A program made the position numbers and the translations under genes. From positions 124,001-188,000 of the forward strand of contig JAGBTN010000016.1 in NCBI GenBank assembly GCA_017631315.1: a stretch of DNA of 64,000 bases, given 5' to 3'. Source of the DNA: Bacteroidaceae bacterium (lineage in GTDB: Bacteria; Bacteroidota; Bacteroidia; Bacteroidales; Bacteroidaceae). This document shows, piece after piece, positions 1 to 64,000 of the stretch. A model generated the notes under the pieces. That model was not told where the DNA came from, did not search any database, and was given only the letters and a program-made list of their open reading frames with translations. Every line of letters begins with the position of its first letter. The first letter of the stretch is position 1.

Positions 1-46
1 AGTCGGGCAACTATACACGTTAAGTCGGGCAACTATACACGTTAAG
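1..46 (-). repeat. 22-bp tandem repeat array A (two perfect units)
   Basis: Two identical 22-bp units (1-22, 23-44) plus the first 2 bases of a third; the array may continue left of the window. On the minus strand the unit starts CTTAACGTGTATAGTT and ends GCCCGA. The same unit type at the same 22-bp period recurs at 8646, 25797, 37183, 42666 and 51613. There are no spacers between units, so this is not a CRISPR. It lies just upstream of the yccF-like gene. Confidence 0.85.
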
Positions 47-84
47 ATTTTATAATACCTTCAATTAATAAAATCACATAAAAC

Positions 85-453
85 ATGAAGACGATTGGAA
101 ACATTATTTGGGTCATTTTTGGCGGCCTCGAGATTGCGGTAGAGTACTTTATTGCCGGTATATTTATGATGCTTACCATTATTGGCATACCCTTTGGTTG
201 GCAAAGCATGAAGATGGGGCTGCTCGCACTCTGGCCGTTCGGTTCAAAAATCCAAGAAACGAGTTCACAAACGGGATGCCTGAATCTATTCATGAACATA
301 TTGTGGTTCTTCGTCGGAGGCATCTGGATATGTCTGACCCACATTGCTTTGGGCATCGTCTTCTGCATTACCCTGGTTGGCATACCATTCGGCATGATGC
401 ACTTCCGCCTGGCAAGACTTGCACTGTCACCATTTGGAAAAGAAATCGTGTAA
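85..453 (+). CDS. yccF: YccF domain-containing inner membrane protein
   Basis: A 122-residue hydrophobic protein of the YccF (DUF307) family, which are small inner-membrane proteins of unknown function. It is an internal duplication: the first half has GIPFGWQSMKMGLLALWPFG and the second has GIPFGMMHFRLARLALSPFG, each following a hydrophobic stretch, so about four membrane segments are expected. The ATG at 85 is the first start after the 22-bp array. No TAnnTTTG box is obvious in the short leader. The gene is alone and convergent with trkA, which ends 62 bp away. Family call is secure; function is not known. Confidence 0.85.
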   Translation: MKTIGNIIWVIFGGLEIAVEYFIAGIFMMLTIIGIPFGWQSMKMGLLALWPFGSKIQETSSQTGCLNLFMNILWFFVGGIWICLTHIALGIVFCITLVGIPFGMMHFRLARLALSPFGKEIV

Positions 454-515
454 GACGAGCCCCCTGGCTCAAAAACGAGCAAACAAAAGAATCGGTAATC
501 TAAGCGCGTAAGGTC

Positions 516-1898
516 CTAAAACAGATTGAATAAACCCGATTTCTGTTTGTTGAAATAGCGGTCTGTCTGCTTGATGAGTCCACTCTTGCAGAAGACCACA
601 ACACGGTCGCCAGCTTGAAGTTGGGTGCCACCATAGATAAGTGCTCCCTGATTCTCGCCACGAACATAACCACCCAAAGTAATACCATTAGGCAAACGCA
701 ATTCGCAGACTGGCTTCATACTGGCCAAACTTCCTTCGCCCACAACAACCTCAGCCACATCGGCACTGGCAACGGTAAGGCACTTGACGTTGTGAGCATC
801 TGCATCGAGCATCATCTGGTAGATATGTCCGGCTGCTATCATCTTTTTGTTTATGATAGTACCAATATCCAGCTTCTCCGCCATTGAGACATAGTCCATA
901 TTATCTACCAGTGCAACCGTCTTACGTACACCCATACGTTTGGCAGCAAGACAAGCCAAAATGTTCGTTTCCGTTTCGGGCGTAAGGGCACAGAAAGCAT
1001 GCATGTCGGGAAGACCCTCCTCAAGCAAGAGTGCTGTGTCGCGCCCATCGCCTTGAATAATACGGATATCGCTATCCTCAAGGATTTCGTTCAGCTTATG
1101 GCAACGCTCCTCGTTCTGCTCTATTATCTTTAAATTATAGAAGTCGGCCTTTCCTTCTGCCACATGAACAGAAGTACGTCCGCCACCCATAATCATAACG
1201 TTACGCACATCTGCATAATCCTCCTTTCCCACCAATTCGCGTATATATTGAATATAACGCTTTGTAGTCATAAAATAAGCAATGTCACCACTGCGCAACT
1301 CATCGTTACCCGTTGGGATAATGGTATTGTCATCGCGCTTGATGGCAACAATGCGATAAGGCGTCTGAGCATCACAAAGGTCACGAAGAGCAATTCCGGT
1401 AATGCGAGCCTTGTCCCAAAGCTTGATGCCTAACATAACCAATGCTCCGCCAGCCACCTCCCAATACTGTCGAACCCACGAACGCTTGATGCCATCGAGT
1501 ATGTCGCGAGCAGCAAGTCCTTCTGGATAGATAATAGAGTCCACGCCCATTTGTCTGAAAAGCTCACCATATTGGGGCATCATATATTCCGCCGTGTCAA
1601 CACGAGCAATCGTCTTACGCGCACCAAGAGTATGAGCCAACATACAGCATGTTATGTTGCGCGTCTCCTCTGGAGTGACAGCTATAAACAAGTCACACTG
1701 ATGGACACCACCTTCTCTCAAACCACTAATTGAGGTAGGAGAAACATTCAGTGTCATGAGATCAAGGTCGCCATTGGCAAGGAGGCGCGCAGTTTTGTCG
1801 GGATTCTCGTCAATAACGATAATATCCTGATCTTCACGTGAAAGAAGTGCGGCAAGATGTGAGCCAACAGCTCCGGCTCCGGCAATTACTATTTTCAT
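516..1898 (-). CDS. trkA: Trk system potassium uptake regulatory protein TrkA
   Basis: TrkA is the cytoplasmic NAD(H)-binding regulatory subunit that gates the TrkH potassium channel. At 460 residues the protein is the full two-repeat form: an N-terminal Rossmann domain with [10 protein letters not shown] at residues 7-16, a TrkA-C domain at about 140-225, then a second Rossmann-like domain near residue 232, where the glycine motif is degenerate (GGGRTS), and a second TrkA-C domain to about 455. Its ATG overlaps the dxs stop codon in an ATGA, so the two are translationally coupled. In many Bacteroidales trkH follows trkA directly; here trkA is followed by a convergent yccF gene, so the channel partner must be elsewhere. 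Confidence 0.93.
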
Positions 1899-3781
1899 GA
1901 AAGAGCTTTCTTTATAGCCTCTGCATCGAGACCAACAATATGGTACAGTTCCTCTGGAGTGCCGTGTTCCACAAAGCTATCAGGCAGTCCAAGACGTATC
2001 ACTTCCGGGTGCAGGTTATGGTCTGCCATATATTCTACAACAGCTGAACCGAGTCCGCCCTGCACGACACCATCTTCCACGGTAACTATGCGTTTGTAAC
2101 CCTTCCCTACTTCCCCCAATATATCTTGGTCTATAGGTTTAAGGAAACGCATATCGTAATGAGCAACAAACCGTCCTGCCTCCTTGAGTTCACGAACAAC
2201 CTCTGCAACGACATTTCCTATTGGTCCAAGCGTAAGAACAGCCACATCGTTTCCTTCCGTAAGTTTACGACCACACCCTACTGGAAGTTCCACCAATGGG
2301 CAACGCCAATCGGTAAGAGCTCCTCGACCGCGAGGATAACGAATGACGAACGGTCCGTTGTCTGGAAGTTGTGCCGTGTACATGAGGCAACGTAGTTCGT
2401 GTTCGTTCATCGGAGAAGATATTGTCAGATTGGGAATAGGCCGGAGTGCCGCAAGGTCGAAAGCGCCATGATGCGTTGCACCGTCCTGCCCTACGAGTCC
2501 TGCTCTGTCTAAACAAAAGACTACCGGCAACCGACAAAGAGCGACATCGTGAATGATATTATCGTATGCACGCTGTGCAAAAGATGAATATATGTTACAG
2601 AAAGGTACAAGTCCCTCTTTGGCAAGGCCTCCGGCAAATGTGACAGCATGACCTTCAGCAATGCCAACATCGAAAGTCCTTTCAGGCATCTCCTTCATCA
2701 TTATCGAGAGGCTGCAGCCTGTTGCCATTGCTGGTGTAATGCCAACTATCTTATCATTTTGTTTTGCCAATTCAAGCAATGTCTCGCCGAACACATCCTG
2801 ATATCTTGGAGGTAAACCTTCTGTATTGCAGGACAGACGTTCACCCGTTTCTGGGTCATATTTGCCTGGTGCATGATATATGGTTGGGTTCTCCTCTGCT
2901 GCCTGGAAACCCTTTCCTTTGACTGTATGAATATGAAGCAGTTTAGGACCCTTCATGTTCTTTATTTGGCGTAATGTGGCAACCAGTTCGATGACATCAT
3001 GCCCATCAATAGGACCGAAGTATCGGATATTGAGTCCTTCGAAAATATTCTGCTGATTGCTTAGCAACGACTTAACAGAATTGTTGAAGCGAAGAATTCT
3101 TTGCCGGGTATTCTCGCCTAAAAGCCCCCAACGTACAAGTTGCTGCGAAAGACGATAGCGGAGATTATTGTAGAAACTTGACGTATGCAATTGATGCAGG
3201 TAATGCTTCATACCCCCAACACTGCGATCAATGCTCATATTGTTGTCGTTGAGGATAATGAGAAGATTATTCGGAGTGCTGCTCACATTGTTGAGTCCTT
3301 CAAATGCAAGACCACCACTCATACTTCCATCCCCGATAACAGCCACAACCTGACGATCACCTTCTCCATGTCCCTGTGCTGCAACAGCCATTCCCAAAGC
3401 AGCAGAAATACTGTTGGAAGCATGACCGCAAGCGAATGTATCATATTCACTCTCTTCGGGTGAAGGAAAAGGACGGAGCCCACCTAAATGCCTATATGTA
3501 GAAAAGGTTTTGCGTCTCCCTGTAAGTATTTTATGGCCCGCTGCCTGATGGCCGACATCCCAAACAAGACGATCATAAGGTGTATTAAAAACATAATGCA
3601 AGGCTACAGTTAGTTCTACCACACCAAGACCGCTGGCAAAATGGCCAGGATTATTCGCCAGTTCTCGTATGATTTCCTGGCGAAGTTCATTGCATACCTG
3701 TGGCAAATCTTCTATGGGTAACGCTCTAAGGTCTGCAGGCAAGTTTATATTTGGCAATAGCTCTTGAGGCTCTATTTTCAC
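1895..3781 (-). CDS. dxs: 1-deoxy-D-xylulose-5-phosphate synthase
   Basis: DXS condenses pyruvate and glyceraldehyde 3-phosphate in a thiamine-diphosphate-dependent reaction, the first step of the MEP isoprenoid pathway; its product also feeds thiamine and pyridoxal synthesis. Visible signatures are the ThDP-binding GDGSMSGG...NDNNMSI, the pyrimidine-domain stretch [18 protein letters not shown], and [19 protein letters not shown] place the start at GTG 3781 (628 residues, reading [12 protein letters not shown]). A longer reading from TTG 3805 would begin inside the TATCTTTG promoter box at 3803-3810 and is unlikely. It is the first gene of a dxs-trkA operon and is divergent from the GSCFA gene. 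Confidence 0.93.
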
Positions 3782-3802
3782 GATTTCATATATTTTTCGT
3801 TG

Positions 3803-3810
3803 CAAAGATA
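3803..3810 (-). promoter_or_regulatory. -7 box of dxs-trkA
   Basis: On the minus strand this reads TATCTTTG, a match to the Bacteroidetes TAnnTTTG element, 21 nt before the proposed GTG start of dxs. No clear TTTG -33 element is at the expected distance. Confidence 0.6.
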
Positions 3811-3832
3811 TGCTTTTTTACGGAGTTTTATG

Positions 3833-3840
3833 TATTTTTG
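3833..3840 (+). promoter_or_regulatory. -7 box of the GSCFA gene
   Basis: Reads TATTTTTG (TAnnTTTG), 26 nt before the proposed ATG at 3867, forming a divergent promoter pair with dxs. It also argues against starting the GSCFA protein at 3810, upstream of the box. Confidence 0.5.
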
Positions 3841-3866
3841 TGATTAGAAATCTACAAAAAGCAAGA

Positions 3867-4742
3867 ATGAAGGCCGAAGAAACAATTTTCCGAACTATCG
3901 TGGAAGTGCCGAAATGGACAAAACCTATGCATAAGAACCAACATTTCGTACTACTCGGTTCGTGTTTTGCACAAAACATCGGTGAAATGTTCCTAAGTTA
4001 TGGACTCCATTCCACATGCAATCCTTTTGGTGTAGTCTACAACCCCGAAAGCATTGCCATTCAAATACGTCAGGCCTTATTGGGTGACATGGAAATGCCC
4101 GTTTTTCAAATAGGAGAAGAATGGCGATGTTGGTGGGCAAACACACTTCTAACCGACACGGACGAGAATAGGTTTCGTAATACATTGCAAAATGCCTTTA
4201 CAGACCTTGGGAATGCACTTCGCAAAGCCGATTATCTCTTTCTTACATTTGGTTCAAATGTTTGCTATCGGCTTAAAGAAAACAACATGACGGTAGCCAA
4301 CTGCCACAAAGCACCAGGAAAACTTTTCGAAGAAAAAGCAATGGACACGGAGTCATGTACGGAAGTATTGCACAATATTATGGAACTCCTCAAAAAAGAA
4401 TGTCCAAACTTGCAAGTTGTCTTTACGGTTAGTCCATATCGCTATAAGAAATATGGTTTCCATGGAAGTCAGTTAGCTAAAGCTACATTACTTCTTGCAG
4501 TCGATAAGATATGCCATCTCTACCCTGAGCAAACGACATACTTTCCTGCATACGAAATCATGCTCGACGAGTTACGCGATTATCGTTTTTATGCCAACGA
4601 CATGATTCATCCTGCTCCTGTTGCCGTAAATTATATTTGGCAAAGACTGGTTGAGAACTGCATGAATGTAGAAATGCAGCAATACCTCAAAGACTATGAA
4701 CCCATTCGAAAATCTCAAATGCACAAAGCCGTTTGCACATAA
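3867..4742 (+). CDS. GSCFA domain-containing protein
   Basis: The protein belongs to the GSCFA family, named for a motif seen here as LLGSCFAQNIGEMF near the N-terminus. The family resembles SGNH-type hydrolases, but its substrate is not established. Other conserved-looking stretches are LTFGSNVCYRL in the middle and NDMIHPAPVAVNYIW near the end, the latter containing a plausible catalytic Asp-His pair. I use ATG 3867 (291 residues); an in-frame extension to 3810 runs through the likely promoter box. No signal peptide is visible with this start. It lies 21 bp upstream of murF-alr on the same strand, and this pairing hints at a cell-envelope role, which is inference only. Confidence 0.85.
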   Translation: MKAEETIFRTIVEVPKWTKPMHKNQHFVLLGSCFAQNIGEMFLSYGLHSTCNPFGVVYNPESIAIQIRQALLGDMEMPVFQIGEEWRCWWANTLLTDTDENRFRNTLQNAFTDLGNALRKADYLFLTFGSNVCYRLKENNMTVANCHKAPGKLFEEKAMDTESCTEVLHNIMELLKKECPNLQVVFTVSPYRYKKYGFHGSQLAKATLLLAVDKICHLYPEQTTYFPAYEIMLDELRDYRFYANDMIHPAPVAVNYIWQRLVENCMNVEMQQYLKDYEPIRKSQMHKAVCT

Positions 4743-4763
4743 CCATATAAATGATTCCCACAG

Positions 4764-7127
4764 ATGTATAGCACACACGAAATAGCAACCTTCATCGGTG
4801 CAAAAATAAAAGATACAAAGGAATATCGCATCGACTGGCTCCTAACAGACAGTCGTAGTCTTTGCTATCCAGAAACAACACTTTTTTTTGCCATCAAAAC
4901 AGAAGTTGGCAATGGTCATCGCTATATCGCCGACCTTTACCAACGAGGAGTCAAAGCTTTTGTTGTGAGCGAAGAGGTTGTAGGCGACTTCCCCGATGCA
5001 GAGTTTCTCTATGTTCCAGACACAATGCAAGCTTTGCAAAATTTGGCAGAGCACCATCGGTCGTGTTTCAACATTCCTGTTATTGGCATTGTGGGCAGTA
5101 ATGGAAAAACGTTAGTTAAGGAATGGCTCTATCAGCTTCTTGCTCCTGACTTTACCGTTACTCGCAGCCCTCGCAGTTATAACTCACAAATAGGTGTTCC
5201 TCTTTCCGTTTGGGGGTTATGGGAAAAGACGGAAATTGCGGTCTTCGAAGCGGCCATCTCGGAAAAAGGCGAAATGGCCGCACTGGAACGCATCGTCAAG
5301 CCAACCATCGGCATCTTTACTTGCCTGGGCACAGCGCATCAGGAAAATTTTTCGTCGATGGAAGAAAAATGTCGCGAAAAACTCATTCTTCTAAAGGATG
5401 CAGAAATTGTCATCTATCCCGCTCATGACGAAACCATAAAGAAATGTATTCAAGAGGCGAACCTGAAAGGCAAAATGATTCCATGCCCAAGCACAGGCAA
5501 TGCATTCGAAGACAACAAGGCACTCTGCCGTGCTGCTTGCAAAGAACTAGGGCTAGATGAAAACACAACAGAAGAACGCTTACGCTGCCTCGAACCGGTT
5601 GCTATGCGGTTGGAGGTAAAGGACGGACAAAACGACTGTACTCTTATCAACGATTCCTACAATAGCGATCTGAACAGCCTCGACATTGCTTTGGACTTCA
5701 TGAATAGACGTCCGGAAAAGACAGGGCGTCAACGAACACTTATTTTAAGCGATATATTGCAAAGCGGCGTTGAGCCACATGCCCTTTACACACAACTTGC
5801 AGAATTGCTTGATGGACGTGGCGTCAACAACCTGATTGCCGTCGGTGGAATTATTTCTGCCCACATGGACTGCTTCATCGGGTTACCATTCAAATGCCGA
5901 TTTTTTCCTACTACAGAAGCACTGCTACGTGACGAGATACTAACTAAACTCGAGCATCAAATCATTCTTATAAAGGGTGCACGCAGCTTCCACTTCGAGC
6001 GTATCACAGACCGATTGGAGAAAAAAGTACACGAAACTATACTTGAGGTCAACCTCAGTGCTATTGTAAAAAACCTTAACTACTATCGTTCCTTCCTAAA
6101 GCCTGAGACTAAGATTGTCTGCATGGTTAAGGCCGATGCTTACGGAGCAGGGGCTGTTGAAGTAGCAAAGACCCTACAGGAACACAATGTGGACTACCTT
6201 GCTGTGGCCGTAGCAGACGAAGGCGTAACTCTTCGCGAGAAAGGCATTACACAAGGCATCATGATAATGAATCCTGAGATGAGTAGCTTCAGCACGCTAT
6301 TCCAATATCATCTGGAGCCCGAAATATATAGCTTCCGGTTGTTGGATGCACTCATCAAAGCGGCCGAACACGAAGGCATTACAAATTTCCCTGTCCACAT
6401 CAAACTAGACACGGGTATGCATCGGTTGGGATTCGACCCAGAAAAAGATTTGCCAAAACTTATAGAACGACTGCACAGACAAACTGCGCTCATACCTCGC
6501 ACCGTCTTCTCGCATTTTGTGGGCAGTGATTCAAATGATTTCGATGAATACTCCTCCCAGCAATACAAAGTATTCCTAAAAGCCAGCAAAATGCTGCGAA
6601 CAGTTTTTCCCCACACCGTTCTGCGACATATGTGTAATAGTGCCGGCATCGAACGATTTTCAGAAAGACAACTCGATATGGTGCGACTCGGGCTGGGTCT
6701 CTACGGCATTAGTCCCTGCGACAACGGAACAATCAACAATGTCAGCACCTTGCGTACAACCATTCTGCAAATTCACGACGTAAAAGCTGGTGAAAGCATT
6801 GGCTACAGCCGCAGAACAATACTTGAACGCGACAGCCGTATTGCAACTTTACCTATCGGTTATGCCGATGGACTAAACCGACTGCTCGGAAATAGGAAAG
6901 GCTTTTGCCTTGTCAATGATAGGGAGGCGGAATACGTTGGAAACATTTGTATGGATGTCTGCATGATAGACGTCACCGACATTCCTTGCCAAGAAGGCGA
7001 CCATGTCACTATCTTCGGAGACAACCTCTCGCCTTCGCTTTTAGCAGAACGTTGCGGCACAATCCCCTATGAAATCCTTACCGGAATAGCTCCACGCGTA
7101 AAACGTATCTATTTCGAAGACAAATAA
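4764..7127 (+). CDS. Bifunctional MurF-like / alanine racemase fusion
   Basis: A 787-residue fusion of a MurF-type Mur ligase (residues 1 to about 420) and a fold-III alanine racemase (about 421-787). The ligase part carries the ATP-binding GSNGKT near residue 110. The racemase part has the PLP-lysine motif MVKADAYGAG near residue 453 and the second catalytic tyrosine in GESIGYSRRT near 679. Alr supplies D-alanine, and MurF adds D-Ala-D-Ala to the UDP-MurNAc-tripeptide. This fusion is characteristic of Bacteroidetes. A complete stand-alone murF lies at 11744-13048, so the fused ligase domain may be redundant or specialised. The P-loop neighbourhood reads GKTLVKEW here against GKTTTKEL in the stand-alone MurF. 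Confidence 0.92.
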   Translation: MYSTHEIATFIGAKIKDTKEYRIDWLLTDSRSLCYPETTLFFAIKTEVGNGHRYIADLYQRGVKAFVVSEEVVGDFPDAEFLYVPDTMQALQNLAEHHRSCFNIPVIGIVGSNGKTLVKEWLYQLLAPDFTVTRSPRSYNSQIGVPLSVWGLWEKTEIAVFEAAISEKGEMAALERIVKPTIGIFTCLGTAHQENFSSMEEKCREKLILLKDAEIVIYPAHDETIKKCIQEANLKGKMIPCPSTGNAFEDNKALCRAACKELGLDENTTEERLRCLEPVAMRLEVKDGQNDCTLINDSYNSDLNSLDIALDFMNRRPEKTGRQRTLILSDILQSGVEPHALYTQLAELLDGRGVNNLIAVGGIISAHMDCFIGLPFKCRFFPTTEALLRDEILTKLEHQIILIKGARSFHFERITDRLEKKVHETILEVNLSAIVKNLNYYRSFLKPETKIVCMVKADAYGAGAVEVAKTLQEHNVDYLAVAVADEGVTLREKGITQGIMIMNPEMSSFSTLFQYHLEPEIYSFRLLDALIKAAEHEGITNFPVHIKLDTGMHRLGFDPEKDLPKLIERLHRQTALIPRTVFSHFVGSDSNDFDEYSSQQYKVFLKASKMLRTVFPHTVLRHMCNSAGIERFSERQLDMVRLGLGLYGISPCDNGTINNVSTLRTTILQIHDVKAGESIGYSRRTILERDSRIATLPIGYADGLNRLLGNRKGFCLVNDREAEYVGNICMDVCMIDVTDIPCQEGDHVTIFGDNLSPSLLAERCGTIPYEILTGIAPRVKRIYFEDK

Positions 7128-7186
7128 CTTTCCAAGAACGTTTTAACTTTCATAATAACACTCTTTTGGCTCTTACATATAAACAA

Positions 7187-7215
7187 AAAAGGCCGAGCAC
7201 AAAGTTCGGCCTTTT
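7187..7215. terminator. Bidirectional terminator between murF-alr and the beta-helix gene
   Basis: A perfect 10-bp stem (AAAAGGCCGA at 7187-7196 with TCGGCCTTTT at 7206-7215) and a 9-nt loop. T-rich tracts lie on both sides, so it can end transcription of the two convergent genes. Confidence 0.85.
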
Positions 7216-7237
7216 CTTCTGAAGATTTTTTCAACTA

Positions 7238-8467
7238 TTAATTTTGTTTTTTCATATTTGCCTTTTTCTTTTGGGCTTTTAGGCGTTTCACCTTACCAGT
7301 ATTGTCATTGGCGAATAGTTGAGGGAAGTGCCCTTGAAGTTGGATATCAATTGGCGAGCCTTCCACCAAATTAGAGATAAGCGAAAGACGCGTAATGGTA
7401 TCTGGTGTAGTAAAGAGCATACCGGCATCGCTGTTACGACGGACAACATTTCCCATGAAAGTAATATCGTCGAACCCTCCAACCCCATTGGTTCCGCTGA
7501 CATTACTGGCGGGAGAGATATATACGCCATAACGATTGTCAAGGAACTGATTCTGACTGACGAGAACATCAGACATATAGAAATTGCCATAGAAGCCTGC
7601 ACCGGCATTAGAATAGACCACATTGTCGGTAATGCTTATATGGCGAGCACCTTGAATAGAGATGCCATGATTACGACCATTCTTCACAATATTGTTGCTG
7701 ATAATCTGTCCTTTGCCTTCCGCCATCGGGCTGCGTCCATTTATACCATTTCCGAATCGAGCCTGGTCTTCCACAAAAATTCCGTTGTTTCCACAACCAA
7801 CACATACGCAGTTGGTGATGATAAAATTCTCGTCCTCATATCCCCTAAGGCCAATGCCTATACCACTGCCGCCGCCTTTTCCTGGAGACCAAAGGCGACC
7901 GCCTTCGATTACTCTTACATTATTTATAAGTACACGGTTCAAAAAGTCAATACCCAACGATGTGGCAGGAGTTCCTTTCAGTACGAGGTCGTCAAAGACT
8001 GCATCGGTAATAGGACGAATGTTGAAAGCCTTGCAGTTAGTAATATAGTTCTTTGGCTTCATATCGTAGGCATCCACCGTAAAATGGCAGAAACGCACAG
8101 ACTCGATGGGTGCGAAAACACCTTGTGCTGTGCTCTCGCCAATAAACAACGACCAATTGGTATTGCCCTCCATGCGAAGTACAGTGCTCTGTACGGAAAC
8201 ACCTTCTAGAGCCACGCGCGAGCGCCACTTAACCGTACCCTTGAACGTATAAGTTCCAGAAGATAGTTGAATGAGACCTCCGCCCTTGGCATGAACACTA
8301 TCAACCAATGCCTGTAAGGCAGGAGTGTTGTCAGGATTCTGTGGCATTACACCATAATCGCAAGCATAGAATTGTACACCTTGTGCCCACAAAACAAAGG
8401 GGCAAAGCAAGCAACACACAAACAAAGTAAATAATCTAAAGGAGTTATTGGAAGATAATGTTCCCAT
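7238..8467 (-). CDS. Secreted right-handed beta-helix (pectate-lyase-superfamily) protein
   Basis: A 409-residue protein with a signal peptide at residues 1-29 (hydrophobic core ending FVLWAQG). Residues about 30-100 look like a Pectate_lyase_3 module (FYACDYGVMPQNPDNTPALQ, then GGGLIQLSSGTYTF). The rest is made of parallel beta-helix rungs such as NGIFVEDQARFGNG, NHGISIQGARHISITDNVV and YGVYISPASNVSG. Proteins of this fold include pectate lyases and other polysaccharide-acting enzymes, but no specific substrate can be read from the sequence. The C-terminal end is lysine-rich. A TATCTTTG box lies 58 nt upstream. It is a single gene bounded by the 7187-7215 terminator and divergent from the ABC importer operon. 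Confidence 0.75.
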   Translation of the reverse strand: MGTLSSNNSFRLFTLFVCCLLCPFVLWAQGVQFYACDYGVMPQNPDNTPALQALVDSVHAKGGGLIQLSSGTYTFKGTVKWRSRVALEGVSVQSTVLRMEGNTNWSLFIGESTAQGVFAPIESVRFCHFTVDAYDMKPKNYITNCKAFNIRPITDAVFDDLVLKGTPATSLGIDFLNRVLINNVRVIEGGRLWSPGKGGGSGIGIGLRGYEDENFIITNCVCVGCGNNGIFVEDQARFGNGINGRSPMAEGKGQIISNNIVKNGRNHGISIQGARHISITDNVVYSNAGAGFYGNFYMSDVLVSQNQFLDNRYGVYISPASNVSGTNGVGGFDDITFMGNVVRRNSDAGMLFTTPDTITRLSLISNLVEGSPIDIQLQGHFPQLFANDNTGKVKRLKAQKKKANMKKQN

Positions 8468-8525
8468 AATTGTATTGTTTCATGTTTCTAAACAAATTCG
8501 GCCATATCATTAATGAGCACGAGGA

Positions 8526-8533
8526 CAAAGATA
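8526..8533 (-). promoter_or_regulatory. -7 box of the beta-helix gene
   Basis: Minus-strand TATCTTTG, 58 nt before the ATG at 8467. No exact TTTG -33 box at the expected spacing. The rest of 8534-8645 is AT-rich and shows no other feature. Confidence 0.5.
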
Positions 8534-8645
8534 CAACTTAAATCTGATATCCACAACATTAAAAAAACTTTTTCCCCATAATTACGACATGTGACATCCA
8601 ATAGAAAATGGGAACAATATACCACATTAAAATGACAGCACATAA

Positions 8646-8730
8646 GTTAACACGTTAAGTCGGCAAAGTTAACGTGTTTAATCGGTCAACTTAACACGTT
8701 AAGTCGATCATGTTAACACGTTAAATAAAG
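8646..8730 (+). repeat. 22-bp tandem repeat array B (about four units)
   Basis: Units begin at 8646, 8668, 8690 and 8712, each exactly 22 bp; the last is incomplete. Typical unit: GTTAACACGTTAAGTCGG plus CAAA. The second unit carries the core in the other orientation (AACGTG rather than AACACG). The array occupies the divergent intergenic region between the beta-helix gene and the ABC importer. Confidence 0.85.
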
Positions 8731-8783
8731 AGTTCATACCGCCTATGTTTTTTGTTTTACTTGCATATTTGCTCGATTAATTG

Positions 8784-8791
8784 TAACTTTG
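8784..8791 (+). promoter_or_regulatory. -7 box of the ABC importer operon
   Basis: TAACTTTG ends only 7 nt before the ATG at 8799, so the transcript would be almost leaderless. A weak -33-like ACTTG lies about 20 nt upstream. Confidence 0.6.
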
Positions 8792-8798
8792 CACCACT

Positions 8799-9932
8799 AT
8801 GCCGAAGAATTTGCGCATCATATGGTTCCTTCTTCTCTCTTTTCTATTATTCTGCTGCGGGAAGAATAAAACAGAACACTTGTCAGAGGTTGGTGATACA
8901 CTCTCGCTCAGACACGCAAAAAACCTGACTATCGTCACCTTTCCTGAAAGAATAGACGTAACGATGCGCAACCCATGGGACACAACCGCGATTTTGGCAA
9001 AGTACAGCCTTGTCACCAAGCAACATCAAACAACAGAAAAGAACCTTCCTTCTTATAAAAGCAGAGAGAGGAAAATCATTTTTACACCTCTTGAACGAGC
9101 CGCAGTATTCAGCAGTGTCCATTGTGCATTGCTCCACGAATTGGGAGCAGACACAGCCGTGGGCGGTATCTGCGATTTAGAGTTTCTCAATCTTGCAAAC
9201 TACAAAGAAGCGGTAAAAGATGGCCGCATCACTAATCTCGGTAACAGTATGCAACCCAACCTGGAACGGTTGCTCAATCTCAACCCCGATGCTTTGCTGC
9301 CAAGCCCCTTCGAAAATAGTGGCGGACTTGGACGTGCAGAAAAACTTGGATTCCCTATTATCTGGTGTGCCGATTACATGGAAAACACGCCGCTCGGTCG
9401 CGCAGAATGGATTCGCTTCTATGGTCGTCTATTCGGCAAAGCAGAAATAGCAGACAGCATATTCTTTGTAGTGGAAAGCCGTTACAAAGAACTATGCAGT
9501 TTGACCAAAAATATACAAACCAAGCCCAGGCTCTTACCAGAAATGCCATGGAGCGGACAATGGACGCTACCCAGTTCTGGCAGTTACTCTGCAAAACTAT
9601 ATCAAGATGCAGGTGCGAAATACATCTTCGCAGACTTAAAAGGCAACGGCAGTATTCCCCTTAGTACAGAAAAGGTTCTGGATAGAGGGATGAAAGCCGA
9701 CATTTGGCTCATAAAACATCATGGTACGCTCAATCGCCATCAGATAAATACCGACACCCCACTACTCTCAAGCATCAAGGCTCCCATTTGGTGGTGCAAT
9801 ACCGCAGAAATGCCCATCTTCGAAGAAACACCCTTCCATCCCGAACTATTATTGGAAAGCCTCATCGCAATTATACACCCCAATCTAGGCATAAAAGCAC
9901 AACGCGAATACTTTAAGCCACTGGCAAACTAA
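8799..9932 (+). CDS. ABC importer substrate-binding lipoprotein (FecB/BtuF class)
   Basis: A 377-residue periplasmic binding protein with a lipoprotein signal (LLSFLLFCC, Cys about 19-20). It belongs to the cluster that binds iron-siderophore, haem or cobalamin ligands: long-helix architecture, with recognisable stretches AAVFSSVHCALLHELGA, NLERLLNLNPDALLPSPFE and SSGSYSAKLYQDAGAKYIF. It delivers ligand to the permease encoded directly downstream; its TAA shares one base with the permease ATG. No cobalamin riboswitch is possible in the very short leader, so the ligand is left open. The transcript probably starts within a few nucleotides of the ATG. Confidence 0.85.
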   Translation: MPKNLRIIWFLLLSFLLFCCGKNKTEHLSEVGDTLSLRHAKNLTIVTFPERIDVTMRNPWDTTAILAKYSLVTKQHQTTEKNLPSYKSRERKIIFTPLERAAVFSSVHCALLHELGADTAVGGICDLEFLNLANYKEAVKDGRITNLGNSMQPNLERLLNLNPDALLPSPFENSGGLGRAEKLGFPIIWCADYMENTPLGRAEWIRFYGRLFGKAEIADSIFFVVESRYKELCSLTKNIQTKPRLLPEMPWSGQWTLPSSGSYSAKLYQDAGAKYIFADLKGNGSIPLSTEKVLDRGMKADIWLIKHHGTLNRHQINTDTPLLSSIKAPIWWCNTAEMPIFEETPFHPELLLESLIAIIHPNLGIKAQREYFKPLAN

Positions 9933-10948
9933 TGAACGCCCAACATAAACTTAACCTACTTGCCCTCGGAACAGCACTTCTCGCTATCTGCAATATATTT
10001 TGGGGGTCGCTCGACATTCCCGCCAAAGATGTTTGGTGCATTTTGCGCGGATACGAAGCAGCAGGACATCCCGCTTGGAGTACTATCATACTTCAAGGAC
10101 GTTTGCCACAAATGTTGACAGCACTGCTTACTGGCACAGCTTTGGGTACTTGTGGTCTTCTCCTCCAAACTGCTTTCCGCAATCCCCTTGCAGGGCCTTC
10201 CATTCTTGGCATTGATGCAGGTGCGAACCTCGGCGTCGCTATCGTGCTACTTTTACTCGGAGGCACTACAACAATCGGCAGTCTAACACTCGGAGGACAT
10301 TTACTTATCGTTGTTGCTGCAATGGCAGGCGCCCTCGCCATTATGGCCTTGCTCATGACATTGAGCAAACTGCTACGCAGCCACGTAATGCTTCTCATTA
10401 CAGGCGTAGTAATCAGTTATGTAACAGGAAGCATCATACAATTACTCAACTATTCTGCCACAGAACAGGGTGTCCACAGCTTTATCATCTGGGGGATGGG
10501 TAATTTCTCATCCGTAGGAACAGAGCGAATGCCTGTCTTCTGCACTCTTTCTTGTACCGGACTTTTGCTCGCCATCCTGCTCATAAAACCTCTCGATGCC
10601 CTACTGCTCGGCGACCGCTACGCCGAAAATCTTGGCATCAACATCGGGAAAGCTCGGCAAATCCTTCTCTTAGTCACAGGACTACTCACCGCCACCACGA
10701 CGGCATTCTGTGGCCCAATTTCATTCATTGGGCTGGCTGTGCCTCATCTCGCACGTCTAATGCTTAGAACCTCACGACACAAAATTCTGATACCTGCCAC
10801 AATGCTTATCGGAGCGAATCTGGCACTTGCCTGCAACCTGCTAAGCACAATGCCCCACGATGGTAGCATCATTCCCATAAGCGTCATCACACCACTCATC
10901 GGCGCGCCAGTCGTTCTACATATCATACTGAAACAACGCCATGATTGA
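9932..10948 (+). CDS. FecCD-family ABC importer permease
   Basis: A 338-residue polytopic membrane protein of the FecCD/BtuC family, the permease of iron-siderophore or cobalamin importers. Family stretches include LLLQTAFRNPLAGPSILGID and GPISFIGLAVPHLARLMLR. About nine or ten membrane helices are expected. The ATG overlaps the stop of the binding-protein gene by one base, and the gene end overlaps the ATPase start by 8 bp, so the three are a tight operon encoding one importer. The substrate is not decided by sequence. Confidence 0.92.
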   Translation: MNAQHKLNLLALGTALLAICNIFWGSLDIPAKDVWCILRGYEAAGHPAWSTIILQGRLPQMLTALLTGTALGTCGLLLQTAFRNPLAGPSILGIDAGANLGVAIVLLLLGGTTTIGSLTLGGHLLIVVAAMAGALAIMALLMTLSKLLRSHVMLLITGVVISYVTGSIIQLLNYSATEQGVHSFIIWGMGNFSSVGTERMPVFCTLSCTGLLLAILLIKPLDALLLGDRYAENLGINIGKARQILLLVTGLLTATTTAFCGPISFIGLAVPHLARLMLRTSRHKILIPATMLIGANLALACNLLSTMPHDGSIIPISVITPLIGAPVVLHIILKQRHD

Positions 10949-11765
10949 GTTACAACATCTTACCGTCGGCTATGGAAAGAAAGCCATCCTCTCCGACATC
11001 AATCAAACCATCGAATCAGGACAACTCGTCTGCCTGATCGGCGCAAACGGCGTAGGCAAAAGTACCATCCTGCGCACCATTGCAGGCTTTCAGCCACCAC
11101 TCTGTGGCACCATTCTACTCAACGAACAAGATATGTCGTCGTTCTCTACCGCTCAACGCAGCAAAGCGATTTCTGTAGTGCTGACAGAACGTGTCGAAGT
11201 GCCTTGCATGAGTGTTGTAGACCTTATTGGTATGGGACGTTCGCCCTATACTGGATTCTTTGGCACACTGACAAAAGAGGATAAAAACATTATCTATGAA
11301 GCCATCGACATGGTAGGAATTAGCCATCTTGCCACACGGACCTTCGACACTCTGAGCGACGGAGAACGGCAGAAAGTTCTACTCGCCAAAGCCTTAGCAC
11401 AACAGACTCCCGTCATTTTACTCGACGAGCCAACAGCCTTCCTCGATTTCCACGCCAAAGTCAGTACCCTTCGATTGTTACTCCGCCTTGCCCACGAAAC
11501 CAATAAAACCATCCTCCTCAGCACACACGACGTGGAGATGGCAATCCAATTGAGCGATGCCTTGTGGATAGTTCAAAACGGGGAAATCAAAGCAGGTACC
11601 ACCCTTTCCCTTACCGAAAGTGGCACACTTAAACACTTCCTACAAATCGACCCTATGGCTGATGCACAAAAGGGAAATCAAGGTATCATATTTGACACCG
11701 AGAACCTAACATTGAAAATAAACAATGTAGTGTTACCAGAAACTCAAAACAAACTGGGCAACTGA
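10941..11765 (+). CDS. ABC importer ATP-binding protein (FecE/BtuD class)
   Basis: A 274-residue ATPase completing the importer. Walker A is GANGVGKST, the signature is LSDGERQKVLLAKAL, Walker B is VILLDEPTAFLD, and the switch histidine is in LLSTHDVEMA. The C-terminal 60 residues extend beyond the ATPase core with no recognised domain. The gene overlaps the permease by 8 bp at its start. At its end it overlaps the convergent murF gene by 22 bp (11744-11765), leaving no room for an intergenic terminator. Confidence 0.93.
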   Translation: MIELQHLTVGYGKKAILSDINQTIESGQLVCLIGANGVGKSTILRTIAGFQPPLCGTILLNEQDMSSFSTAQRSKAISVVLTERVEVPCMSVVDLIGMGRSPYTGFFGTLTKEDKNIIYEAIDMVGISHLATRTFDTLSDGERQKVLLAKALAQQTPVILLDEPTAFLDFHAKVSTLRLLLRLAHETNKTILLSTHDVEMAIQLSDALWIVQNGEIKAGTTLSLTESGTLKHFLQIDPMADAQKGNQGIIFDTENLTLKINNVVLPETQNKLGN

Positions 11766-13048
11766 TGAAGTTTTGTTCCGTTGCTACCCTTTATTAGAAT
11801 TGTCATATCGGATATTGGTTCCTCCTTTAATGCAATTTTAACAGCCTCCACATCGTCGAAGACGCGTACGCCTTCCGCAACCTTCTTGAACTCACTGCCC
11901 ACAAGCCAAATGCGTTCAAGTTCCATATCCCGTAATTGTTCTACAATCTTTTTGTGTTCTTCAACACTTTCCGCGCCAAGCTCTCGCATCTCTCCGAGAA
12001 TCACCATCTTATGTCTGTCGCGCATAAGAGAGAAATTTGTCAATGCAGCAGCCATACTTGAAGGATTTGCATTATATGCATCAATTATCAATCGGTTGCT
12101 TCCTGCCACCCTCAACTCGCTACGGCTGTTGGTCGGATAATAAGTAGAAAGCGCATGATCTATTTGCTCGAGTGTGATGCCAAAATAAAGACCAATCGTA
12201 ACTGCAGCACACAAATTGGCAATGTTATAAGAACCCACAAGATTTGTTGTAGTTGTACACCATGGTTGGACATTAGCGGGCCTCCATTTCATCTCTACAA
12301 AAGGTGTAACAGCATCCACGACACCCTCAATATAAGGCAACGCATCTTTTCCCAACACAAAACCACGTCCTATCGCCATTTGCACGAGGTCTTCATCTGA
12401 AGTATTAAGAAAGATTTGTTTGCCCCTCTTGTATAAATCGTCATAAAGTTCCCCCTTTGTCTGTTTCACACCTTCAAAACTACCAAAACCTTCTAAATGT
12501 GCTCTACCTACATTGGTGATGAGGCCGAAATCTGCCTGAACAATGTTGCTAAGGAGAGTTATTTCTCCCGGATGATTGGCACCTGTCTCAATAACCGCAA
12601 TATCGTGTTCGGGTCTAATGCGAAGTAAGGTTAAGGGCACACCAATATGATTATTTAGATTCCCTTCGGTAAAAAGTACATTCATCCCCTCAGAAAGGAC
12701 AGTACTAATAAGTTCCTTGGTAGTTGTCTTGCCATTCGTACCAGTTATTTGTAACACAGTCTTACCCCAAACCCTCCTATGATGTGCTGCCAAATCTTGC
12801 AGAGATGTCAACACATCATCGACGAGAAGAATACGTTCATCCTGTTTGGCCACCTCTGGGTTATCAACAACAGCATAGGCACAACCTTTTTCAAGAGCTT
12901 GCAGTGCATATTGGTTGCCATCGAACGATGCTCCTTTTAAAGCAAAAAACATGCTACCCTTTAAACAGTTTCGGCTGTCTGTTGTCACAACCGGATGCTC
13001 ACAATATATATCATATAATTCTACGGTACTCATGGCTTGTTGTTTCAT
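11744..13048 (-). CDS. murF: UDP-N-acetylmuramoyl-tripeptide--D-alanyl-D-alanine ligase
   Basis: MurF performs the last cytoplasmic step of the peptidoglycan precursor pathway, joining D-Ala-D-Ala to UDP-MurNAc-tripeptide with ATP. The protein has the normal MurF plan: an N-terminal domain with VVTTDSRNCLKGSMFFALKG, the P-loop GTNGKTTTKE, the central-domain stretch VIETGANHPGEI, and a C-terminal domain with IDAYNANPSSM. I choose ATG 13048 (434 residues); ATG 13033 is equally possible, while TTG 13060 lies in the promoter box. It is a second MurF beside the fused copy at 4764. It is divergent from folP and its 3' end overlaps the ABC ATPase gene. Confidence 0.93.
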   Translation of the reverse strand: MKQQAMSTVELYDIYCEHPVVTTDSRNCLKGSMFFALKGASFDGNQYALQALEKGCAYAVVDNPEVAKQDERILLVDDVLTSLQDLAAHHRRVWGKTVLQITGTNGKTTTKELISTVLSEGMNVLFTEGNLNNHIGVPLTLLRIRPEHDIAVIETGANHPGEITLLSNIVQADFGLITNVGRAHLEGFGSFEGVKQTKGELYDDLYKRGKQIFLNTSDEDLVQMAIGRGFVLGKDALPYIEGVVDAVTPFVEMKWRPANVQPWCTTTTNLVGSYNIANLCAAVTIGLYFGITLEQIDHALSTYYPTNSRSELRVAGSNRLIIDAYNANPSSMAAALTNFSLMRDRHKMVILGEMRELGAESVEEHKKIVEQLRDMELERIWLVGSEFKKVAEGVRVFDDVEAVKIALKEEPISDMTILIKGSNGTKLHQLPSLF

Positions 13049-13057
13049 TTTTCGCCA

Positions 13058-13065
13058 CAAATATA
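13058..13065 (-). promoter_or_regulatory. -7 box of murF
   Basis: Minus-strand TATATTTG lying 9 nt before ATG 13048 and 24 nt before ATG 13033. The short distance favours 13033 or a near-leaderless message. Confidence 0.5.
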
Positions 13066-13169
13066 CATCTTTTTCTCATAAAACACCGCCGACAAGATAA
13101 TTAAAGTGCTACTTTGACTTCTTCGAAAGAACATCCCTTAGAAAATGGACAAGAAAAAAATCATTTTCT

Positions 13170-13200
13170 TTTGAATTTCGCTCGCTTATTTGTACCTTTG
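13170..13200 (+). promoter_or_regulatory. Promoter of folP-cdaA
   Basis: TTTG at 13170-13173, 19 nt spacer, then TACCTTTG at 13193-13200: a full Bacteroidetes-type promoter. It lies 19 nt before the GTG at 13220 and rules out an upstream TTG start at 13190. Confidence 0.75.
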
Positions 13201-13219
13201 TGCGAAATTTAAATGTCTT

Positions 13220-14053
13220 GTGAGCAAGATAGTACCATACAGCATCAATGTAGGCGGCGAACTACTCTCGCTGGAAGTCCCCATTGTAATGGGCATTCTC
13301 AATGCTACTCCCGACTCTTTCTACCAGCATCACGAAGGAACCGAAGCCATTGCCTTGCGCACGAGACAAATGCTTGAAGAAGGCGCCACAATATTGGACA
13401 TAGGCGCTTGCTCTACTCGCCCAGGTTCTTCCCCCATCGACGAAAAGGAAGAAATGCAACGACTTCGGCAGTCTCTGCACATTGTTCGGCAAGAAGCTCC
13501 AAATGCAATTCTGAGCATAGACACATTCAGAGCAAACGTTGCCAAAATGTGTGTAGAAGAATATGGCGTACAGATGGTAAACGACATCAGTGGCGGCGAG
13601 TTCGACAAGAAGATGTTCACAACCGTTGCAGGACTTGGTGTCCCCTATGTCTTGACACATAATGCCACAATAGACGACACAGACAATGCACAATTCATGG
13701 CAATCTTCTTGCGCAGTATAGGCAGCAAAGTAGAAGAACTCCACGAATTAGGCATATGTGATGTTATCGTCGATCCAGGGTTTGGCTTCAGCAAGACACT
13801 CAACCAGAACTATGTCCTAATGCAAAACCTTGAAGTCCTTCATGAACTCGATCTGCCTCTACTTGTCGGTCTCAGCCGCAAGAGCATGATATACAAGTTG
13901 CTGGACACAAATCCTGAGGAAGCGCTCAATGGTTCAACAGCCCTGCACACCATTGCGCTGACAAAGGGAGCGCACATTCTGCGAGTACATGACGTGAAAG
14001 AGGCAACACAATGTATTAAAATAGTCAACAAACTGAACGAATGCCCAATATGA
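13220..14053 (+). CDS. folP: Dihydropteroate synthase
   Basis: FolP condenses p-aminobenzoate with hydroxymethyl-dihydropterin diphosphate in folate synthesis and is the sulfonamide target. Clear family motifs: MGILNATPDSFY, DIGACSTRPGS, NDISGGEFD, DPGFGFSKT and LVGLSRKSM. With GTG 13220 the protein is 277 residues, the usual size; the reading from TTG 13190 is discarded because that codon lies at the promoter box. The gene overlaps cdaA by four bases (ATGA), the folP-cdaA pairing that is common in Bacteroidetes. Confidence 0.95.
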   Translation: MSKIVPYSINVGGELLSLEVPIVMGILNATPDSFYQHHEGTEAIALRTRQMLEEGATILDIGACSTRPGSSPIDEKEEMQRLRQSLHIVRQEAPNAILSIDTFRANVAKMCVEEYGVQMVNDISGGEFDKKMFTTVAGLGVPYVLTHNATIDDTDNAQFMAIFLRSIGSKVEELHELGICDVIVDPGFGFSKTLNQNYVLMQNLEVLHELDLPLLVGLSRKSMIYKLLDTNPEEALNGSTALHTIALTKGAHILRVHDVKEATQCIKIVNKLNECPI

Positions 14054-14820
14054 GCTTCAAAGATTTGATAGATATCTTCCTTGTAGCAATTGTGCTTTAC
14101 TATTGCTATAAATTGATGAAGCAATCACGCTCTGTCAACATCTTCTATGGCATTCTTCTCTTCATCAGCGCATGGATTATCATCAGCAAGGTGTTGGAGA
14201 TGAAGTTACTTGGTGGCATACTCGATAAGCTTGTTAGCGTGGGGGCTTTAGTGATAATTGTATTGTTCCAAGAGGACATCCGCCGCTTCTTCTACTACCT
14301 TGGTGCCCGAAAGCAAACCCACCGCTTCGTGCGCTTCTTCCGTTCCGAAAAGCATACACAGCATAGCGAATTTCGCAACGATCGCGAGACAATCTTCCCC
14401 ATCGTTATGGCCTGTATGAATATGAGCAAACAACGCGTCGGTGCACTTATCGTCCTGCAAAATGACATTCCACTAAGCGAATTCATTCGGACAGGCGAAG
14501 AAGTTGACGCAAAAATAAGCCAGCGCCTCATCGAAAACATTTTCTTCAAGAACAGTCCTTTGCACGACGGCGCAATGATTGTTGCAAAACGAAAAATAGC
14601 AGCAGCATCATGCATCCTGCCCATCAGCCACGACCTTGACATCCCTAAAGAGTTCGGCCTTCGCCACAGAGCGGCAAAAGGCATCAGCAAAGAGTCGGAT
14701 GCACTTGCCATTGTGGTGAGCGAAGAGACTGGCAACATCACAGCTGCATACAATGACATAATGCGCACCCATATCTCTGCCGAGGAATTGGAAACACTAC
14801 TCATGAAAGGGAAGTTCTGA
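14050..14820 (+). CDS. cdaA: Diadenylate cyclase CdaA (c-di-AMP synthase)
   Basis: A membrane-anchored DisA_N-type diadenylate cyclase that makes c-di-AMP from two ATP. About three hydrophobic helices occupy the first 90 residues. The catalytic domain follows with LHDGAMIV (DGA motif) and GLRHRAAKG (RHR motif), both intact. The start is ATG 14050, which gives the ATGA overlap with folP; an in-frame ATG at 14041 is possible. c-di-AMP commonly regulates potassium transport and wall homeostasis; trkA and mur genes lie in this window, but no direct link is shown. Confidence 0.93.
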   Translation: MSFKDLIDIFLVAIVLYYCYKLMKQSRSVNIFYGILLFISAWIIISKVLEMKLLGGILDKLVSVGALVIIVLFQEDIRRFFYYLGARKQTHRFVRFFRSEKHTQHSEFRNDRETIFPIVMACMNMSKQRVGALIVLQNDIPLSEFIRTGEEVDAKISQRLIENIFFKNSPLHDGAMIVAKRKIAAASCILPISHDLDIPKEFGLRHRAAKGISKESDALAIVVSEETGNITAAYNDIMRTHISAEELETLLMKGKF

Positions 14821-14887
14821 CACAGTATCCATCTCTCTCAAAGAGAAAACAGACAAACGGAAAAACTAACGAAAAATATAAATTAAC

Positions 14888-15895
14888 ATGACACTAATGG
14901 AACAAATCATCGCTCGAGCCAAATCGTGCAAGCAACGCATAGTGTTGCCCGAAAGTTTGGAAGAGCGAACGCTGACCGCTGCCGACAGAGCACTGGCCGA
15001 CGACTTGGCCGATATCATTCTCATCGGTGCTACCTGCGAAATCTATGCCCTTGCCGACAAGCTCGGTTTGAAAAACATCAACAAGGCCACCATCATCGAC
15101 CCCGCAACAAGCGACATGACGGAGACCTATGCACAACTTCTCTTCTCTCTTCGCAAGAACAAAGGCATGACTGAAGAGCAAGCACGGGAGAAGGTGAAAG
15201 ACCCTCTCTATTTCGGCTGCCTCATTATTAAGAACGGTGATGCCGACGGACAAATTTCAGGAGCCCTCTCCACTACTGGCGACACATTGCGTCCTGCCTT
15301 GCAAATTATTAAATGCGCTCCCGGCATAACAACCGTCAGCGGTGCAATGCTGATGATTACACAAGCTAAAGAATATGGCGAAGACGGTGTCCTCGTAATA
15401 GGCGATGTAGCCGTAACCCCAATGCCCAATGCCGACCAGTTGGCACAGATTGCTGTGTGCACAGCTCAAACAGCTCGTAGCGTTGCTGGTTTCAAGGAAC
15501 CACGTGTTGCCATGCTTAGCTTTAGCACAAAAGGCAGTGCAAGTCACGAAGTGGTGGACAAGGTGGTTGAAGCAACCAAGAAAGCACAAGAGATAGACCC
15601 CACGCTCCAAATCGATGGCGAACTGCAGGCAGATGCAGCTCTTGTTCCGAGCGTAGGCGAGAAGAAAGCCCCAGGCAGTCATATTGCAGGTAAGGCAAAT
15701 GTGTTGGTTGTTCCCTGCTTGGAGGTTGGCAACATCGGTTACAAACTCGTTCAGCGATTGGCTGGAGCCGAAGCCATTGGCCCCATCCTGCAAGGCATAG
15801 CTCGCCCTGTTAACGACCTTAGCCGCGGATGCTCCGTCGACGACATCTACAAGATGATAGCAATCACATCTTGTCAAGCGCAAGATGCGAAGTAA
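14888..15895 (+). CDS. pta: Phosphate acetyltransferase
   Basis: Pta converts acetyl-CoA and phosphate to acetyl phosphate and CoA. At 335 residues this is the short form, a single PTA_PTB domain without the N-terminal extension of the E. coli enzyme. Recognisable stretches are RIVLPESLEERTL at the N-terminus, GALSTTGDTLRPALQIIK, GDVAVTPMPNADQLAQIA and DGELQADAALVPSVGEKKAP. It is followed by ackA after an 83-bp gap that holds a terminator-like hairpin, so the ratio of the two enzymes may be set by partial read-through. Confidence 0.95.
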   Translation: MTLMEQIIARAKSCKQRIVLPESLEERTLTAADRALADDLADIILIGATCEIYALADKLGLKNINKATIIDPATSDMTETYAQLLFSLRKNKGMTEEQAREKVKDPLYFGCLIIKNGDADGQISGALSTTGDTLRPALQIIKCAPGITTVSGAMLMITQAKEYGEDGVLVIGDVAVTPMPNADQLAQIAVCTAQTARSVAGFKEPRVAMLSFSTKGSASHEVVDKVVEATKKAQEIDPTLQIDGELQADAALVPSVGEKKAPGSHIAGKANVLVVPCLEVGNIGYKLVQRLAGAEAIGPILQGIARPVNDLSRGCSVDDIYKMIAITSCQAQDAK

Positions 15896-15905
15896 AAAGA
15901 GACTC

Positions 15906-15930
15906 CCCCTCTCACACGAGAGGGGATTTT
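15906..15930 (+). terminator. Hairpin between pta and ackA
   Basis: An 8-bp perfect stem (CCCCTCTC 15906-15913, GAGAGGGG 15918-15925) with an ACAC loop and a short T run. It is either a terminator or an attenuator before ackA. A near copy of the same hairpin follows the epimerase gene at 43335. Confidence 0.65.
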
Positions 15931-15978
15931 CATAACAAACAACCTTAAAACCCAAACACAACTACCAATTTCATTATC

Positions 15979-17169
15979 ATGAAGATATTAGTTCTCAACT
16001 GTGGCAGCAGTTCCATAAAATATGCACTCTACAACATGGACAATCAGTCCGTTATCACAAGTGGCGGTATTGAGAAAATAGGATTGCCCGACTCGTTCAT
16101 AACAGTAAAGCTCAATGGCGAAAAATACAAGATGGAACGTCCCATAGCAGAACATACTGCAGGCGTGCAGTTCATCTTCGAGGTGCTCACGAGCGGTGAA
16201 TATGCTGTGCTTCAGAATTTGAACGAGCTTGATGCCGTAGGCCATCGCATGGTGCATGGTGGCGAAAAGTTTAACAAGTCTGTACGCCTCACCCCTGAGG
16301 TAATGGAAGCCTTTGCCGCTTGCAACGACCTGGCTCCTTTGCACAACCCTGCCAACATCAAGGGCGTCAATGCAGTCAAAGCCTTGTTGCCCGACGTGCC
16401 ACAGGTAGGCGTCTTCGATACGGCTTTCCACCAGACGATGCCCGACTATGCTTATATGTATGCCCTGCCCTATAATCTTTATAAGGAGTATGGCGTGCGT
16501 CGCTATGGTTTCCATGGAACAAGTCATCGCTATGTCAGCCAACGCGTTTGCGAATTCCTCGGTTGTAATGCGGAAGACAAGCGCATCATCACATGTCACA
16601 TTGGCAATGGTGCTTCAATTGCCGCAGTCAAGAACGGCAAGTGTGTCGATACCTCTATGGGACTGACTCCTCTGGAAGGTCTTATGATGGGTACACGCAG
16701 CGGCGATATTGATGCCGGCGCAGTAACGTATTTAATGGATAAGTTCAATCTCGACACAAAAGGCATTTCAGACCTCTTGAATAAGAAGTCAGGTCTTGCA
16801 GGTGTAAGCGAAGCGAGCAGCGACTTCCGCGACATACTTGCAGGCATTGCCGCTGGTAACGACAAGGCTCGTCTGGCAAAGGAGATGTACACTTATCGCA
16901 TCAAGAAGTACATAGGTGCTTACGCTGCCGCAATGGGCGGAGTAGATATTATCCTCTTTACCGGTGGCGCAGGCGAGAACCAATGGGAAGTACGCGAAGG
17001 TGCCACAAGCGGTCTGGAATACATGGGTGTCAAGATGGATGCAACCAAGAACCGTGCATGCCGTGCCACCGAGGCGATTCTCAGTAGCGACGACAGTGCA
17101 GTAACCGTATGCTGCATTCCTACCGACGAGGAACTAATGATTGCTCTCGACACACAGGCTCTCTGCTAA
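15979..17169 (+). CDS. ackA: Acetate kinase
   Basis: AckA transfers phosphate from acetyl phosphate to ADP, giving acetate and ATP, and works with Pta encoded just upstream. At 396 residues it has normal length. Family motifs are intact: LVLNCGSSSIKYAL at the start, GHRMVHGGEKF, GFHGTSHRYVS, CHIGNGASIAAVKNG, and GLMMGTRSGDIDAGAV. A strong terminator hairpin follows at 17192. The pair supports a fermentative, acetate-producing metabolism. Confidence 0.96.
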   Translation: MKILVLNCGSSSIKYALYNMDNQSVITSGGIEKIGLPDSFITVKLNGEKYKMERPIAEHTAGVQFIFEVLTSGEYAVLQNLNELDAVGHRMVHGGEKFNKSVRLTPEVMEAFAACNDLAPLHNPANIKGVNAVKALLPDVPQVGVFDTAFHQTMPDYAYMYALPYNLYKEYGVRRYGFHGTSHRYVSQRVCEFLGCNAEDKRIITCHIGNGASIAAVKNGKCVDTSMGLTPLEGLMMGTRSGDIDAGAVTYLMDKFNLDTKGISDLLNKKSGLAGVSEASSDFRDILAGIAAGNDKARLAKEMYTYRIKKYIGAYAAAMGGVDIILFTGGAGENQWEVREGATSGLEYMGVKMDATKNRACRATEAILSSDDSAVTVCCIPTDEELMIALDTQALC

Positions 17170-17191
17170 ACACAATATAAGCGTATATATA

Positions 17192-17226
17192 AATCAGGCG
17201 TGTTTAAAACACGCCTGATTTATTAT
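17192..17226 (+). terminator. Terminator after ackA
   Basis: A perfect 14-bp stem (17192-17205 with 17207-17220) around a single central A, followed by T-rich sequence. The rest of 17227-17370 shows nothing recognised. Confidence 0.8.
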
Positions 17227-17370
17227 TTATTCACGTTATACCTATAGATTCAACATGTCATGCTCGCGCTGCCTGGCAGTTATATCATATCCGTAACCTT
17301 ATATTATATATAATGTATCAAGCAGGCTTTCTGCAAACACCATTTCACACAAATGTTTGTTTGCAACAGC

Positions 17371-18237
17371 TTATTTCAAAAAACCTTCCTTTGTAAAGTA
17401 TCTGCTCTTGCTGAGAGGCTCGATAGCACCAAACTGCATCCAGTCGGCATCTGCCTTAAACTGTGCTAAAAAAGCATCAGGAACATAGAGCGTACAGTTC
17501 TTGTTGGGAGTACAGTTCTTCGGCATCTTATAATACTCAGTACTGAGCAGATAAATCTTTTTCCATTTCGAAGCCGATGGAACAAGACCAAACATACGAT
17601 TCTTAAAGTCATTGGGGATGGAGAACTCTTCAATGGAAGTGCAGCCGTCGAAAGCACCGTCCTCCAGTTTCTGCATCGTAATGGCCATCAATATGCTGCG
17701 AAGTTTTGTACAACCACCGAAAGCACCATTGCGAATCCAATAGATATGCTCGCCGAAACGTGCAGTCTCGAGCGACGTACAGCCACGGAAAGCATCAAGG
17801 CCTATCGTATAGACATCTACGTTTAGGCTTTTCAAAGCAGAACAGCCATTGAAAGCATCGTCGTTGATAACAGGCATATCGCCCTGGAAATGTACTTGTT
17901 CGAGCGATGTGCATCCCTCGAAGGCATTATTGGCAATGTGTTTGATTTTGGGGCTTACCCATACCTCCTTAATGCTCTTGTTGTCCTTGAACTCATCAGG
18001 ATTGATGCTCAATATCTGAGAGCCAAAGCCCATCTTTTCTTCCGTAGGAATATACTCTTCTGCACGATGGCGACTCGTATAAAAGAAAATGTCGCCTGCT
18101 GGTACATCTGCAGCCTTGGCTTCCACCTTTATCGTCTTTTCCTGCTTGGCTGGTTTCTTCTCACAAGCATTTAACCCCAGAAGCATAAACAGCATCAATG
18201 AGATGCCGGCAATACCATTCCTTTTCATAGTTTTCAT
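17371..18237 (-). CDS. BspA-like leucine-rich-repeat lipoprotein
   Basis: A 288-residue lipoprotein: signal peptide with lipobox GLNAC (Cys about 25), then a Lys-rich linker. LRR_5 (BspA-type) repeats run from about residue 85 to 215, seen as repeated units such as ANNAFEGCTSLEQVHF, DDAFNGCSALKSLNV, LDAFRGCTSLETARF and NGAFGGCTKLRSI. Such proteins are surface-exposed and bind host or bacterial partners in some species; no ligand can be named here. The start may be ATG 18237 or 18228. It is divergent from the SDR gene, with paired -7 boxes between them. Confidence 0.8.
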   Translation of the reverse strand: MKTMKRNGIAGISLMLFMLLGLNACEKKPAKQEKTIKVEAKAADVPAGDIFFYTSRHRAEEYIPTEEKMGFGSQILSINPDEFKDNKSIKEVWVSPKIKHIANNAFEGCTSLEQVHFQGDMPVINDDAFNGCSALKSLNVDVYTIGLDAFRGCTSLETARFGEHIYWIRNGAFGGCTKLRSILMAITMQKLEDGAFDGCTSIEEFSIPNDFKNRMFGLVPSASKWKKIYLLSTEYYKMPKNCTPNKNCTLYVPDAFLAQFKADADWMQFGAIEPLSKSRYFTKEGFLK

Positions 18238-18259
18238 TCATTAGTGTTGATTGACGAGA

Positions 18260-18267
18260 CAAAGTTA
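18260..18267 (-). promoter_or_regulatory. -7 box of the BspA-like lipoprotein gene
   Basis: Minus-strand TAACTTTG, 22 nt before the ATG at 18237, back to back with the SDR promoter box at 18289. Confidence 0.6.
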
Positions 18268-18288
18268 TGAAAATATGTCGAAAAAACG

Positions 18289-18296
18289 TATCTTTG
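18289..18296 (+). promoter_or_regulatory. -7 box of the SDR gene
   Basis: TATCTTTG, 50 nt before ATG 18347. An in-frame reading from 18251 starts upstream of this box and is rejected. Confidence 0.6.
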
Positions 18297-18346
18297 CATT
18301 CAGACATTTAATTGTAAAGAGAAAAATAACCTGCAGTATCAGAAAA

Positions 18347-19057
18347 ATGAAGAAAAGAGCAATCGTAATAGGTGCATCATCAGGCATCGGTCGGGAAGTA
18401 GCGCTCCTGCTGAAAGAGAAAGGCTGGGCGCTTGGTGTTGCTGCACGACGGACAGAACTGTTGAAAGAAATGAGCGAAGTGGAATTTGAGCAAATTGACG
18501 TGACGCAGGACAATGCAACAGAAAAACTACGAAACCTGATAGAACGTACAGGCGGCATGGACCTCTTTTTCTATGCCTCCGGCATTGGCAAGCAGAATCG
18601 CAAACTGCAGGAAGACATCGAACTGCAAACAATGCAAACGAATGCACTCGGCTTTACCCGTATGATTGGCGAGGCCTATCGCTATTTTGCCCAACGTGGA
18701 GAAGGACACATCGCAGCCATCACCTCAATAGCAGGAACAAAAGGCCTCGGCCCTGCTCCTGCCTATTCTGCTACGAAAGCCATGCAGAACACCTATCTGC
18801 AAGCTCTGGAACAACAAGCCAATGCACGCGGGTTGCACATCCGCTTCACCGATATCCGCCCGGGGTTTGTAGATACTGCTTTGCTTAGTGGAGACTTCCA
18901 CTACCCTATGATGCTCAAACCGAAAGAAGTGGCGCAGGACATTGTCCGTGCCATCGAAACCCACCAACATGTTCGTGTCATCGACTGGCGTTACCGTCTG
19001 CTGACCGCCATCTGGCGTAGGATACCACGCTGCATTTGGCGCAGAATAAAACTTTGA
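18347..19057 (+). CDS. Short-chain dehydrogenase/reductase (SDR) family protein
   Basis: A classical SDR of 236 residues. The NAD(P)-binding motif is GASSGIG at residues 8-14. The catalytic residues are the Ser in ITSIAGTKG and the Tyr/Lys in YSATKAM. ARRTEL follows the second strand and suggests NADP preference, which is inference. The substrate cannot be named. The start at ATG 18347 places the Rossmann strand at the N-terminus as usual. It is followed 7 bp later by a YhhN-family gene, so the two are probably cotranscribed. Confidence 0.88.
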   Translation: MKKRAIVIGASSGIGREVALLLKEKGWALGVAARRTELLKEMSEVEFEQIDVTQDNATEKLRNLIERTGGMDLFFYASGIGKQNRKLQEDIELQTMQTNALGFTRMIGEAYRYFAQRGEGHIAAITSIAGTKGLGPAPAYSATKAMQNTYLQALEQQANARGLHIRFTDIRPGFVDTALLSGDFHYPMMLKPKEVAQDIVRAIETHQHVRVIDWRYRLLTAIWRRIPRCIWRRIKL

Positions 19058-19064
19058 ACATCGT

Positions 19065-19748
19065 ATGGACAAGAAGAGGATACAACTCTGTGCCACCATT
19101 GTTGCCTTTCTGTTGGCTGCATTATGGTTCTTTTTTCCTCTGGGAGGTCCGAGCGAAGGGCATTTGTTGTTTGCCATGCGGCTCGCCCTGCCTGCCATCC
19201 TTCTGACGGCAGGAAGCATCGGGTTACTGCCGCGCCAAATGACATTTGGTTTCCTCTTCTGCGCCATTGGCGATGCAATGGGAGTAATCGGAAGTTTCGA
19301 AGGGCAAATGGGGAGTTTCGCCATTGCGCATATCTGTTTTATCCTCTTTTTTCTCAAAGACATCCGTGGCGGTAAGATACAACCGTCAGCATTTCTCTTC
19401 ACTACCCTACTTTGTTCTTTGCCACTCATTCTGGCTATGGTTAAGGTATTGCCAGCCATACAAGATCTCCTCATACGCATCGGCTGTGCCATCTATGCCT
19501 TGCTCCTTAGTGGTACAATGTGGACAAGCATCATTCGCACCCAGTCCGTCCTTTCAGGGAAAGTCATTCCTGTCGTTGCAGCGCTGGGTGGTTCATTCTT
19601 CCTTATTTCCGACTTTATCCTTGCGTGGAACAAGTTTACGGCTCACATCCCCAATGCCTCTTTTCTCATCATGAGCACTTACTATGCAGCCTTACTGTTC
19701 CTCTTTGTCGGCACACTTCGTGTCTCACAAATTCCACAAAAGAACTAA
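19065..19748 (+). CDS. YhhN/TMEM86-family membrane protein (lysoplasmalogenase-like)
   Basis: A 227-residue, highly hydrophobic protein with about eight membrane helices. It resembles the YhhN family, whose characterised members cleave lysoplasmalogen; the acidic residues in FCAIGDAMG and in LISDFILAWN fit the conserved intramembrane positions of that family. Activity here is inferred from resemblance only. It sits 7 bp downstream of the SDR gene. Confidence 0.7.
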   Translation: MDKKRIQLCATIVAFLLAALWFFFPLGGPSEGHLLFAMRLALPAILLTAGSIGLLPRQMTFGFLFCAIGDAMGVIGSFEGQMGSFAIAHICFILFFLKDIRGGKIQPSAFLFTTLLCSLPLILAMVKVLPAIQDLLIRIGCAIYALLLSGTMWTSIIRTQSVLSGKVIPVVAALGGSFFLISDFILAWNKFTAHIPNASFLIMSTYYAALLFLFVGTLRVSQIPQKN

Positions 19749-19787
19749 ATCCTATATCACATATAGGCATGTCTCAACTTTTTTCCG

Positions 19788-19795
19788 TAACTTTG
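19788..19795 (+). promoter_or_regulatory. -7 box of the ABC-F gene
   Basis: TAACTTTG ends 10 nt before the ATG at 19806, implying a very short or absent leader. Confidence 0.55.
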
Positions 19796-19805
19796 CACGC
19801 TGTAT

Positions 19806-21704
19806 ATGATATCAATAGACCATTTAAGCGTGGAATTCAGTGCAAAGCCACTGTTTTCAGACATCAGTTACGTCATCAACGACCATGACCGCATTGCACT
19901 TGTAGGCAAAAACGGAGCCGGCAAAAGTACGATGCTCAAGATTATTGCAGGCATTCAGCAGGCAACCGAAGGCACCGTCTCTGCGCCTCGCGACACCACC
20001 ATCGCCTACCTGCCACAGGTCATGATACTCACCGACGAACGCACCGTGCGGCAAGAGGCAGAACAAGCCTTCGAGCACATCACAGAAATGAAGCAGGAGC
20101 TCGACAGGCTCAACAACGAGTTGGCAGAACGTACCGACTACGAGAGCGAAGCCTACATGGCACTCATCGAGCACTTCACGCACCTGAACGAACGTTTCCA
20201 GATGATGGGTGGCATGAACTATCAGGCAGAACTGGAACGCACGCTGCAAGGTCTTGGTTTCCGACCGGAAGACCTCGACCGCCCCACAAGCGAATTCAGT
20301 GGTGGCTGGCGAATGCGTATCGAACTGGCTAAGTTGCTCCTTCAGCACCCCGACGTGCTTCTGCTCGACGAACCGACCAACCATCTCGACATCGAAAGCA
20401 TACAGTGGCTCGAGAACTTTCTTTCCACCCGTGCGAAAGCAGTTGTCCTCGTCAGTCACGACCGTGCCTTTATAAACAACGTCACTAACAGAACCATAGA
20501 AATCACTTGTGGCAGGATATACGACTACAAGGTAAAGTACGACGAATACGTCACACTTCATGCCGAACGTCGCGAACAGCAACTGCGTGCCTTGGAAAAC
20601 CAGCAGAGGGAAATTGCCGAAGCACGAGCCTTCATCGACCGCTTCCGCTATCAAGCATCGAAAGCCATTCAGGTTCAGCAGAAGATACGACAACTGGAGA
20701 AGATTGTACCCATCGAGGTGGACGAAGTGGACAACAGCGCATTGCGTCTGAAATTCACTTGTTCGTTGCGCAGCGGCGACTTTCCCGTCATTTGCGACGA
20801 GGTAGGCAAGAACTACGGAGAGCATTGTGTCTTCAAAGGTGTCAATCTGACCATCAGGCGAGGAGAGAAGGTGGCTTTCGTGGGACGTAACGGCGAAGGA
20901 AAGACAACACTCGTAAAGTGCATCATGGACGAGATTCCTTTCGACGGAACGCTCAAGGTGGGGCACAACGTACAAATCGGCTACTTTGCACAAAACCAGG
21001 CACAGCTGCTCGACGGAGAGTTGACGGTATTCGACACCATAGACCATGTGGCAAAGGGCGACATCCGTCTCAAGATACGCGACATCCTTGGTGCATTCAT
21101 GTTCGGCGGCGAAGCCGGCGACAAAAAAGTGAAATTCCTTTCGGGCGGAGAACGCACCAGGCTGGCAATGATAAAACTTCTGCTCGAACCTGTCAACTGT
21201 CTTATTCTCGACGAACCGACCAATCACCTCGACATGCGTTCGAAGGATGTCTTGAAGGCAGCCATTCGCGACTTCGATGGCACAGTCATCGTTGTGAGTC
21301 ACGACCGCGAGTTCCTCGACGGGCTTGTGACGAAGGTCTATGAGTTTGGTGGCGGCAAGGTTCGCGAACATCTCGGCGGCATCTACGAATTCCTCAAGAA
21401 TAAAGATATCGACAGTCTGAACCAACTGAACACCTCTTCAAAAGAAGTTCCCGTCCAAAAGGGAAGTGGCGAGGGAGCCCTCTCCTATGCCGAACAAAAG
21501 GCATTGGCACGAGAGCAGAAGAAACGCGAAAAAGCTTTGCAGGAGGCAGAAGAAAAGGTGACACAACTGGAAGCCGCCATCCGCATCCTCGAAGACCAGA
21601 TGTCCACGCCCGAAGGCAGTCAGGATGTCCAGCTCTACGAAAAGCACGGACGCCTAAAAGCCCAACTAAAGCAGGCAGAAGAGGAGTGGGAAGCACTCAT
21701 TTAG
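19806..21704 (+). CDS. ABC-F family ATPase (Uup/YbiT-like)
   Basis: A 632-residue soluble protein with two ABC ATPase domains and no membrane segments, as in the ABC-F translation factors that act on the ribosome. Domain 1 has GKNGAGKST, SGGWRMRIELAKLLL and LLLDEPTNHLD. Domain 2 has GRNGEGKTT, LSGGERTRLAMIKLLL and LILDEPTNHLD. A basic, helical linker lies between them, and a Glu/Lys-rich coiled coil occupies about residues 555-632, as in Uup. The exact subtype, and whether it gives antibiotic protection, is not decidable from sequence. Confidence 0.92.
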   Translation: MISIDHLSVEFSAKPLFSDISYVINDHDRIALVGKNGAGKSTMLKIIAGIQQATEGTVSAPRDTTIAYLPQVMILTDERTVRQEAEQAFEHITEMKQELDRLNNELAERTDYESEAYMALIEHFTHLNERFQMMGGMNYQAELERTLQGLGFRPEDLDRPTSEFSGGWRMRIELAKLLLQHPDVLLLDEPTNHLDIESIQWLENFLSTRAKAVVLVSHDRAFINNVTNRTIEITCGRIYDYKVKYDEYVTLHAERREQQLRALENQQREIAEARAFIDRFRYQASKAIQVQQKIRQLEKIVPIEVDEVDNSALRLKFTCSLRSGDFPVICDEVGKNYGEHCVFKGVNLTIRRGEKVAFVGRNGEGKTTLVKCIMDEIPFDGTLKVGHNVQIGYFAQNQAQLLDGELTVFDTIDHVAKGDIRLKIRDILGAFMFGGEAGDKKVKFLSGGERTRLAMIKLLLEPVNCLILDEPTNHLDMRSKDVLKAAIRDFDGTVIVVSHDREFLDGLVTKVYEFGGGKVREHLGGIYEFLKNKDIDSLNQLNTSSKEVPVQKGSGEGALSYAEQKALAREQKKREKALQEAEEKVTQLEAAIRILEDQMSTPEGSQDVQLYEKHGRLKAQLKQAEEEWEALI

Positions 21705-21744
21705 CAATAGAAAACATAATTTCACACACATACATATATATAAC

Positions 21745-23787
21745 ATGAAAACAAAGAACATGATTACAGCCTTTGCACTGACAGCAATGGCTGCCGCTTG
21801 CACACCGGGAAGCAAGCAGTTATCGTCCGGCATCGACATTGCCAATCTGGACACAACCTACCTGCCCGGAACAGACTTCTACATGTACGCCACCGGTGGC
21901 TGGCAAAAGGCACATCCGCTGACTGCCGAGTATAGCCGTTTCGGTTCGTTCGACCAGTTGCAGGAAGATAACAACGAACGTCTGCGTTCACTCATCGAAG
22001 GCGTTGCAGCACAAGAGAACGAAGCCGGCTCTATCGCCCAGAAGATTGCCGACCTCTACAACTCGGCAATGGACAGCGTAAGCCTCAACGAGAACTATGC
22101 AGAAGCATTGGCAGAGTTCTTGCAGTGCGACGGCTACCAGTCTTCGCCCGAAATCACCGCCAAATGGCTTGCTGAGGTTTGGCCCCGCATGGAAAGGCAA
22201 GGCGTCAACGGACTGTTTGGCATGTACATCGGTGCCGACGAGAAAGACTCGAAGAACAACATCGTGAACATCGTTCAGGGTGGTCTCACACTCGGACAAA
22301 AAGACTATTACCTCGACCAGGACGAGAAGACGGTAGAGATCCGCAAGGCTTATCAGAAGTACATTGCCGACCTCAGCCAGCACATGGGCTTTGCAGAGAA
22401 AGACGCACAGCGCATTGCCGAGGACGTGCTTCGCATTGAAACACGCCTGGCCGTTGCCAGCAAGAGCCGCACCGAACTGCGTGACCCCGAAGCCAACTAC
22501 AACAAGATGGCATACGACGAATTCAAGCAGCAGTACGCAGGCATCGACTGGGACAACTTCTTCGGCAACCTCGGCATGGAGGGAATCAAGGACATCTGTC
22601 TGGGACAACCCGATGCCATTCGCGAAGTGGAGAAGGTGATGAAGGAGGAAACACCCGAAGCCCTGCAGAACATCTATCTGTGGCACGCAATGGATATGGT
22701 TGCATCGTACATCGACGACGAGAGCCGTGCACTGACTTTCGGTTTCTACGGCAAGGTGATGAGCGGCAAGCAGGAGGACCGTCCCCGCTGGAAGCGTGCC
22801 GTAGCAGCCGTCGAAGGCGGACTGGGCGAAGCACTTGGCCAGCTCTACGTTGCCAAATTCTTCCCACCCGAAGCAAAGCAGCGCATGGAGAAACTCGTTG
22901 CCAACCTGCAGGTGGCTCTCGGCGAGCGCATCGACGTGCAAGACTGGATGAGCGACGAGACAAAGAAGGTGGCGCACGAGAAACTCGATGCCTTCTATGT
23001 CAAAGTTGGTTATCCCGAGAAGTGGAAAGACTATAGCGAACTCGAGATTGGCAATAACTACCTGCGCAACGTGCTTGCCGTAAACGAATGGGAAATAAAG
23101 GATGTCATCAAGTCGAAGTTCAACAAGCCTGTCGATAAAGACGAATGGCACATGACACCCCAGACCGTCAACGCCTACTACAACCCCACCACCAACGAAA
23201 TCTGCTTCCCTGCCGGCATCCTGCAGCCGCCTTTCTTCGACATGCAAGCCGACGACGCCTTCAACTATGGTGCAATCGGTGTTGTCATCGGTCATGAAAT
23301 GACACACGGCTTCGACGACCAGGGCAGCAAGTTCGACAAGAACGGCAACCTCGTGAAGTGGTGGACCGAAGAAGACACCAAGCGTTTCGAAGAGCGCATT
23401 CAGGTTATGCGCGAATATCACGACAGCATCGAAGTGCTGCCCGGCCTCTTTGCAAACGGTTCGTTCACCTTGGGCGAGAACATCGCCGACCACGGAGGTC
23501 TGATGGTATCATACCAGGCCTTCAAGGCACAACTCGCACAGCAGCCCCTTCCCGTCATCGACGGCTTCACTCCCGAGCAGCGTTTCTTCCTCGCCTACTC
23601 CAATGTATGGGGTCAGAACATCCGCGACGAGGAAATCCGCAAACGCGTCAAGAGCGACCCACACCAGTTGGGCATGTGGCGTGTGAACGGCCAGATGCCA
23701 CACATCGACGCATGGTACGAAGCCTACGGCATCACAGAATCCGACCCTATGTATCTGCCAAAAGAGAAGCGCGTCAACATCTGGTAA
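21745..23787 (+). CDS. pepO: M13 family zinc metallopeptidase (PepO/neprilysin-like), lipoprotein
   Basis: A 680-residue M13 endopeptidase with a lipoprotein signal (ALTAMAAAC, Cys about 19), so probably anchored in the envelope. The zinc site is intact: HEMTH near residues 516-520 and ENIADHGG near 577-584. Other M13 hallmarks are NAYYNPTTNEICFPAGILQP and the C-terminal VNGQMPHIDAWYEAY. It is followed by a strong terminator. Its last 130 bases and that terminator are repeated at 25594-25785, on the far side of an AAA ATPase gene. Confidence 0.94.
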   Translation: MKTKNMITAFALTAMAAACTPGSKQLSSGIDIANLDTTYLPGTDFYMYATGGWQKAHPLTAEYSRFGSFDQLQEDNNERLRSLIEGVAAQENEAGSIAQKIADLYNSAMDSVSLNENYAEALAEFLQCDGYQSSPEITAKWLAEVWPRMERQGVNGLFGMYIGADEKDSKNNIVNIVQGGLTLGQKDYYLDQDEKTVEIRKAYQKYIADLSQHMGFAEKDAQRIAEDVLRIETRLAVASKSRTELRDPEANYNKMAYDEFKQQYAGIDWDNFFGNLGMEGIKDICLGQPDAIREVEKVMKEETPEALQNIYLWHAMDMVASYIDDESRALTFGFYGKVMSGKQEDRPRWKRAVAAVEGGLGEALGQLYVAKFFPPEAKQRMEKLVANLQVALGERIDVQDWMSDETKKVAHEKLDAFYVKVGYPEKWKDYSELEIGNNYLRNVLAVNEWEIKDVIKSKFNKPVDKDEWHMTPQTVNAYYNPTTNEICFPAGILQPPFFDMQADDAFNYGAIGVVIGHEMTHGFDDQGSKFDKNGNLVKWWTEEDTKRFEERIQVMREYHDSIEVLPGLFANGSFTLGENIADHGGLMVSYQAFKAQLAQQPLPVIDGFTPEQRFFLAYSNVWGQNIRDEEIRKRVKSDPHQLGMWRVNGQMPHIDAWYEAYGITESDPMYLPKEKRVNIW

Positions 23788-23849
23788 ACGCACCTTCGCA
23801 TACATAAAAAACACACTTAAAAGTCCCTCTGGTTTTGAGGGACTTTTTT
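23658..23849 (+). repeat. Direct repeat, left copy (3' end and terminator of pepO)
   Basis: 192 bp that recur at 25594-25785 with an offset of 1936 and only about four mismatches by eye (near 98% identity). This copy is part of the intact pepO gene. Confidence 0.92.
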
Positions 23850-23850
23850 T
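23819..23850 (+). terminator. Terminator after pepO
   Basis: An 11-bp stem (AAAAGTCCCTC 23819-23829, GAGGGACTTTT 23837-23847) followed by a run of seven T. Confidence 0.88.
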
Positions 23851-23945
23851 GAAAAACTATTATTGGCATCCTAAAAAAAGAGTCTCACCCCATCTATGGA
23901 ATGAAACTCTTTTATCTATGCTTACGTTAAATAGTTTTTCCCGAA

Positions 23946-25271
23946 TTACATATCTTCTATAGATAGTCCTCTATAAATAACCTCGTACCCCTTAAATGTG
24001 CCGACAGTTTTGAAGAACAATTCCGATTTGGCTCTCAAAACGTTTTCATCAAAGTTTTTCGTTTGTCGCTTGACCTCGATAAATTCAATCTTGTTATCCA
24101 ACTCGTCCTCAGCAATAATATCAATCTCGTTTTCGCCTTTCCTGTCATGCCAATACCCGAGGCGAGTGTACGCTCCCGATTCTTTCAGCATTTCATTAAA
24201 GTAGCTTTCAAGAGACTTTCCGCTGACTGTTGTAAAATCACGTTCTGCTATCGCCCTTAATTTTTCATTACCGCCAGCTTCGATGATGTGCGTATATTTG
24301 TATACAAATCGGAACCAAAATCTCAGGAATTGATCGTTGAGGGCATAATGCACATTTTTATTACTCGACTTCTCGTAAACAGGTTGCATTTTACTTATCA
24401 AGCCATACTCCTCGCTTAGATTTTTCAAGTATCCCGATAGTTCTTTTACATTGAGAGCATTTTCTATATCTGAACGTGTATTTTTGCCTTGAGCTATAAG
24501 CGTCAGTATTGAGAAATAGATACCGTAATCCTTTCCAAACTCCTCCACAAGCATGTTCTTACCCTCTGGCAGAAAGTATGAGTCCCGCTCAAAGAACATA
24601 TCCATCATTTTCTTTTCGGTAAACTTTTTTCTGTCAATAAACAACTCAACATACTTAGCCACACCGCCCGTCAGCGTATAAAGAGCCAACAAGTCAGACT
24701 TCTTATAGTTAGGGCAGTATTCAGACATGATTTCTTTCAGGACTGAGGGCTTAAAAGGCCGGACATGCATTGTTTCAGTCTGTCTACCAAAAAGTGGTTG
24801 CTTCTTATCCTTGAAAATCTTGTTCATCAAAGAGTTCACAGAGCCTGCCACAATTAGGTTAATGTGAGCCTTATTTTTATAGCTGTCCCATATGTTTTGC
24901 ATATCGGAATAGATAGATGGATTTACCCTATAGAAATCCTGGAACTCATCAATAAAAAGGTTGACATGCTGAGTCTGGGACAATTCCATGATGAATTTAA
25001 ATACGGCAGCAAAAGACATTCCCTTGCTGTCGAGCATTGGTATATTGAGTTTTGCCCGAATCTCATCAACGAACACATTGCACAGATCGGCTTCTGCTTT
25101 ACGAGCAACAAAAAAATATAGCATTGTCTTGTTCTCATAAAACTTCTTGACCATCTCAGTCTTGCCAATACGACGTCTTCCCGTAATGATAGTAAATTGA
25201 GCTACCTCATGAGACACTTCCTCAATTTCTCTAAGTTTTTCAAACTCTTGTTCTCTATCAAAAAATCTCAT
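23946..25271 (-). CDS. AAA ATPase with C-terminal PD-(D/E)XK-like (DUF234-type) domain
   Basis: A 441-residue protein of the ATPase/DUF234 kind that is scattered through Bacteroidetes and archaeal genomes. Walker A is GRRRIGKT (residues 31-38) and Walker B is NLFIDEFQDFY. The C-terminal region has NEIDIIAED followed by FIEVKRQ, which fits the D...ExK pattern of a PD-(D/E)XK nuclease fold. Function is unknown. ATG 25271 is chosen because an extension to 25334 runs through the TACTTTTG box. The gene is antisense to pepO and sits between two copies of the pepO 3' end, so it was very probably inserted. No integrase or transposase is nearby. Confidence 0.85.
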   Translation of the reverse strand: MRFFDREQEFEKLREIEEVSHEVAQFTIITGRRRIGKTEMVKKFYENKTMLYFFVARKAEADLCNVFVDEIRAKLNIPMLDSKGMSFAAVFKFIMELSQTQHVNLFIDEFQDFYRVNPSIYSDMQNIWDSYKNKAHINLIVAGSVNSLMNKIFKDKKQPLFGRQTETMHVRPFKPSVLKEIMSEYCPNYKKSDLLALYTLTGGVAKYVELFIDRKKFTEKKMMDMFFERDSYFLPEGKNMLVEEFGKDYGIYFSILTLIAQGKNTRSDIENALNVKELSGYLKNLSEEYGLISKMQPVYEKSSNKNVHYALNDQFLRFWFRFVYKYTHIIEAGGNEKLRAIAERDFTTVSGKSLESYFNEMLKESGAYTRLGYWHDRKGENEIDIIAEDELDNKIEFIEVKRQTKNFDENVLRAKSELFFKTVGTFKGYEVIYRGLSIEDM

Positions 25272-25323
25272 ATCTATAAGCCTTATCGTAATACCCATTA
25301 CCGTAACAGCGGTTACGATGATG

Positions 25324-25331
25324 CAAAAGTA
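25324..25331 (-). promoter_or_regulatory. -7 box of the AAA ATPase gene
   Basis: Minus-strand TACTTTTG (TAnnTTTG), 52 nt before ATG 25271, with a TTG about 21 nt further upstream. Confidence 0.5.
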
Positions 25332-25369
25332 CAAATAATTTTGTCATTAGTGCAACAAATCCGTAGTTT

Positions 25370-25531
25370 TTATAGATGTTGCAGTAAATAAGTATCTCCA
25401 GCACCCAAAATATCGGTCTCATATCGGAGACGAAACCACGTGAAAGACAACAGAGAGTAAGCATTAGCCATGCTTGTCTCCGACAAACCAACCTTAGTAA
25501 AATGTCGGAGACTTTGACTGGCTGCATTCAT
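25370..25531 (-). CDS. Possible small ORF upstream of the AAA ATPase gene
   Basis: A 53-codon ORF from ATG 25531, ending at 25370 just before the ATPase promoter, with the phrase FTWFRLRYETDILGAGD. A perfect 10-bp inverted repeat (25476-25485 with 25503-25512) lies inside it. It falls within the inserted segment between the pepO repeats. I do not recognise a domain. It may be a real peptide, a remnant of a larger gene, or the end of a mobile element that merely reads open. Confidence 0.25.
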   Translation of the reverse strand: MNAASQSLRHFTKVGLSETSMANAYSLLSFTWFRLRYETDILGAGDTYLLQHL

Positions 25532-25593
25532 TTGTTTTGATGACGCCAATGGGAATCTGTTTCTGCTTTGCCATGCAAACCCAGCTGCAACGC

Positions 25594-25723
25594 CCCACAC
25601 CAGTTGGGCATGTGGCGTGTGAACGGCCAGATGCCACACATCGACGCATGGTACGAAGCCTACGGCATCACAGAATCCGACCCCATGTATCTGCCAAAAG
25701 AGAAGCGCGTCAACATCTGGTAA
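25594..25723 (+). pseudogene. Truncated 3' fragment of pepO
   Basis: Carries the last 43 or so codons of the M13 peptidase, including its TAA at 25721-25723, without the rest of the gene. The reading frame is intact within the fragment, so the duplication is recent or conserved by conversion. Confidence 0.85.
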
Positions 25724-25754
25724 ACGCACCTTCCCACACATAAAAAACACACTT

Positions 25755-25785
25755 AAAAGTCCCTCTGATTTTGAGGGACTTTTTT
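25755..25785 (+). terminator. Duplicated pepO terminator
   Basis: Same stem as at 23819 with a G-to-A change in the loop and six T. It still should terminate. Confidence 0.8.
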
Positions 25786-25796
25786 GCATCGAAAAA

Positions 25797-25884
25797 CTAC
25801 ACGTGTATAAATCGCAAACTTCACGTGTAAAGATGCCCAACTTCACGTGTGTAAATGGCAAACTTCACGTGTGTAGTTTTTCGT
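25797..25884 (+). repeat. 22-bp tandem repeat array C (four units)
   Basis: Units start at 25797, 25819, 25841 and 25863. Typical unit: CTTCACGTGTGTAAATGG plus CAAA. The array is enclosed by an 11-bp inverted repeat, CGAAAAACTAC at 25790-25800 and GTAGTTTTTCG at 25873-25883. From 25885 to about 25981 I see nothing further. Confidence 0.85.
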
Positions 25885-25981
25885 CCTCACGTTAGGCCTC
25901 ATTTTCCCTGCCTTTGAACATCCGGAGATTACCATGACGTCAAAAACCATATTTCTTGTTTCTTTTTGCCACAAGAATTCT

Positions 25982-26009
25982 TTTGTTTCAATTTCTTTTG
26001 CTAAATTTG
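25982..26009 (+). promoter_or_regulatory. Possible promoter of the structured RNA candidate
   Basis: TTTG at 25982-25985 and TAAATTTG at 26002-26009. The -7 box is a good match; the 16-nt spacer is shorter than the 19-20 nt seen at the best promoters in this window. Confidence 0.4.
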
Positions 26010-26097
26010 TAACGTCCTACGCCGAAATGTGCACACCGGTGCGCATGGGTGGGGTGGGACAAGACATAATGAAAGGCGTTTACTACGCTTTGGTTTT

Positions 26098-26329
26098 GAC
26101 ACCTTGAAATCGTAGGAAAATTTCAAATTGTCTGTCAAGAACAAAGCAACGGTGAATGCCCCGTGGGTATGTTATATGCATGCCTCACTTTGCTGTACAG
26201 CCATTGGTGTATCCTTATACCATTGACGTTTGTCGGTATTGTGGTGGTTTTATATACATATCGGCGTGGGGTTCGGCGTTGCTCGTTTCGACAGACAGGG
26301 CAATTTCCTACGAGCCTCAAGGTGTGAAG
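26098..26329. repeat. Long imperfect inverted repeat
   Basis: Arms of about 60 bp (26098-26162 and 26268-26329) separated by about 105 bp. The outer 25 bp match best (GACACCTTGA...CGTAGGAAAATT against the reverse complement of the right arm, with a short mismatch block). It forms the core of the RNA candidate. Confidence 0.75.
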
Positions 26330-26361
26330 CGAGCGACAGTGCAGGGCTTCACGTCTTTTTT
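26324..26361 (+). terminator. Terminator of the RNA candidate
   Basis: Stem GTGAAGC 26324-26330 with GCTTCAC 26346-26352, a 15-nt loop, then a T run at 26356-26361. Part of the left stem overlaps the right arm of the long inverted repeat, so the two structures could compete. Confidence 0.6.
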
Positions 26362-26425
26362 ATGTCTAAAAAGTTACTTACTTAATAAACTTAGCGGTTG
26401 CCGTAGTCCTCTTCCGTAAAATTAG

Positions 26426-26433
26426 AAGGAGGG
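26426..26433 (+). promoter_or_regulatory. Strong Shine-Dalgarno before the GTG at 26437
   Basis: AAGGAGGG ends 3 nt before GTG 26437. It is unusual in this window, where most genes lack a clear Shine-Dalgarno, and it decides the start of the first gene of the restriction operon. Confidence 0.6.
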
Positions 26434-26436
26434 ACT

Positions 26437-27117
26437 GTGTCGGCAACCAAACAAGAATCTTCACAAATCAAATCGAAAGAGCGAGTCTCCCTGCACGGCG
26501 AAGTGTTTACTGCCGAGCGGGAAGTAAACGCCATGCTCGATCTTGTGGCAAGCGAATGTCTTCGTCCCGATTCCCGTTTCCTGGAACCGGCTTGTGGCGA
26601 CGGCAATTTCCTTTCTGCCATTCTCAAACGCAAACTCACCGAACTGAGGCGCAAGTACAAAAAGAGTCCACACGACTATGAGAAAATGGCTATTGTGGCT
26701 ATTGGTAGTCTTTATGGTGTGGACATCATGAACGACAATGTCATTGCATGCCGAGAACGCTTGTTTGGCATCTGGGATGCTGAGTATACCTGTCATTGCA
26801 AGGGTGAAACATCAGACGAGACGCGCGAGGCTGCCCGTTTCATCATCAGCCGAAACATCATCAACGGCAATGCACTGACGCTGATGTGCGTGGACTCTGT
26901 GGGCAAAGATACAAAAGCCCCTATTGTCTTTTCCGAATGGACATTGATAGGTGGCACGCAGATGCAGCGTTCCGACTACACCATGACAGACCTCCTGCTC
27001 TACAGCGAGGAGGGCACACTCTTTGCCGCCCTTACCGAGGAGCAGAAGGAGGAAGGCGGAGTATTCCTGAGAAGATACATTACCCACTATAAAAAGGTAC
27101 AAGAGTATGGAGAATAA
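26437..27117 (+). CDS. N6-methyltransferase-like protein without catalytic motif IV
   Basis: A 226-residue protein with a clear AdoMet-binding motif I, FLEPACGDGNFL (residues 48-59), as in adenine-N6 methyltransferases. No NPPY/DPPY motif is present: where it would be expected, the sequence reads through FSEWTLIGGTQMQRSDYT. It therefore looks like a methyltransferase half or a non-catalytic partner. The GTG start is supported by a strong Shine-Dalgarno. It overlaps the next gene, a complete methylase, by 11 bp, so the two products are probably made together and may form a complex. It opens an apparent four-gene restriction-modification-like operon. Confidence 0.75.
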   Translation: MSATKQESSQIKSKERVSLHGEVFTAEREVNAMLDLVASECLRPDSRFLEPACGDGNFLSAILKRKLTELRRKYKKSPHDYEKMAIVAIGSLYGVDIMNDNVIACRERLFGIWDAEYTCHCKGETSDETREAARFIISRNIINGNALTLMCVDSVGKDTKAPIVFSEWTLIGGTQMQRSDYTMTDLLLYSEEGTLFAALTEEQKEEGGVFLRRYITHYKKVQEYGE

Positions 27118-28639
27118 TTTGTTTCAAAGCGTTTATAATCCCGACGTCCTTTCGTGCATTGCCAATCTTAGCAACGATGAGGTGTTCACCCCTCCCGAAT
27201 TGGCAAACAAGATTATTGACATGCTCCCACAGGAGTTGTTCGAGAATCCCGACACCACGTTCCTCGATCCTTGTTGCAAGAGTGGAGTTTTCTTGCGTGA
27301 GATTGCCAAACGATTGATTAAAGGACTTGAACAACAGATTCCCGACCTTGAAAAGCGTATAGAGCATATATTCTCAAAGCAGTTGTTTGGTATTGCCATT
27401 ACGGAACTGACCAGCCTGTTGGCTCGACGCAGTGTGTATTGCAGCAAGTTCCCGAGCAGTGAGTTTTCTGCATATCAGTTCCCCGAGGACAAGCCACAGG
27501 GCAATATCATCTTCCAGCGCATAAAGCACAAATGGTATAACGGCAAATGTATCTATTGCGGTGCTTCGCAAAGCGAGTACGACCGTGGTAACGAACTTGA
27601 GACTCACGCATATCAATTTATCCACAACATAGACGTAAAGAAACTTTTCAATATGAAATTCGATGTGATTATAGGCAACCCACCGTATCAATTACAAGTG
27701 AATGAAAGTGGTAAGGGTTTAGGTGCAATTCCTCTGTATAACAAGTTTGTTGAACAGGCGATGAAACTTCAACCTCAATATCTAACTATGATTATTCCAT
27801 CGCGATGGTTCGCTGGCGGTGTAGGTCTTGATAAATTCAGACATAACATGTTATCAGATAAAAGAATTCGTAAAATTGTAGATTATACAGATTCTAAGGA
27901 ATGCTTTCCTGGAGTTGATTTAAATGGTGGTGCTTGTTATTTTCTATGGGATTCGTCTTATAATGGTGATTGTGATTTTACGAATATAACTAATAGAGTT
28001 TCGAGTAGTGCAATCAGAAATCTGAATGAATTTGATGTTTTTCTTCGTAGGAATGAGGCTGTAAGTATTGTACACAAAGTGTTATCATTTAATGAAACAA
28101 TGTTATCCAAAGAAGGAGGATGTAGCCCACAAACTCCATATGGATTACTTTCTACTTTTATTGGTAATACAAAGCGTATGCATAATGACGAACTTGAAGT
28201 ATTAAGTAGCAAGGGATGGATGTATATAGAAAGAAATGCTATAACAAAAGGAGTAGATAGTATTGGGAAATATAAAACTTTAATTTCTAAGCTATCCTGC
28301 GAACATGCTGGTAATCCAGATAAGAATGGTATGTACCGAGTTTTGAGTCGAATGGAAACTCTTAAACCAAATCAAATATGCACGCAATCGTACTTAATAT
28401 TATGCCCGACAAATACAGAAATAGAAAGTCAAAACCTACACACTTATTTAAGAACAAAGTTTGTTCGTTTCCTGATATTGCAGACATTAGTAGGAATGAA
28501 TATATCTATTAGCAATTTCAAATTTGTTCCATGGCTTAATTATAAAGAGACATGGACAGATGAAAAACTATACGCCAAATACGGATTAACAGATGAAGAG
28601 ATTGCCTTTATCGAATCAATGATACGTCCAATGGAGTGA
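27107..28639 (+). CDS. Eco57I-type adenine DNA methyltransferase with specificity region
   Basis: A 510-residue methylase of the Eco57I/TaqI class. AdoMet motif I is FLDPCCKSGVFL (residues 52-63), with an unusual CCK in place of the common glycine run. Catalytic motif IV is NPPYQ at 191-195. Between them a possible zinc site has CIYC (148-151), His167 and His173. The C-terminal half (about 230-510) is the target-recognition region and ends with LYAKYGLTDEEIAFIESMIR, typical of this class. From about 27700 the DNA becomes distinctly AT-rich, so the recognition part may have been exchanged by recombination. The enzyme should protect host DNA against the nuclease-helicase at 29109. Confidence 0.88.
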   Translation: MENNLFQSVYNPDVLSCIANLSNDEVFTPPELANKIIDMLPQELFENPDTTFLDPCCKSGVFLREIAKRLIKGLEQQIPDLEKRIEHIFSKQLFGIAITELTSLLARRSVYCSKFPSSEFSAYQFPEDKPQGNIIFQRIKHKWYNGKCIYCGASQSEYDRGNELETHAYQFIHNIDVKKLFNMKFDVIIGNPPYQLQVNESGKGLGAIPLYNKFVEQAMKLQPQYLTMIIPSRWFAGGVGLDKFRHNMLSDKRIRKIVDYTDSKECFPGVDLNGGACYFLWDSSYNGDCDFTNITNRVSSSAIRNLNEFDVFLRRNEAVSIVHKVLSFNETMLSKEGGCSPQTPYGLLSTFIGNTKRMHNDELEVLSSKGWMYIERNAITKGVDSIGKYKTLISKLSCEHAGNPDKNGMYRVLSRMETLKPNQICTQSYLILCPTNTEIESQNLHTYLRTKFVRFLILQTLVGMNISISNFKFVPWLNYKETWTDEKLYAKYGLTDEEIAFIESMIRPME

Positions 28640-28652
28640 CAAAATAAGCAGA

Positions 28653-29099
28653 ATGAATATGATAGAAGATTTTGTTTACGAATGGACAAAAAGAGCAGGA
28701 CAAGAAGAAACAGGTTCTTTGTTTCAATTTGTATGTTATTATATTGCTTTTAACCATTTGTATAGTGGATATATATATAATGATGGTCGTAATTTGAGTG
28801 AATTGACTTCAATGAAAGAGTATATTAAGGAGGTAGTGAACAGTCGTAAATTTAATCCATATGAAAAGCTCTCCTCTGAGAGTGAACTTTTGAAAGGTGT
28901 TTACTCAGAGAAATTGAATAAGGTAACGAGTGAAATAAAACTCCAGAATAGAAATATTGAAGAATTGTTTACGAGTATTTATTATGTACGTTGTAATCTT
29001 TTTCATGGTTCGAAATCAATGCATAGTGAGAGAAACAAAAAGTTAGTTCTTGATAGCTGTAAAGTTTTGAGTTCACTATTTGATGTTCTAAACGATTAA
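28653..29099 (+). CDS. HEPN-like protein in the restriction operon
   Basis: A 148-residue mostly helical protein. Near the C-terminus it has VRCNLFHGSK, in which Arg113 and His118 form the R-x4-H motif of HEPN domains, with the LFHG ending common in that superfamily. HEPN proteins are often RNases in toxin-antitoxin and defence systems; activity here is inference. It starts 13 bp after the methylase and ends 9 bp before the helicase gene, so it belongs to the operon. Its DNA is as AT-rich as the methylase recognition region and unlike the flanking genes, suggesting both came in together. An inert scaffold or specificity cofactor is the alternative. Confidence 0.65.
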   Translation: MNMIEDFVYEWTKRAGQEETGSLFQFVCYYIAFNHLYSGYIYNDGRNLSELTSMKEYIKEVVNSRKFNPYEKLSSESELLKGVYSEKLNKVTSEIKLQNRNIEELFTSIYYVRCNLFHGSKSMHSERNKKLVLDSCKVLSSLFDVLND

Positions 29100-29108
29100 T
29101 CTTAGTTT

Positions 29109-32015
29109 ATGCCAAACAACTTCTTCCCCCAACGCCCAACCGTTACTCCAACCATCTATGCTTATCGGCTCCTTGGAGTTGATACGCACAAAGGCTATCT
29201 GAAGGTTGGCTATACCGACCGCACCGCCAAGGAACGCATAGAGGAGCAGTTGCACACCAGCAAGGTGCAATACGAGATAGTGCTGGTTGAATCTGCCATG
29301 ACCAACGACGGTTCTTGCTTTATGGACAAGGATGTGCACAAGGTGCTTGAACGCAAAGGGTGTCGCAGGCTTAATCCGCTTGACAGGACAGACGAGTGGT
29401 TTAGGTGTACAGTCGCCGATGTAATGGCTGCAATCTTGTCGCTCCGCACAGGAACGGACAATGTGGACAGCAGGACACAGGACTTCGCCATGCGACCCGA
29501 GCAGTTTCGTGCTGTGGAGCAGACAAAAACGCATTTTGAACAGGCACTGAAGGAAGAACCCAACCGCATACCCAAGTTCCTATGGAATGCCAAGATGCGC
29601 TTCGGCAAGACCTTTGCCAGTTATCAGTTGGCAAAGAAGATGGGCTTGTCACGCATATTGATTCTTACATTTAAGCCCGCTGTTGAATCGGCTTGGCGTG
29701 AAGACCTTGTGTCGCACATGGACTTTGAAGGTTGGCAATATATCTCTAATAAAGATGCCAAAAACAACAACCTAAACATCGACCAAGAGTTCAAGCGTGC
29801 CGATAAGTCAAAGCCGATTGTCGTGTTTGGTTCGTTCCAAGACCTGCTTGGCACAAACGAAAGTGGCGGCATAAAGACAAAGAACGAATTCATCCACTCC
29901 ACCAACTGGGACTTGGTGATATTCGACGAATACCATTTCGGAGCTTGGAGGGAAAGGGCAAAAGAATTGTTCCAAAAAGAAGACGAAGAAGATGCCGTAG
30001 ACTTTGATGCAGAGAAATATCAAAAGGAAGAAGCAAACAATGCCATAAACGAATCGTGGTTGCCAATCTCCACAAAGTATTATCTCTTCTTGTCGGGAAC
30101 TCCGTTCCGTGCCATAAACAATGGTGAGTTTATCGAGGAGCAGATTTTCAACTGGACTTACAGCGATGAGCAACGAGCCAAAGCAGAATGGAAAGGGAGC
30201 GGTAACCCTTATCTCGCCTTGCCACGAATGGTAATGCTTACCTATCGTATGCCCGACGAGATACAAGAGGTTGCCAAGCAAGGCGAGTTTGATGAGTTCG
30301 ACCTAAATCTGTTCTTTGCAGCAGAGGGCAAAGGAGAACAGGCTCGCTTCAAGTATGAGAATGAGGTGCAAAAGTGGTTAGACCTTATTCGTGGCGGTTA
30401 CTTGCCTGCAAGTGTCGATGACTTGAAACTCGGACAAGACAAGCGGCCACCAATGCCGTTCAGCGACACAAGGTTGCTCAATGTGCTTTCGCATACATTG
30501 TGGTTCCTGCCCAATGTGGCATCATGCTTTGCTATGGCAAACCTGTTGGCACAGAAGCAGAACAAATTCTACCACGACTATAAAGTGATAGTATGTGCAG
30601 GAACAGCAGCCGGCATCGGTCTTGACGCGCTGCACCCTGTTCAAGCCAACATGGGAGACCCATTGGAGACAAAGACCATTACGCTCACTTGCGGTAAACT
30701 GACAACAGGTGTAACTGTGAAGCCCTGGACAGGAATCTTCATGCTCCGCAATCTGAAAAGCCCTGAAACCTATTTCCAGGCTGCATTCCGCGTGCAAAGC
30801 CCTTGGGAGGTGAAGAATGAAGAGGGAAGCAAAACCATAATGAAGAATGAGTGCTATGTGTTCGACTTTGCACTTGATAGAGCCTTGCGACAAATATCCG
30901 ACTACAGTTGCCGCTTGGATATAAACGAAAGCAATCCCGAAGCAAAGGTTGGCGAGTTCATAAAGTTCCTGCCTGTATTGGCTTACGACGGCAGCAGCAT
31001 GAAAGAAGTCGATGCACAGGACATTCTTGATATTGCTTTGGCAGGCACATCGGCAACACTACTTGCAAAACGTTGGGAGTCGGCTCTGCTTGTCAATGTA
31101 GATAACGACACTCTTAAACGCCTGCTTGCAAGCCCCGAAGCAATGAAAGCCTTGATGAATATAGAAGGCTTCCGAAACCTTAATAATGACCTCACTACTA
31201 TTATCAATAAATCGGAGGCTGTCAAGAAGGCGAAGAAAGAAAATCCTGACCCAACACCAAAGGAGAAGAAAGAACTTTCTGCCGAAGAGAAGGAAATGAA
31301 GAGCAAACGCAAACAGATTCAAGAGAAACTGATAAAGTTTGCCACCCGAATTCCTGTATTTATGTACTTGACCGACTATCGTGAACGATGTCTTAAAGAT
31401 GTTATCACGCAGTTAGAGCCCGGCTTGTTCAAAAAGGTTACAGGTTTGAGTGTAGAGGATTTCAATATGCTTTGCTCGCTTGGTGTATTCAACGCACCAT
31501 TGATGAATGACGCAATCTTCAAGTTCAAACGTTACGAGGATGCAAGCCTTACCTACACAGGCATTAACAAACATTCCAACGACGAGGTCGGCGGTTGGGA
31601 CACAACCATACGCAGAACACAGTATGAAAAATTGTTCTACAATCAGCAATCATCAATGACCGCTATAGATTATAGTGCGTATTCCAGAAGTAACGAACCC
31701 GTCGAGAACAAACGAACAGAGCAGCCAAGAATAGCAGTAAAGGTAGAACAGACTCAACCTGCGCCCATTATTCAACCACAACCGACAAAAACAACTGTTG
31801 CTGAAAGCGTTTCACAAGAGAAACAAACAGAGAATGACCTCGAAAGCAAATTAGAATCAATAGGCATTGACAGTACTGTTGTTCACAAGAAATTCGGGAA
31901 AGGAACGGTTGTAAAATTCAACAAGAACGAAAAGTTTATCCATATAAAATTTACTCTTGGCGAAAAGAAATTCATCTTCCCCGATGCTTTCCTGATGGGA
32001 TTCTTGGAAATATAA
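29109..32015 (+). CDS. GIY-YIG nuclease / SF2 helicase fusion (restriction subunit)
   Basis: A 968-residue protein. Residues about 15-100 form a GIY-YIG-like nuclease domain (IYAYRLLGVDTHKG, then LKVGYTDRTAKERIEEQL). An SF2 helicase follows: Walker A variant NAKMRFGKTF near 158, the DEAD-type box FDEYHFG near 271, motif III SGTPFR near 329, and motif VI QAAFRVQ near 558. After a charged linker (about 700-760) and a further region, the last 50 residues (VVHKKFGKGTVVKF...) resemble the SH3-like tail of UvrD-type helicases. By analogy with type I/III systems it would move on and cut unmethylated DNA. It is the last gene of the operon, and its base composition returns to that of the first methylase gene. 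Confidence 0.82.
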   Translation: MPNNFFPQRPTVTPTIYAYRLLGVDTHKGYLKVGYTDRTAKERIEEQLHTSKVQYEIVLVESAMTNDGSCFMDKDVHKVLERKGCRRLNPLDRTDEWFRCTVADVMAAILSLRTGTDNVDSRTQDFAMRPEQFRAVEQTKTHFEQALKEEPNRIPKFLWNAKMRFGKTFASYQLAKKMGLSRILILTFKPAVESAWREDLVSHMDFEGWQYISNKDAKNNNLNIDQEFKRADKSKPIVVFGSFQDLLGTNESGGIKTKNEFIHSTNWDLVIFDEYHFGAWRERAKELFQKEDEEDAVDFDAEKYQKEEANNAINESWLPISTKYYLFLSGTPFRAINNGEFIEEQIFNWTYSDEQRAKAEWKGSGNPYLALPRMVMLTYRMPDEIQEVAKQGEFDEFDLNLFFAAEGKGEQARFKYENEVQKWLDLIRGGYLPASVDDLKLGQDKRPPMPFSDTRLLNVLSHTLWFLPNVASCFAMANLLAQKQNKFYHDYKVIVCAGTAAGIGLDALHPVQANMGDPLETKTITLTCGKLTTGVTVKPWTGIFMLRNLKSPETYFQAAFRVQSPWEVKNEEGSKTIMKNECYVFDFALDRALRQISDYSCRLDINESNPEAKVGEFIKFLPVLAYDGSSMKEVDAQDILDIALAGTSATLLAKRWESALLVNVDNDTLKRLLASPEAMKALMNIEGFRNLNNDLTTIINKSEAVKKAKKENPDPTPKEKKELSAEEKEMKSKRKQIQEKLIKFATRIPVFMYLTDYRERCLKDVITQLEPGLFKKVTGLSVEDFNMLCSLGVFNAPLMNDAIFKFKRYEDASLTYTGINKHSNDEVGGWDTTIRRTQYEKLFYNQQSSMTAIDYSAYSRSNEPVENKRTEQPRIAVKVEQTQPAPIIQPQPTKTTVAESVSQEKQTENDLESKLESIGIDSTVVHKKFGKGTVVKFNKNEKFIHIKFTLGEKKFIFPDAFLMGFLEI

Positions 32016-32083
32016 AGATAATTCACATTATAATAATATAGATACAAGACAAGAAGGAATAATCTTAAATTCTCAACAAACAT

Positions 32084-32114
32084 TTTGCTATTTCGGGAAA
32101 ATGTCGTAACTTTG
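32084..32114 (+). promoter_or_regulatory. Promoter of rplY operon
   Basis: TTTG 32084-32087, 19-nt spacer, TAACTTTG 32107-32114: a full Bacteroidetes promoter, 77 nt before the rplY ATG. Confidence 0.8.
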
Positions 32115-32191
32115 CCGCGCTTTTTAGCCGTGTGATGGCGAATTAAGCACAGAAAACTTAATTTATAGTAACACAAAAACATTTAAACACA

Positions 32192-32782
32192 ATGAAAAGT
32201 ATTGACGTAAAAGGTACAGCCCGCACCGCTACCGGTAAGAAGGCTTGTCGCGACATCCGCAAGGCTGGCGCAGTTCCCTGCAACCTCTATGGCGAAGCTA
32301 TGGAAAACGGTAAGCCCGCTGCTCTGAGCTTCACTGCTACTCAGGAAGAACTCCGCAAGCTCGTTTACTCTCCCGACATCTACAGCGTAAACCTCAACAT
32401 CGACGGCAAAGAGTGCAAGGCTATCATGAAGGAGCTCCAGTTCCACCCCGTAACTGACCGCCTGCTCCACGTTGACTTCTATGAAATCACCGAGACTAAG
32501 CCCATCGTAATGGAAGTTCCCATTAAGTTGAACGGTTTGGCTGAAGGTGTGAAGGCTGGTGGTAAGCTCGCTGCAAGCGTACGCAAACTTAAGGTTCGCG
32601 CTCCCTATACAGCAATTCCCGAGCACCTCAACATCGACGTTACCAACCTCGGCTTGGGTAAAACCATCAAGGTTGCTGAACTCAGCTTCGAGGGCCTCGA
32701 AATGGTTACCAGTCCCAGCGTTGTTGTTTGCCAGGTTAAGATGACCAGAAGCGCAAGAAGTGCTGCTTCTAAGAGCGAATAA
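32192..32782 (+). CDS. rplY: 50S ribosomal protein bL25 (Ctc/TL5 long form)
   Basis: bL25 binds 5S rRNA in the large subunit. This is the 196-residue long form: an N-terminal L25 domain ([24 protein letters not shown]) and a C-terminal TL5/CTC domain ([26 protein letters not shown]). The coding sequence uses a narrow, highly expressed codon set. It leads the apparent rplY-pth-pepT-hslR-dnaG operon and has its own strong promoter at 32084. Confidence 0.95.
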
Positions 32783-32805
32783 TCTGCCGCAAGAAAAGAC
32801 ATAGA

Positions 32806-33369
32806 ATGAAATACCTCATTGTAGGATTGGGTAACATCGGCTCTGAGTACGATGGCACCCGCCACAATATCGGATTCAGAGTATTGGACGCCCTCGCTAA
32901 GGCGTCCAATACTGCTTTTGAAGACCGCCGATATGGTTTCGTAGCCCACATGCGTGTAAAGAACGCAGAACTGGTACTGCTCAAGCCGTCCACCTATATG
33001 AACCTCTCTGGCAATGCTGTCCGTTACTGGCTCTTGCAGGAGAAGATTCCTGTAGAGAATATGCTGGTCGTTGTGGATGACCTTAGCCTGCCCGTTGGTG
33101 CAATACGCATCAGGAAAGGAGGCAGCGACGGTGGACACAACGGGCTGAAGCACATCGCACAGATGCTGGGCGGGCAAGGATACAACAGACTACGCTTCGG
33201 CATTGGCAACGACTTCCCACGTGGTGCTCAAGTTGATTTCGTATTGAGCCGTTTCTGTGCCGAAGACGAACAAACCGTCAACGAGAAGGCTCTCGTGGCC
33301 TGTGATGCCATCAAAGCCTTTGCCTTGAGCGGCATACAGTTTGCAATGTGCAACTATAATAATAAATAG
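32806..33369 (+). CDS. pth: Peptidyl-tRNA hydrolase
   Basis: Pth releases peptides from peptidyl-tRNAs that drop off the ribosome. At 187 residues it has normal size. The N-terminal motif [19 protein letters not shown] contains the conserved Asn and the catalytic His, and [11 protein letters not shown] carries the catalytic Asp. It lies 23 bp after rplY, the usual neighbour in Bacteroidetes. A perfect 12-bp hairpin sits inside the coding region at 32881-32912. Confidence 0.95.
32881..32912. repeat. Perfect 12-bp inverted repeat inside pth
   Basis: GTATTGGACGCC (32881-32892) and its exact reverse complement (32901-32912) with an 8-nt loop, starting at base 76 of the pth coding region. It encodes residues about 26-36 and could form a strong mRNA hairpin early in the gene. 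Confidence 0.85.
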
Positions 33370-33374
33370 GAGTT

Positions 33375-34601
33375 ATGGAATTAGTAGAAAGATTTCTCCG
33401 ATACGTCAGTTTCGACACACAAAGCAGCGAAGAAAACGAGGCGCAATGCCCCAGTACTGAAAAGCAACTGGCTCTGGCAGAATACCTGCGCGATGAACTC
33501 CAAACAATCGGCCTCACAGAAGTCGAACTGGACAAGAATGGCTATGTCTATGCCACACTGCCTGCAAACACTGACAAGCAAGTGCCCACAATCGGCTTCA
33601 TCGCCCACATGGACACAAGCCCCGACTGCAGCGGTGCGAACATCAAGCCACGCATTATAGAAAACTACGACGGCCAGGACATCGTGCTCTGCAAGGAAGA
33701 CAACATCGTAACGACAGTCAGCCAGTTTCCCGAACTCAAGGAACACATCGGCGAAGACCTTATCGTTACCGACGGTCACACACTCCTTGGTGCAGACGAC
33801 AAAGCCGGCATTGCCGAGATAGTGACTGCGATGACTTACCTGATGGCACATCCGGAAATCAAACACGGCAAGATTCGTGTCGCCTTCAATCCTGACGAGG
33901 AGATTGGTGCCGGAGCACATCTCTTCGACGTTGAGAAGTTCGGCTGCGAATGGGCTTACACGATGGACGGCAGCGAAGTAGGCGAATTGGAATATGAAAA
34001 CTTCAACGCTGCTGCTGCAAAGATTCACATCAAAGGCTGCAACGTACACCCCGGTTATGCGAAAGGCAAGATGAAAAACGCCTGCATCATCGCTAACGAG
34101 TTTGCCGCCATGATGCCTGAAAACGAAAGGCCCGAAACGACAGAAGGCTACATGGGTTTCTTCCATCTGACAAACATGAGTGGCACCGTAGAGGAGGCAC
34201 AACTGTCATACATCATCCGCGACCACAATAGCGGCATCTTCCAACTTCGCAAACAGGTTGTACTCGACATCGCAGAGAAACTGAACGCCAAATACGGACA
34301 AGACACCGTAACGACCGAAGTGAAAGACCAGTACTTCAATATGCTGAGCCAACTGCAGGACAAGCCTCAAGTGACAGACATCGCTAAGAAGGCTATCACG
34401 GAAGCCTGCGGTTTCTGCAATGTTGTCCCCATTCGTGGAGGCACGGACGGTGCACAACTCAGTTTCAAAGGACTGCCCTGCCCCAACATCTTTGCAGGAG
34501 GCCTCAACTTCCACGGACGACATGAGTTTGTCCCAATACAGAGTATGGAGAAAGCAATGATGACCGTTGTGAACATCTGTCGCATCACAGCAGAACAATA
34601 A
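33375..34601 (+). CDS. pepT: Peptidase T (tripeptide aminopeptidase)
   Basis: A 408-residue M20-family dizinc aminopeptidase that removes the N-terminal residue from tripeptides in the cytoplasm. Metal-binding and catalytic motifs are visible: [56 protein letters not shown] and [13 protein letters not shown]. It starts 5 bp after pth and ends 3 bp before hslR, so it is within the operon. Confidence 0.95.
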
Positions 34602-34604
34602 ACA

Positions 34605-35042
34605 ATGGCAAACACGGAAGCACGGATAGACAAATGGCTCTGGGCTGCACGCATCTTCAAGACGCGCTCCATAGCTGCTGCTGCTTGCAAGAAAGGGCAA
34701 GTAAGCATGAACGGCGCACAAATAAAGGCCAGCCGCACAATCAAGGCTGGCGATGTTGTAAGTGTACGCAAGTCGCCTATCACATATAGTTTCCGAGTCC
34801 TACAACCCATAGAGAGAAGAGTCGGCGCCAAACTCATTCCCGAAGTGCTCGTCGACGTCACAGCGCCCGACCAATACGAACTTCTCGAAATGAGCAAGAT
34901 TAGCGGCTTTATCGGTAGAGCCAAAGGAACCGGTCGCCCAACGAAGAAAGAACGCCGCAGCCTCGATGACTTCCGAGAAGATGTACCCGAGTTCTTCGGC
35001 GATTTTGAGTTCGACCTTGACGACAGCGAGGATGACTTATAA
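34605..35042 (+). CDS. hslR: S4-domain RNA-binding protein (Hsp15/HslR-like)
   Basis: A 145-residue protein with an N-terminal S4 domain (RIDKWLWAARIFKTRS...CKKGQVSMNG). In E. coli, Hsp15 binds 50S subunits carrying stalled nascent chains. The C-terminal third is long for the family, with a basic part (GRPTKKERRSL) followed by an acidic tail (DFEFDLDDSEDDL). It is 3 bp after pepT, together with pth and rplY, which fits a role in ribosome rescue. Confidence 0.88.
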   Translation: MANTEARIDKWLWAARIFKTRSIAAAACKKGQVSMNGAQIKASRTIKAGDVVSVRKSPITYSFRVLQPIERRVGAKLIPEVLVDVTAPDQYELLEMSKISGFIGRAKGTGRPTKKERRSLDDFREDVPEFFGDFEFDLDDSEDDL

Positions 35043-35070
35043 ACCGTAAATTGTCAAAAAGTAAATCTTC

Positions 35071-37128
35071 ATGATAGACCGTATTACCGTTGACAAGATT
35101 CTGGACGCCGCGAACATCGTGGATGTCGTCTCTGACTTCGTCACGCTGAAGCGCGCCGGAGCCAATCTGAAAGGATTGTGTCCCTTCCATGACGACCACA
35201 CGCCATCGTTCGTTGTATCGCCAGCTCGTAACACATGCAAGTGTTTCTCTTGTGGTGAAGGTGGCAGCCCCGTCGGGTTTATTATGAAACACGAACAACT
35301 CTCCTACCCCGATGCGCTACGTTATCTGGCAAAAAAGTACGGCATCAAGATAGAAGAAAAAGAACTGAGTCCGGAGGAACTTCAGTCGCAAGGCGACCGA
35401 GAGAGTATGTTCATTATCAACGAATGGGCACGCGACTGGTTTAAAAATCAACTTTGGGAAACGCCCGACGGCAAAGCTATCGGACTTGCATACTTCCGCA
35501 ATCGTGGTTTCCGTGACGACATCCTGGAGAAATTTCAGGTTGGTTTCTGCCCTAACAGCAAAGAGCTGTCTCTTTCTGCAGAAGCACTAAAGAATGGCTA
35601 TAAAGAACGCTATCTCGTAAACAACCAGAACGAGATGGAACCCCGTTTGAGCATCGGAACTGGTCTGAGCCTGAAGCGCGACGACGGCAGTCTGCGTGAC
35701 CGTTTCTACGGACGAGTCATATGGCCCATCTACACCTTTGGAGGCAGAGTGGCAGGCTTCGGAGGCAGAGTGCTCGATGCTGCAACAAAAGGTGTTGCAG
35801 TAAAATATCTGAACTCTCCTGAAAGCATCATATACAGCAAACGCAAAGAACTTTTCGGCCTTTTTCAAGCTCGACAAGCCATTCGCAAAGCAGATCTCTG
35901 CTACCTTGTGGAAGGTTATACCGACGTGATGGCAATGCACCAACAAGGCATAGAAAACGTAGTTGCATCCTCCGGAACTGCTCTCACAACCGACCAAATT
36001 CGCCTCATTCATCGCATTACGAGCAACATTACAGTTATTTTCGATGGTGACGATGCTGGTATTCACGCAAGCGAACGTGGCATCGATATGTTGCTGGCCG
36101 AAGGAATGAACGTCAAGTTGCTTCTCCTGCCAGATGGCGAAGACCCCGACAGCTTTGCACAAAAGCACTCCGCTACAGAATATCAGCAATACTTAAAAGA
36201 CAATCAGGTTGACTTCATAACCTACAAAGCCACCCACGCAATCGGAGCGAAGAGAGGCGAACCCGATGCCGAGGAACGTCTCATACACAATGTTACTGAA
36301 AGCATTGCCGCTATCCCTGACGAAATAAAGCGTACCGTATACATCCAACATGCATCGCAACAGTTGAAGATGCCAGAGCGACTCATCGAGAGAGCCGTCA
36401 ATGCGCAAAGAAACAAACTAAACGCAGAAAAGCAAAAGGAACTGGAGCGCGAGCAAAGACAAACACAGATTCCTACCTACTCCCCCGAAGGTGAGAAAGC
36501 CACCAGCAGTCCGAGTAGTCCGACAATATCTCAAGACAACATAGAGAAAGCCGGACTTGAGACTTATGTTGCTCAAATGATTATCCGTTATGGAGAAAGG
36601 ATTATGTGTACCATCGAAGACGAAGACGGACAAGACATGCCCTTAAGCGTAGCCGAATATATTTCCCTAAGTCTGAAGGACGATGCAATACAACTGCAGA
36701 CACCTGCATGCAGGTCTATTCTTGAAGAAGCCATAGAAAATGCGCATACGCCCAACTTCCGCGCAGAGCAATACTTCAACAATCATCCTAACGAACAAAT
36801 TCGTGAACTCGCATTCAAACTTGGCACCGACGCTGTGGAGTTGAGCAAGCTATACGACATCCCCACTTTTTCCACACCAATCGACAAAGGAACTGGGCAA
36901 GGCAACGATACCGATTTGCGCCTCGACGAGATTGTGCCAAGCCTCATTGCAAGCTATAAGCTTAACGTTATTCAGCAAGAACTGCAAACCATCATAGAGC
37001 AGATGAAAAGCAGTGAGGTGAAAGCAGACAAAGACAAGTATCGTCAGCTCTTACTGCAGTTCACGCAGAAGAAAAAACTCAGTACAGAGCTCGCCAAGCA
37101 ATGCGGCGACCGCGTTGTGCTCAAATAA
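35071..37128 (+). CDS. dnaG: DNA primase
   Basis: DnaG makes RNA primers at the replication fork. At 685 residues it has an N-terminal CHC2 zinc domain (LCPFHDDHTPSF...CKCFSCGEGG), a catalytic core with the Toprim signature YLVEGYTDVMAMHQQG, and VIFDGDDAGIHASERGIDM, with the acidic residues that bind magnesium. The C-terminal region is the divergent helicase-interacting part. It is the last gene of the rplY operon, 28 bp after hslR, and is followed by a 22-bp repeat array rather than an obvious terminator hairpin. Confidence 0.96.
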   Translation: MIDRITVDKILDAANIVDVVSDFVTLKRAGANLKGLCPFHDDHTPSFVVSPARNTCKCFSCGEGGSPVGFIMKHEQLSYPDALRYLAKKYGIKIEEKELSPEELQSQGDRESMFIINEWARDWFKNQLWETPDGKAIGLAYFRNRGFRDDILEKFQVGFCPNSKELSLSAEALKNGYKERYLVNNQNEMEPRLSIGTGLSLKRDDGSLRDRFYGRVIWPIYTFGGRVAGFGGRVLDAATKGVAVKYLNSPESIIYSKRKELFGLFQARQAIRKADLCYLVEGYTDVMAMHQQGIENVVASSGTALTTDQIRLIHRITSNITVIFDGDDAGIHASERGIDMLLAEGMNVKLLLLPDGEDPDSFAQKHSATEYQQYLKDNQVDFITYKATHAIGAKRGEPDAEERLIHNVTESIAAIPDEIKRTVYIQHASQQLKMPERLIERAVNAQRNKLNAEKQKELEREQRQTQIPTYSPEGEKATSSPSSPTISQDNIEKAGLETYVAQMIIRYGERIMCTIEDEDGQDMPLSVAEYISLSLKDDAIQLQTPACRSILEEAIENAHTPNFRAEQYFNNHPNEQIRELAFKLGTDAVELSKLYDIPTFSTPIDKGTGQGNDTDLRLDEIVPSLIASYKLNVIQQELQTIIEQMKSSEVKADKDKYRQLLLQFTQKKKLSTELAKQCGDRVVLK

Positions 37129-37182
37129 AAACTTCAAGCCTTACAAACGTAGTGTGTTAACGAAGCAAGCATAACCTGCATA

Positions 37183-37270
37183 CTTAACACGTTAACTTTC
37201 CCAACTAAACGTGTATAGTTTGCCAACTTAACACGTTTTGTTGGCCGACTTAACATGTTTGTTTTATCTC
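37183..37270 (+). repeat. 22-bp tandem repeat array D (four units)
   Basis: Units start at 37183, 37205, 37227 and 37249; the last overlaps the stop region of the convergent lipoprotein gene. Units read like CTTAACACGTT...CCAA and CTAAACGTGTATAGTTTG plus CCAA. The array fills the space between the 3' ends of dnaG and the lipoprotein gene. Confidence 0.82.
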
Positions 37271-37836
37271 TCCTCCACAGAGAACTTAAGAGTGCCTGAT
37301 GCTCCACCTGCTGTGGGACCACTCTGTGGTGTAATTGTTCCGCTGTAAGCACTATTATCCACAATGTTTCCTGTCTCGATTGTTACACCTTGACCACTAT
37401 AAGAATAGCGTGCAACAAAAGTAACGGAGTAAGGCTTACCTGATTCTGTGGGCAATGCATTCGCAGGCAAAAGCATATGGCAGACCGGGTCGTCAGCACC
37501 ATCAGTGTTGCCATCGTAGTTGGTGCGTTTGGTATATGATTTGGCAGCATGAACCCGTTCGCCAGACTTAACATCGATAGTATCGTAACTTATCGTCCAT
37601 GTATAAGAAGTCGCATTAATAAGATGTCCACGTTCCTTCTGATGAGCAGTTATGTGAATAGAGTCGCCCGGATGCAGAAGAATGTTTCGAGGATTACCTG
37701 GCACGTAATCAGGATAATTGCCTGTCTTATAAGTAAAGCCCTTCCAGGTCGGGCAATAAGAACTATAATCATTCTCCGAACAAGAGAAGAGAAGTGCTGT
37801 CAAGAAGCAAAAAAAGATATGTTTGAAATTCTTCAT
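37264..37836 (-). CDS. Lipoprotein of unknown function
   Basis: A 190-residue protein with a lipoprotein signal peptide (FFCFLTALLFSC, Cys about 19). The mature part is Ser/Thr/Gly-rich and predicted to be mostly beta strands, with ATSYTWTISYDTIDV and KPYSVTFVARYSYSGQG. I do not recognise the family. Its ATG overlaps the maf stop in an ATGA, so it is cotranscribed with maf; the functional meaning is unclear. Confidence 0.7.
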   Translation of the reverse strand: MKNFKHIFFCFLTALLFSCSENDYSSYCPTWKGFTYKTGNYPDYVPGNPRNILLHPGDSIHITAHQKERGHLINATSYTWTISYDTIDVKSGERVHAAKSYTKRTNYDGNTDGADDPVCHMLLPANALPTESGKPYSVTFVARYSYSGQGVTIETGNIVDNSAYSGTITPQSGPTAGGASGTLKFSVEER

Positions 37837-38396
37837 ATAAGATTAAGTTTTTTCATTTCAGAATAAAGTCTTTGTACTGGCAACCCCATTACGTTGAAAT
37901 ATGAGCCTTCGATAGAAGTAACACCAATATAGCCTATCCACTCTTGAATGCCATAAGAACCCGCTTTGTCCATCGGACGATAATGTGTCACATAGTAATC
38001 TATCTCCTCTTCCGTAAGTTGAGTAAATGTGACCTGGCTGACGGATGCAAAGGCGTGCTGCATAGCCGATGTTGTAAGGACAACACCAGTTACAACTTGA
38101 TGTGTCTTGCCAGAAAGTTTACGAAGCATTTGCTTTGCCTCTTCCTCGTCTCGTGGTTTGCCTAACACTTCGCCATCGAGATACACAATAGTGTCTGCTG
38201 TAATGAGCAGTTCATCCTCATTAAGACTATAGGCAGCAGCTTTCTTTCGGCTGATGTGCTGCGGAATCTCTTCCATCGAGAGTCCGGCAGGGTATGATTC
38301 ATCTAATCCCGGAATTGTGCGGACCTCATATTCAAAACCCAGTCCGGACAAAAGTTCGCGGCGACGGGGAGAATTACTTGCAAGAATTATCTTCAT
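37833..38396 (-). CDS. maf: Maf-family nucleotide pyrophosphatase
   Basis: A 187-residue Maf/YhdE-type protein that hydrolyses non-canonical or m-type nucleoside triphosphates. Motifs: LASNSPRRRELLSGLG at the N-terminus, DESYPAGLSMEEIP, and TADTIVYLDGEVLGKP with the catalytic Asp. It is fourth in the minus-strand operon nitroreductase-DUF2520-kdsC-maf-lipoprotein; the DUF2520-kdsC-maf order is a recurrent Bacteroidetes arrangement. Confidence 0.94.
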   Translation of the reverse strand: MKIILASNSPRRRELLSGLGFEYEVRTIPGLDESYPAGLSMEEIPQHISRKKAAAYSLNEDELLITADTIVYLDGEVLGKPRDEEEAKQMLRKLSGKTHQVVTGVVLTTSAMQHAFASVSQVTFTQLTEEEIDYYVTHYRPMDKAGSYGIQEWIGYIGVTSIEGSYFNVMGLPVQRLYSEMKKLNLI

Positions 38397-38422
38397 AGTA
38401 CCTTATGACCTTTTATACTCTT

Positions 38423-38941
38423 TTACCAACTGAATGCCTTTTCGTCGGCCATCCACTTCCCTTGAGCCTTCAGCACCTGCTCCGTGACATCACGCACGCA
38501 GCCCTGTCCTCCATCAAGATGGCTGATGTAAAGACTGATGTCACGTATCTCTGGAGCAGCGTCACGCGGACAACAAGGCAGGCCGATTTGCTGCATCACT
38601 CTGTAGTCGGGAATATCGTCACCCATATATAACACCTCGTCAGGCTTTAGCCCATACTTGTCAAGCAGTGTCTGCATACACTCCGTCTTAACAGAACTGC
38701 TCAAAAAGACATCACTGACACCTAATGCTTCATAACGATGTCGGATTCTCTCTTCGTAGGCACCTGTTATGATAGCGACACGAAGTCCCAGCATCGAAGC
38801 AAGACGCAGAGCATAAGCATCCTTCGTATGAGTCGTGCGAACTAAGTTCCCTTCTGCATCTACACGAACCATACCTTTGCTCAACACTCCGTCCACGTCG
38901 AAAACCAGTGCTTTAATCTTTCTCAAGTCGTAATTTATCAT
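38423..38941 (-). CDS. kdsC: 3-deoxy-D-manno-octulosonate 8-phosphate phosphatase (KdsC-like HAD)
   Basis: A 172-residue C0-type HAD phosphatase. The nucleophile motif is FDVDGVLSKG, motif II is AIITGAYEERI, and motif III/IV is YMGDDIPDYRVM. KdsC releases phosphate from KDO-8-P in lipopolysaccharide core synthesis. The first 29 bases overlap the end of the DUF2520 gene, so translation is probably coupled. Confidence 0.9.
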   Translation of the reverse strand: MINYDLRKIKALVFDVDGVLSKGMVRVDAEGNLVRTTHTKDAYALRLASMLGLRVAIITGAYEERIRHRYEALGVSDVFLSSSVKTECMQTLLDKYGLKPDEVLYMGDDIPDYRVMQQIGLPCCPRDAAPEIRDISLYISHLDGGQGCVRDVTEQVLKAQGKWMADEKAFSW

Positions 38942-39641
38942 CGTGTATGCTTTTACTTAAAAGTTGGTAGAGTTGCTTTCGTTCGTCGTTGAGAAGTGAC
39001 ATCTGTTGCGACATTACCTCTTCGTCCCATCGCACTGCAGGACCTGTTTGTGCATCTCTCGGCATCAGTTCGTCCATTTTGTCTGCCGTTTCGTGAATGA
39101 GTGGCAACATTACATTAAAAGGTATATCCTGCTCTGCAAGAAGTTCTGCCGTAATGCCGTAGAGACGATTTACGAAATTACAACAAAAGACTGCAGCCAA
39201 ATGCAGATAACGACGACGATGGCTATCCATTTGCATTGCACTGCTTCCCATGGTTTCTGCCAGAGTACGAAGCAAATCGAGGTCACACTCCCGATTCGCT
39301 TCAATATAAAAAGGAACATGTGATGGAGTAAGTTTTCGCCCTTTTGTGATAGTCTGAAGGGGGTAAAAAACACCTCTTCGTGTTTGAGGCAAAACATCCA
39401 TCGGCACACTTCCTGCAGTATGAACCACAAGTCCGTTTACATCCTTCAGTTCTTCTGCGACAGCAGAAATTGCTTTGTCGCTCACCGAAATGATGTAGAT
39501 ATCCGCATCCTTCGGGATTGGGTGACTTCTGCTTCTGCCTCCTACTGCAAGCACCTCGAAGGGACCGATGATATTCTCCTTCAAGAATGAAGCAACATTC
39601 CCTGCACCTATTAGTACTGTCCTATATGTACGCGCTCCCAT
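38913..39641 (-). CDS. Rossmann-like/DUF2520 domain protein
   Basis: A 242-residue protein with an N-terminal NAD(P)-binding fold (VLIGAGNVASFLKENI, residues about 9-24) similar to F420/ProC-type reductases. A helical DUF2520 domain follows (HLAAVFCCNFVNRLYGI, LLPLIHETADKMDEL). The reaction is unknown. It overlaps the nitroreductase gene by 31 bp and kdsC by 29 bp. Confidence 0.88.
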   Translation of the reverse strand: MGARTYRTVLIGAGNVASFLKENIIGPFEVLAVGGRSRSHPIPKDADIYIISVSDKAISAVAEELKDVNGLVVHTAGSVPMDVLPQTRRGVFYPLQTITKGRKLTPSHVPFYIEANRECDLDLLRTLAETMGSSAMQMDSHRRRYLHLAAVFCCNFVNRLYGITAELLAEQDIPFNVMLPLIHETADKMDELMPRDAQTGPAVRWDEEVMSQQMSLLNDERKQLYQLLSKSIHDDKLRLEKD

Positions 39642-40138
39642 TTAAGACGATCTTCGTTCTGTGGTTTGCGTTCCATTCCCTTGTGTCCTACGGCTATAAT
39701 GCATACCACTCGCTGTTCTTCGGGTATCGAAAGCAAAGACTTAACCACCTGTTCCGTTGGCTGTTCATCGGTTGTGTATCTATTGCGCACCTGTATCCAG
39801 CATGCACCCAAGCCAAGATCTTCAGCCTGAAGCAGGATGTTCATTGCTGCCACAGAAGCATCTTCCACCCACACATCACTTACTGCGGGGTCGGCAAGCA
39901 CTGCAATAGCCAACGGAGCACCTGCGAGGAAATCCGAACCGACTGATTTGCATTGGCTCAAAGCTGCAAGCATTTGTTTGTCCTCAACCACTATAAACTC
40001 ATAACTATGGAGTCCTTTACTGCTCGGAGCCATCAGCCCTGCACGCAGTAAAAACTTCACTGCCTCACCATCCAAAAGCTCGTCTGTAAACTGACGTATG
40101 CTTCGTCTTGTTTTTATCAACTCACTGAAGTCTTTCAT
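39611..40138 (-). CDS. Nitroreductase family protein
   Basis: A 175-residue FMN-dependent nitroreductase-like protein. RRSIRQF near the N-terminus binds FMN phosphate; other family stretches are AGLMAPSSKGLHSYEFIVVE, AMNILLQAEDLGLGACW and IIAVGHKG. The physiological substrate is not known. It is the first gene of the minus-strand operon and is divergent from the TonB receptor gene. A TATTTTTG box lies on its strand at 40189-40196. Confidence 0.9.
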   Translation of the reverse strand: MKDFSELIKTRRSIRQFTDELLDGEAVKFLLRAGLMAPSSKGLHSYEFIVVEDKQMLAALSQCKSVGSDFLAGAPLAIAVLADPAVSDVWVEDASVAAMNILLQAEDLGLGACWIQVRNRYTTDEQPTEQVVKSLLSIPEEQRVVCIIAVGHKGMERKPQNEDRLKWERVHIGQY

Positions 40139-40252
40139 ATCGTGTTCGTTTTTTGTCGAATATCAGACACATTTATGTCTTTGCGATGCAAAAATACAAA
40201 AAAGTTATGGATTTATATACAAAAAACAACACATTTCTCGTTATTATAGAAG

Positions 40253-42652
40253 ATGAAACGTTTCCTTTTTTTCATTTTGCCTCTGCTGTGGGGCACTATG
40301 AACATATTTGCACAGGATGAGCAACAGCCCGACACAACTAAAGTTCACCTGAAAGGAAGGGTCGTGGACGAAAGCCAAGACCCTATCTCATTGTGTCAAG
40401 TCCGCATCGAAGGGCAACCTTTTGGCACTACGGCTTCGATTGACGGAAAGTATAATTTCACCTTCCACACTGCCGACAGTGTTGTGGTCATCTACAGCAT
40501 GATCGGATATGAGACACGAAAACGTGTCCTCAAGAAGCCACAAGGTAACCTGACGCTCAATATCGTCATGAAGGAGAGTGGCAAAGAAATGGCAGAAGTC
40601 ACTGTTGCCGAAGCACGCAGGCAGATGGGCTCGATGCAGGAACTCAACAAAAAAGACCTTAAACGAATGCCCAGTACCAGCGGCAATGCCGTAGAGGAAC
40701 TTGTGGCAACGCAAGCCGGCGTGAGCACACACAACGAGTTGAGCAGTCAATACAACGTGCGAGGCGGTTCGTTCGACGAGAACTGTGTTTACATAAATGG
40801 TGTGGAGGTGTATCGTCCCATGCTCATAAGCAGCGGCCAGCAGGAGGGGCTTTCTGTCATTAACAGCGACATGGTGGAAAAGATCAGTTTCTCGGCTGGT
40901 GGTTTCGAAGCGAAGTATGGCGACCGTATGTCCAGCGTGCTCGATATTACCTATGCACATCCACAGCGACTCGAATCGACCGTTTCGGCCAGTTTGCTTG
41001 GGGCAAATGTTTATGTCGGTTATGGCAAAAAGAAATTCTCCATAAGCAACGGACTTCGATACAAGACCAATCAGTACATGCTTAGCAGTCTGGAAACGAA
41101 GGGAGAATACAAGCCTAACTTCCTCGACTACCAAGCTTACCTGCGCTGGGCGCCATCCAAGGCATGGACATTCGATGCCATCGCCTATATCAACCGCAAC
41201 AACTACAACTTTAAGCCTACAGACCGCGAGACGAAGTTCGGTACGATGGAGGACGTCAAGAGTTTCAAGGTGTACTTCGACGGCAAGGAGGAAGACCAGT
41301 TCCAAACGCTCTTCGGCACTATTCGTGCTGCACGCCACTTTGGCGATGCCGGTTCGCTGACACTTACTGCATCGGCTTTCAACAACCGGGAAAAGGAGAC
41401 CTACGACATCCAGGGGCAGTATTGGCTTAACGAGACGAACGGCGATGAGCAGTTGGGTGTTGGTTCGTACATGGAACACGCGCGCAACTTCCTTTATAGT
41501 TCTGTGCAGACGCTCAAACTTACTTATGATTTGAAGAAGGGCAACCACACCATGCAGACCGGCATCGGCTGGAAACATGAGAAGGTACGAGAGAACTCTA
41601 ACGAATGGGAGTATCGCGACAGCAGCGGATATAGTGTTCCTCATACAGGAAACGACCTGCAGCTCATCTATAACATGCGTGCCACGAACACCATCAATGC
41701 AAGCCACCTCGAACTTTTTGCCCAGGACACCTGGCGAAAAGAGAGCAGCTTCGGCATTCTAAGCCTCAATTATGGTATGCGACTCAGCTACTGGGGTTGG
41801 AACAAAGAGTGGCTCGTAAGCCCCAGAGCAAGTTTGGGTTTCGTGCCTTCGTCCAACGAAAACTTCACGTTCCGCCTGGCGTTGGGACTCTACAATCAGC
41901 GTCCTTTCTACAAGGAGCTGCGAGACACGGTCACCATCGACGGCAACACTACCGTACAACTCAACAAGAACATTAAGTCGCAGCGCAGTTTCCAAGTGGT
42001 GACAGGCATGGAGTATCGGTTCAAGATTGGCGGACGTCCTTTCAAGTTTACCACCGAGGCATATTATAAGGCGCAGTGGAAACTCAACCCCTACAACGTT
42101 GACAACCTGAAGATTGTCTACTATGGCAACAACCTTGCAACGGGCTATGTTGTGGGAGCAGACTTTAAGGTCTATGGTGAATTTGTGCCCGGCACCGACT
42201 CTTGGGTTAGTTTTGGTCTTATGAAAGCCAGCATGAAGCTGAACGGGCAGAACATCCCCCAGCCTACCGACCAACGCTACAACGTGAACATCTTCTTCTC
42301 CGACTACTTCCCGGGCACTACCCGATGGAAGATGAACCTAAAGGCTACCTTCGCCGACGGCCTTCCTTTTGGTCCGCCACACACGGGTTTGGAACGCAAC
42401 AGCTTCCGCGCACCAGCCTATCGTCGCTTTGATATCGGTATGAACTACCGCCTCGTCAACAACGAGGACAACCATCTGCGTCGTGCAAAATTCTTGCGTA
42501 ACATCTGGCTCGGGCTCGACTGTTTCAACATCTTCGGCCTTAACAACGTAAGCAGTTACTACTGGATAACCGACATATCCAACCACCAGTATGCCGTACC
42601 TAACTACCTGACCGACCGCATGATAAACGCTCGCATACTGGTAGAACTGTAG
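40253..42652 (+). CDS. TonB-dependent receptor with carboxypeptidase-like N-terminal domain
   Basis: A 799-residue outer-membrane receptor. A signal peptide (to MNIFAQ, residue about 21) is followed by a CarboxypepD_reg-like domain (VHLKGRVVDESQDPISLCQV, to about 110). A plug domain follows (PSTSGNAVEELVATQAGV, YNVRGGSFDENCVYINGVEV), then a beta-barrel to the C-terminus (ending MINARILVEL). It would take up a scarce nutrient using TonB energy. No SusD partner is adjacent, so it is not a standard polysaccharide-utilisation pair; the ligand is unknown. Confidence 0.9.
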   Translation: MKRFLFFILPLLWGTMNIFAQDEQQPDTTKVHLKGRVVDESQDPISLCQVRIEGQPFGTTASIDGKYNFTFHTADSVVVIYSMIGYETRKRVLKKPQGNLTLNIVMKESGKEMAEVTVAEARRQMGSMQELNKKDLKRMPSTSGNAVEELVATQAGVSTHNELSSQYNVRGGSFDENCVYINGVEVYRPMLISSGQQEGLSVINSDMVEKISFSAGGFEAKYGDRMSSVLDITYAHPQRLESTVSASLLGANVYVGYGKKKFSISNGLRYKTNQYMLSSLETKGEYKPNFLDYQAYLRWAPSKAWTFDAIAYINRNNYNFKPTDRETKFGTMEDVKSFKVYFDGKEEDQFQTLFGTIRAARHFGDAGSLTLTASAFNNREKETYDIQGQYWLNETNGDEQLGVGSYMEHARNFLYSSVQTLKLTYDLKKGNHTMQTGIGWKHEKVRENSNEWEYRDSSGYSVPHTGNDLQLIYNMRATNTINASHLELFAQDTWRKESSFGILSLNYGMRLSYWGWNKEWLVSPRASLGFVPSSNENFTFRLALGLYNQRPFYKELRDTVTIDGNTTVQLNKNIKSQRSFQVVTGMEYRFKIGGRPFKFTTEAYYKAQWKLNPYNVDNLKIVYYGNNLATGYVVGADFKVYGEFVPGTDSWVSFGLMKASMKLNGQNIPQPTDQRYNVNIFFSDYFPGTTRWKMNLKATFADGLPFGPPHTGLERNSFRAPAYRRFDIGMNYRLVNNEDNHLRRAKFLRNIWLGLDCFNIFGLNNVSSYYWITDISNHQYAVPNYLTDRMINARILVEL

Positions 42653-42665
42653 CAACCCCGCAAAA

Positions 42666-42753
42666 AGGTTAAGCATTATTGGCAAAAAGGTTAAGCATTA
42701 TCGGCCGAATGGTTAAGCATTATTGCAAGAAAGGTTAACCATTATTTCCGACA
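42666..42753 (+). repeat. 22-bp tandem repeat array E (four units, divergent type)
   Basis: Units at 42666, 42688, 42710 and 42732, each exactly 22 bp, reading AGGTTAAGCATTATTGGC plus AAAA. The sequence differs from the other arrays but keeps the 22-bp period, the TTAA core and the TGGC block. It follows the TonB receptor stop codon by 13 bp. The stretch 42754-42853 shows nothing else. Confidence 0.82.
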
Positions 42754-42853
42754 AGCAATGCCGTTTACACAACCGGGAGCCGCCATACGGATTCCATTGG
42801 CTGATTTTACGACATACTACAACCAAAGAAAAAGAATTTTTCAGGCAATCGCT

Positions 42854-42883
42854 TTTGCCTTTAGCTTTTTTTGTCTATCTTTG
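42854..42883 (+). promoter_or_regulatory. Promoter of the methylmalonyl-CoA epimerase gene
   Basis: TTTG 42854-42857, 18-nt spacer, TATCTTTG 42876-42883, 41 nt before ATG 42925. It rules out the longer reading from 42871. Confidence 0.75.
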
Positions 42884-42924
42884 CAACGTATTTAACAACT
42901 AACCTAATTAAAACATATCACATT

Positions 42925-43329
42925 ATGAAAATTTCACGCATTGAACACTTAGGCATCGCCGTTCAGAGCATCGACGAAGTGCTGCCCTTCTTCCAGGACG
43001 TGCTCGGACTGGAGGTTTACAAGACAGAAGTTGTAGAAGACCAGAAAGTAAAAACAGCCTTCCTGCAAGTTGGCGAAGTGAAGCTTGAGCTTCTGGAACC
43101 CACTTGCCCCGAAAGCACCGTACAGAAGTTCCTCGACAACGGCGGCAAGGGCATTCATCACGTAGCCTTCAAGGTGGAAGACGGAGTGAGCGAAGCACTG
43201 GCAATGTGCGACAGCAAAGGCATTCGCCTCATCGACAAGGCTCCCCGAAACGGTGCCGACGGCCTCCACATCGCATTCCTTCACCCGAAGAGCACATGCG
43301 GAATCCTGACCGAACTTTGCGAAGAATAA
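42925..43329 (+). CDS. mce: Methylmalonyl-CoA epimerase
   Basis: A 134-residue VOC-fold enzyme that interconverts (R)- and (S)-methylmalonyl-CoA in the succinate-propionate pathway. Metal ligands are seen in IEHLGIAV (His), KLELLEP (Glu), GIHHVAFKV (His) and CGILTELCE (Glu). The start is ATG 42925, after the promoter box. Mutase and decarboxylase genes are not adjacent in this window. It is followed by a terminator hairpin. Confidence 0.93.
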   Translation: MKISRIEHLGIAVQSIDEVLPFFQDVLGLEVYKTEVVEDQKVKTAFLQVGEVKLELLEPTCPESTVQKFLDNGGKGIHHVAFKVEDGVSEALAMCDSKGIRLIDKAPRNGADGLHIAFLHPKSTCGILTELCEE

Positions 43330-43334
43330 AACTA

Positions 43335-43362
43335 CCCCTCTCCCATCGGAGAGGGGATTTTT
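43335..43362 (+). terminator. Terminator after mce
   Basis: A 9-bp perfect stem (CCCCTCTCC 43335-43343, GGAGAGGGG 43348-43356) followed by ATTTTT. Confidence 0.75.
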
Positions 43363-43381
43363 AAATCCCAACCCCAAAACC

Positions 43382-44374
43382 ATGAAACCAAGACTCATCC
43401 TTGCAGCCATCCTCTGCCTCCCTGCACTACTTTCAGCACAAACACTCACACCCGAAAACCAAGTCATCAGCCTGCGACACATCATCGAACAGACAAATGA
43501 CAACGCCCAACGGGAAGCAGCACTCAAGTTGATGGCAAACGCAGGAACCTATCAGGCACTCACCTACGCCTCAACCCTCCTGAACAGCGAACAGCTGTCA
43601 ACGGCAAAAGCCGCAGCACAAACCGTATGGACAATCCTCTCCACACATCCGGACTATAACGGCATAGAATCACGCAATGCACTCGAGCAAGCCATACCAC
43701 TCCTCGACAAAAAACAGAAAAAACAAGCCAAAACCTGGCTCGAGAAAGCCGACAAAAACGAAGAAGGCTTCGTGTGCCTCTTCAACGGCAAAGACCTAAA
43801 TGGCTGGAAAGGCCTCGTAGAAAACCCCATAGCCCGCTCCAAAATGAGCGCGAATGAACTGGCCGAAGCACAGAAGAAAGCAGACGACGTAATGCGCAAA
43901 GACTGGATTGTAGAAAATGGCGAACTCGTCTATGTCGGAAACGGCTGGGACAACATCTGCACCGCAAAGCAATATGCCGACTTCGAACTCCTCGTTGACT
44001 GGCGTCTCGACCCAAATGGAAAAGAGCCAGATGCAGGCGTCTATCTGCGTGGCACACCACAAGTGCAAATATGGGACATACGCCGGACCAACGTCGGGGC
44101 AGAAGTAGGCTCCGGAGGCCTGTACAACAATCAGAAAAACCCCTCGAAACCCACAAGCGTAGAAGACAACAAATTGGGCGAATGGAACACCTTCCGCATC
44201 ATCATGAAAGGCGAAAAAGTAACCGTTTGGCTCAATGGAGTCAAAGTCGTCGACAACATCGTCCTCGAAAACTATTGGGATCGCAAACTCCCCGTACCAG
44301 CCTGCGACCAAATAGAAATGCAGGCACATGGCTGCCGCTGCTACTTCCGTAACATCTACGTAAAGGAACTATAA
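43382..44374 (+). CDS. Secreted DUF1080 (3-keto-disaccharide hydrolase-like) protein
   Basis: A 330-residue exported protein: signal peptide to LLSAQ (residue about 20), a helical HEAT-like segment (about 25-120), then a DUF1080 domain from about 127. The domain is seen as LFNGKDLNGWKG, YADFELLVDWRLDPNGKEPD, AGVYLRGTPQVQIWD and WNTFRIIMKGEKVTVWLNG. This concanavalin-like domain includes 3-keto-glycoside hydrolases. The precise activity is not known. It lies between mce and fmt on the same strand. Confidence 0.85.
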   Translation: MKPRLILAAILCLPALLSAQTLTPENQVISLRHIIEQTNDNAQREAALKLMANAGTYQALTYASTLLNSEQLSTAKAAAQTVWTILSTHPDYNGIESRNALEQAIPLLDKKQKKQAKTWLEKADKNEEGFVCLFNGKDLNGWKGLVENPIARSKMSANELAEAQKKADDVMRKDWIVENGELVYVGNGWDNICTAKQYADFELLVDWRLDPNGKEPDAGVYLRGTPQVQIWDIRRTNVGAEVGSGGLYNNQKNPSKPTSVEDNKLGEWNTFRIIMKGEKVTVWLNGVKVVDNIVLENYWDRKLPVPACDQIEMQAHGCRCYFRNIYVKEL

Positions 44375-44377
44375 AAG

Positions 44378-44398
44378 CCCTCCCCACACGGGGAGGCT
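44378..44398 (+). terminator. GC-rich hairpin between the DUF1080 gene and fmt
   Basis: CCTCCCC 44379-44385 pairs with GGGGAGG 44390-44396 around an ACAC loop. No T run follows, so termination is doubtful; it may be a remnant or processing hairpin. Confidence 0.4.
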
Positions 44399-44430
44399 TC
44401 CCTAACCCTACACAACACACATCCCCTGCT

Positions 44431-45381
44431 ATGAATCCACGCATTGTCTTCATGGGCACACCCGACTTCGCCGTACAAAGCCTCAGCAGATTAGTAGAAG
44501 AAGGCTTCAACGTCGTCGGCGTCGTAACAATGCCCGACAAAGCCATCGGCCGTCACCACGATGTCCTACAATCAAGCCCTGTCAAGAAATATGCTCAAGA
44601 AAAAGGCATTCCAGTACTACAACCCGAGAAACTTCGCGACGAAACCTTTCTCGCAGAACTGAAAGCCCTAAAGCCCGACCTGCAAATCGTCGTAGCCTTC
44701 CGCATGCTGCCACAAGTCGTATGGGCACTGCCCCCGCTCGGCACCTTCAATCTGCATGCTGCCCTCTTGCCGCAATACCGTGGTGCTGCCCCCATCAACT
44801 GGGCCATCATCAATGGTGATACAGAGACGGGTATCACAACATTCTTCCTCGACGAACAAATCGACACAGGGCGTATCATACTGCAGGAACATACCCCTAT
44901 CACAATAGAAGACTGCGCAGAAACAATTCACGACAAACTCATGATGCAAGGCGCAGAGCTCGTTGTTAAGACAGTCCGACTCATAGAAAGCGGGCAGGCT
45001 GAAGCCACCGACCAAAGCCTATTCATAACCGAAGAGCCACTTCGTTCCGCGCCAAAGATATTCAAGGACACATGTCGCATCTATTGGCAAGAACATTCGC
45101 TCAAAAGTGCCTACGACTTCATTCGCGGTCTCAGTCCATACCCGGCAGCATGGACACCAATCCTCGCTAACGGAAAAGAGAGCGAAATGAAAATCTACCG
45201 CACCTCAATGCTTCCTGACAATTCTTCAGACGGGAATGTCGAACTATTGAGCGACGGGAAAACCTACTTGCGCATCTCACTCCCAGGTGGCTACCTGTCT
45301 TTGGAGGAAGTACAACTTTCTGGCAAGAAACGTATGCCCATTACAGATCTGCTTAGAGGTACAAATCTTTTACTCCTATAA
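44431..45381 (+). CDS. fmt: Methionyl-tRNA formyltransferase
   Basis: Fmt formylates the initiator Met-tRNA. At 316 residues it has an N-terminal formyltransferase domain (MGTPDFAVQSLSRLVEEGF, HAALLPQYRGAAPINWAI with the catalytic His, GDTETGITTFFLDEQIDTG) and a C-terminal domain (FIRGLSPYPAAWTPI). A strong terminator follows at 45489. Confidence 0.95.
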   Translation: MNPRIVFMGTPDFAVQSLSRLVEEGFNVVGVVTMPDKAIGRHHDVLQSSPVKKYAQEKGIPVLQPEKLRDETFLAELKALKPDLQIVVAFRMLPQVVWALPPLGTFNLHAALLPQYRGAAPINWAIINGDTETGITTFFLDEQIDTGRIILQEHTPITIEDCAETIHDKLMMQGAELVVKTVRLIESGQAEATDQSLFITEEPLRSAPKIFKDTCRIYWQEHSLKSAYDFIRGLSPYPAAWTPILANGKESEMKIYRTSMLPDNSSDGNVELLSDGKTYLRISLPGGYLSLEEVQLSGKKRMPITDLLRGTNLLLL

Positions 45382-45488
45382 CTAAATATCACAATACACA
45401 ATTATTGACATACGCCACCTAAAGCAGGTCCGCACGAGCACATTCACCAGCCAAGTAATATAGCTCGCTTTATTTCTATATTTCTTTT

Positions 45489-45520
45489 ACTCCCTTAATA
45501 CAATTGAGGGAGTTTTTTTA
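45489..45520 (+). terminator. Terminator downstream of fmt
   Basis: An 11-bp stem with one G-U pair (45489-45499 with 45503-45513), a 3-nt loop and a T run. 45382-45488 shows nothing recognised. Confidence 0.75.
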
Positions 45521-45568
45521 TATTATCATACCATTTCCCTTCCCATTAACATATTTTTTTTGCTATTG

Positions 45569-45600
45569 TTTGCTTGAACACGAAAATACCAGTATATTTG
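45569..45600 (+). promoter_or_regulatory. Promoter of the GH18-like/CotH operon
   Basis: TTTG 45569-45572, 20-nt spacer, TATATTTG 45593-45600, then a 45-nt leader to ATG 45646. Confidence 0.8.
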
Positions 45601-45645
45601 CGTGAATTATATACACATAAACTAAACCTACCCAACCCAAACAAT

Positions 45646-46941
45646 ATGAAAAAAGTTACCCTATTCATTCTCTCTCTTATCCTTGTTTGCACAGACATTC
45701 TTGCACAGAAGGAAGTGTCCGGTGTATATGTAGGCGGTCACATTCGTCGCGAACGCCCGGGAACTATCACCAAACTACGTAACTCCGGCTTCACCTATGT
45801 CATCCTTTTCAATGTTCATGTCGATAAAGACGGCACCCTGATGACCGACGGTGAAACCATTTGTAAGGACGGACAATATGTCTTTCAGAAAACACAGCCC
45901 TATTATCAACAGGACATCAAGAACCTGAAGACAACCCCCACCAGCATTTCTCGCATAGACATTTGCATCGGCGGTTGGGGCAATGACTCCTACGACAACA
46001 TTAAAACCCTTATAGCCCAACAAGGCACTGGAAAAACATCTATTCTCTATAAGAATTTCAAGGCACTAATAGAAGCAGTCCCTGAGATAGATGGTGTCAA
46101 CAACGACGACGAACATTGCTACGATGTAGCATCTGCAGCCAAATTTCATGTCATGATGTATGATCTCGGCTATAAGACAACTCTTGCGCCATATACCAAT
46201 AAAAGTTTTTGGACTTCACTTTGCTCTCAGATTCGTTCCTCGCGACCATTGGCTGTCGATCGCACCATGATACAGTGCTACGACGGTGGTGCAGGCAATG
46301 TAAACAGCGTAGGGTCATGGAACTTCACCGGAGTGCGTGAACGTCATGCCGGTCTTTTGAATTACTCCAACGACTGGAGTGTGGAAAAGAATATGGCACA
46401 ATTCCAAAAATGGAAAGACGATGGTGTAGCCACAGGTGGTTTCGTTTGGATATACAATGACGAAACATGGGATCTCAATGCTTGGGCTTCCGGAATGAAT
46501 CGTGTTTTCGAGGCTATTACCGTTCCTGAAGATCAAGTTGCAGTACGTTGCTATAGCGAAAAAAACTATAGCGGTTATTGTGTTGCATTGCCCATGGGTA
46601 AATTTACACAAGCAGATTTGGCTGTTTACGGATTGAAAGCCAAAGATCTTGCGTCGTTCGAACTAGTTGACAGTACATGCCAAGTACGCCTCTACACCAG
46701 CACAAACTGCACTGGCTCAAGCATACTACGCAGAACCTCTGCAAAATTGCTTAGCACAGCATATACAGACAAGGTTTGCTCCATAGTTGTAGAACCCAAT
46801 CCGACTGCCATTAAGGAAATAAACAGCGACACACCAAAGAACAAGAACCACGAAGCCATTTATAATCTGAATGGTCAACGCCTCAACAAGATTCAAAAAG
46901 GCATAAATATCGTGGATGGTAAAAAAATAATGGTTAAATAA
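45646..46941 (+). CDS. Secreted GH18-like protein with beta/gamma-crystallin-like domain
   Basis: A 431-residue exported protein: signal peptide to DILAQ (residue 20), then a TIM-barrel-like domain with IDICIGGWGND and IDGVNNDDEH. The latter aligns with the GH18 active-site pattern DxxDxDxE, with the acid Glu kept and the first inner Asp replaced by Asn. A crystallin-like domain follows (about 305-385: VRCYSEKNYSGYCVALPMG, VRLYTSTNCTGSS). The last 25 residues (YNLNGQRLNK...KGINIVDGKK) are the shared C-terminal tail of this region. Substrate is unknown; activity is not certain. It is 4 bp upstream of the CotH gene and probably cotranscribed with it. Confidence 0.7.
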   Translation: MKKVTLFILSLILVCTDILAQKEVSGVYVGGHIRRERPGTITKLRNSGFTYVILFNVHVDKDGTLMTDGETICKDGQYVFQKTQPYYQQDIKNLKTTPTSISRIDICIGGWGNDSYDNIKTLIAQQGTGKTSILYKNFKALIEAVPEIDGVNNDDEHCYDVASAAKFHVMMYDLGYKTTLAPYTNKSFWTSLCSQIRSSRPLAVDRTMIQCYDGGAGNVNSVGSWNFTGVRERHAGLLNYSNDWSVEKNMAQFQKWKDDGVATGGFVWIYNDETWDLNAWASGMNRVFEAITVPEDQVAVRCYSEKNYSGYCVALPMGKFTQADLAVYGLKAKDLASFELVDSTCQVRLYTSTNCTGSSILRRTSAKLLSTAYTDKVCSIVVEPNPTAIKEINSDTPKNKNHEAIYNLNGQRLNKIQKGINIVDGKKIMVK

Positions 46942-46945
46942 TTGT

Positions 46946-49900
46946 ATGAAAAGAATACTTCAAGGCATAATACTTCTTTCCTGTTCGTTTACAACATCTG
47001 CACAGGATTTCATTTTGCCCATGGGACATCAAGAACCATGGACAGGCAAACTGCTTTTCAATAGCGAGGGAGGATATAACTATGACAATGCCACTCCCAG
47101 CAATAGTCCTATTCACGCATGGGAACAACTCTACGAAGCGGGGAGAGACGATGTATATACCATCACGATGCCTACTGCTGCGCCAAATCCGGCACACGGA
47201 CGGGTACAATTCAAGACACCCATCACCTTGCGTGCCGACCACTCCTACCGCATTGCTATTACTTTTTTGGCCAACCAAGACATCGACAATGCCTCTCTCT
47301 CTCTCTGCGAGAATGAAAACGACAACAATTGTCTAATTTCCTCTACCGTCAACTTGACTGCAAACAAGAAAATCACCATGTCACACAATGGTACCGGTAT
47401 GGATATTGCAGATGCAAAGATTGCTTTGGAGTTTCCCACTACAAAAGATGATGCAGTCATTACCTTGTCTGCTATCAGCATCTACGACCAGACAGAGAAG
47501 AAAGAACTTTGGGTAGGAACGTCTTTCTATAACTGGTGCTACTATGCCAACCAAAGAGGGCAGCGCATCACGGACATGACCATTGAAGGTCGCAACGAAA
47601 CACTAAGTTGGACACTTCCCGACTTCGACGACTCGCAATGGACTGAGGCTGTAATGCCTATCGGAAGTCAAGATGTCAGTTTCGCACAAACCATTTGGCC
47701 AGGCGGCGACAATACCAATCACTGGTTCCGTCGAACGTTTACGCTCAACGAGGTACACAAGACTTCGCGTTACGTCGTTAATGTTCTCCACGATGACAAC
47801 TACCGCTTATATGTCAACGGTAAGCAAGTTGACCAAGCAAACAATTGGACAAGCGGCACCGATGCGGTTAAAGTGGAGATACCTGCCTCCTTACTGCGTG
47901 TAGGTCAGAATGTTATTGCCGCATATGTTCAGCAGAACTGGGGTGGAAAACTCTACGACTGCGGACTAACGGAAGAACTTGGCGTCTATGAAGAATACGA
48001 TATCGATGCAGACCCAACGAAACTAATTATCAACGAGATACAAGTAGGCAACATCGACCAATATGTCGACTATTCTTACAACTATGGAGCCTGGATAGAA
48101 ATCTATAACCCCACATCCTCAAACATACAAATGGACGGGCTCTTCGTTACAGACAATCCTGATGAACCTAAGAAGTTTGAACTTCCTACAGGAACAGGTG
48201 TTGTAAAAGCAGGAGATTATAAGGTTATATATTTCGACCACAACTCTGCCGACGGCACATTCGGAGACAAAGCCTATCGTCAGGTCCGCTTCAAGTTGGA
48301 GAACAACGGCGGCTACATCTATCTTTACGATGCCAACGGCAATCAACTTACTTCCGCCAGTTATCCCCAGTGCATTACACGCTGTTCGTGGGCTCGCACA
48401 CAGGATGGTGGGCAGGAATGGTCGTGGACTGGAGAACCAAGCCTTGCTGCTTCGAACAACAATAGCAAGTTTGCCGAGTTCCGCCTCGAAGCACCACAGT
48501 TCGACACAGACTCCCGTCTCTTCACCGACCCCTTCGATGTTCAGGTAAATATTCCTACAGGAGCAACTCTGCGATACACAACCGATGGCTCTGCACCCTC
48601 TGCCACAAACGGTTCTACAAGCACCGATGGCATCTTCAACATTACCAAGACCACCGTCCTTCGCTGCATATTGCTTCAAGACGATTTATTACCAAGTCCT
48701 GTTGTTACACGCAGTTATATCTATCGCGACCACGACTACTATCTCCCCGTCATATCCATCACAACCCAACCTGCCAATCTCTACGATAATACAATTGGTG
48801 TCTATATTGACGGAACCAATGGTGTGAGCGGACGTAATCATGGTCCTTCCAACATCAATATGGACTGGGAACGTCCTGTCAACTTCGAGTATATTACTCC
48901 CGACGGCAAGATGGCCATCAATCAGGAAACCGAATTTGTCATCTCGGGAGGCTGGAGCCGTCACTTTGCTCCCTCCTCGTTCAAGTTGAAGGCAACAAAT
49001 CGATATGAATGGAAAAACACCATCGACCCCTACCCCTTCTTCTCGAACAAGCCACACAACAAGTACCGACAAATCATGGTGCGAAATGGCGGAAACGACA
49101 ACGACTCGCAAGCACATGGAAGAGTTCGCGATGCCCTTACCCAGCAAGTCCTTATTTCAAGCGGATTCGATGTTGACTGCCAAGACTACCAGCCCGTCCA
49201 TGTCTTCTTCAACGGACGCTATCTTGCACAACTCAACCTACGTGAGCCCAACAACCGCTACCATGGTTACGCAAACTTCGGCTACGACGACGACATGATG
49301 GACGCCTTCGAGTACTCCAACGGATACTTCCAAAAGGCAGGCACAAAAGATGCCTTCAACCGATGGGGACAACTTGCACAAGGATGTTCATCGCCCGAAA
49401 CATACGAGGAGTTGAAGCAACTTATTGACATCGACGAGATAACAAACTTCTTTGCTGCCATCAGCTACATTGGTTGCAGCGACTGGATTTGCAATAGCAA
49501 CAACGTCAAAGGCTATCGCGCTTTGCCCGACGGAAGGTTCCGCATGACGCTTCACGACCAGGACTGGGGATGGAGCAACAGCAACGGCGTGACACTCCTC
49601 GAGGGCAACTACGGCAACGAACTTCTCGCCATCTATAACAACATGAAGCGAAACAGCGCAGACTTCCGCCGTCGTTTCATCGATGCCTACTGCATCTTGC
49701 AAGGCAGCGTCTTCACGCAGGAACGTTGTCTCAGGATATGCGACAGCATCTGCCGACTCGTAGAGCCTGCCCTCTCTTGGGAGGGCAAAGAACCTTGGAC
49801 ATCCTACAACGAGCAAAAAGCTGCAATGGGCGGAAGAACATCGCGAACAGTTCGCATAAATGCTTTGAAAACAGCCTACGGGCTTGACGGCGGAATGGAA

Positions 49901-51343
49901 GTGAAGTTCAACGCCAACGCTCCGAAAGCAGCCTTCCTTATTAATGGGCATCCGGTTCCCGGTGGTGCTTTCAACGGCACACTCTTTGCACCTGTCACGC
50001 TCGAAGTTTCGGCTCCTGCCGGCTACAACTTCGTAGGATGGAGTAAGGTCGGAAATGCCACCGTCACTGACATTAAGAAAGGCGACAGTTGGAAGTATTG
50101 GGACCAAGGTTCGCTCAACGGTACCGACTGGAAGACAGGTTCTGTTAACAACTGGGCAGAAGGCATCACTCCACTCGGGTATGGTAAAGATGCCATAGCA
50201 ACAACCATCAATTATGGTGGCGACAGTGGCCAGAAGTATCCCACTTACTACTTCCGCAAGAACCTGCAAATCGACAGCGACCCAGCGGATATTGCATCCG
50301 TGACGCTCGACTACACAGCCGACGACGGTTTCGTGGTCTATGTCAATGGCGTTGAGGCCTGTCGTTACCTCATGCCAGATGGTGAACCAACCTTCGAAAC
50401 ATACGCCACCACTCATTCCATCAATAACCCCGACTCTGGAACAATGTCGCTTCCTGTCAACCTCTTCCGCAAAGGCGAGAACATCATTGCAGTGGAAGTA
50501 CACAACAATGTTCCCGGTTCGTCGGATATTTATTGGGATGCAGAGATCAGTTACAACATCACCTCCGGCACAGCCATTGTCAGCCGCGAACGCACACTGA
50601 AACTCGACACCGATGCCAACACAGAACTGCAGGCTGTCTTCACTCCCCTTCACCGCGACTGTCTCTGGGAAGCAGGTTCAACACCCGTTGTCGTGAACGA
50701 AGTCAGTGCAGGCAATACCGTTGCTGCCAACGAATACGGCAAGCGGAACGACTGGATAGAACTTTACAATACAACAGACCAGCCCATCGACCTCGAAGGT
50801 ATGTACCTCACCGACGACCCGACAATGCCGGAGAAGTATCAAATAACGAGTTCTGCATTGGGTGTCTCCACCGTCATTCCGGCTCACGGCTACTACATCG
50901 TCTGGGCCGACAAACTCGATCCTATTTGCCAGTTGCATGCAAGTTTCAAACTTGCCAACCAAAGCGAGCATAGCGTAACACTCACGTCGAAGGATCTGAC
51001 TTGGAGCAACTGCCTCACATACTCTGTGATGGCAGGCGACGAAAGTGTAGGCCGTTATCCCGATGGTGGCAAGCGAACATACCGCATGACACGTCCCACC
51101 ATCGAAGCCACCAACACACTTACATCGTACAGCCAATGGCTCTACGGCTTCGACGAGAACTTCGACGAGCAGAACTACCTCGATGCCATCACTATGCCAT
51201 CTATGATGGCCGACGGCACAGAAAGTACAGAATACTTCACACTCGACGGCATGAAGGTCTCTCGTCCGCAACGTGGCATCAACATCGTCCGCACAAAGAA
51301 TGCCGACGGCACTATCAGTGTCAAACGCATACTCGTGAAGTAA
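46946..51343 (+). CDS. Large secreted CotH-kinase-family protein with lamin-tail domains
   Basis: A 1465-residue multidomain exported protein. Signal peptide to about 19. A jelly-roll-like segment and a galactose-binding-like segment (DDNYRLYVNGKQV) lie in 30-350. Lamin-tail domain 1 is at about 358-460 (LIINEIQVGN). A chitobiase-C-like module follows near 539 (ATLRYTTDGSAPSA). The CotH kinase-like domain spans about 600-960, with HDQDWGWS near 870. A second binding segment is near 1124 (DGFVVYVNGVEACRY), lamin-tail domain 2 is at about 1249-1370 (VVVNEVSAGN), and the C-terminal tail (RGINIVRTKN...KRILVK) ends the protein. CotH proteins are atypical kinases that phosphorylate spore or surface proteins; the target here is unknown. 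Confidence 0.82.
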   Translation: MKRILQGIILLSCSFTTSAQDFILPMGHQEPWTGKLLFNSEGGYNYDNATPSNSPIHAWEQLYEAGRDDVYTITMPTAAPNPAHGRVQFKTPITLRADHSYRIAITFLANQDIDNASLSLCENENDNNCLISSTVNLTANKKITMSHNGTGMDIADAKIALEFPTTKDDAVITLSAISIYDQTEKKELWVGTSFYNWCYYANQRGQRITDMTIEGRNETLSWTLPDFDDSQWTEAVMPIGSQDVSFAQTIWPGGDNTNHWFRRTFTLNEVHKTSRYVVNVLHDDNYRLYVNGKQVDQANNWTSGTDAVKVEIPASLLRVGQNVIAAYVQQNWGGKLYDCGLTEELGVYEEYDIDADPTKLIINEIQVGNIDQYVDYSYNYGAWIEIYNPTSSNIQMDGLFVTDNPDEPKKFELPTGTGVVKAGDYKVIYFDHNSADGTFGDKAYRQVRFKLENNGGYIYLYDANGNQLTSASYPQCITRCSWARTQDGGQEWSWTGEPSLAASNNNSKFAEFRLEAPQFDTDSRLFTDPFDVQVNIPTGATLRYTTDGSAPSATNGSTSTDGIFNITKTTVLRCILLQDDLLPSPVVTRSYIYRDHDYYLPVISITTQPANLYDNTIGVYIDGTNGVSGRNHGPSNINMDWERPVNFEYITPDGKMAINQETEFVISGGWSRHFAPSSFKLKATNRYEWKNTIDPYPFFSNKPHNKYRQIMVRNGGNDNDSQAHGRVRDALTQQVLISSGFDVDCQDYQPVHVFFNGRYLAQLNLREPNNRYHGYANFGYDDDMMDAFEYSNGYFQKAGTKDAFNRWGQLAQGCSSPETYEELKQLIDIDEITNFFAAISYIGCSDWICNSNNVKGYRALPDGRFRMTLHDQDWGWSNSNGVTLLEGNYGNELLAIYNNMKRNSADFRRRFIDAYCILQGSVFTQERCLRICDSICRLVEPALSWEGKEPWTSYNEQKAAMGGRTSRTVRINALKTAYGLDGGMEVKFNANAPKAAFLINGHPVPGGAFNGTLFAPVTLEVSAPAGYNFVGWSKVGNATVTDIKKGDSWKYWDQGSLNGTDWKTGSVNNWAEGITPLGYGKDAIATTINYGGDSGQKYPTYYFRKNLQIDSDPADIASVTLDYTADDGFVVYVNGVEACRYLMPDGEPTFETYATTHSINNPDSGTMSLPVNLFRKGENIIAVEVHNNVPGSSDIYWDAEISYNITSGTAIVSRERTLKLDTDANTELQAVFTPLHRDCLWEAGSTPVVVNEVSAGNTVAANEYGKRNDWIELYNTTDQPIDLEGMYLTDDPTMPEKYQITSSALGVSTVIPAHGYYIVWADKLDPICQLHASFKLANQSEHSVTLTSKDLTWSNCLTYSVMAGDESVGRYPDGGKRTYRMTRPTIEATNTLTSYSQWLYGFDENFDEQNYLDAITMPSMMADGTESTEYFTLDGMKVSRPQRGINIVRTKNADGTISVKRILVK

Positions 51344-51440
51344 ACGCCATCACCTTGTTTCATGCAACCGCCATGAAACAAGCCTGCGCATAAGTGACTC
51401 CATCTGTAAGACACGTACGGATGTGAAGCCCGAAGAAAAG

Positions 51441-51473
51441 CAGCGACTGCCAACAAGATGTTGGCAGTCGCTG
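51441..51473 (+). terminator. Hairpin downstream of the CotH gene
   Basis: A perfect 14-bp stem (51441-51454 with 51460-51473) and a 5-nt loop. Only a weak T-rich tail follows. Confidence 0.6.
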
Positions 51474-51612
51474 TTCTTGTATTATAATGTTTCAAACGGG
51501 GAGAAATATATCGGAGAAGATGACTCCTGGCCTCATCGTAGAACGTAGCAAACAAAGGCGTTTTCCAACGCCACGCGTCCATTTGAAAAAGTTCTCCAGA
51601 GAAGTTGCCCGA

Positions 51613-51678
51613 CTCAACGTGTATACTTTGCCAACTTAACGTGTATAGTTGGCCGACTTAACGTGTATACTTTGTGAA
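51613..51678 (+). repeat. 22-bp tandem repeat array F (three units)
   Basis: Units at 51613, 51635 and 51657: CTTAACGTGTATA followed by CTTTG or GTTGG and CCAA/CCGA. The array is between the 3' ends of the CotH and kinase genes. In the rest of the 51344-51806 gap I see only the hairpin at 51441; 51679-51806 shows nothing recognised. Confidence 0.85.
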
Positions 51679-51806
51679 CTTCTCTCGAGATGTTGTTGGG
51701 GGCTTGACGATGACTGTTGTTTGGCGGTTTGTTATCTGCGAATATCTGGCACGTCGCAGGACGCCTGAAGCCTTCAGGATAAACCCCTGAACTGATGTGC
51801 GTATTG

Positions 51807-53534
51807 CTAATAGTGCGAAGGAGTGGTCGGGATTGTCTGTTTCGAACGTTTGATAACTCGCCAACGATTGCTATGCCCACTGCCTTCTGGCAGCATCTGC
51901 AGATATGGACTTTCTGTGTCGTAGGTAAGGAATAGTTCGCCGTCTGTCGTCAGTTTATATGTGCCATCCTCCTGTGGAATGAAATACCAAACCTGTGTAT
52001 GCCCATCAATCCAAGACACATAGCCTTCGTTTTCCTTGAAATAATTGAAGTTGAAATAGCGTTCCACCAAGCCGTCGCCGGGGTCGTATTCGTGTGAATC
52101 GATGATGTAACCACCGCCACACCTGATGACATCGAACAACACACCTTTAGTCCCTAAAGTAGCCATCGTTTCCCATGGGCCTCCACCCTTCAGGAGAAGT
52201 CCCGTCTCTACATGTTGCAAGTAGAAGGAAGCATCGAGATCCAGTTTGGCACCCTCTATGTCATCAACCTCCTCGAGGCGCCAGTTGTCGAAACGAAACC
52301 AACATGGAACGCTATCGCGAATATGTCCGAACTGCATACGAATGTACAGTTGGTCGCTCGTAGCAGTGAACCACACCGATATTTCCTTCCCTTCTGTAGG
52401 TTCCGGAGGCAACACCCATGTTGCCGACAAACCGCTGTTGTTCCTGACACGGTGCGGTATTCCCTCCCTGACGTAAATCTGGAACCCGCCATCGCCAATC
52501 CTGTTCTTTTCATAGCCACCAGTGCTGTATTCCGTTGTCAGTTTATAACGGCGTCCCCTTCTCACATTGATGGGGCAAAAGATAGGTTCGTGTCCTTCGA
52601 TGCCACAGAAACGGATGGTGTTGTCCGAGCCGCTGTTCGTCACCTCGAAGCACTGCTTCTCCCGATAAGTCCAGGCAGTCATGTCGTGGAATATCTGCGG
52701 AAGAGGCCTGTTTGCATACCAATACCACAAAACGCCACAAAGAAGACAACCGAACGCCACAGCAAGGATGGCATTCCGCCACTTCCTTCTCTCCATCCGG
52801 CGCAAGTCTTCCTGCAGTTCACCAAGATTACGATAACGTTTCTCTATCGGTTGCAGGCATCGGTTCACGATGGGATGCCAATCCTTTCCCAGCCCCATGT
52901 CCTCGAATATCCTTCCAAGTGAAAAAATGTCGTTTCGGATGTCGGGCAAAGACCCCTTACGCTGTTCCGGCGATATATAGTTTTCTGTTCCGCCTGGTTG
53001 CTTCAAGGTAGCAGAGAAGTCTGCGTCAGCAAGGCCGAAATCAATAAGCCTGACATTACAGCCATTGCGTGTGACCATAACATTCGAAGGCTTCAGGTCG
53101 CGATGTACGATGTCGAGGCTGTGCAGATAGGAGACTACATCGATAAGTTCCCTCGCAATCTTTTCTTTCATCGTCTGCGCAGGCTTGTTCTTCAGGAACT
53201 CCTTCAAAGTTCTTCCATCCACCCACTCCATCACGAGGAAAAGTCCATCCCCGCCGGGCACAGACTCCAGGCCGGTGGTCTTGACAATCAAAGGATGACC
53301 GGGGACCTGCACACGCATAAGCATCTCGCTCTCCTTGCGAAGCATCTCCTGATAGACCGGCTCGTCTGCCTCCTCCGGAATCAAACCTTTCAGCAGCCAC
53401 CAGTGCCCATTGCGTTTTGCCTTAAGCAGAACGTTGTGCGTTGTGCGAAATTCCTCCGTAATATCTGTAAAGCAACGGCTCCTGTTCTCAAAGTCCTTGG
53501 CTATTATGCCACTGTTCGACGAGTCTCCAATCAT
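51807..53534 (-). CDS. Membrane-anchored Hanks-type serine/threonine kinase
   Basis: A 575-residue protein. A kinase domain spans residues about 25-245, with the ATP lysine in LLKG (Lys49), the catalytic loop HRDLKPSN (144-151), DFG at 165-167 and the APE-like SPEQ (188-191), so it looks active. A single membrane helix lies at about 252-272. The 300-residue C-terminal part is therefore outside the cytoplasm; it has jelly-roll and ricin-like features (WFRFDNWRLEE, FYLQHVETGLLLKGGGPWE) and may sense a glycan or surface protein. The last residues fit no C-terminal tail motif. The start ATG 53534 is 2 bp after the stop of the gene upstream, so the two form an operon. Confidence 0.85.
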   Translation of the reverse strand: MIGDSSNSGIIAKDFENRSRCFTDITEEFRTTHNVLLKAKRNGHWWLLKGLIPEEADEPVYQEMLRKESEMLMRVQVPGHPLIVKTTGLESVPGGDGLFLVMEWVDGRTLKEFLKNKPAQTMKEKIARELIDVVSYLHSLDIVHRDLKPSNVMVTRNGCNVRLIDFGLADADFSATLKQPGGTENYISPEQRKGSLPDIRNDIFSLGRIFEDMGLGKDWHPIVNRCLQPIEKRYRNLGELQEDLRRMERRKWRNAILAVAFGCLLCGVLWYWYANRPLPQIFHDMTAWTYREKQCFEVTNSGSDNTIRFCGIEGHEPIFCPINVRRGRRYKLTTEYSTGGYEKNRIGDGGFQIYVREGIPHRVRNNSGLSATWVLPPEPTEGKEISVWFTATSDQLYIRMQFGHIRDSVPCWFRFDNWRLEEVDDIEGAKLDLDASFYLQHVETGLLLKGGGPWETMATLGTKGVLFDVIRCGGGYIIDSHEYDPGDGLVERYFNFNYFKENEGYVSWIDGHTQVWYFIPQEDGTYKLTTDGELFLTYDTESPYLQMLPEGSGHSNRWRVIKRSKQTIPTTPSHY

Positions 53535-53536
53535 GG

Positions 53537-54112
53537 TCAGTCTTCTATCACCTCAAAACGGACACCCGACTTACTGCCTATCTGATAGGCAACAGGCGGA
53601 TTGCCTTCGTGAACAAGGTTGTTCAAATAAAGCGGCTCACCCTCAATGAACAATACACACTCGAATGTATCGCCCACAGACAGTTTGGAGTTCACAATCT
53701 CTTCTATAACGAACTGCGAATCGCCTAAATGCCTGACGGTACAATCTCTGTCGGGTTGCCAACTGATGTGGATATGTAAATCTTCTTTAAGTCTTTTGGT
53801 TTCAAGATGTCGGCTTACCACGAAATTACTGTTCTCGCCCATATCCTGCTTGCAGAAAGTCTGCCAGTCCTTGAAACCAACAAAGTTGGCCAACACGTCG
53901 AGCGTCCCTGTTCGGGTTGCCGTCTGCTCGTCGGAGTAATAGCCCCACATACGTTTCAGCGTATTAACCCCTACCCTTTGACGTTGCTTCCGTTCAATCT
54001 CGTCCGACAACCAAACAAAGTCCTGAGCCGAACGAATCTTCTTCCCTACCATTCGTTCAATAGAGAGACGCAGAGCCACGCTCTTTTCCAGTTCCTTCTC
54101 TTCCTCGTTCAT
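53537..54112 (-). CDS. Small partner protein of the kinase, HTH-like N-terminal region
   Basis: A 191-residue protein of unknown family, cotranscribed with the kinase. The first 90 residues are helical (KIRSAQDFVWLSDEIERKQR, NTLKRMWGYY, LDVLANFVGFKDWQTFC) and look like a small DNA-binding or adaptor fold. The remainder is predicted beta-rich (CTVRHLGDSQFVIEEI, GDTFECVLFIEGEPL), like a small barrel. No signal peptide is present with ATG 54112; the longer in-frame reading from 54214 passes through the promoter boxes. It could be a regulator or a kinase substrate. Confidence 0.6.
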   Translation of the reverse strand: MNEEEKELEKSVALRLSIERMVGKKIRSAQDFVWLSDEIERKQRQRVGVNTLKRMWGYYSDEQTATRTGTLDVLANFVGFKDWQTFCKQDMGENSNFVVSRHLETKRLKEDLHIHISWQPDRDCTVRHLGDSQFVIEEIVNSKLSVGDTFECVLFIEGEPLYLNNLVHEGNPPVAYQIGSKSGVRFEVIED

Positions 54113-54132
54113 ATCAAGAAAACATTTTGACA

Positions 54133-54164
54133 CAAAGTTAACGTAAAATCCCCGCTCAGCCAAA
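54133..54164 (-). promoter_or_regulatory. Promoter of the kinase operon
   Basis: Minus strand: TTTG (54161-54164), 20-nt spacer, TAACTTTG (54133-54140), 20 nt before ATG 54112. Confidence 0.8.
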
Positions 54165-54236
54165 CATTTCCACATCTTTAAGCCAAAGTGGACAGAAGTG
54201 GATGGGATTTTCAATAACCTTTATTCTTAAATATAG

Positions 54237-54244
54237 TAAGTTTG
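54237..54244 (+). promoter_or_regulatory. -7 box of the GLUG/BspA operon
   Basis: TAAGTTTG (TAnnTTTG), 81 nt before ATG 54326. No clear -33 TTTG. Confidence 0.45.
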
Positions 54245-54325
54245 TGTCGAATTTAATGACTATATATGCCTGCCAGAAAAAAATTTGAACTCATCAAAAC
54301 AAAACAATTACTAAAAATAAACAAA

Positions 54326-57300
54326 ATGAAACGTATCATTACCTTAACACTGATGCTATGCACGGTGTTCACAATGTCTGCACAATTTTCCGGTAGCGGA
54401 GCAGGAACAAGCAGTGATCCCTACCGTATCTTCAATGCAGACCAACTAACACAAATGAGGAACTTCCTCAATCAGGAGGGAGTCTATTTCAAACTGCAAA
54501 ATGACATTAACCTCACAGATTGGTTGACAGACAACTACCCCACTCAAGGCTGGCAACCTATCGGCTCTACCAGTGAGCCATTCAAAGGTACGCTGGACGG
54601 CAACGGGAAGACCATCTCTGGTTTCAGAATCACTCGTACATCCGCAGACTATATCGGGCTGTTTGCCGCAGTGGACGGAGCAACCATCAAGGATCTTACC
54701 TTAAAGGGTGACATCCAGGGCAAATCGTACGTCGGTTCGCTCATGGGCAGCGGATCGGCAACGGTAACAAACTACTCCTTCGACGGAACAGTGACAGGCA
54801 CTGGGAACTACATTGGTGGGGTTGGCGGCATGCAGAATACAGCATCGAGCAACCTCACAGTCAATGCAACAGTGAAAGGTGCGCAACACACTGGTGGCAT
54901 CTACGGACAGGGAGTAGGATTGACTTCTGTCACATTTACCGGTCAGGTCAGCGGAACATCCTACACCGGTGGTCTCGCTGGACAAGGCTCCGGCACGTTC
55001 TCGTCTTGTATGATGAGTGGTCCCGTAGAAGGGGCTTCCTATACTGGCGGTTTAGTGGGATATGCTACTGCAAGTATTTCCCTCGAGAACTGCACGCATC
55101 AAAACAACGTGACAGGCACTACATATACGGGTGGCATCGTTGGTACCACAAGCGACGGTGCTGTTACTCTGACATCGTGTCATGCCGACGGCAATGTCAC
55201 AGGCACAACATATACAGGCGGCATCGTTGGTGCCACAAGCGACGGTGCTGTTACTCTGACATCGTGTTATGCCGATGGCAATGTCACAGGCACAACTTCC
55301 GTTGGAGGCGTATGCGGACAGATTCTCAATCCTGCCAACTCAACCATCAGCGGATGCAACTATTGGGGAGACATCACCGGCACGAGCCAACTGGGTGGAA
55401 TAATTGGGCATCTTATAACAAATTACACGTCGTCATCCATCGATTTCACCTCTACCACAACCGCGGGGTATCCCGCACCTCAGTATAGTTCTGACGATGA
55501 GGACTATAGTGACATCACATGTTTTTTTACTAAAAAAATGAATGATACAAAGTACTTCGGCACTTCTCGGATGTATGATTCAAAGTTCCAATCTCTCTAT
55601 TCTGAATATGTAGGATTCATTTCTTATGATGCAATTAGAATATGGGCAAAAGAATATAATAATATTCCAGTTTTTTATACAAGTAATAGCTACGAATACA
55701 CCCCAGGCGTTCTTACTGTCTACAACAATGTTCTCACAAGTTCGAGTGAATGTAATGTAAATATCACAAATTGTTCGGCAATAGGCAACATCTATGGAAC
55801 AAGTACACACATTGGAGGTATTATAGGTCAAGACATAGAAGAAAACCATGAGATATACAGTTTAGACAGGGAAGAGACAGTCTATTACGTTGAAGGAAAA
55901 GGTATTAATCGAATTACCTCTTCTTCATCTTGGAAAGAAATCACTCTAAAAGAATACTCGTACATCTATACTACAACTAATATCAACGAATCGTACTTTT
56001 CCGGCAACATAGCAGGAACGAGTTATATTGGTGGCATAGCAGGCAGCAAGGATGGGGGGTGCATCAACAAATGTTATGCTTCTGCTTCCATCTCTGGCGA
56101 ACAATTTCTTGGCGGGATCGCCGGATCGTTAACAAAAAAAGACCCAGATAACCTAGATAACAATGAAAACTCATTGAATGCCAACGTGGCAATATGCACC
56201 AAAATTTCCGGCAACACAAATGTAGGCAGAATCTATGGAGCAACAGACGGCAATTTCTCGATAGCCGAATTGGGAACCACAAACGAAAACCGCAGCATAG
56301 CATCTGCACATGTGATTATCAATGGAAGCACACAGACAATTAGCGACAATCTGCAAAACGGCACAGCAGTTGGCGTCAGCCAGTTGCGCTACAAAGCCAA
56401 CTATGTAGCATGGGGTTGGGACTTCAACAACAATTGGACAATTCTGGAAACAGAAAGTTTCCCCTACAAAAACTGGCAATCTGCCCCTCCTGTTCTTTCC
56501 GACAAACTAACCTCTGGCGCAACAACCATTAGTGGCAAAAGCGCAGACTGTGGGACCATTCACCTCACAACCGGAGGTGGGAAACAATATACCGCGACTG
56601 CCAATGCAAGTGGCGACTGGAGCATGACTGTTCCTGCACTTCACGCTGGAGAAACAATAACGCTGTATGCAAAAGGCAATAACAACAAGGAGAAATCGTA
56701 CATTATAACCAGTACCGCAAAATTCCTTGGAAGCGGCACGGAAGATGACCCCTACCAGATTCATAGTGCCTACGACCTACAGGGTGTCTTCAATGGTGGA
56801 TACTATAAACTCATGAATGACATTGACCTCTCAGCCTGGATTCAGGAAAACAGCCCATCGAAAGGATGGACTCCATGCGGCAGCGATGCAACTCTTATCT
56901 ACATCGACGGCGACAACCACAAGATAACTGGTCTTTGGACAAACACTACAACATCGCACATCGGTTTGTTCAACAAGCTCTCTGGTGGCTACATAAAAAA
57001 CCTAAATGTTGAAGTTGCTAGTGGAAAGAAAGTAAAAGGAGGAAACAACACGGGCATTTTGGTTGGTTGGGCAAATAACATCGACATCATAAACTGTTCT
57101 GTCAAAGGCGATGCAGAAGGCACAAACTACTTGGGCGGCATCGTTGGTTATATAGAAACAGACCAGGAAACCAACGTCCTTTCCAATCTGAAATACGAAG
57201 GTATACTCACCTCTTCATCTGCAATAGGCGTTGGCGGCATTGCAGGCAAATGTAAACTCTATAATATATATAATGTGTATGCCAACGCTAACATCAGTTT

Positions 57301-58870
57301 GAAGAGTGTAAACACAGCCGGCTGTCTTTTTGGAAATCTGGATGAACTTAAGGGTATGAATACATGTTCAGCAATAGGAAGCATCACATCCTCCGGAGCA
57401 GACAGTCAAATTGGCGGTTTGGCAGGACAAATTGTATTCAACGAACAAAGCACATCTGATGTGCTGACACAATGCACTGCAGATGTAAACATCATTAGCA
57501 CGGGAGAAAGGAACAAGATTGGTGGAATTGCCGGACAAACAACATATAGTGGCACAAATAGTTTGAGCCTCATTTCCCAGTGTAGTTCCTTTGGCGACAT
57601 TAGCGCAACAGGAACAGAAAGCATAAGTGGCGGACTTGTTGGTGACGTTATCGGAACTTCTATTCAAGACTGCTACAGTTCTGCGGAGGTAGAAGGTTCT
57701 CAGTACTCTGGCGGTCTTGTAGGTTATGTAACAAATGCAACCATCAATAAATGTTATTCCTGCGGTAATACCCGTGGAGAATACTATGGTGCTGGAATTG
57801 CCGCGCAACTGAAAGGAACTGGCGCAAAAGTTATGAATTGTGTTGCTCTAAATAACGAACTCACATTCACCCACGAATCTTCATGGGCGGCTCGTGTTAT
57901 AGGCGGTTATGACGAAGCATCAGGCGACCCCGATGGCAGCAATCTGGCTTTGGGAACCATGCAAGTATCTCTGAACAATGTGCCTGTAAAGAAGTACGAC
58001 GACTTGGTGGAAGGCACAGCCAAATCGGAAACCGAATTGAAGCAACAAGACACATATGAAGCCTTAGGATGGAATTTCGATGGAGTATGGACAATGCCAG
58101 CAAACGGTGGCTATCCCGTGCTGCAATGGCAGGCAGAAACCCCAGAGCCAGAAGTGACTAAAGGTGACATGAATGGCGACGGCACATTCAGCATTACCGA
58201 CGTTGTTTTGATTATCGATGTTATTGCAGGTTTCATTACCGATGAAAGCCGGATGGCTGTAGCAGATGTAAATAACGACGGAAGTATCACCATTACAGAC
58301 TGCGTAGCAACAATCGACCTGATTGCAGCACAATTAACAACGCCAAAATCTGCAATCCTTAAAGCACGAGCCGCATCCTCTAACACAGATCGCATCAGTG
58401 CCCTTTTGCAAGATGGCTTAATGACCATTGCTCTTGACAACGAAAAGCAATACACGGCCTTCCAAATGATTGTCAACATGCCGGATGGTATGACCCTCGG
58501 ACGCATCTCTATGGATAAGACACGCGGGACTGACCATCACATAGCAGTACGCAATCTCAATCGTGGGCAATATCTGATAACCGGCTTCTCTGCGTATAAC
58601 GAAGAACTGAATGGCAATTACGGCAACCTGTTCTCTGTCTCCACTAACGGGCAGGCAAACGGTGACATCATTATCAGCAACGTAGAATTTGTAACAACAG
58701 AAGCCGAAACATGTCGACTGAAAGATATTTACATCAACAGCACACCGACTGGAATCTCGGCCATCGTATCGCAGCAGACAGACATAATTTACGACCTACA
58801 AGGACGACGCATTACAACACCTGTAAAGGGTATATATATAGTAAAAGGCAAGAAAACCATCATAAAATAA
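54326..58870 (+). CDS. Giant GLUG-repeat surface protein with dockerin and cohesin-like modules
   Basis: A 1514-residue exported protein: signal peptide to FTMSAQ (residue 19) and two large blocks of GLUG-type repeats (about 110-380 and 880-1190; units such as GGIVG, GGLVGYAT and GGLAGQG after a Cys/Ser turn), expected to form a beta-helix stalk. Each block is preceded by a GSGAGTSSDPY- or GSGTEDDPY-type motif. A dockerin-like pair of calcium loops lies near 1270-1325 (DMNGDGTFSITD, DVNNDGSITITD). A cohesin-like module follows (YTAFQMIVNMPDGMTLG). The C-terminal tail is YDLQGRRI...KGIYIVKGKK. Start ATG 54326 gives a normal signal peptide. It is 6 bp upstream of the BspA-like gene. Adhesion is the likely role, by analogy. 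Confidence 0.8.
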   Translation: MKRIITLTLMLCTVFTMSAQFSGSGAGTSSDPYRIFNADQLTQMRNFLNQEGVYFKLQNDINLTDWLTDNYPTQGWQPIGSTSEPFKGTLDGNGKTISGFRITRTSADYIGLFAAVDGATIKDLTLKGDIQGKSYVGSLMGSGSATVTNYSFDGTVTGTGNYIGGVGGMQNTASSNLTVNATVKGAQHTGGIYGQGVGLTSVTFTGQVSGTSYTGGLAGQGSGTFSSCMMSGPVEGASYTGGLVGYATASISLENCTHQNNVTGTTYTGGIVGTTSDGAVTLTSCHADGNVTGTTYTGGIVGATSDGAVTLTSCYADGNVTGTTSVGGVCGQILNPANSTISGCNYWGDITGTSQLGGIIGHLITNYTSSSIDFTSTTTAGYPAPQYSSDDEDYSDITCFFTKKMNDTKYFGTSRMYDSKFQSLYSEYVGFISYDAIRIWAKEYNNIPVFYTSNSYEYTPGVLTVYNNVLTSSSECNVNITNCSAIGNIYGTSTHIGGIIGQDIEENHEIYSLDREETVYYVEGKGINRITSSSSWKEITLKEYSYIYTTTNINESYFSGNIAGTSYIGGIAGSKDGGCINKCYASASISGEQFLGGIAGSLTKKDPDNLDNNENSLNANVAICTKISGNTNVGRIYGATDGNFSIAELGTTNENRSIASAHVIINGSTQTISDNLQNGTAVGVSQLRYKANYVAWGWDFNNNWTILETESFPYKNWQSAPPVLSDKLTSGATTISGKSADCGTIHLTTGGGKQYTATANASGDWSMTVPALHAGETITLYAKGNNNKEKSYIITSTAKFLGSGTEDDPYQIHSAYDLQGVFNGGYYKLMNDIDLSAWIQENSPSKGWTPCGSDATLIYIDGDNHKITGLWTNTTTSHIGLFNKLSGGYIKNLNVEVASGKKVKGGNNTGILVGWANNIDIINCSVKGDAEGTNYLGGIVGYIETDQETNVLSNLKYEGILTSSSAIGVGGIAGKCKLYNIYNVYANANISLKSVNTAGCLFGNLDELKGMNTCSAIGSITSSGADSQIGGLAGQIVFNEQSTSDVLTQCTADVNIISTGERNKIGGIAGQTTYSGTNSLSLISQCSSFGDISATGTESISGGLVGDVIGTSIQDCYSSAEVEGSQYSGGLVGYVTNATINKCYSCGNTRGEYYGAGIAAQLKGTGAKVMNCVALNNELTFTHESSWAARVIGGYDEASGDPDGSNLALGTMQVSLNNVPVKKYDDLVEGTAKSETELKQQDTYEALGWNFDGVWTMPANGGYPVLQWQAETPEPEVTKGDMNGDGTFSITDVVLIIDVIAGFITDESRMAVADVNNDGSITITDCVATIDLIAAQLTTPKSAILKARAASSNTDRISALLQDGLMTIALDNEKQYTAFQMIVNMPDGMTLGRISMDKTRGTDHHIAVRNLNRGQYLITGFSAYNEELNGNYGNLFSVSTNGQANGDIIISNVEFVTTEAETCRLKDIYINSTPTGISAIVSQQTDIIYDLQGRRITTPVKGIYIVKGKKTIIK
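55112..55285 (+). repeat. 87-bp tandem repeat inside the GLUG gene
   Basis: Two nearly identical 87-bp units (55112-55198, 55199-55285) encoding the same 29-residue rung GTTYTGGIVG...DGNVT. It reads like a recent in-frame duplication. Confidence 0.85.
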
Positions 58871-58876
58871 AAGATT

Positions 58877-61303
58877 ATGTATAAATTTCGAAATTTACTA
58901 ACATGTGGACTACTGCTGTTTGTCTCTCATGTTATGGGATACGACATAACAGTTAGTCCCATAGAAATCAAAGCAGGAGAGAGTACCAACCTTTGTATCA
59001 ATCTTTCCAACACAGAGAGTTTTACCGCCTATCAGATGTCAATCTATCTACCAGAAGGCATAACGGTACAGAAGAAAACTAACGGGAAGTATGCATATAC
59101 ATCCAATGCAGAGCGACTCGATCCTGATTTCTTTAATGTCACAGTTCAAAATGCTGCTGACGGAAGTATTCTCATCACAGTCTATGCCCCCGAAAAAGAT
59201 GCAATTGCAGGCACAAACGGAGAGCTTATGCGTCTACCTATCGACATTGCATCTACTGTAACAACATCATTACAGGGAAGTATCAAAAACATTGAGTTTA
59301 CCGATGTCAACTCTCAGGGACATAAACATAGCGATATCATATTCAGCCTGGAATACAAAGAGGAGATTGACATTATCACCAATAAATGCGGCGACAATCT
59401 TTCCTGGTCATATGACGATAATTCTCAGACACTAACAATCTCTGGAAGTGGCAATATGTATGATTATGATTTTTTTACTGAGCCTTGGAGTGATTATAAG
59501 GAACAAATACAGAATATTAATTTCCCCGAAGGACTCACACACATCGGCACTTGTGCTTTCGTCGCATGTACTAATATAACATCTATAACTATACCAGATA
59601 GTGTAACAAATATCAGCGAGTCTGCTTTCAGTGATTGCTATAATTTGCAAACGATAAACTTTGGTAACGGAGTGACGAGTATCTGCTACGGTGCATTTGA
59701 AAATTGTCACAACTTAATATCGGTTACTCTATCAAATAGTATTAGGACCATTGGAAATGCAGCCTTCCGTAATTGCAACAATTTGAGTTCTGTCGAACTG
59801 GGAGATCGTGTTGAATATATTGGAGATGGTACATTTCACAATTGTCATGGCCTCGGTTCAATAAACATACCTAGCAGTGTTACAAAAATTGAGAAATGGG
59901 CATTTGCAGGCTGTATAGACCTCAGGTCTATTATGGTTGAAGAAGACAATGTCATATACGATTCTCGTAACAACTCCAATGCAATCATTGAAACGGAAAC
60001 AAACACATTGATTACTGGCTGCACAAATACAATTATTCCAAACACTGTAACATGCATTCAGTCCGGAGCTTTTAGTGATCAAGCATACATGACTTCTATC
60101 ACTATTCCTAATAGCATAACAAACATCGAGAATACTGCATTTTGCGCATGCAATAGTCTAACCGATGTTTATTGTCTTGCAGAAAATGTTCCAAACACAG
60201 ATAGTAATGCCTTTGAGGCGACTCCACTCAACTCTGTCACACTCCATGTACCAACAAATTCAATAGAAGCATATAGCACTACTGAACCATGGAGTAATTT
60301 TGGGACGATTGTTGCAATTGAAGGAGCAAAGGTGGAGCAAACAATAGAAATAAGTGCATTGCCTGAAATGACCGAAGGTGATGCTGCCTATGCACTTCCT
60401 CAGCAAACGGATCAAGGACTTACACTGACATGGACGGCTGCCGACGAAACAATTGCACGCATTAGCGACTATCAACTAACTCCCCTTAAAGCTGGCATTA
60501 CTACCATTACAGCCACCCAAGAGGGTAATGACGAGTATCAGTCATTCACAAAAACATTCAGTTTGACAGTCAATAAAAATGAAGAAGTACCTTCTATCGA
60601 AGACACCGACATCTCGCAGATGGACAATGTTATATATATCGAACCCACGGAAGTAAAAAGTGACTCGGAAACCACATTGTCATTTATGATGAAAAATACG
60701 GCTAACATTCGTGGATTCCAGTTTGACCTGTTTCTTCCAGAAGGTATCACGGTTGTAAAATCCAGCAAGGGTAAAATCCTTGGAGAACTCAATCCTGAAC
60801 GTTTACCCGAAGAGGACGAGCATCAGTTGACATTCAGTGAACAGACAAATGGGGCTATACGTTTCCTTTGCAGTTCGCTATACGACGAAACATTTACCGG
60901 TACAAGCGGTGTGATTCTTACCTTGCAGATTAAAATTGATGAGAATATGGAAGACGGAGAATATCCGGTTCAGTTAAAAAACATGATTCTGAACGAAACA
61001 GATATTTCAAAATTCTATCAAACTGAATTCTTGCAGTCGAAAATAACTGTAACCTCATATATGCTTGGCGACATCAACGATGACGGGGAAATTAATGTAT
61101 TGGACTATACCGGTGTAGCGAACCACATACATGGTAATACTCCTGAGGGATTTGTTACGAAGGCAGCCGATGTGGACAGCAACGGCGTCATAGACGTTAG
61201 AGACTATACCGGTGTAGCGAACATCATCCACACGGGTTTTGTATCTGGTAGCATGGGGGCTTCATTGAATGCGAAAGAATATAATAATGTAGAACCACAA
61301 TAA
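58877..61303 (+). CDS. BspA-like LRR protein with cohesin-like modules and dockerin
   Basis: An 808-residue exported protein. Signal peptide to about residue 21. A cohesin-like module spans 22-165 (FTAYQMSIYLPEGITVQ). BspA-type LRR_5 repeats run about 200-480 (ITIPDSVTNISESAFSDCYN and similar). A bacterial Ig-like domain spans about 485-570 (LTWTAADETIARIS). A second cohesin-like module spans about 590-715 (RGFQFDLFLPEGITVVKSSK). A dockerin-like pair follows at about 725-790 (DINDDGEINVLDYTG, DVDSNGVIDVRDYTG). No KGIxIV tail is present, unlike its neighbours. Part of the second cohesin-like module is almost identical in DNA to the next gene. Confidence 0.82.
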   Translation: MYKFRNLLTCGLLLFVSHVMGYDITVSPIEIKAGESTNLCINLSNTESFTAYQMSIYLPEGITVQKKTNGKYAYTSNAERLDPDFFNVTVQNAADGSILITVYAPEKDAIAGTNGELMRLPIDIASTVTTSLQGSIKNIEFTDVNSQGHKHSDIIFSLEYKEEIDIITNKCGDNLSWSYDDNSQTLTISGSGNMYDYDFFTEPWSDYKEQIQNINFPEGLTHIGTCAFVACTNITSITIPDSVTNISESAFSDCYNLQTINFGNGVTSICYGAFENCHNLISVTLSNSIRTIGNAAFRNCNNLSSVELGDRVEYIGDGTFHNCHGLGSINIPSSVTKIEKWAFAGCIDLRSIMVEEDNVIYDSRNNSNAIIETETNTLITGCTNTIIPNTVTCIQSGAFSDQAYMTSITIPNSITNIENTAFCACNSLTDVYCLAENVPNTDSNAFEATPLNSVTLHVPTNSIEAYSTTEPWSNFGTIVAIEGAKVEQTIEISALPEMTEGDAAYALPQQTDQGLTLTWTAADETIARISDYQLTPLKAGITTITATQEGNDEYQSFTKTFSLTVNKNEEVPSIEDTDISQMDNVIYIEPTEVKSDSETTLSFMMKNTANIRGFQFDLFLPEGITVVKSSKGKILGELNPERLPEEDEHQLTFSEQTNGAIRFLCSSLYDETFTGTSGVILTLQIKIDENMEDGEYPVQLKNMILNETDISKFYQTEFLQSKITVTSYMLGDINDDGEINVLDYTGVANHIHGNTPEGFVTKAADVDSNGVIDVRDYTGVANIIHTGFVSGSMGASLNAKEYNNVEPQ
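60689..60904 (+). repeat. Intergenic-homology block, copy 1 (cohesin-like module)
   Basis: About 216 bp nearly identical to 61469-61684 (offset 780) in the next gene, including silent sites, which points to recent duplication or gene conversion. Confidence 0.85.
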
Positions 61304-61315
61304 TGATAATAAGAA

Positions 61316-62566
61316 ATGAAAAAGAACATTTATTCACTTATCTTGTTCCTACTGGCGCAGTGCACCTTGTCATTTGCTAGTATAACAGATGTAAGTACGA
61401 TTGACAATGTAATATATATTAAACCATTTGAAGCAAGTGCCGGTTCACAGACAGACATTTCTATTAGTATGAAAAATACGGCAAACATTCGTGGCTTCCA
61501 GTTTGACTTGTTTCTTCCAGAAGGTATCACGGTTGTAAAATCCAGTAAAGGTAAAATCCTTGGAGAACTCAATCCTGAACGTTTGCCAGAAGAGGACGAG
61601 CATCAGTTAACATTCAGTGAGCAACCTACTGGAGCAATACGTTTCCTTTGCAGTTCGATATATGACGAGACATTTACAGGTACTGATGGGGAGATTGCAA
61701 AACTCACAGTAAACATCAGTCCGGATATGGCAAAAGGAAAATACCCTATTCTTATGAAAGGAATGCTGCTCAACGAGACAGATATATCAAAATTCTATGA
61801 GACGGACCTGATTGAAACAATAGTTACCATAAACGAGCAGGGAGACAATCGCACTGTTCTCGACGAAAATTCTGCTATTGTTCCCGAATCTGCCACAGGA
61901 GTAAATATTCGTGTCCTACGCACCATCAATGCTAACGAATGGAGTACAATCTGTCTGCCTTTCGCTATGACGGACACACAGGTAAAAGAAACATTTGGTA
62001 ACGATGTTCAGATAGCAAATTTTGAGGGAACAGAGCCTGAATTTGACATTGACGACAATGTTGTGGCAATTACCTCCAAATTTACAAACGTAAACGCCAT
62101 TGAAGCTAATCATCCCTATATTATCAAGGTATCTCAACCCATGACTGGATTTACTCTCGACAATGTTGATATTGTTGCCAGCGAAGAAGATGCTTGCATT
62201 GAATATGATAACGGGAAAACAGGTTCTCGTCGAGTTGTATACAGCGGTTTCTATGGTACCTATCGTGCAGAGACTGTTCTTGAGGAGTACTCACTTTTCC
62301 TCAATAGCAACAAATTTTGGTACTCTATGGGCCAGAACAAAATGAAAGCTTTCCGTGCTTATTTCTACTTCCTGGATATTCTGACAAATGTAGAAGAAGC
62401 TCCAAAAGTGATTGAATTTAAGATTGAATCTGATGATGCAACAGCCATTGACGAGATAGATAACAAACAGGCTTTGGACAATAACCTATATAATACCATA
62501 GGTCAGCGTGTCGACAAAGACTACAAAGGAATCGTAATTAAAAGTGGGAAAAAATACTTAAAATAA
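61316..62566 (+). CDS. Secreted cohesin-like protein with conserved Prevotella-type C-terminal domain
   Basis: A 416-residue exported protein: signal peptide to TLSFAS (residue about 22) and a cohesin-like module at about 28-170 (RGFQFDLFLPEGITVVKSSK). A second domain at about 195-395 has NANEWSTICLPFAM, a stretch I associate with exported Prevotella proteins but cannot name. The tail is YNTIGQRV...KGIVIKSGKKYLK. It starts 13 bp after the BspA-like gene and ends 6 bp before the 60-residue peptide gene. A binding role is likely; an enzyme is not evident. Confidence 0.75.
   Translation: MKKNIYSLILFLLAQCTLSFASITDVSTIDNVIYIKPFEASAGSQTDISISMKNTANIRGFQFDLFLPEGITVVKSSKGKILGELNPERLPEEDEHQLTFSEQPTGAIRFLCSSIYDETFTGTDGEIAKLTVNISPDMAKGKYPILMKGMLLNETDISKFYETDLIETIVTINEQGDNRTVLDENSAIVPESATGVNIRVLRTINANEWSTICLPFAMTDTQVKETFGNDVQIANFEGTEPEFDIDDNVVAITSKFTNVNAIEANHPYIIKVSQPMTGFTLDNVDIVASEEDACIEYDNGKTGSRRVVYSGFYGTYRAETVLEEYSLFLNSNKFWYSMGQNKMKAFRAYFYFLDILTNVEEAPKVIEFKIESDDATAIDEIDNKQALDNNLYNTIGQRVDKDYKGIVIKSGKKYLK
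61469..61684 (+). repeat. Intergenic-homology block, copy 2 (cohesin-like module)
   Basis: Partner of 60689-60904. Outside the block the two modules diverge. Confidence 0.85.
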
Positions 62567-62571
62567 AAAAA

Positions 62572-62754
62572 ATGAAAAAAGAATATATCGTACCCTGTAT
62601 AAAGCAGGAAAGAGCAGAATGTTGCCAAATTCTTGCCTCTAGTGGCGTCTCTGGCGATAATGGTATCGAATATGGAGGTGTTGACGTCGATGGAAACTTG
62701 GAACCTGCTGCTAAAGAAAATCACAACTTTAATATTTGGGATAATCAATGGTAA
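62572..62754 (+). CDS. Small 60-residue peptide, Prevotella-type, unknown function
   Basis: A 60-residue protein starting MKKEYIVPCIKQ and ending FNIWDNQW, with CCQILASSGVSGDNG and YGGVDVDGNLEPA in the middle. There is no normal signal peptide; it has three cysteines and an acidic, Trp-containing tail. I recall similar short proteins with an ILASSGV...YGGVD core as recurrent in Prevotella, but cannot check. It lies 6 bp after the cohesin-like gene and before a strong terminator, so it is the last gene of that operon. A leaderless exported peptide, an accessory of the surface operon, or a modified-peptide precursor are possible. Confidence 0.7.
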   Translation: MKKEYIVPCIKQERAECCQILASSGVSGDNGIEYGGVDVDGNLEPAAKENHNFNIWDNQW

Positions 62755-62771
62755 GTAGATAAAACCAGATA

Positions 62772-62815
62772 TAACAATTGGGGATGTACCACGTGGTACA
62801 TCCCCAATTATTGTT
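62772..62815. terminator. Terminator with a 34-bp perfect palindrome
   Basis: 62775-62808 is a perfect palindrome centred on CCACGTGG, extended by AAC/GTT on the flanks with a small bulge, followed by T-rich sequence on both strands. It serves the surface operon and the convergent aminotransferase gene. Confidence 0.85.
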
Positions 62816-62860
62816 TCAACCAAATCAACTTACTAATGTTCGGCAGAGGACATAGACACA

Positions 62861-64000
62861 TTATAGGCCTTTTGACTTGCAGGCGTTAATTATTCTGTCG
62901 AGGGCTTCGTTGACTACAGAACGAGGGCAACCCACATTCATACGCATGAAGCCGAAACCGCCTTTGCCGAACATTGCTCCGCTATTCATGCCAACCTTGG
63001 CGTCGAAGGCAAAGAAATGGTTGAGTTCCTCTTGAGTCTTGAAGCCTAAGCCTGTGCAATCGAGGAATACCAGGAAACTTGCTTCGGGTATGATAGGACG
63101 AATGCGAGGACATTCCTTTGCAAAGCGTTCTGCGACGAGGTCGATGTTGCCTTGCACATAGTCGAGCATCTGCTGCTTCCACGCTCTGCCTTCCTCGCTA
63201 TAGCAAGCCATTACGCAGTCGCAGGCAAAGACATTGCCGAGGTCTTGATCCGTGCCCCATATGTAGTTGAAGTATTGCTCGCGAAGTTTCTCATCGTAAA
63301 CAATGGCCTGACTTGCCACGATGCCGGGCATGTTGAAGGTCTTCGTAGGAGCCTGAAGAGTGACGCTGATGCGGCGTGCTTCCTCGCTGACGCTGGCAAA
63401 GGGTATGTGTTTTCTGCCCTTGAAGAGCATGTCGCAATGTATTTCGTCGCTTATCACAACAACACCTTCTTCTGCGCAGATATGGGCGACCTGCTGCAAA
63501 TCTTCCTTCGTCCAACATATGCCTGCCGGATTGTGTGGGTTGCAAAGTATCATCATTTTGCAGCCCTTTATATCGCGACGAAGTGCATCGAAATCCATTG
63601 CGAATGAGGTTTCCGTACGACGCAACGAAGACTGTACGACTTCGCGCTTGCAGGTCTCTGGTACAAAACAGAAGGGATGATAGACGGGTTCTTGTATGAG
63701 GATGCGGTCGCCCTTCTCTGTGAAGGCTTGCAAAGCAAGGAAGATGCCGCTCACAACGCCAGGAACATATACAATCATCTCGCGTGTGATGTCTACACCA
63801 TGCTGTTCTTTGTTCCAACGAATGATGCTTTCGTAGTAAGGAGGATTCTGGCATGTGTAGCCCAAAATGCCTTGCTCCGTGCGTTTGCGTATGGCATCGA
63901 GCACAAAAGGAGGTGTTCGGAAGTCCATATCTGCCACCCACATCGGGATGAGGTCGTCGGTTCCGCATTCGTTCTTCACGCGGTCTATCTTTATCGCATC
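62861..64000 (-). CDS. MalY/PatB-type aminotransferase / C-S lyase (5' end outside window)
   Basis: A PLP fold-type I enzyme of the MalY/PatB group, which act as cystathionine beta-lyases or aminotransferases. Seen motifs: PMWVADMDFRTPPFV near the start, ILCNPHNPAGICWTKEDL, VVISDEIHCDML, and the PLP lysine in QAPTKTFNMPG. The in-frame codons continue to the right edge of the window (reading DAIKIDR before ATG... at 63979 is a GTG-type internal start), and the family's usual N-terminal lead is missing, so the true start lies beyond 64000. It ends in front of the palindromic terminator. Confidence 0.88.
   Translation of the reverse strand, partial: DAIKIDRVKNECGTDDLIPMWVADMDFRTPPFVLDAIRKRTEQGILGYTCQNPPYYESIIRWNKEQHGVDITREMIVYVPGVVSGIFLALQAFTEKGDRILIQEPVYHPFCFVPETCKREVVQSSLRRTETSFAMDFDALRRDIKGCKMMILCNPHNPAGICWTKEDLQQVAHICAEEGVVVISDEIHCDMLFKGRKHIPFASVSEEARRISVTLQAPTKTFNMPGIVASQAIVYDEKLREQYFNYIWGTDQDLGNVFACDCVMACYSEEGRAWKQQMLDYVQGNIDLVAERFAKECPRIRPIIPEASFLVFLDCTGLGFKTQEELNHFFAFDAKVGMNSGAMFGKGGFGFMRMNVGCPRSVVNEALDRIINACKSKGL

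Follow-up and report, generated by a model that had tools for sequence, protein, structure and literature searches.

Dispersed intergenic arrays of 22-bp dyad units in a Bacteroidaceae genome: candidate platforms for cooperative protein binding

Why should a bacterial chromosome carry, between its genes, short arrays of one strict repeat length? The question is raised by the window analysed here, a stretch of 64,000 nucleotides (contig C16, positions 124001-188000) from a Bacteroidaceae genome (G000; assembly of 2.68 Mb in 21 contigs). An earlier note on this DNA had described six arrays of exact 22-bp units, and both the coordinates and the period are borne out (Table 1). A self-match scan over lags 12-44, with a threshold of at least 24 of 33, picks out exactly these six places at lag 22; the other lags of the range 12-43 give no match in the window, and lag 44 is the harmonic of 22. 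At its lowest threshold, Tandem Repeats Finder adds 12 weak or unrelated rows (periods 7-15 and 87), none of them with period 22.

Table 1. Arrays and associated end caps in the window; positions are those of the window unless a contig is given.
Feature	Position	Strand	Subfamily	Units	Setting and remarks
Array 1	1..54	-	A		tandem gap; the window edge truncates a longer array, leaving its right part
Array 1, full extent	C16:123945-124058 by lag; 123937-124054 by matrix
Array 2	8646..8730	+	A	about four	divergent gap, flanked by genes 7238-8467(-) and 8799-9932(+)
Array 3	25797..25884	+	A, CTTCACGTGT variant	four	divergent gap; both ends share GAAAAACTACAC in inverted orientation
Array 4	37183..37270	+	A	four	convergent gap after dnaG (35071-37128)
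Array 5	42666..42753	+	B, core AAWGSTTAASCWTT	four	tandem gap directly after a TonB-receptor gene (40253-42652)
Array 6	51613..51678	+	A	three full	convergent gap
Variant dyad end cap GTTCTCCAGAGAAG	51591..51604	.			22-bp register with array 6; by eye
Variant dyad end cap CTTCTCTCGAGATG	51679..51692	.			22-bp register with array 6; by eye

The arrays and their distribution in the genome

All six arrays are intergenic, and the divergent, convergent and tandem settings that the note had reported hold up, with two arrays in each. Genes were taken from a simple purpose-made caller; by lag extent, two of the six touch a gene end, overlapping it by 13 and 1 bases. The wider genome, which the note had proposed to search, carries many more copies. 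The degenerate unit CTTAACRYGTWWARTYKGCCRA, allowing at most three mismatches, has 246 matches in G000, well above the 4 of the reversed pattern, contrary to the note's refuting condition of no more arrays than chance.

Three contigs (C16, C10 and C12; 642 kb, 24% of the genome) were sampled. C16 and C10 together hold 34 arrays detected by matrix, with 0 positions above threshold in the reversed sequence, and one further array near 106.0 kb of C16 that is seen at lag 22 only. On C12 the matrix detects 21 arrays and lag alone adds another, while 1 position of the reversed sequence exceeds the threshold. The total of 57 arrays in 642 kb, roughly one per ten thousand bases, extrapolates to about 240 arrays per genome. 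The DnaG relatives listed for this genome come from uncultured Bacteroidales that carry the label Bacteroidaceae or Prevotellaceae, and ruminants are the source of many of them; among those listed, isolate RGIG4268 from roe deer colon comes closest, at 94% DnaG identity.

The window has other features of its own. A likely restriction-modification locus spans 26437-32015, with an Eco57I-type methylase in two overlapping frames (26437-27117 and 27107-28639) and, later in the locus, a gene (29109-32015) whose product has T5orf172 and ResIII helicase domains. The stretch at 54266-61303 encodes two large proteins, both with dockerin type I domains. One of them has leucine-rich repeats of the BspA type and matches cohesin below the cut-off, and an 87-bp DNA repeat (55105-55296) lies inside the first.

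Unit architecture and selection

Each unit consists of a 14-bp dyad core and an 8-bp near-palindromic spacer close to TTGGCCAA, so the strand of an array is weakly defined. The subfamily A core reads CTTAAC-RY-GTTAAG, with AC or GT at the centre of 125 of 132 distinct units, and the subfamily B core is common to several arrays of G000. The note had seen a core shared by four arrays and drift in the others; the array at 42666 instead represents this second subfamily, which recurs elsewhere in the genome. A third half-site, CWAGGC, stands alone or is paired with an A half-site.

Different core types keep a common register. Among pairs of mixed type lying at most 70 bp apart, 40 of 57 are separated by 22, 44 or 66 bp where chance would give about 3 in 70 (AB 10/22, AC 12/14, BC 18/21), and multiples of 22 separate 269 of 278 A pairs and all 124 B pairs; these pairs are non-independent events, since the core patterns tolerate two mismatches and the orthologous arrays of a related genome, G023, were counted too. 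Such mixtures could also be duplicates that have drifted in place. Array size is narrow: in 95 of the 101 arrays of G000 and G023 (6 with fewer than two core hits were left out), 70 hold three or four in-register cores, the pooled counts being partly dependent because the two genomes share loci. Some arrays terminate in variant dyads or in A/T tracts.

The note had also held that units are more alike within arrays than between them, as in concerted evolution, and had offered a minisatellite as one candidate. For 99 subfamily A units, picked by matrix on two contigs, similarity is 72.2% within arrays (130 pairs) and 71.6% between them (4,721 pairs; P = 0.19), so the claim fails for the main subfamily and leaves concerted evolution within arrays unsupported. 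The pattern fits a unit sequence that is kept to one standard across the genome, as expected of selection acting in trans. Units next to each other resemble one another a little more than non-adjacent ones do (73.8% versus 70.3%), and neighbouring units share their orientation in 110 of 146 cases; duplication therefore happens.

Comparison with G023, which is 90.5% identical to G000 over 179 kb aligned, shows how the arrays change. Of the 57 arrays, 22 had flanks in the G023 sequence compared; one of these led to a 79% match without an array that is non-syntenic with the rest, and another lay beyond the fetched end. Absence from the same loci in all relatives, with no other copies, would have refuted the earlier note; instead, 19 of the 20 testable positions have an array called in both genomes. 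At the 20th none is called in G023 and the cores are still visible in the alignment by eye; no empty site was found among the 20.

This persistence bears on the idea of a mobile MITE-like element, similar to BrickBuilt, that carries an internal repeat and has spread through the genome. Dispersed intergenic copies are what such an element would leave, and the array ends offer some further hints, with an A-tract at the left end of 39 and a T-tract at the right end of 21 of the 95 arrays, against an AAAA background of 5%, and inverted ends common to three arrays of another species, G034. The shared positions, the missing empty site, the scarcity of close neighbours described below and the lack of any Y1 transposase match in the genome count against it, and we regard it as quite unlikely, though the arrays may have a leader or tail in common. 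The three G034 arrays, at 16405, 45218 and 51668 of its contig C1 (L180, L243, L244), are nearly identical, have the outer ends TTGCAGCATCATGA/TCATGATGCTGCAA in common and look more element-like than those of G000.

Within the arrays, substitutions fall unevenly. Between G000 and G023 the core differs at 47 of 816 positions (5.8%), a value that may somewhat understate core divergence as units were located with the G000 matrix, compared with 61 of 467 in the spacer (13.1%), 624 of 4921 in flanking intergenic DNA (12.7%) and 7.4% in coding sequence; arrays and flanks differ over 19 pairs (Wilcoxon P = 0.017). The slowest core positions, with subfamilies pooled, are 2, 5, 6, 8, 9, 10 and 13, which is a half-site pattern. 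Gaps of at most 16 bp are about six-fold rarer in arrays (3 in 1,575 bp, 1.9 per kb) than in flanks (57 in 5,051 bp, 11.3 per kb). One array accounts for two of the three, 1-bp gaps that compensate each other; the third, of 8, makes two units when joined with a gap of 36, and otherwise the arrays have gaps of 22 and 22. Length differences of entire units are seen in several orthologous arrays, arrays 4 and 5 each having one unit fewer in G023. Half-sites and spacing are thus both under selection, and the half-site conservation and fixed spacing that mark a cooperative operator array are found in the G000/G023 comparison and in the register pairs.

Neutral minisatellites, produced by slippage duplication with nothing selecting them, would account for these whole-unit differences and for the shared orientation and closer similarity of adjacent units. 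They sit poorly with one dominant period, mixed core types in register, a narrow size, equal similarity within and between arrays, a core slower than spacer and flanks, and few small indels. The minisatellite candidate is therefore unsupported and, in our judgement, very improbable.

A dyad could also act as a hairpin. In 94 distinct A units, arm complementarity equals that of shuffled units at most pairs and is lower at 3-12 (34% versus 49%, z -3.3). Likewise, 132 A units from the three contigs, 60 units of the species G008 and 52 of G024 stay at the shuffled level or below at most pairs; pairs 5-10 in G000 (z 3.1) and 4-11 in G024 (z 4.9) lie above it. Arms without covariation within units speak against base pairing, as RNA or as a cruciform, within units. 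Between species both arms change together, for example to CTCAACACGTTGAG in G120, a pattern expected of a dimer site as well as of a hairpin. Folding energy averages z -2.8 for 34 arrays on both strands and -0.9 for 58 control windows, with values on the printed strand from +1.3 to -7.9. The missing covariation and this uneven folding leave a hairpin or cruciform structure unsupported.

The note's suggestion of a protein bound along one helical face of each array gains support from the selection on half-sites and on 22-bp spacing, from the absence of arm covariation within units and from the narrow size. We consider it somewhat better than even, at a probability of roughly 55%, that the arrays are cooperative binding platforms for a predicted dimeric, sequence-specific DNA-binding protein, with a likely role in chromosome organisation. 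One dimer would occupy each 14-bp quasi-palindromic core, that is, two 6-bp half-sites around a 2-bp centre. With 22 bp, or two helical turns, between neighbours, three to four dimers would line one DNA face. The extrapolated set of platforms, intergenic, most often in convergent gaps and usually kilobases apart, might then act as points of nucleation or anchorage, insulating adjacent transcription units or domains of supercoiling from one another. The period, the architecture, the selection on half-sites and spacing, the placement, the scarcity of close neighbours and the species-specific sequence are seen in the data; that a protein binds, that it is a single family and what its binding does are inferred. 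Selected cooperative dimer sites fit the data better than a minisatellite, a MITE or an RNA.

Placement along the chromosome

Called genes contain none of the 28 lag-detected arrays on C16 and C10, of which four overlap a gene end by 1-17 bases; over all contigs examined in seven species, 4 of 148 arrays are inside one. Among gaps of at least 95 bp on eight contigs of G000, G023, G008, G024 and G034, arrays occupy 39 of 61 convergent, 70 of 186 tandem and 27 of 99 divergent gaps (convergent versus divergent, P = 6.6e-6), with G002 and G001 (5 arrays), the C12 gaps at 146-240 kb and 6 unassigned arrays left out of these counts. G002 has arrays in 1 of 5 convergent, 2 of 30 tandem and 0 of 6 divergent gaps, and G001 in 1 of 4 divergent and 0 of 10 tandem gaps. 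In tandem gaps the array tends to lie in the first half, toward the end of the upstream gene (23 of 26 in G000, 18 of 25 in G023). This placement would fit chromosome organisation or insulation between transcription units, and the nucleoid site or boundary role proposed for the arrays stays a plausible candidate.

Operators of ordinary local transcription regulators would likewise be dyad sites, and the occupied divergent gaps could be theirs. They seem unlikely given the preference for convergent gaps and for the upstream gene's end; with a site in every 10 kb, mostly off promoters, such a regulon is hard to credit.

The same closeness to gene 3' ends, together with folding energies below control, suits elements that act on transcripts, such as 3'-UTR hairpins or bidirectional terminators. 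Terminator-like matches are indeed commoner in tandem gaps with arrays than in those without (30/70 versus 40/161, P = 0.008), in a weak test where arrays were unmasked and array gaps are longer, and where the antisense control also rises (21% versus 8%). There is no sign in this test that arrays replace terminators. Transcript elements appear unlikely in view of the lack of arm covariation within units, the wide range of folding z, a unit orientation random to transcription in tandem gaps (57 with, 50 against) and the absence of any Rfam match in the window.

Neighbouring arrays are rarely close together. The 128 distances between neighbours include 1 under 2 kb (15 expected), 7 under 3 kb (27 expected) and 26 under 5 kb (48 expected); none of 3,000 draws reaches the observed shortage, and a null matched by gap class agrees. 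The shortage was first spotted on C16 and C10; below 5 kb it is also seen on C12 alone (P = 0.04) and in G023 (0 of 5,000 draws). Even, ruler-like spacing was rejected: the low coefficient of variation on C16 and C10 (P = 0.0016) failed on the held-out C12 (P = 0.86), and the test in G023 is borderline (P = 0.05).

Two parts of C12 stand apart. A 31-kb stretch at 5-36 kb is array-free in G000 and in G023 too, and the region at about 145-242 kb is array-poor, with a single lag-only match at the end of a called gene. The latter is read as integrated conjugative DNA because it has genes for TraG, TraM, a coupling protein and an integrase. More specifically, about 148-237 kb (L194-L198) encodes TraG, TraM, the coupling protein, an ArdC/MutS-domain protein and a tyrosine integrase, in one element or several.

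Some of these results count against the platform model, namely the array-free 5-36 kb of C12, the failed even spacing on C12, and array densities that vary from 16 in 120 kb in both G024 and G008 to 4 in 116 kb in G002 and 1 in 40 kb in G001. The shared neighbour orientation and the closer similarity of adjacent units, as duplication would give, also count against it.

Known systems and other species

Enterobacterial BIME/REP sequences are dispersed intergenic palindromic arrays, found in hundreds per genome and linked to gene 3' ends. The present arrays resemble them in all these respects but have a strict 22-bp period, show no arm covariation within units and occupy divergent gaps. REP/BIME hairpin palindromes were rejected as complementarity of the arms is at the shuffled level or below at most pairs, and RAYT-driven REPs were rejected as the RAYT/Y1 transposase family PF01797 has 0 matches in G000 (86.6% complete). 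The sites of parS/ParB, Noc, MatP and SlmA are dispersed palindromes read by dimers, single and not in phased arrays, and widely kept in sequence. The likeness lies in dyad sites across the chromosome, and the difference in the phased arrays and species-specific sequence seen here. Only one place in G000, on contig C1, comes within 1 mismatch of TGTTNCACGTGNAACA, which counted against parS itself; the one ParB-domain match is on contig C1. A CRISPR array was excluded because the units abut without unique spacers, the 8-bp spacer being a motif that the units share.

Within the same order, one paper describes BrickBuilt, a minisatellite/MITE of Porphyromonas gingivalis with a 23-nt unit AGAYCATARTATCCTCTCRTRTG, 19 elements of 1 to 22.8 units, a leader and tail, and terminal inverted repeats (PMC4596501). 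Both consist of short tandem repeats scattered between the genes of a Bacteroidales genome, with variable unit number, but the arrays here have period 22, another sequence that departs from the 23-nt consensus, and mostly three to four units. The same paper mentions, citing another, that P. gingivalis W83 has 22-nt tandem repeats, whose locations it does not give (PMC4596501); they have the unit length of the present arrays and come from the same taxonomic order. Apart from this mention, searches of open-licence papers, with few subscription papers among them, gave no description of such arrays, and passages of PMC6749651 and PMC5771137 hold nothing on 22-bp arrays.

The period extends beyond one species. 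In 36 same-genus genomes, represented by stretches of at most 20 kb (634 kb), 22 is the commonest period, with 24 arrays in 16 of the 36; four genomes of other families (74 kb) have no arrays at any period. In other genera of the family, period-22 arrays occur in 4 of 16 stretches, of which 1 was unreadable and 2 were under 4 kb. One such stretch, L228 of G071, has three within 20 kb with TGCCGCTTT or parts of it in common.

The unit sequence, by contrast with the period, is species-specific, with types as different as AAGACGCGCGTCTT, CGGGACGCGTCCCG, CGCACCGTGGTGCG, ACTCCCCTAGGGGAGT and TACATGTA across same-genus genomes. The dyad recurs in part: across 24 consensus units the best dyad has on average 5.6 of 7 pairs, versus 4.6 in shuffled units (combined P = 8e-7), with all seven pairs in 7 of the 24, single significance at P < 0.05 in 8 and many without a clear dyad. 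At DnaG loci, a whole-unit dyad reaches P < 0.05 in 11 of 33 arrays.

The gap after dnaG carries a lag-22 array (threshold at least 22 of 30) in 13 of 31 loci tested, out of 70 fetched, with varied units. Sequence turnover in place was set aside for these arrays, which may be independent gains, because convergent gaps so often carry arrays. Synteny between G000 and five other species yields 12 shared gaps with no array in either. Viral contigs give 0 matches to a strict two-unit pattern, a result that says little because the pattern is strict.

Many-copy bacterial sites such as parS, matS, Chi and the like tend toward widely kept sequence. Here period, dyad and placement recur but the sequence does not, and the set could therefore show a genome-wide protein-DNA code in change. 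A bolder and distinctly tentative idea is that of a genus-wide chromosome-organising system of uncultured gut Bacteroidaceae, in which hundreds of phased dyad arrays and their binder would co-evolve so fast that sister species have unrelated sequences, yet keep the 22-bp register, the small size of the arrays, their preference for convergent gaps and their spacing by kilobases. If true, bacteria would have an analogue of satellite DNA and the proteins that bind it. For the platform model, the wide motif differences between species of the genus are a difficulty, since a single abundant protein would have hundreds of sites to follow. The arrays offer a concrete handle, as bait DNA and as predicted sites, on chromosome organisation in the Bacteroidaceae.

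The next commonest periods in the same-genus genomes, 21 and 14, fit 7-bp repeats of related loci. Arrays of 7-bp units are found in related Bacteroidales at L088:3794-3930, L091:3898-4015, L128:5385-5500 and others, with AAGAATT, AATGAAG and CCTCAAA as example units, and L088 has both 7-bp and 22-bp arrays.
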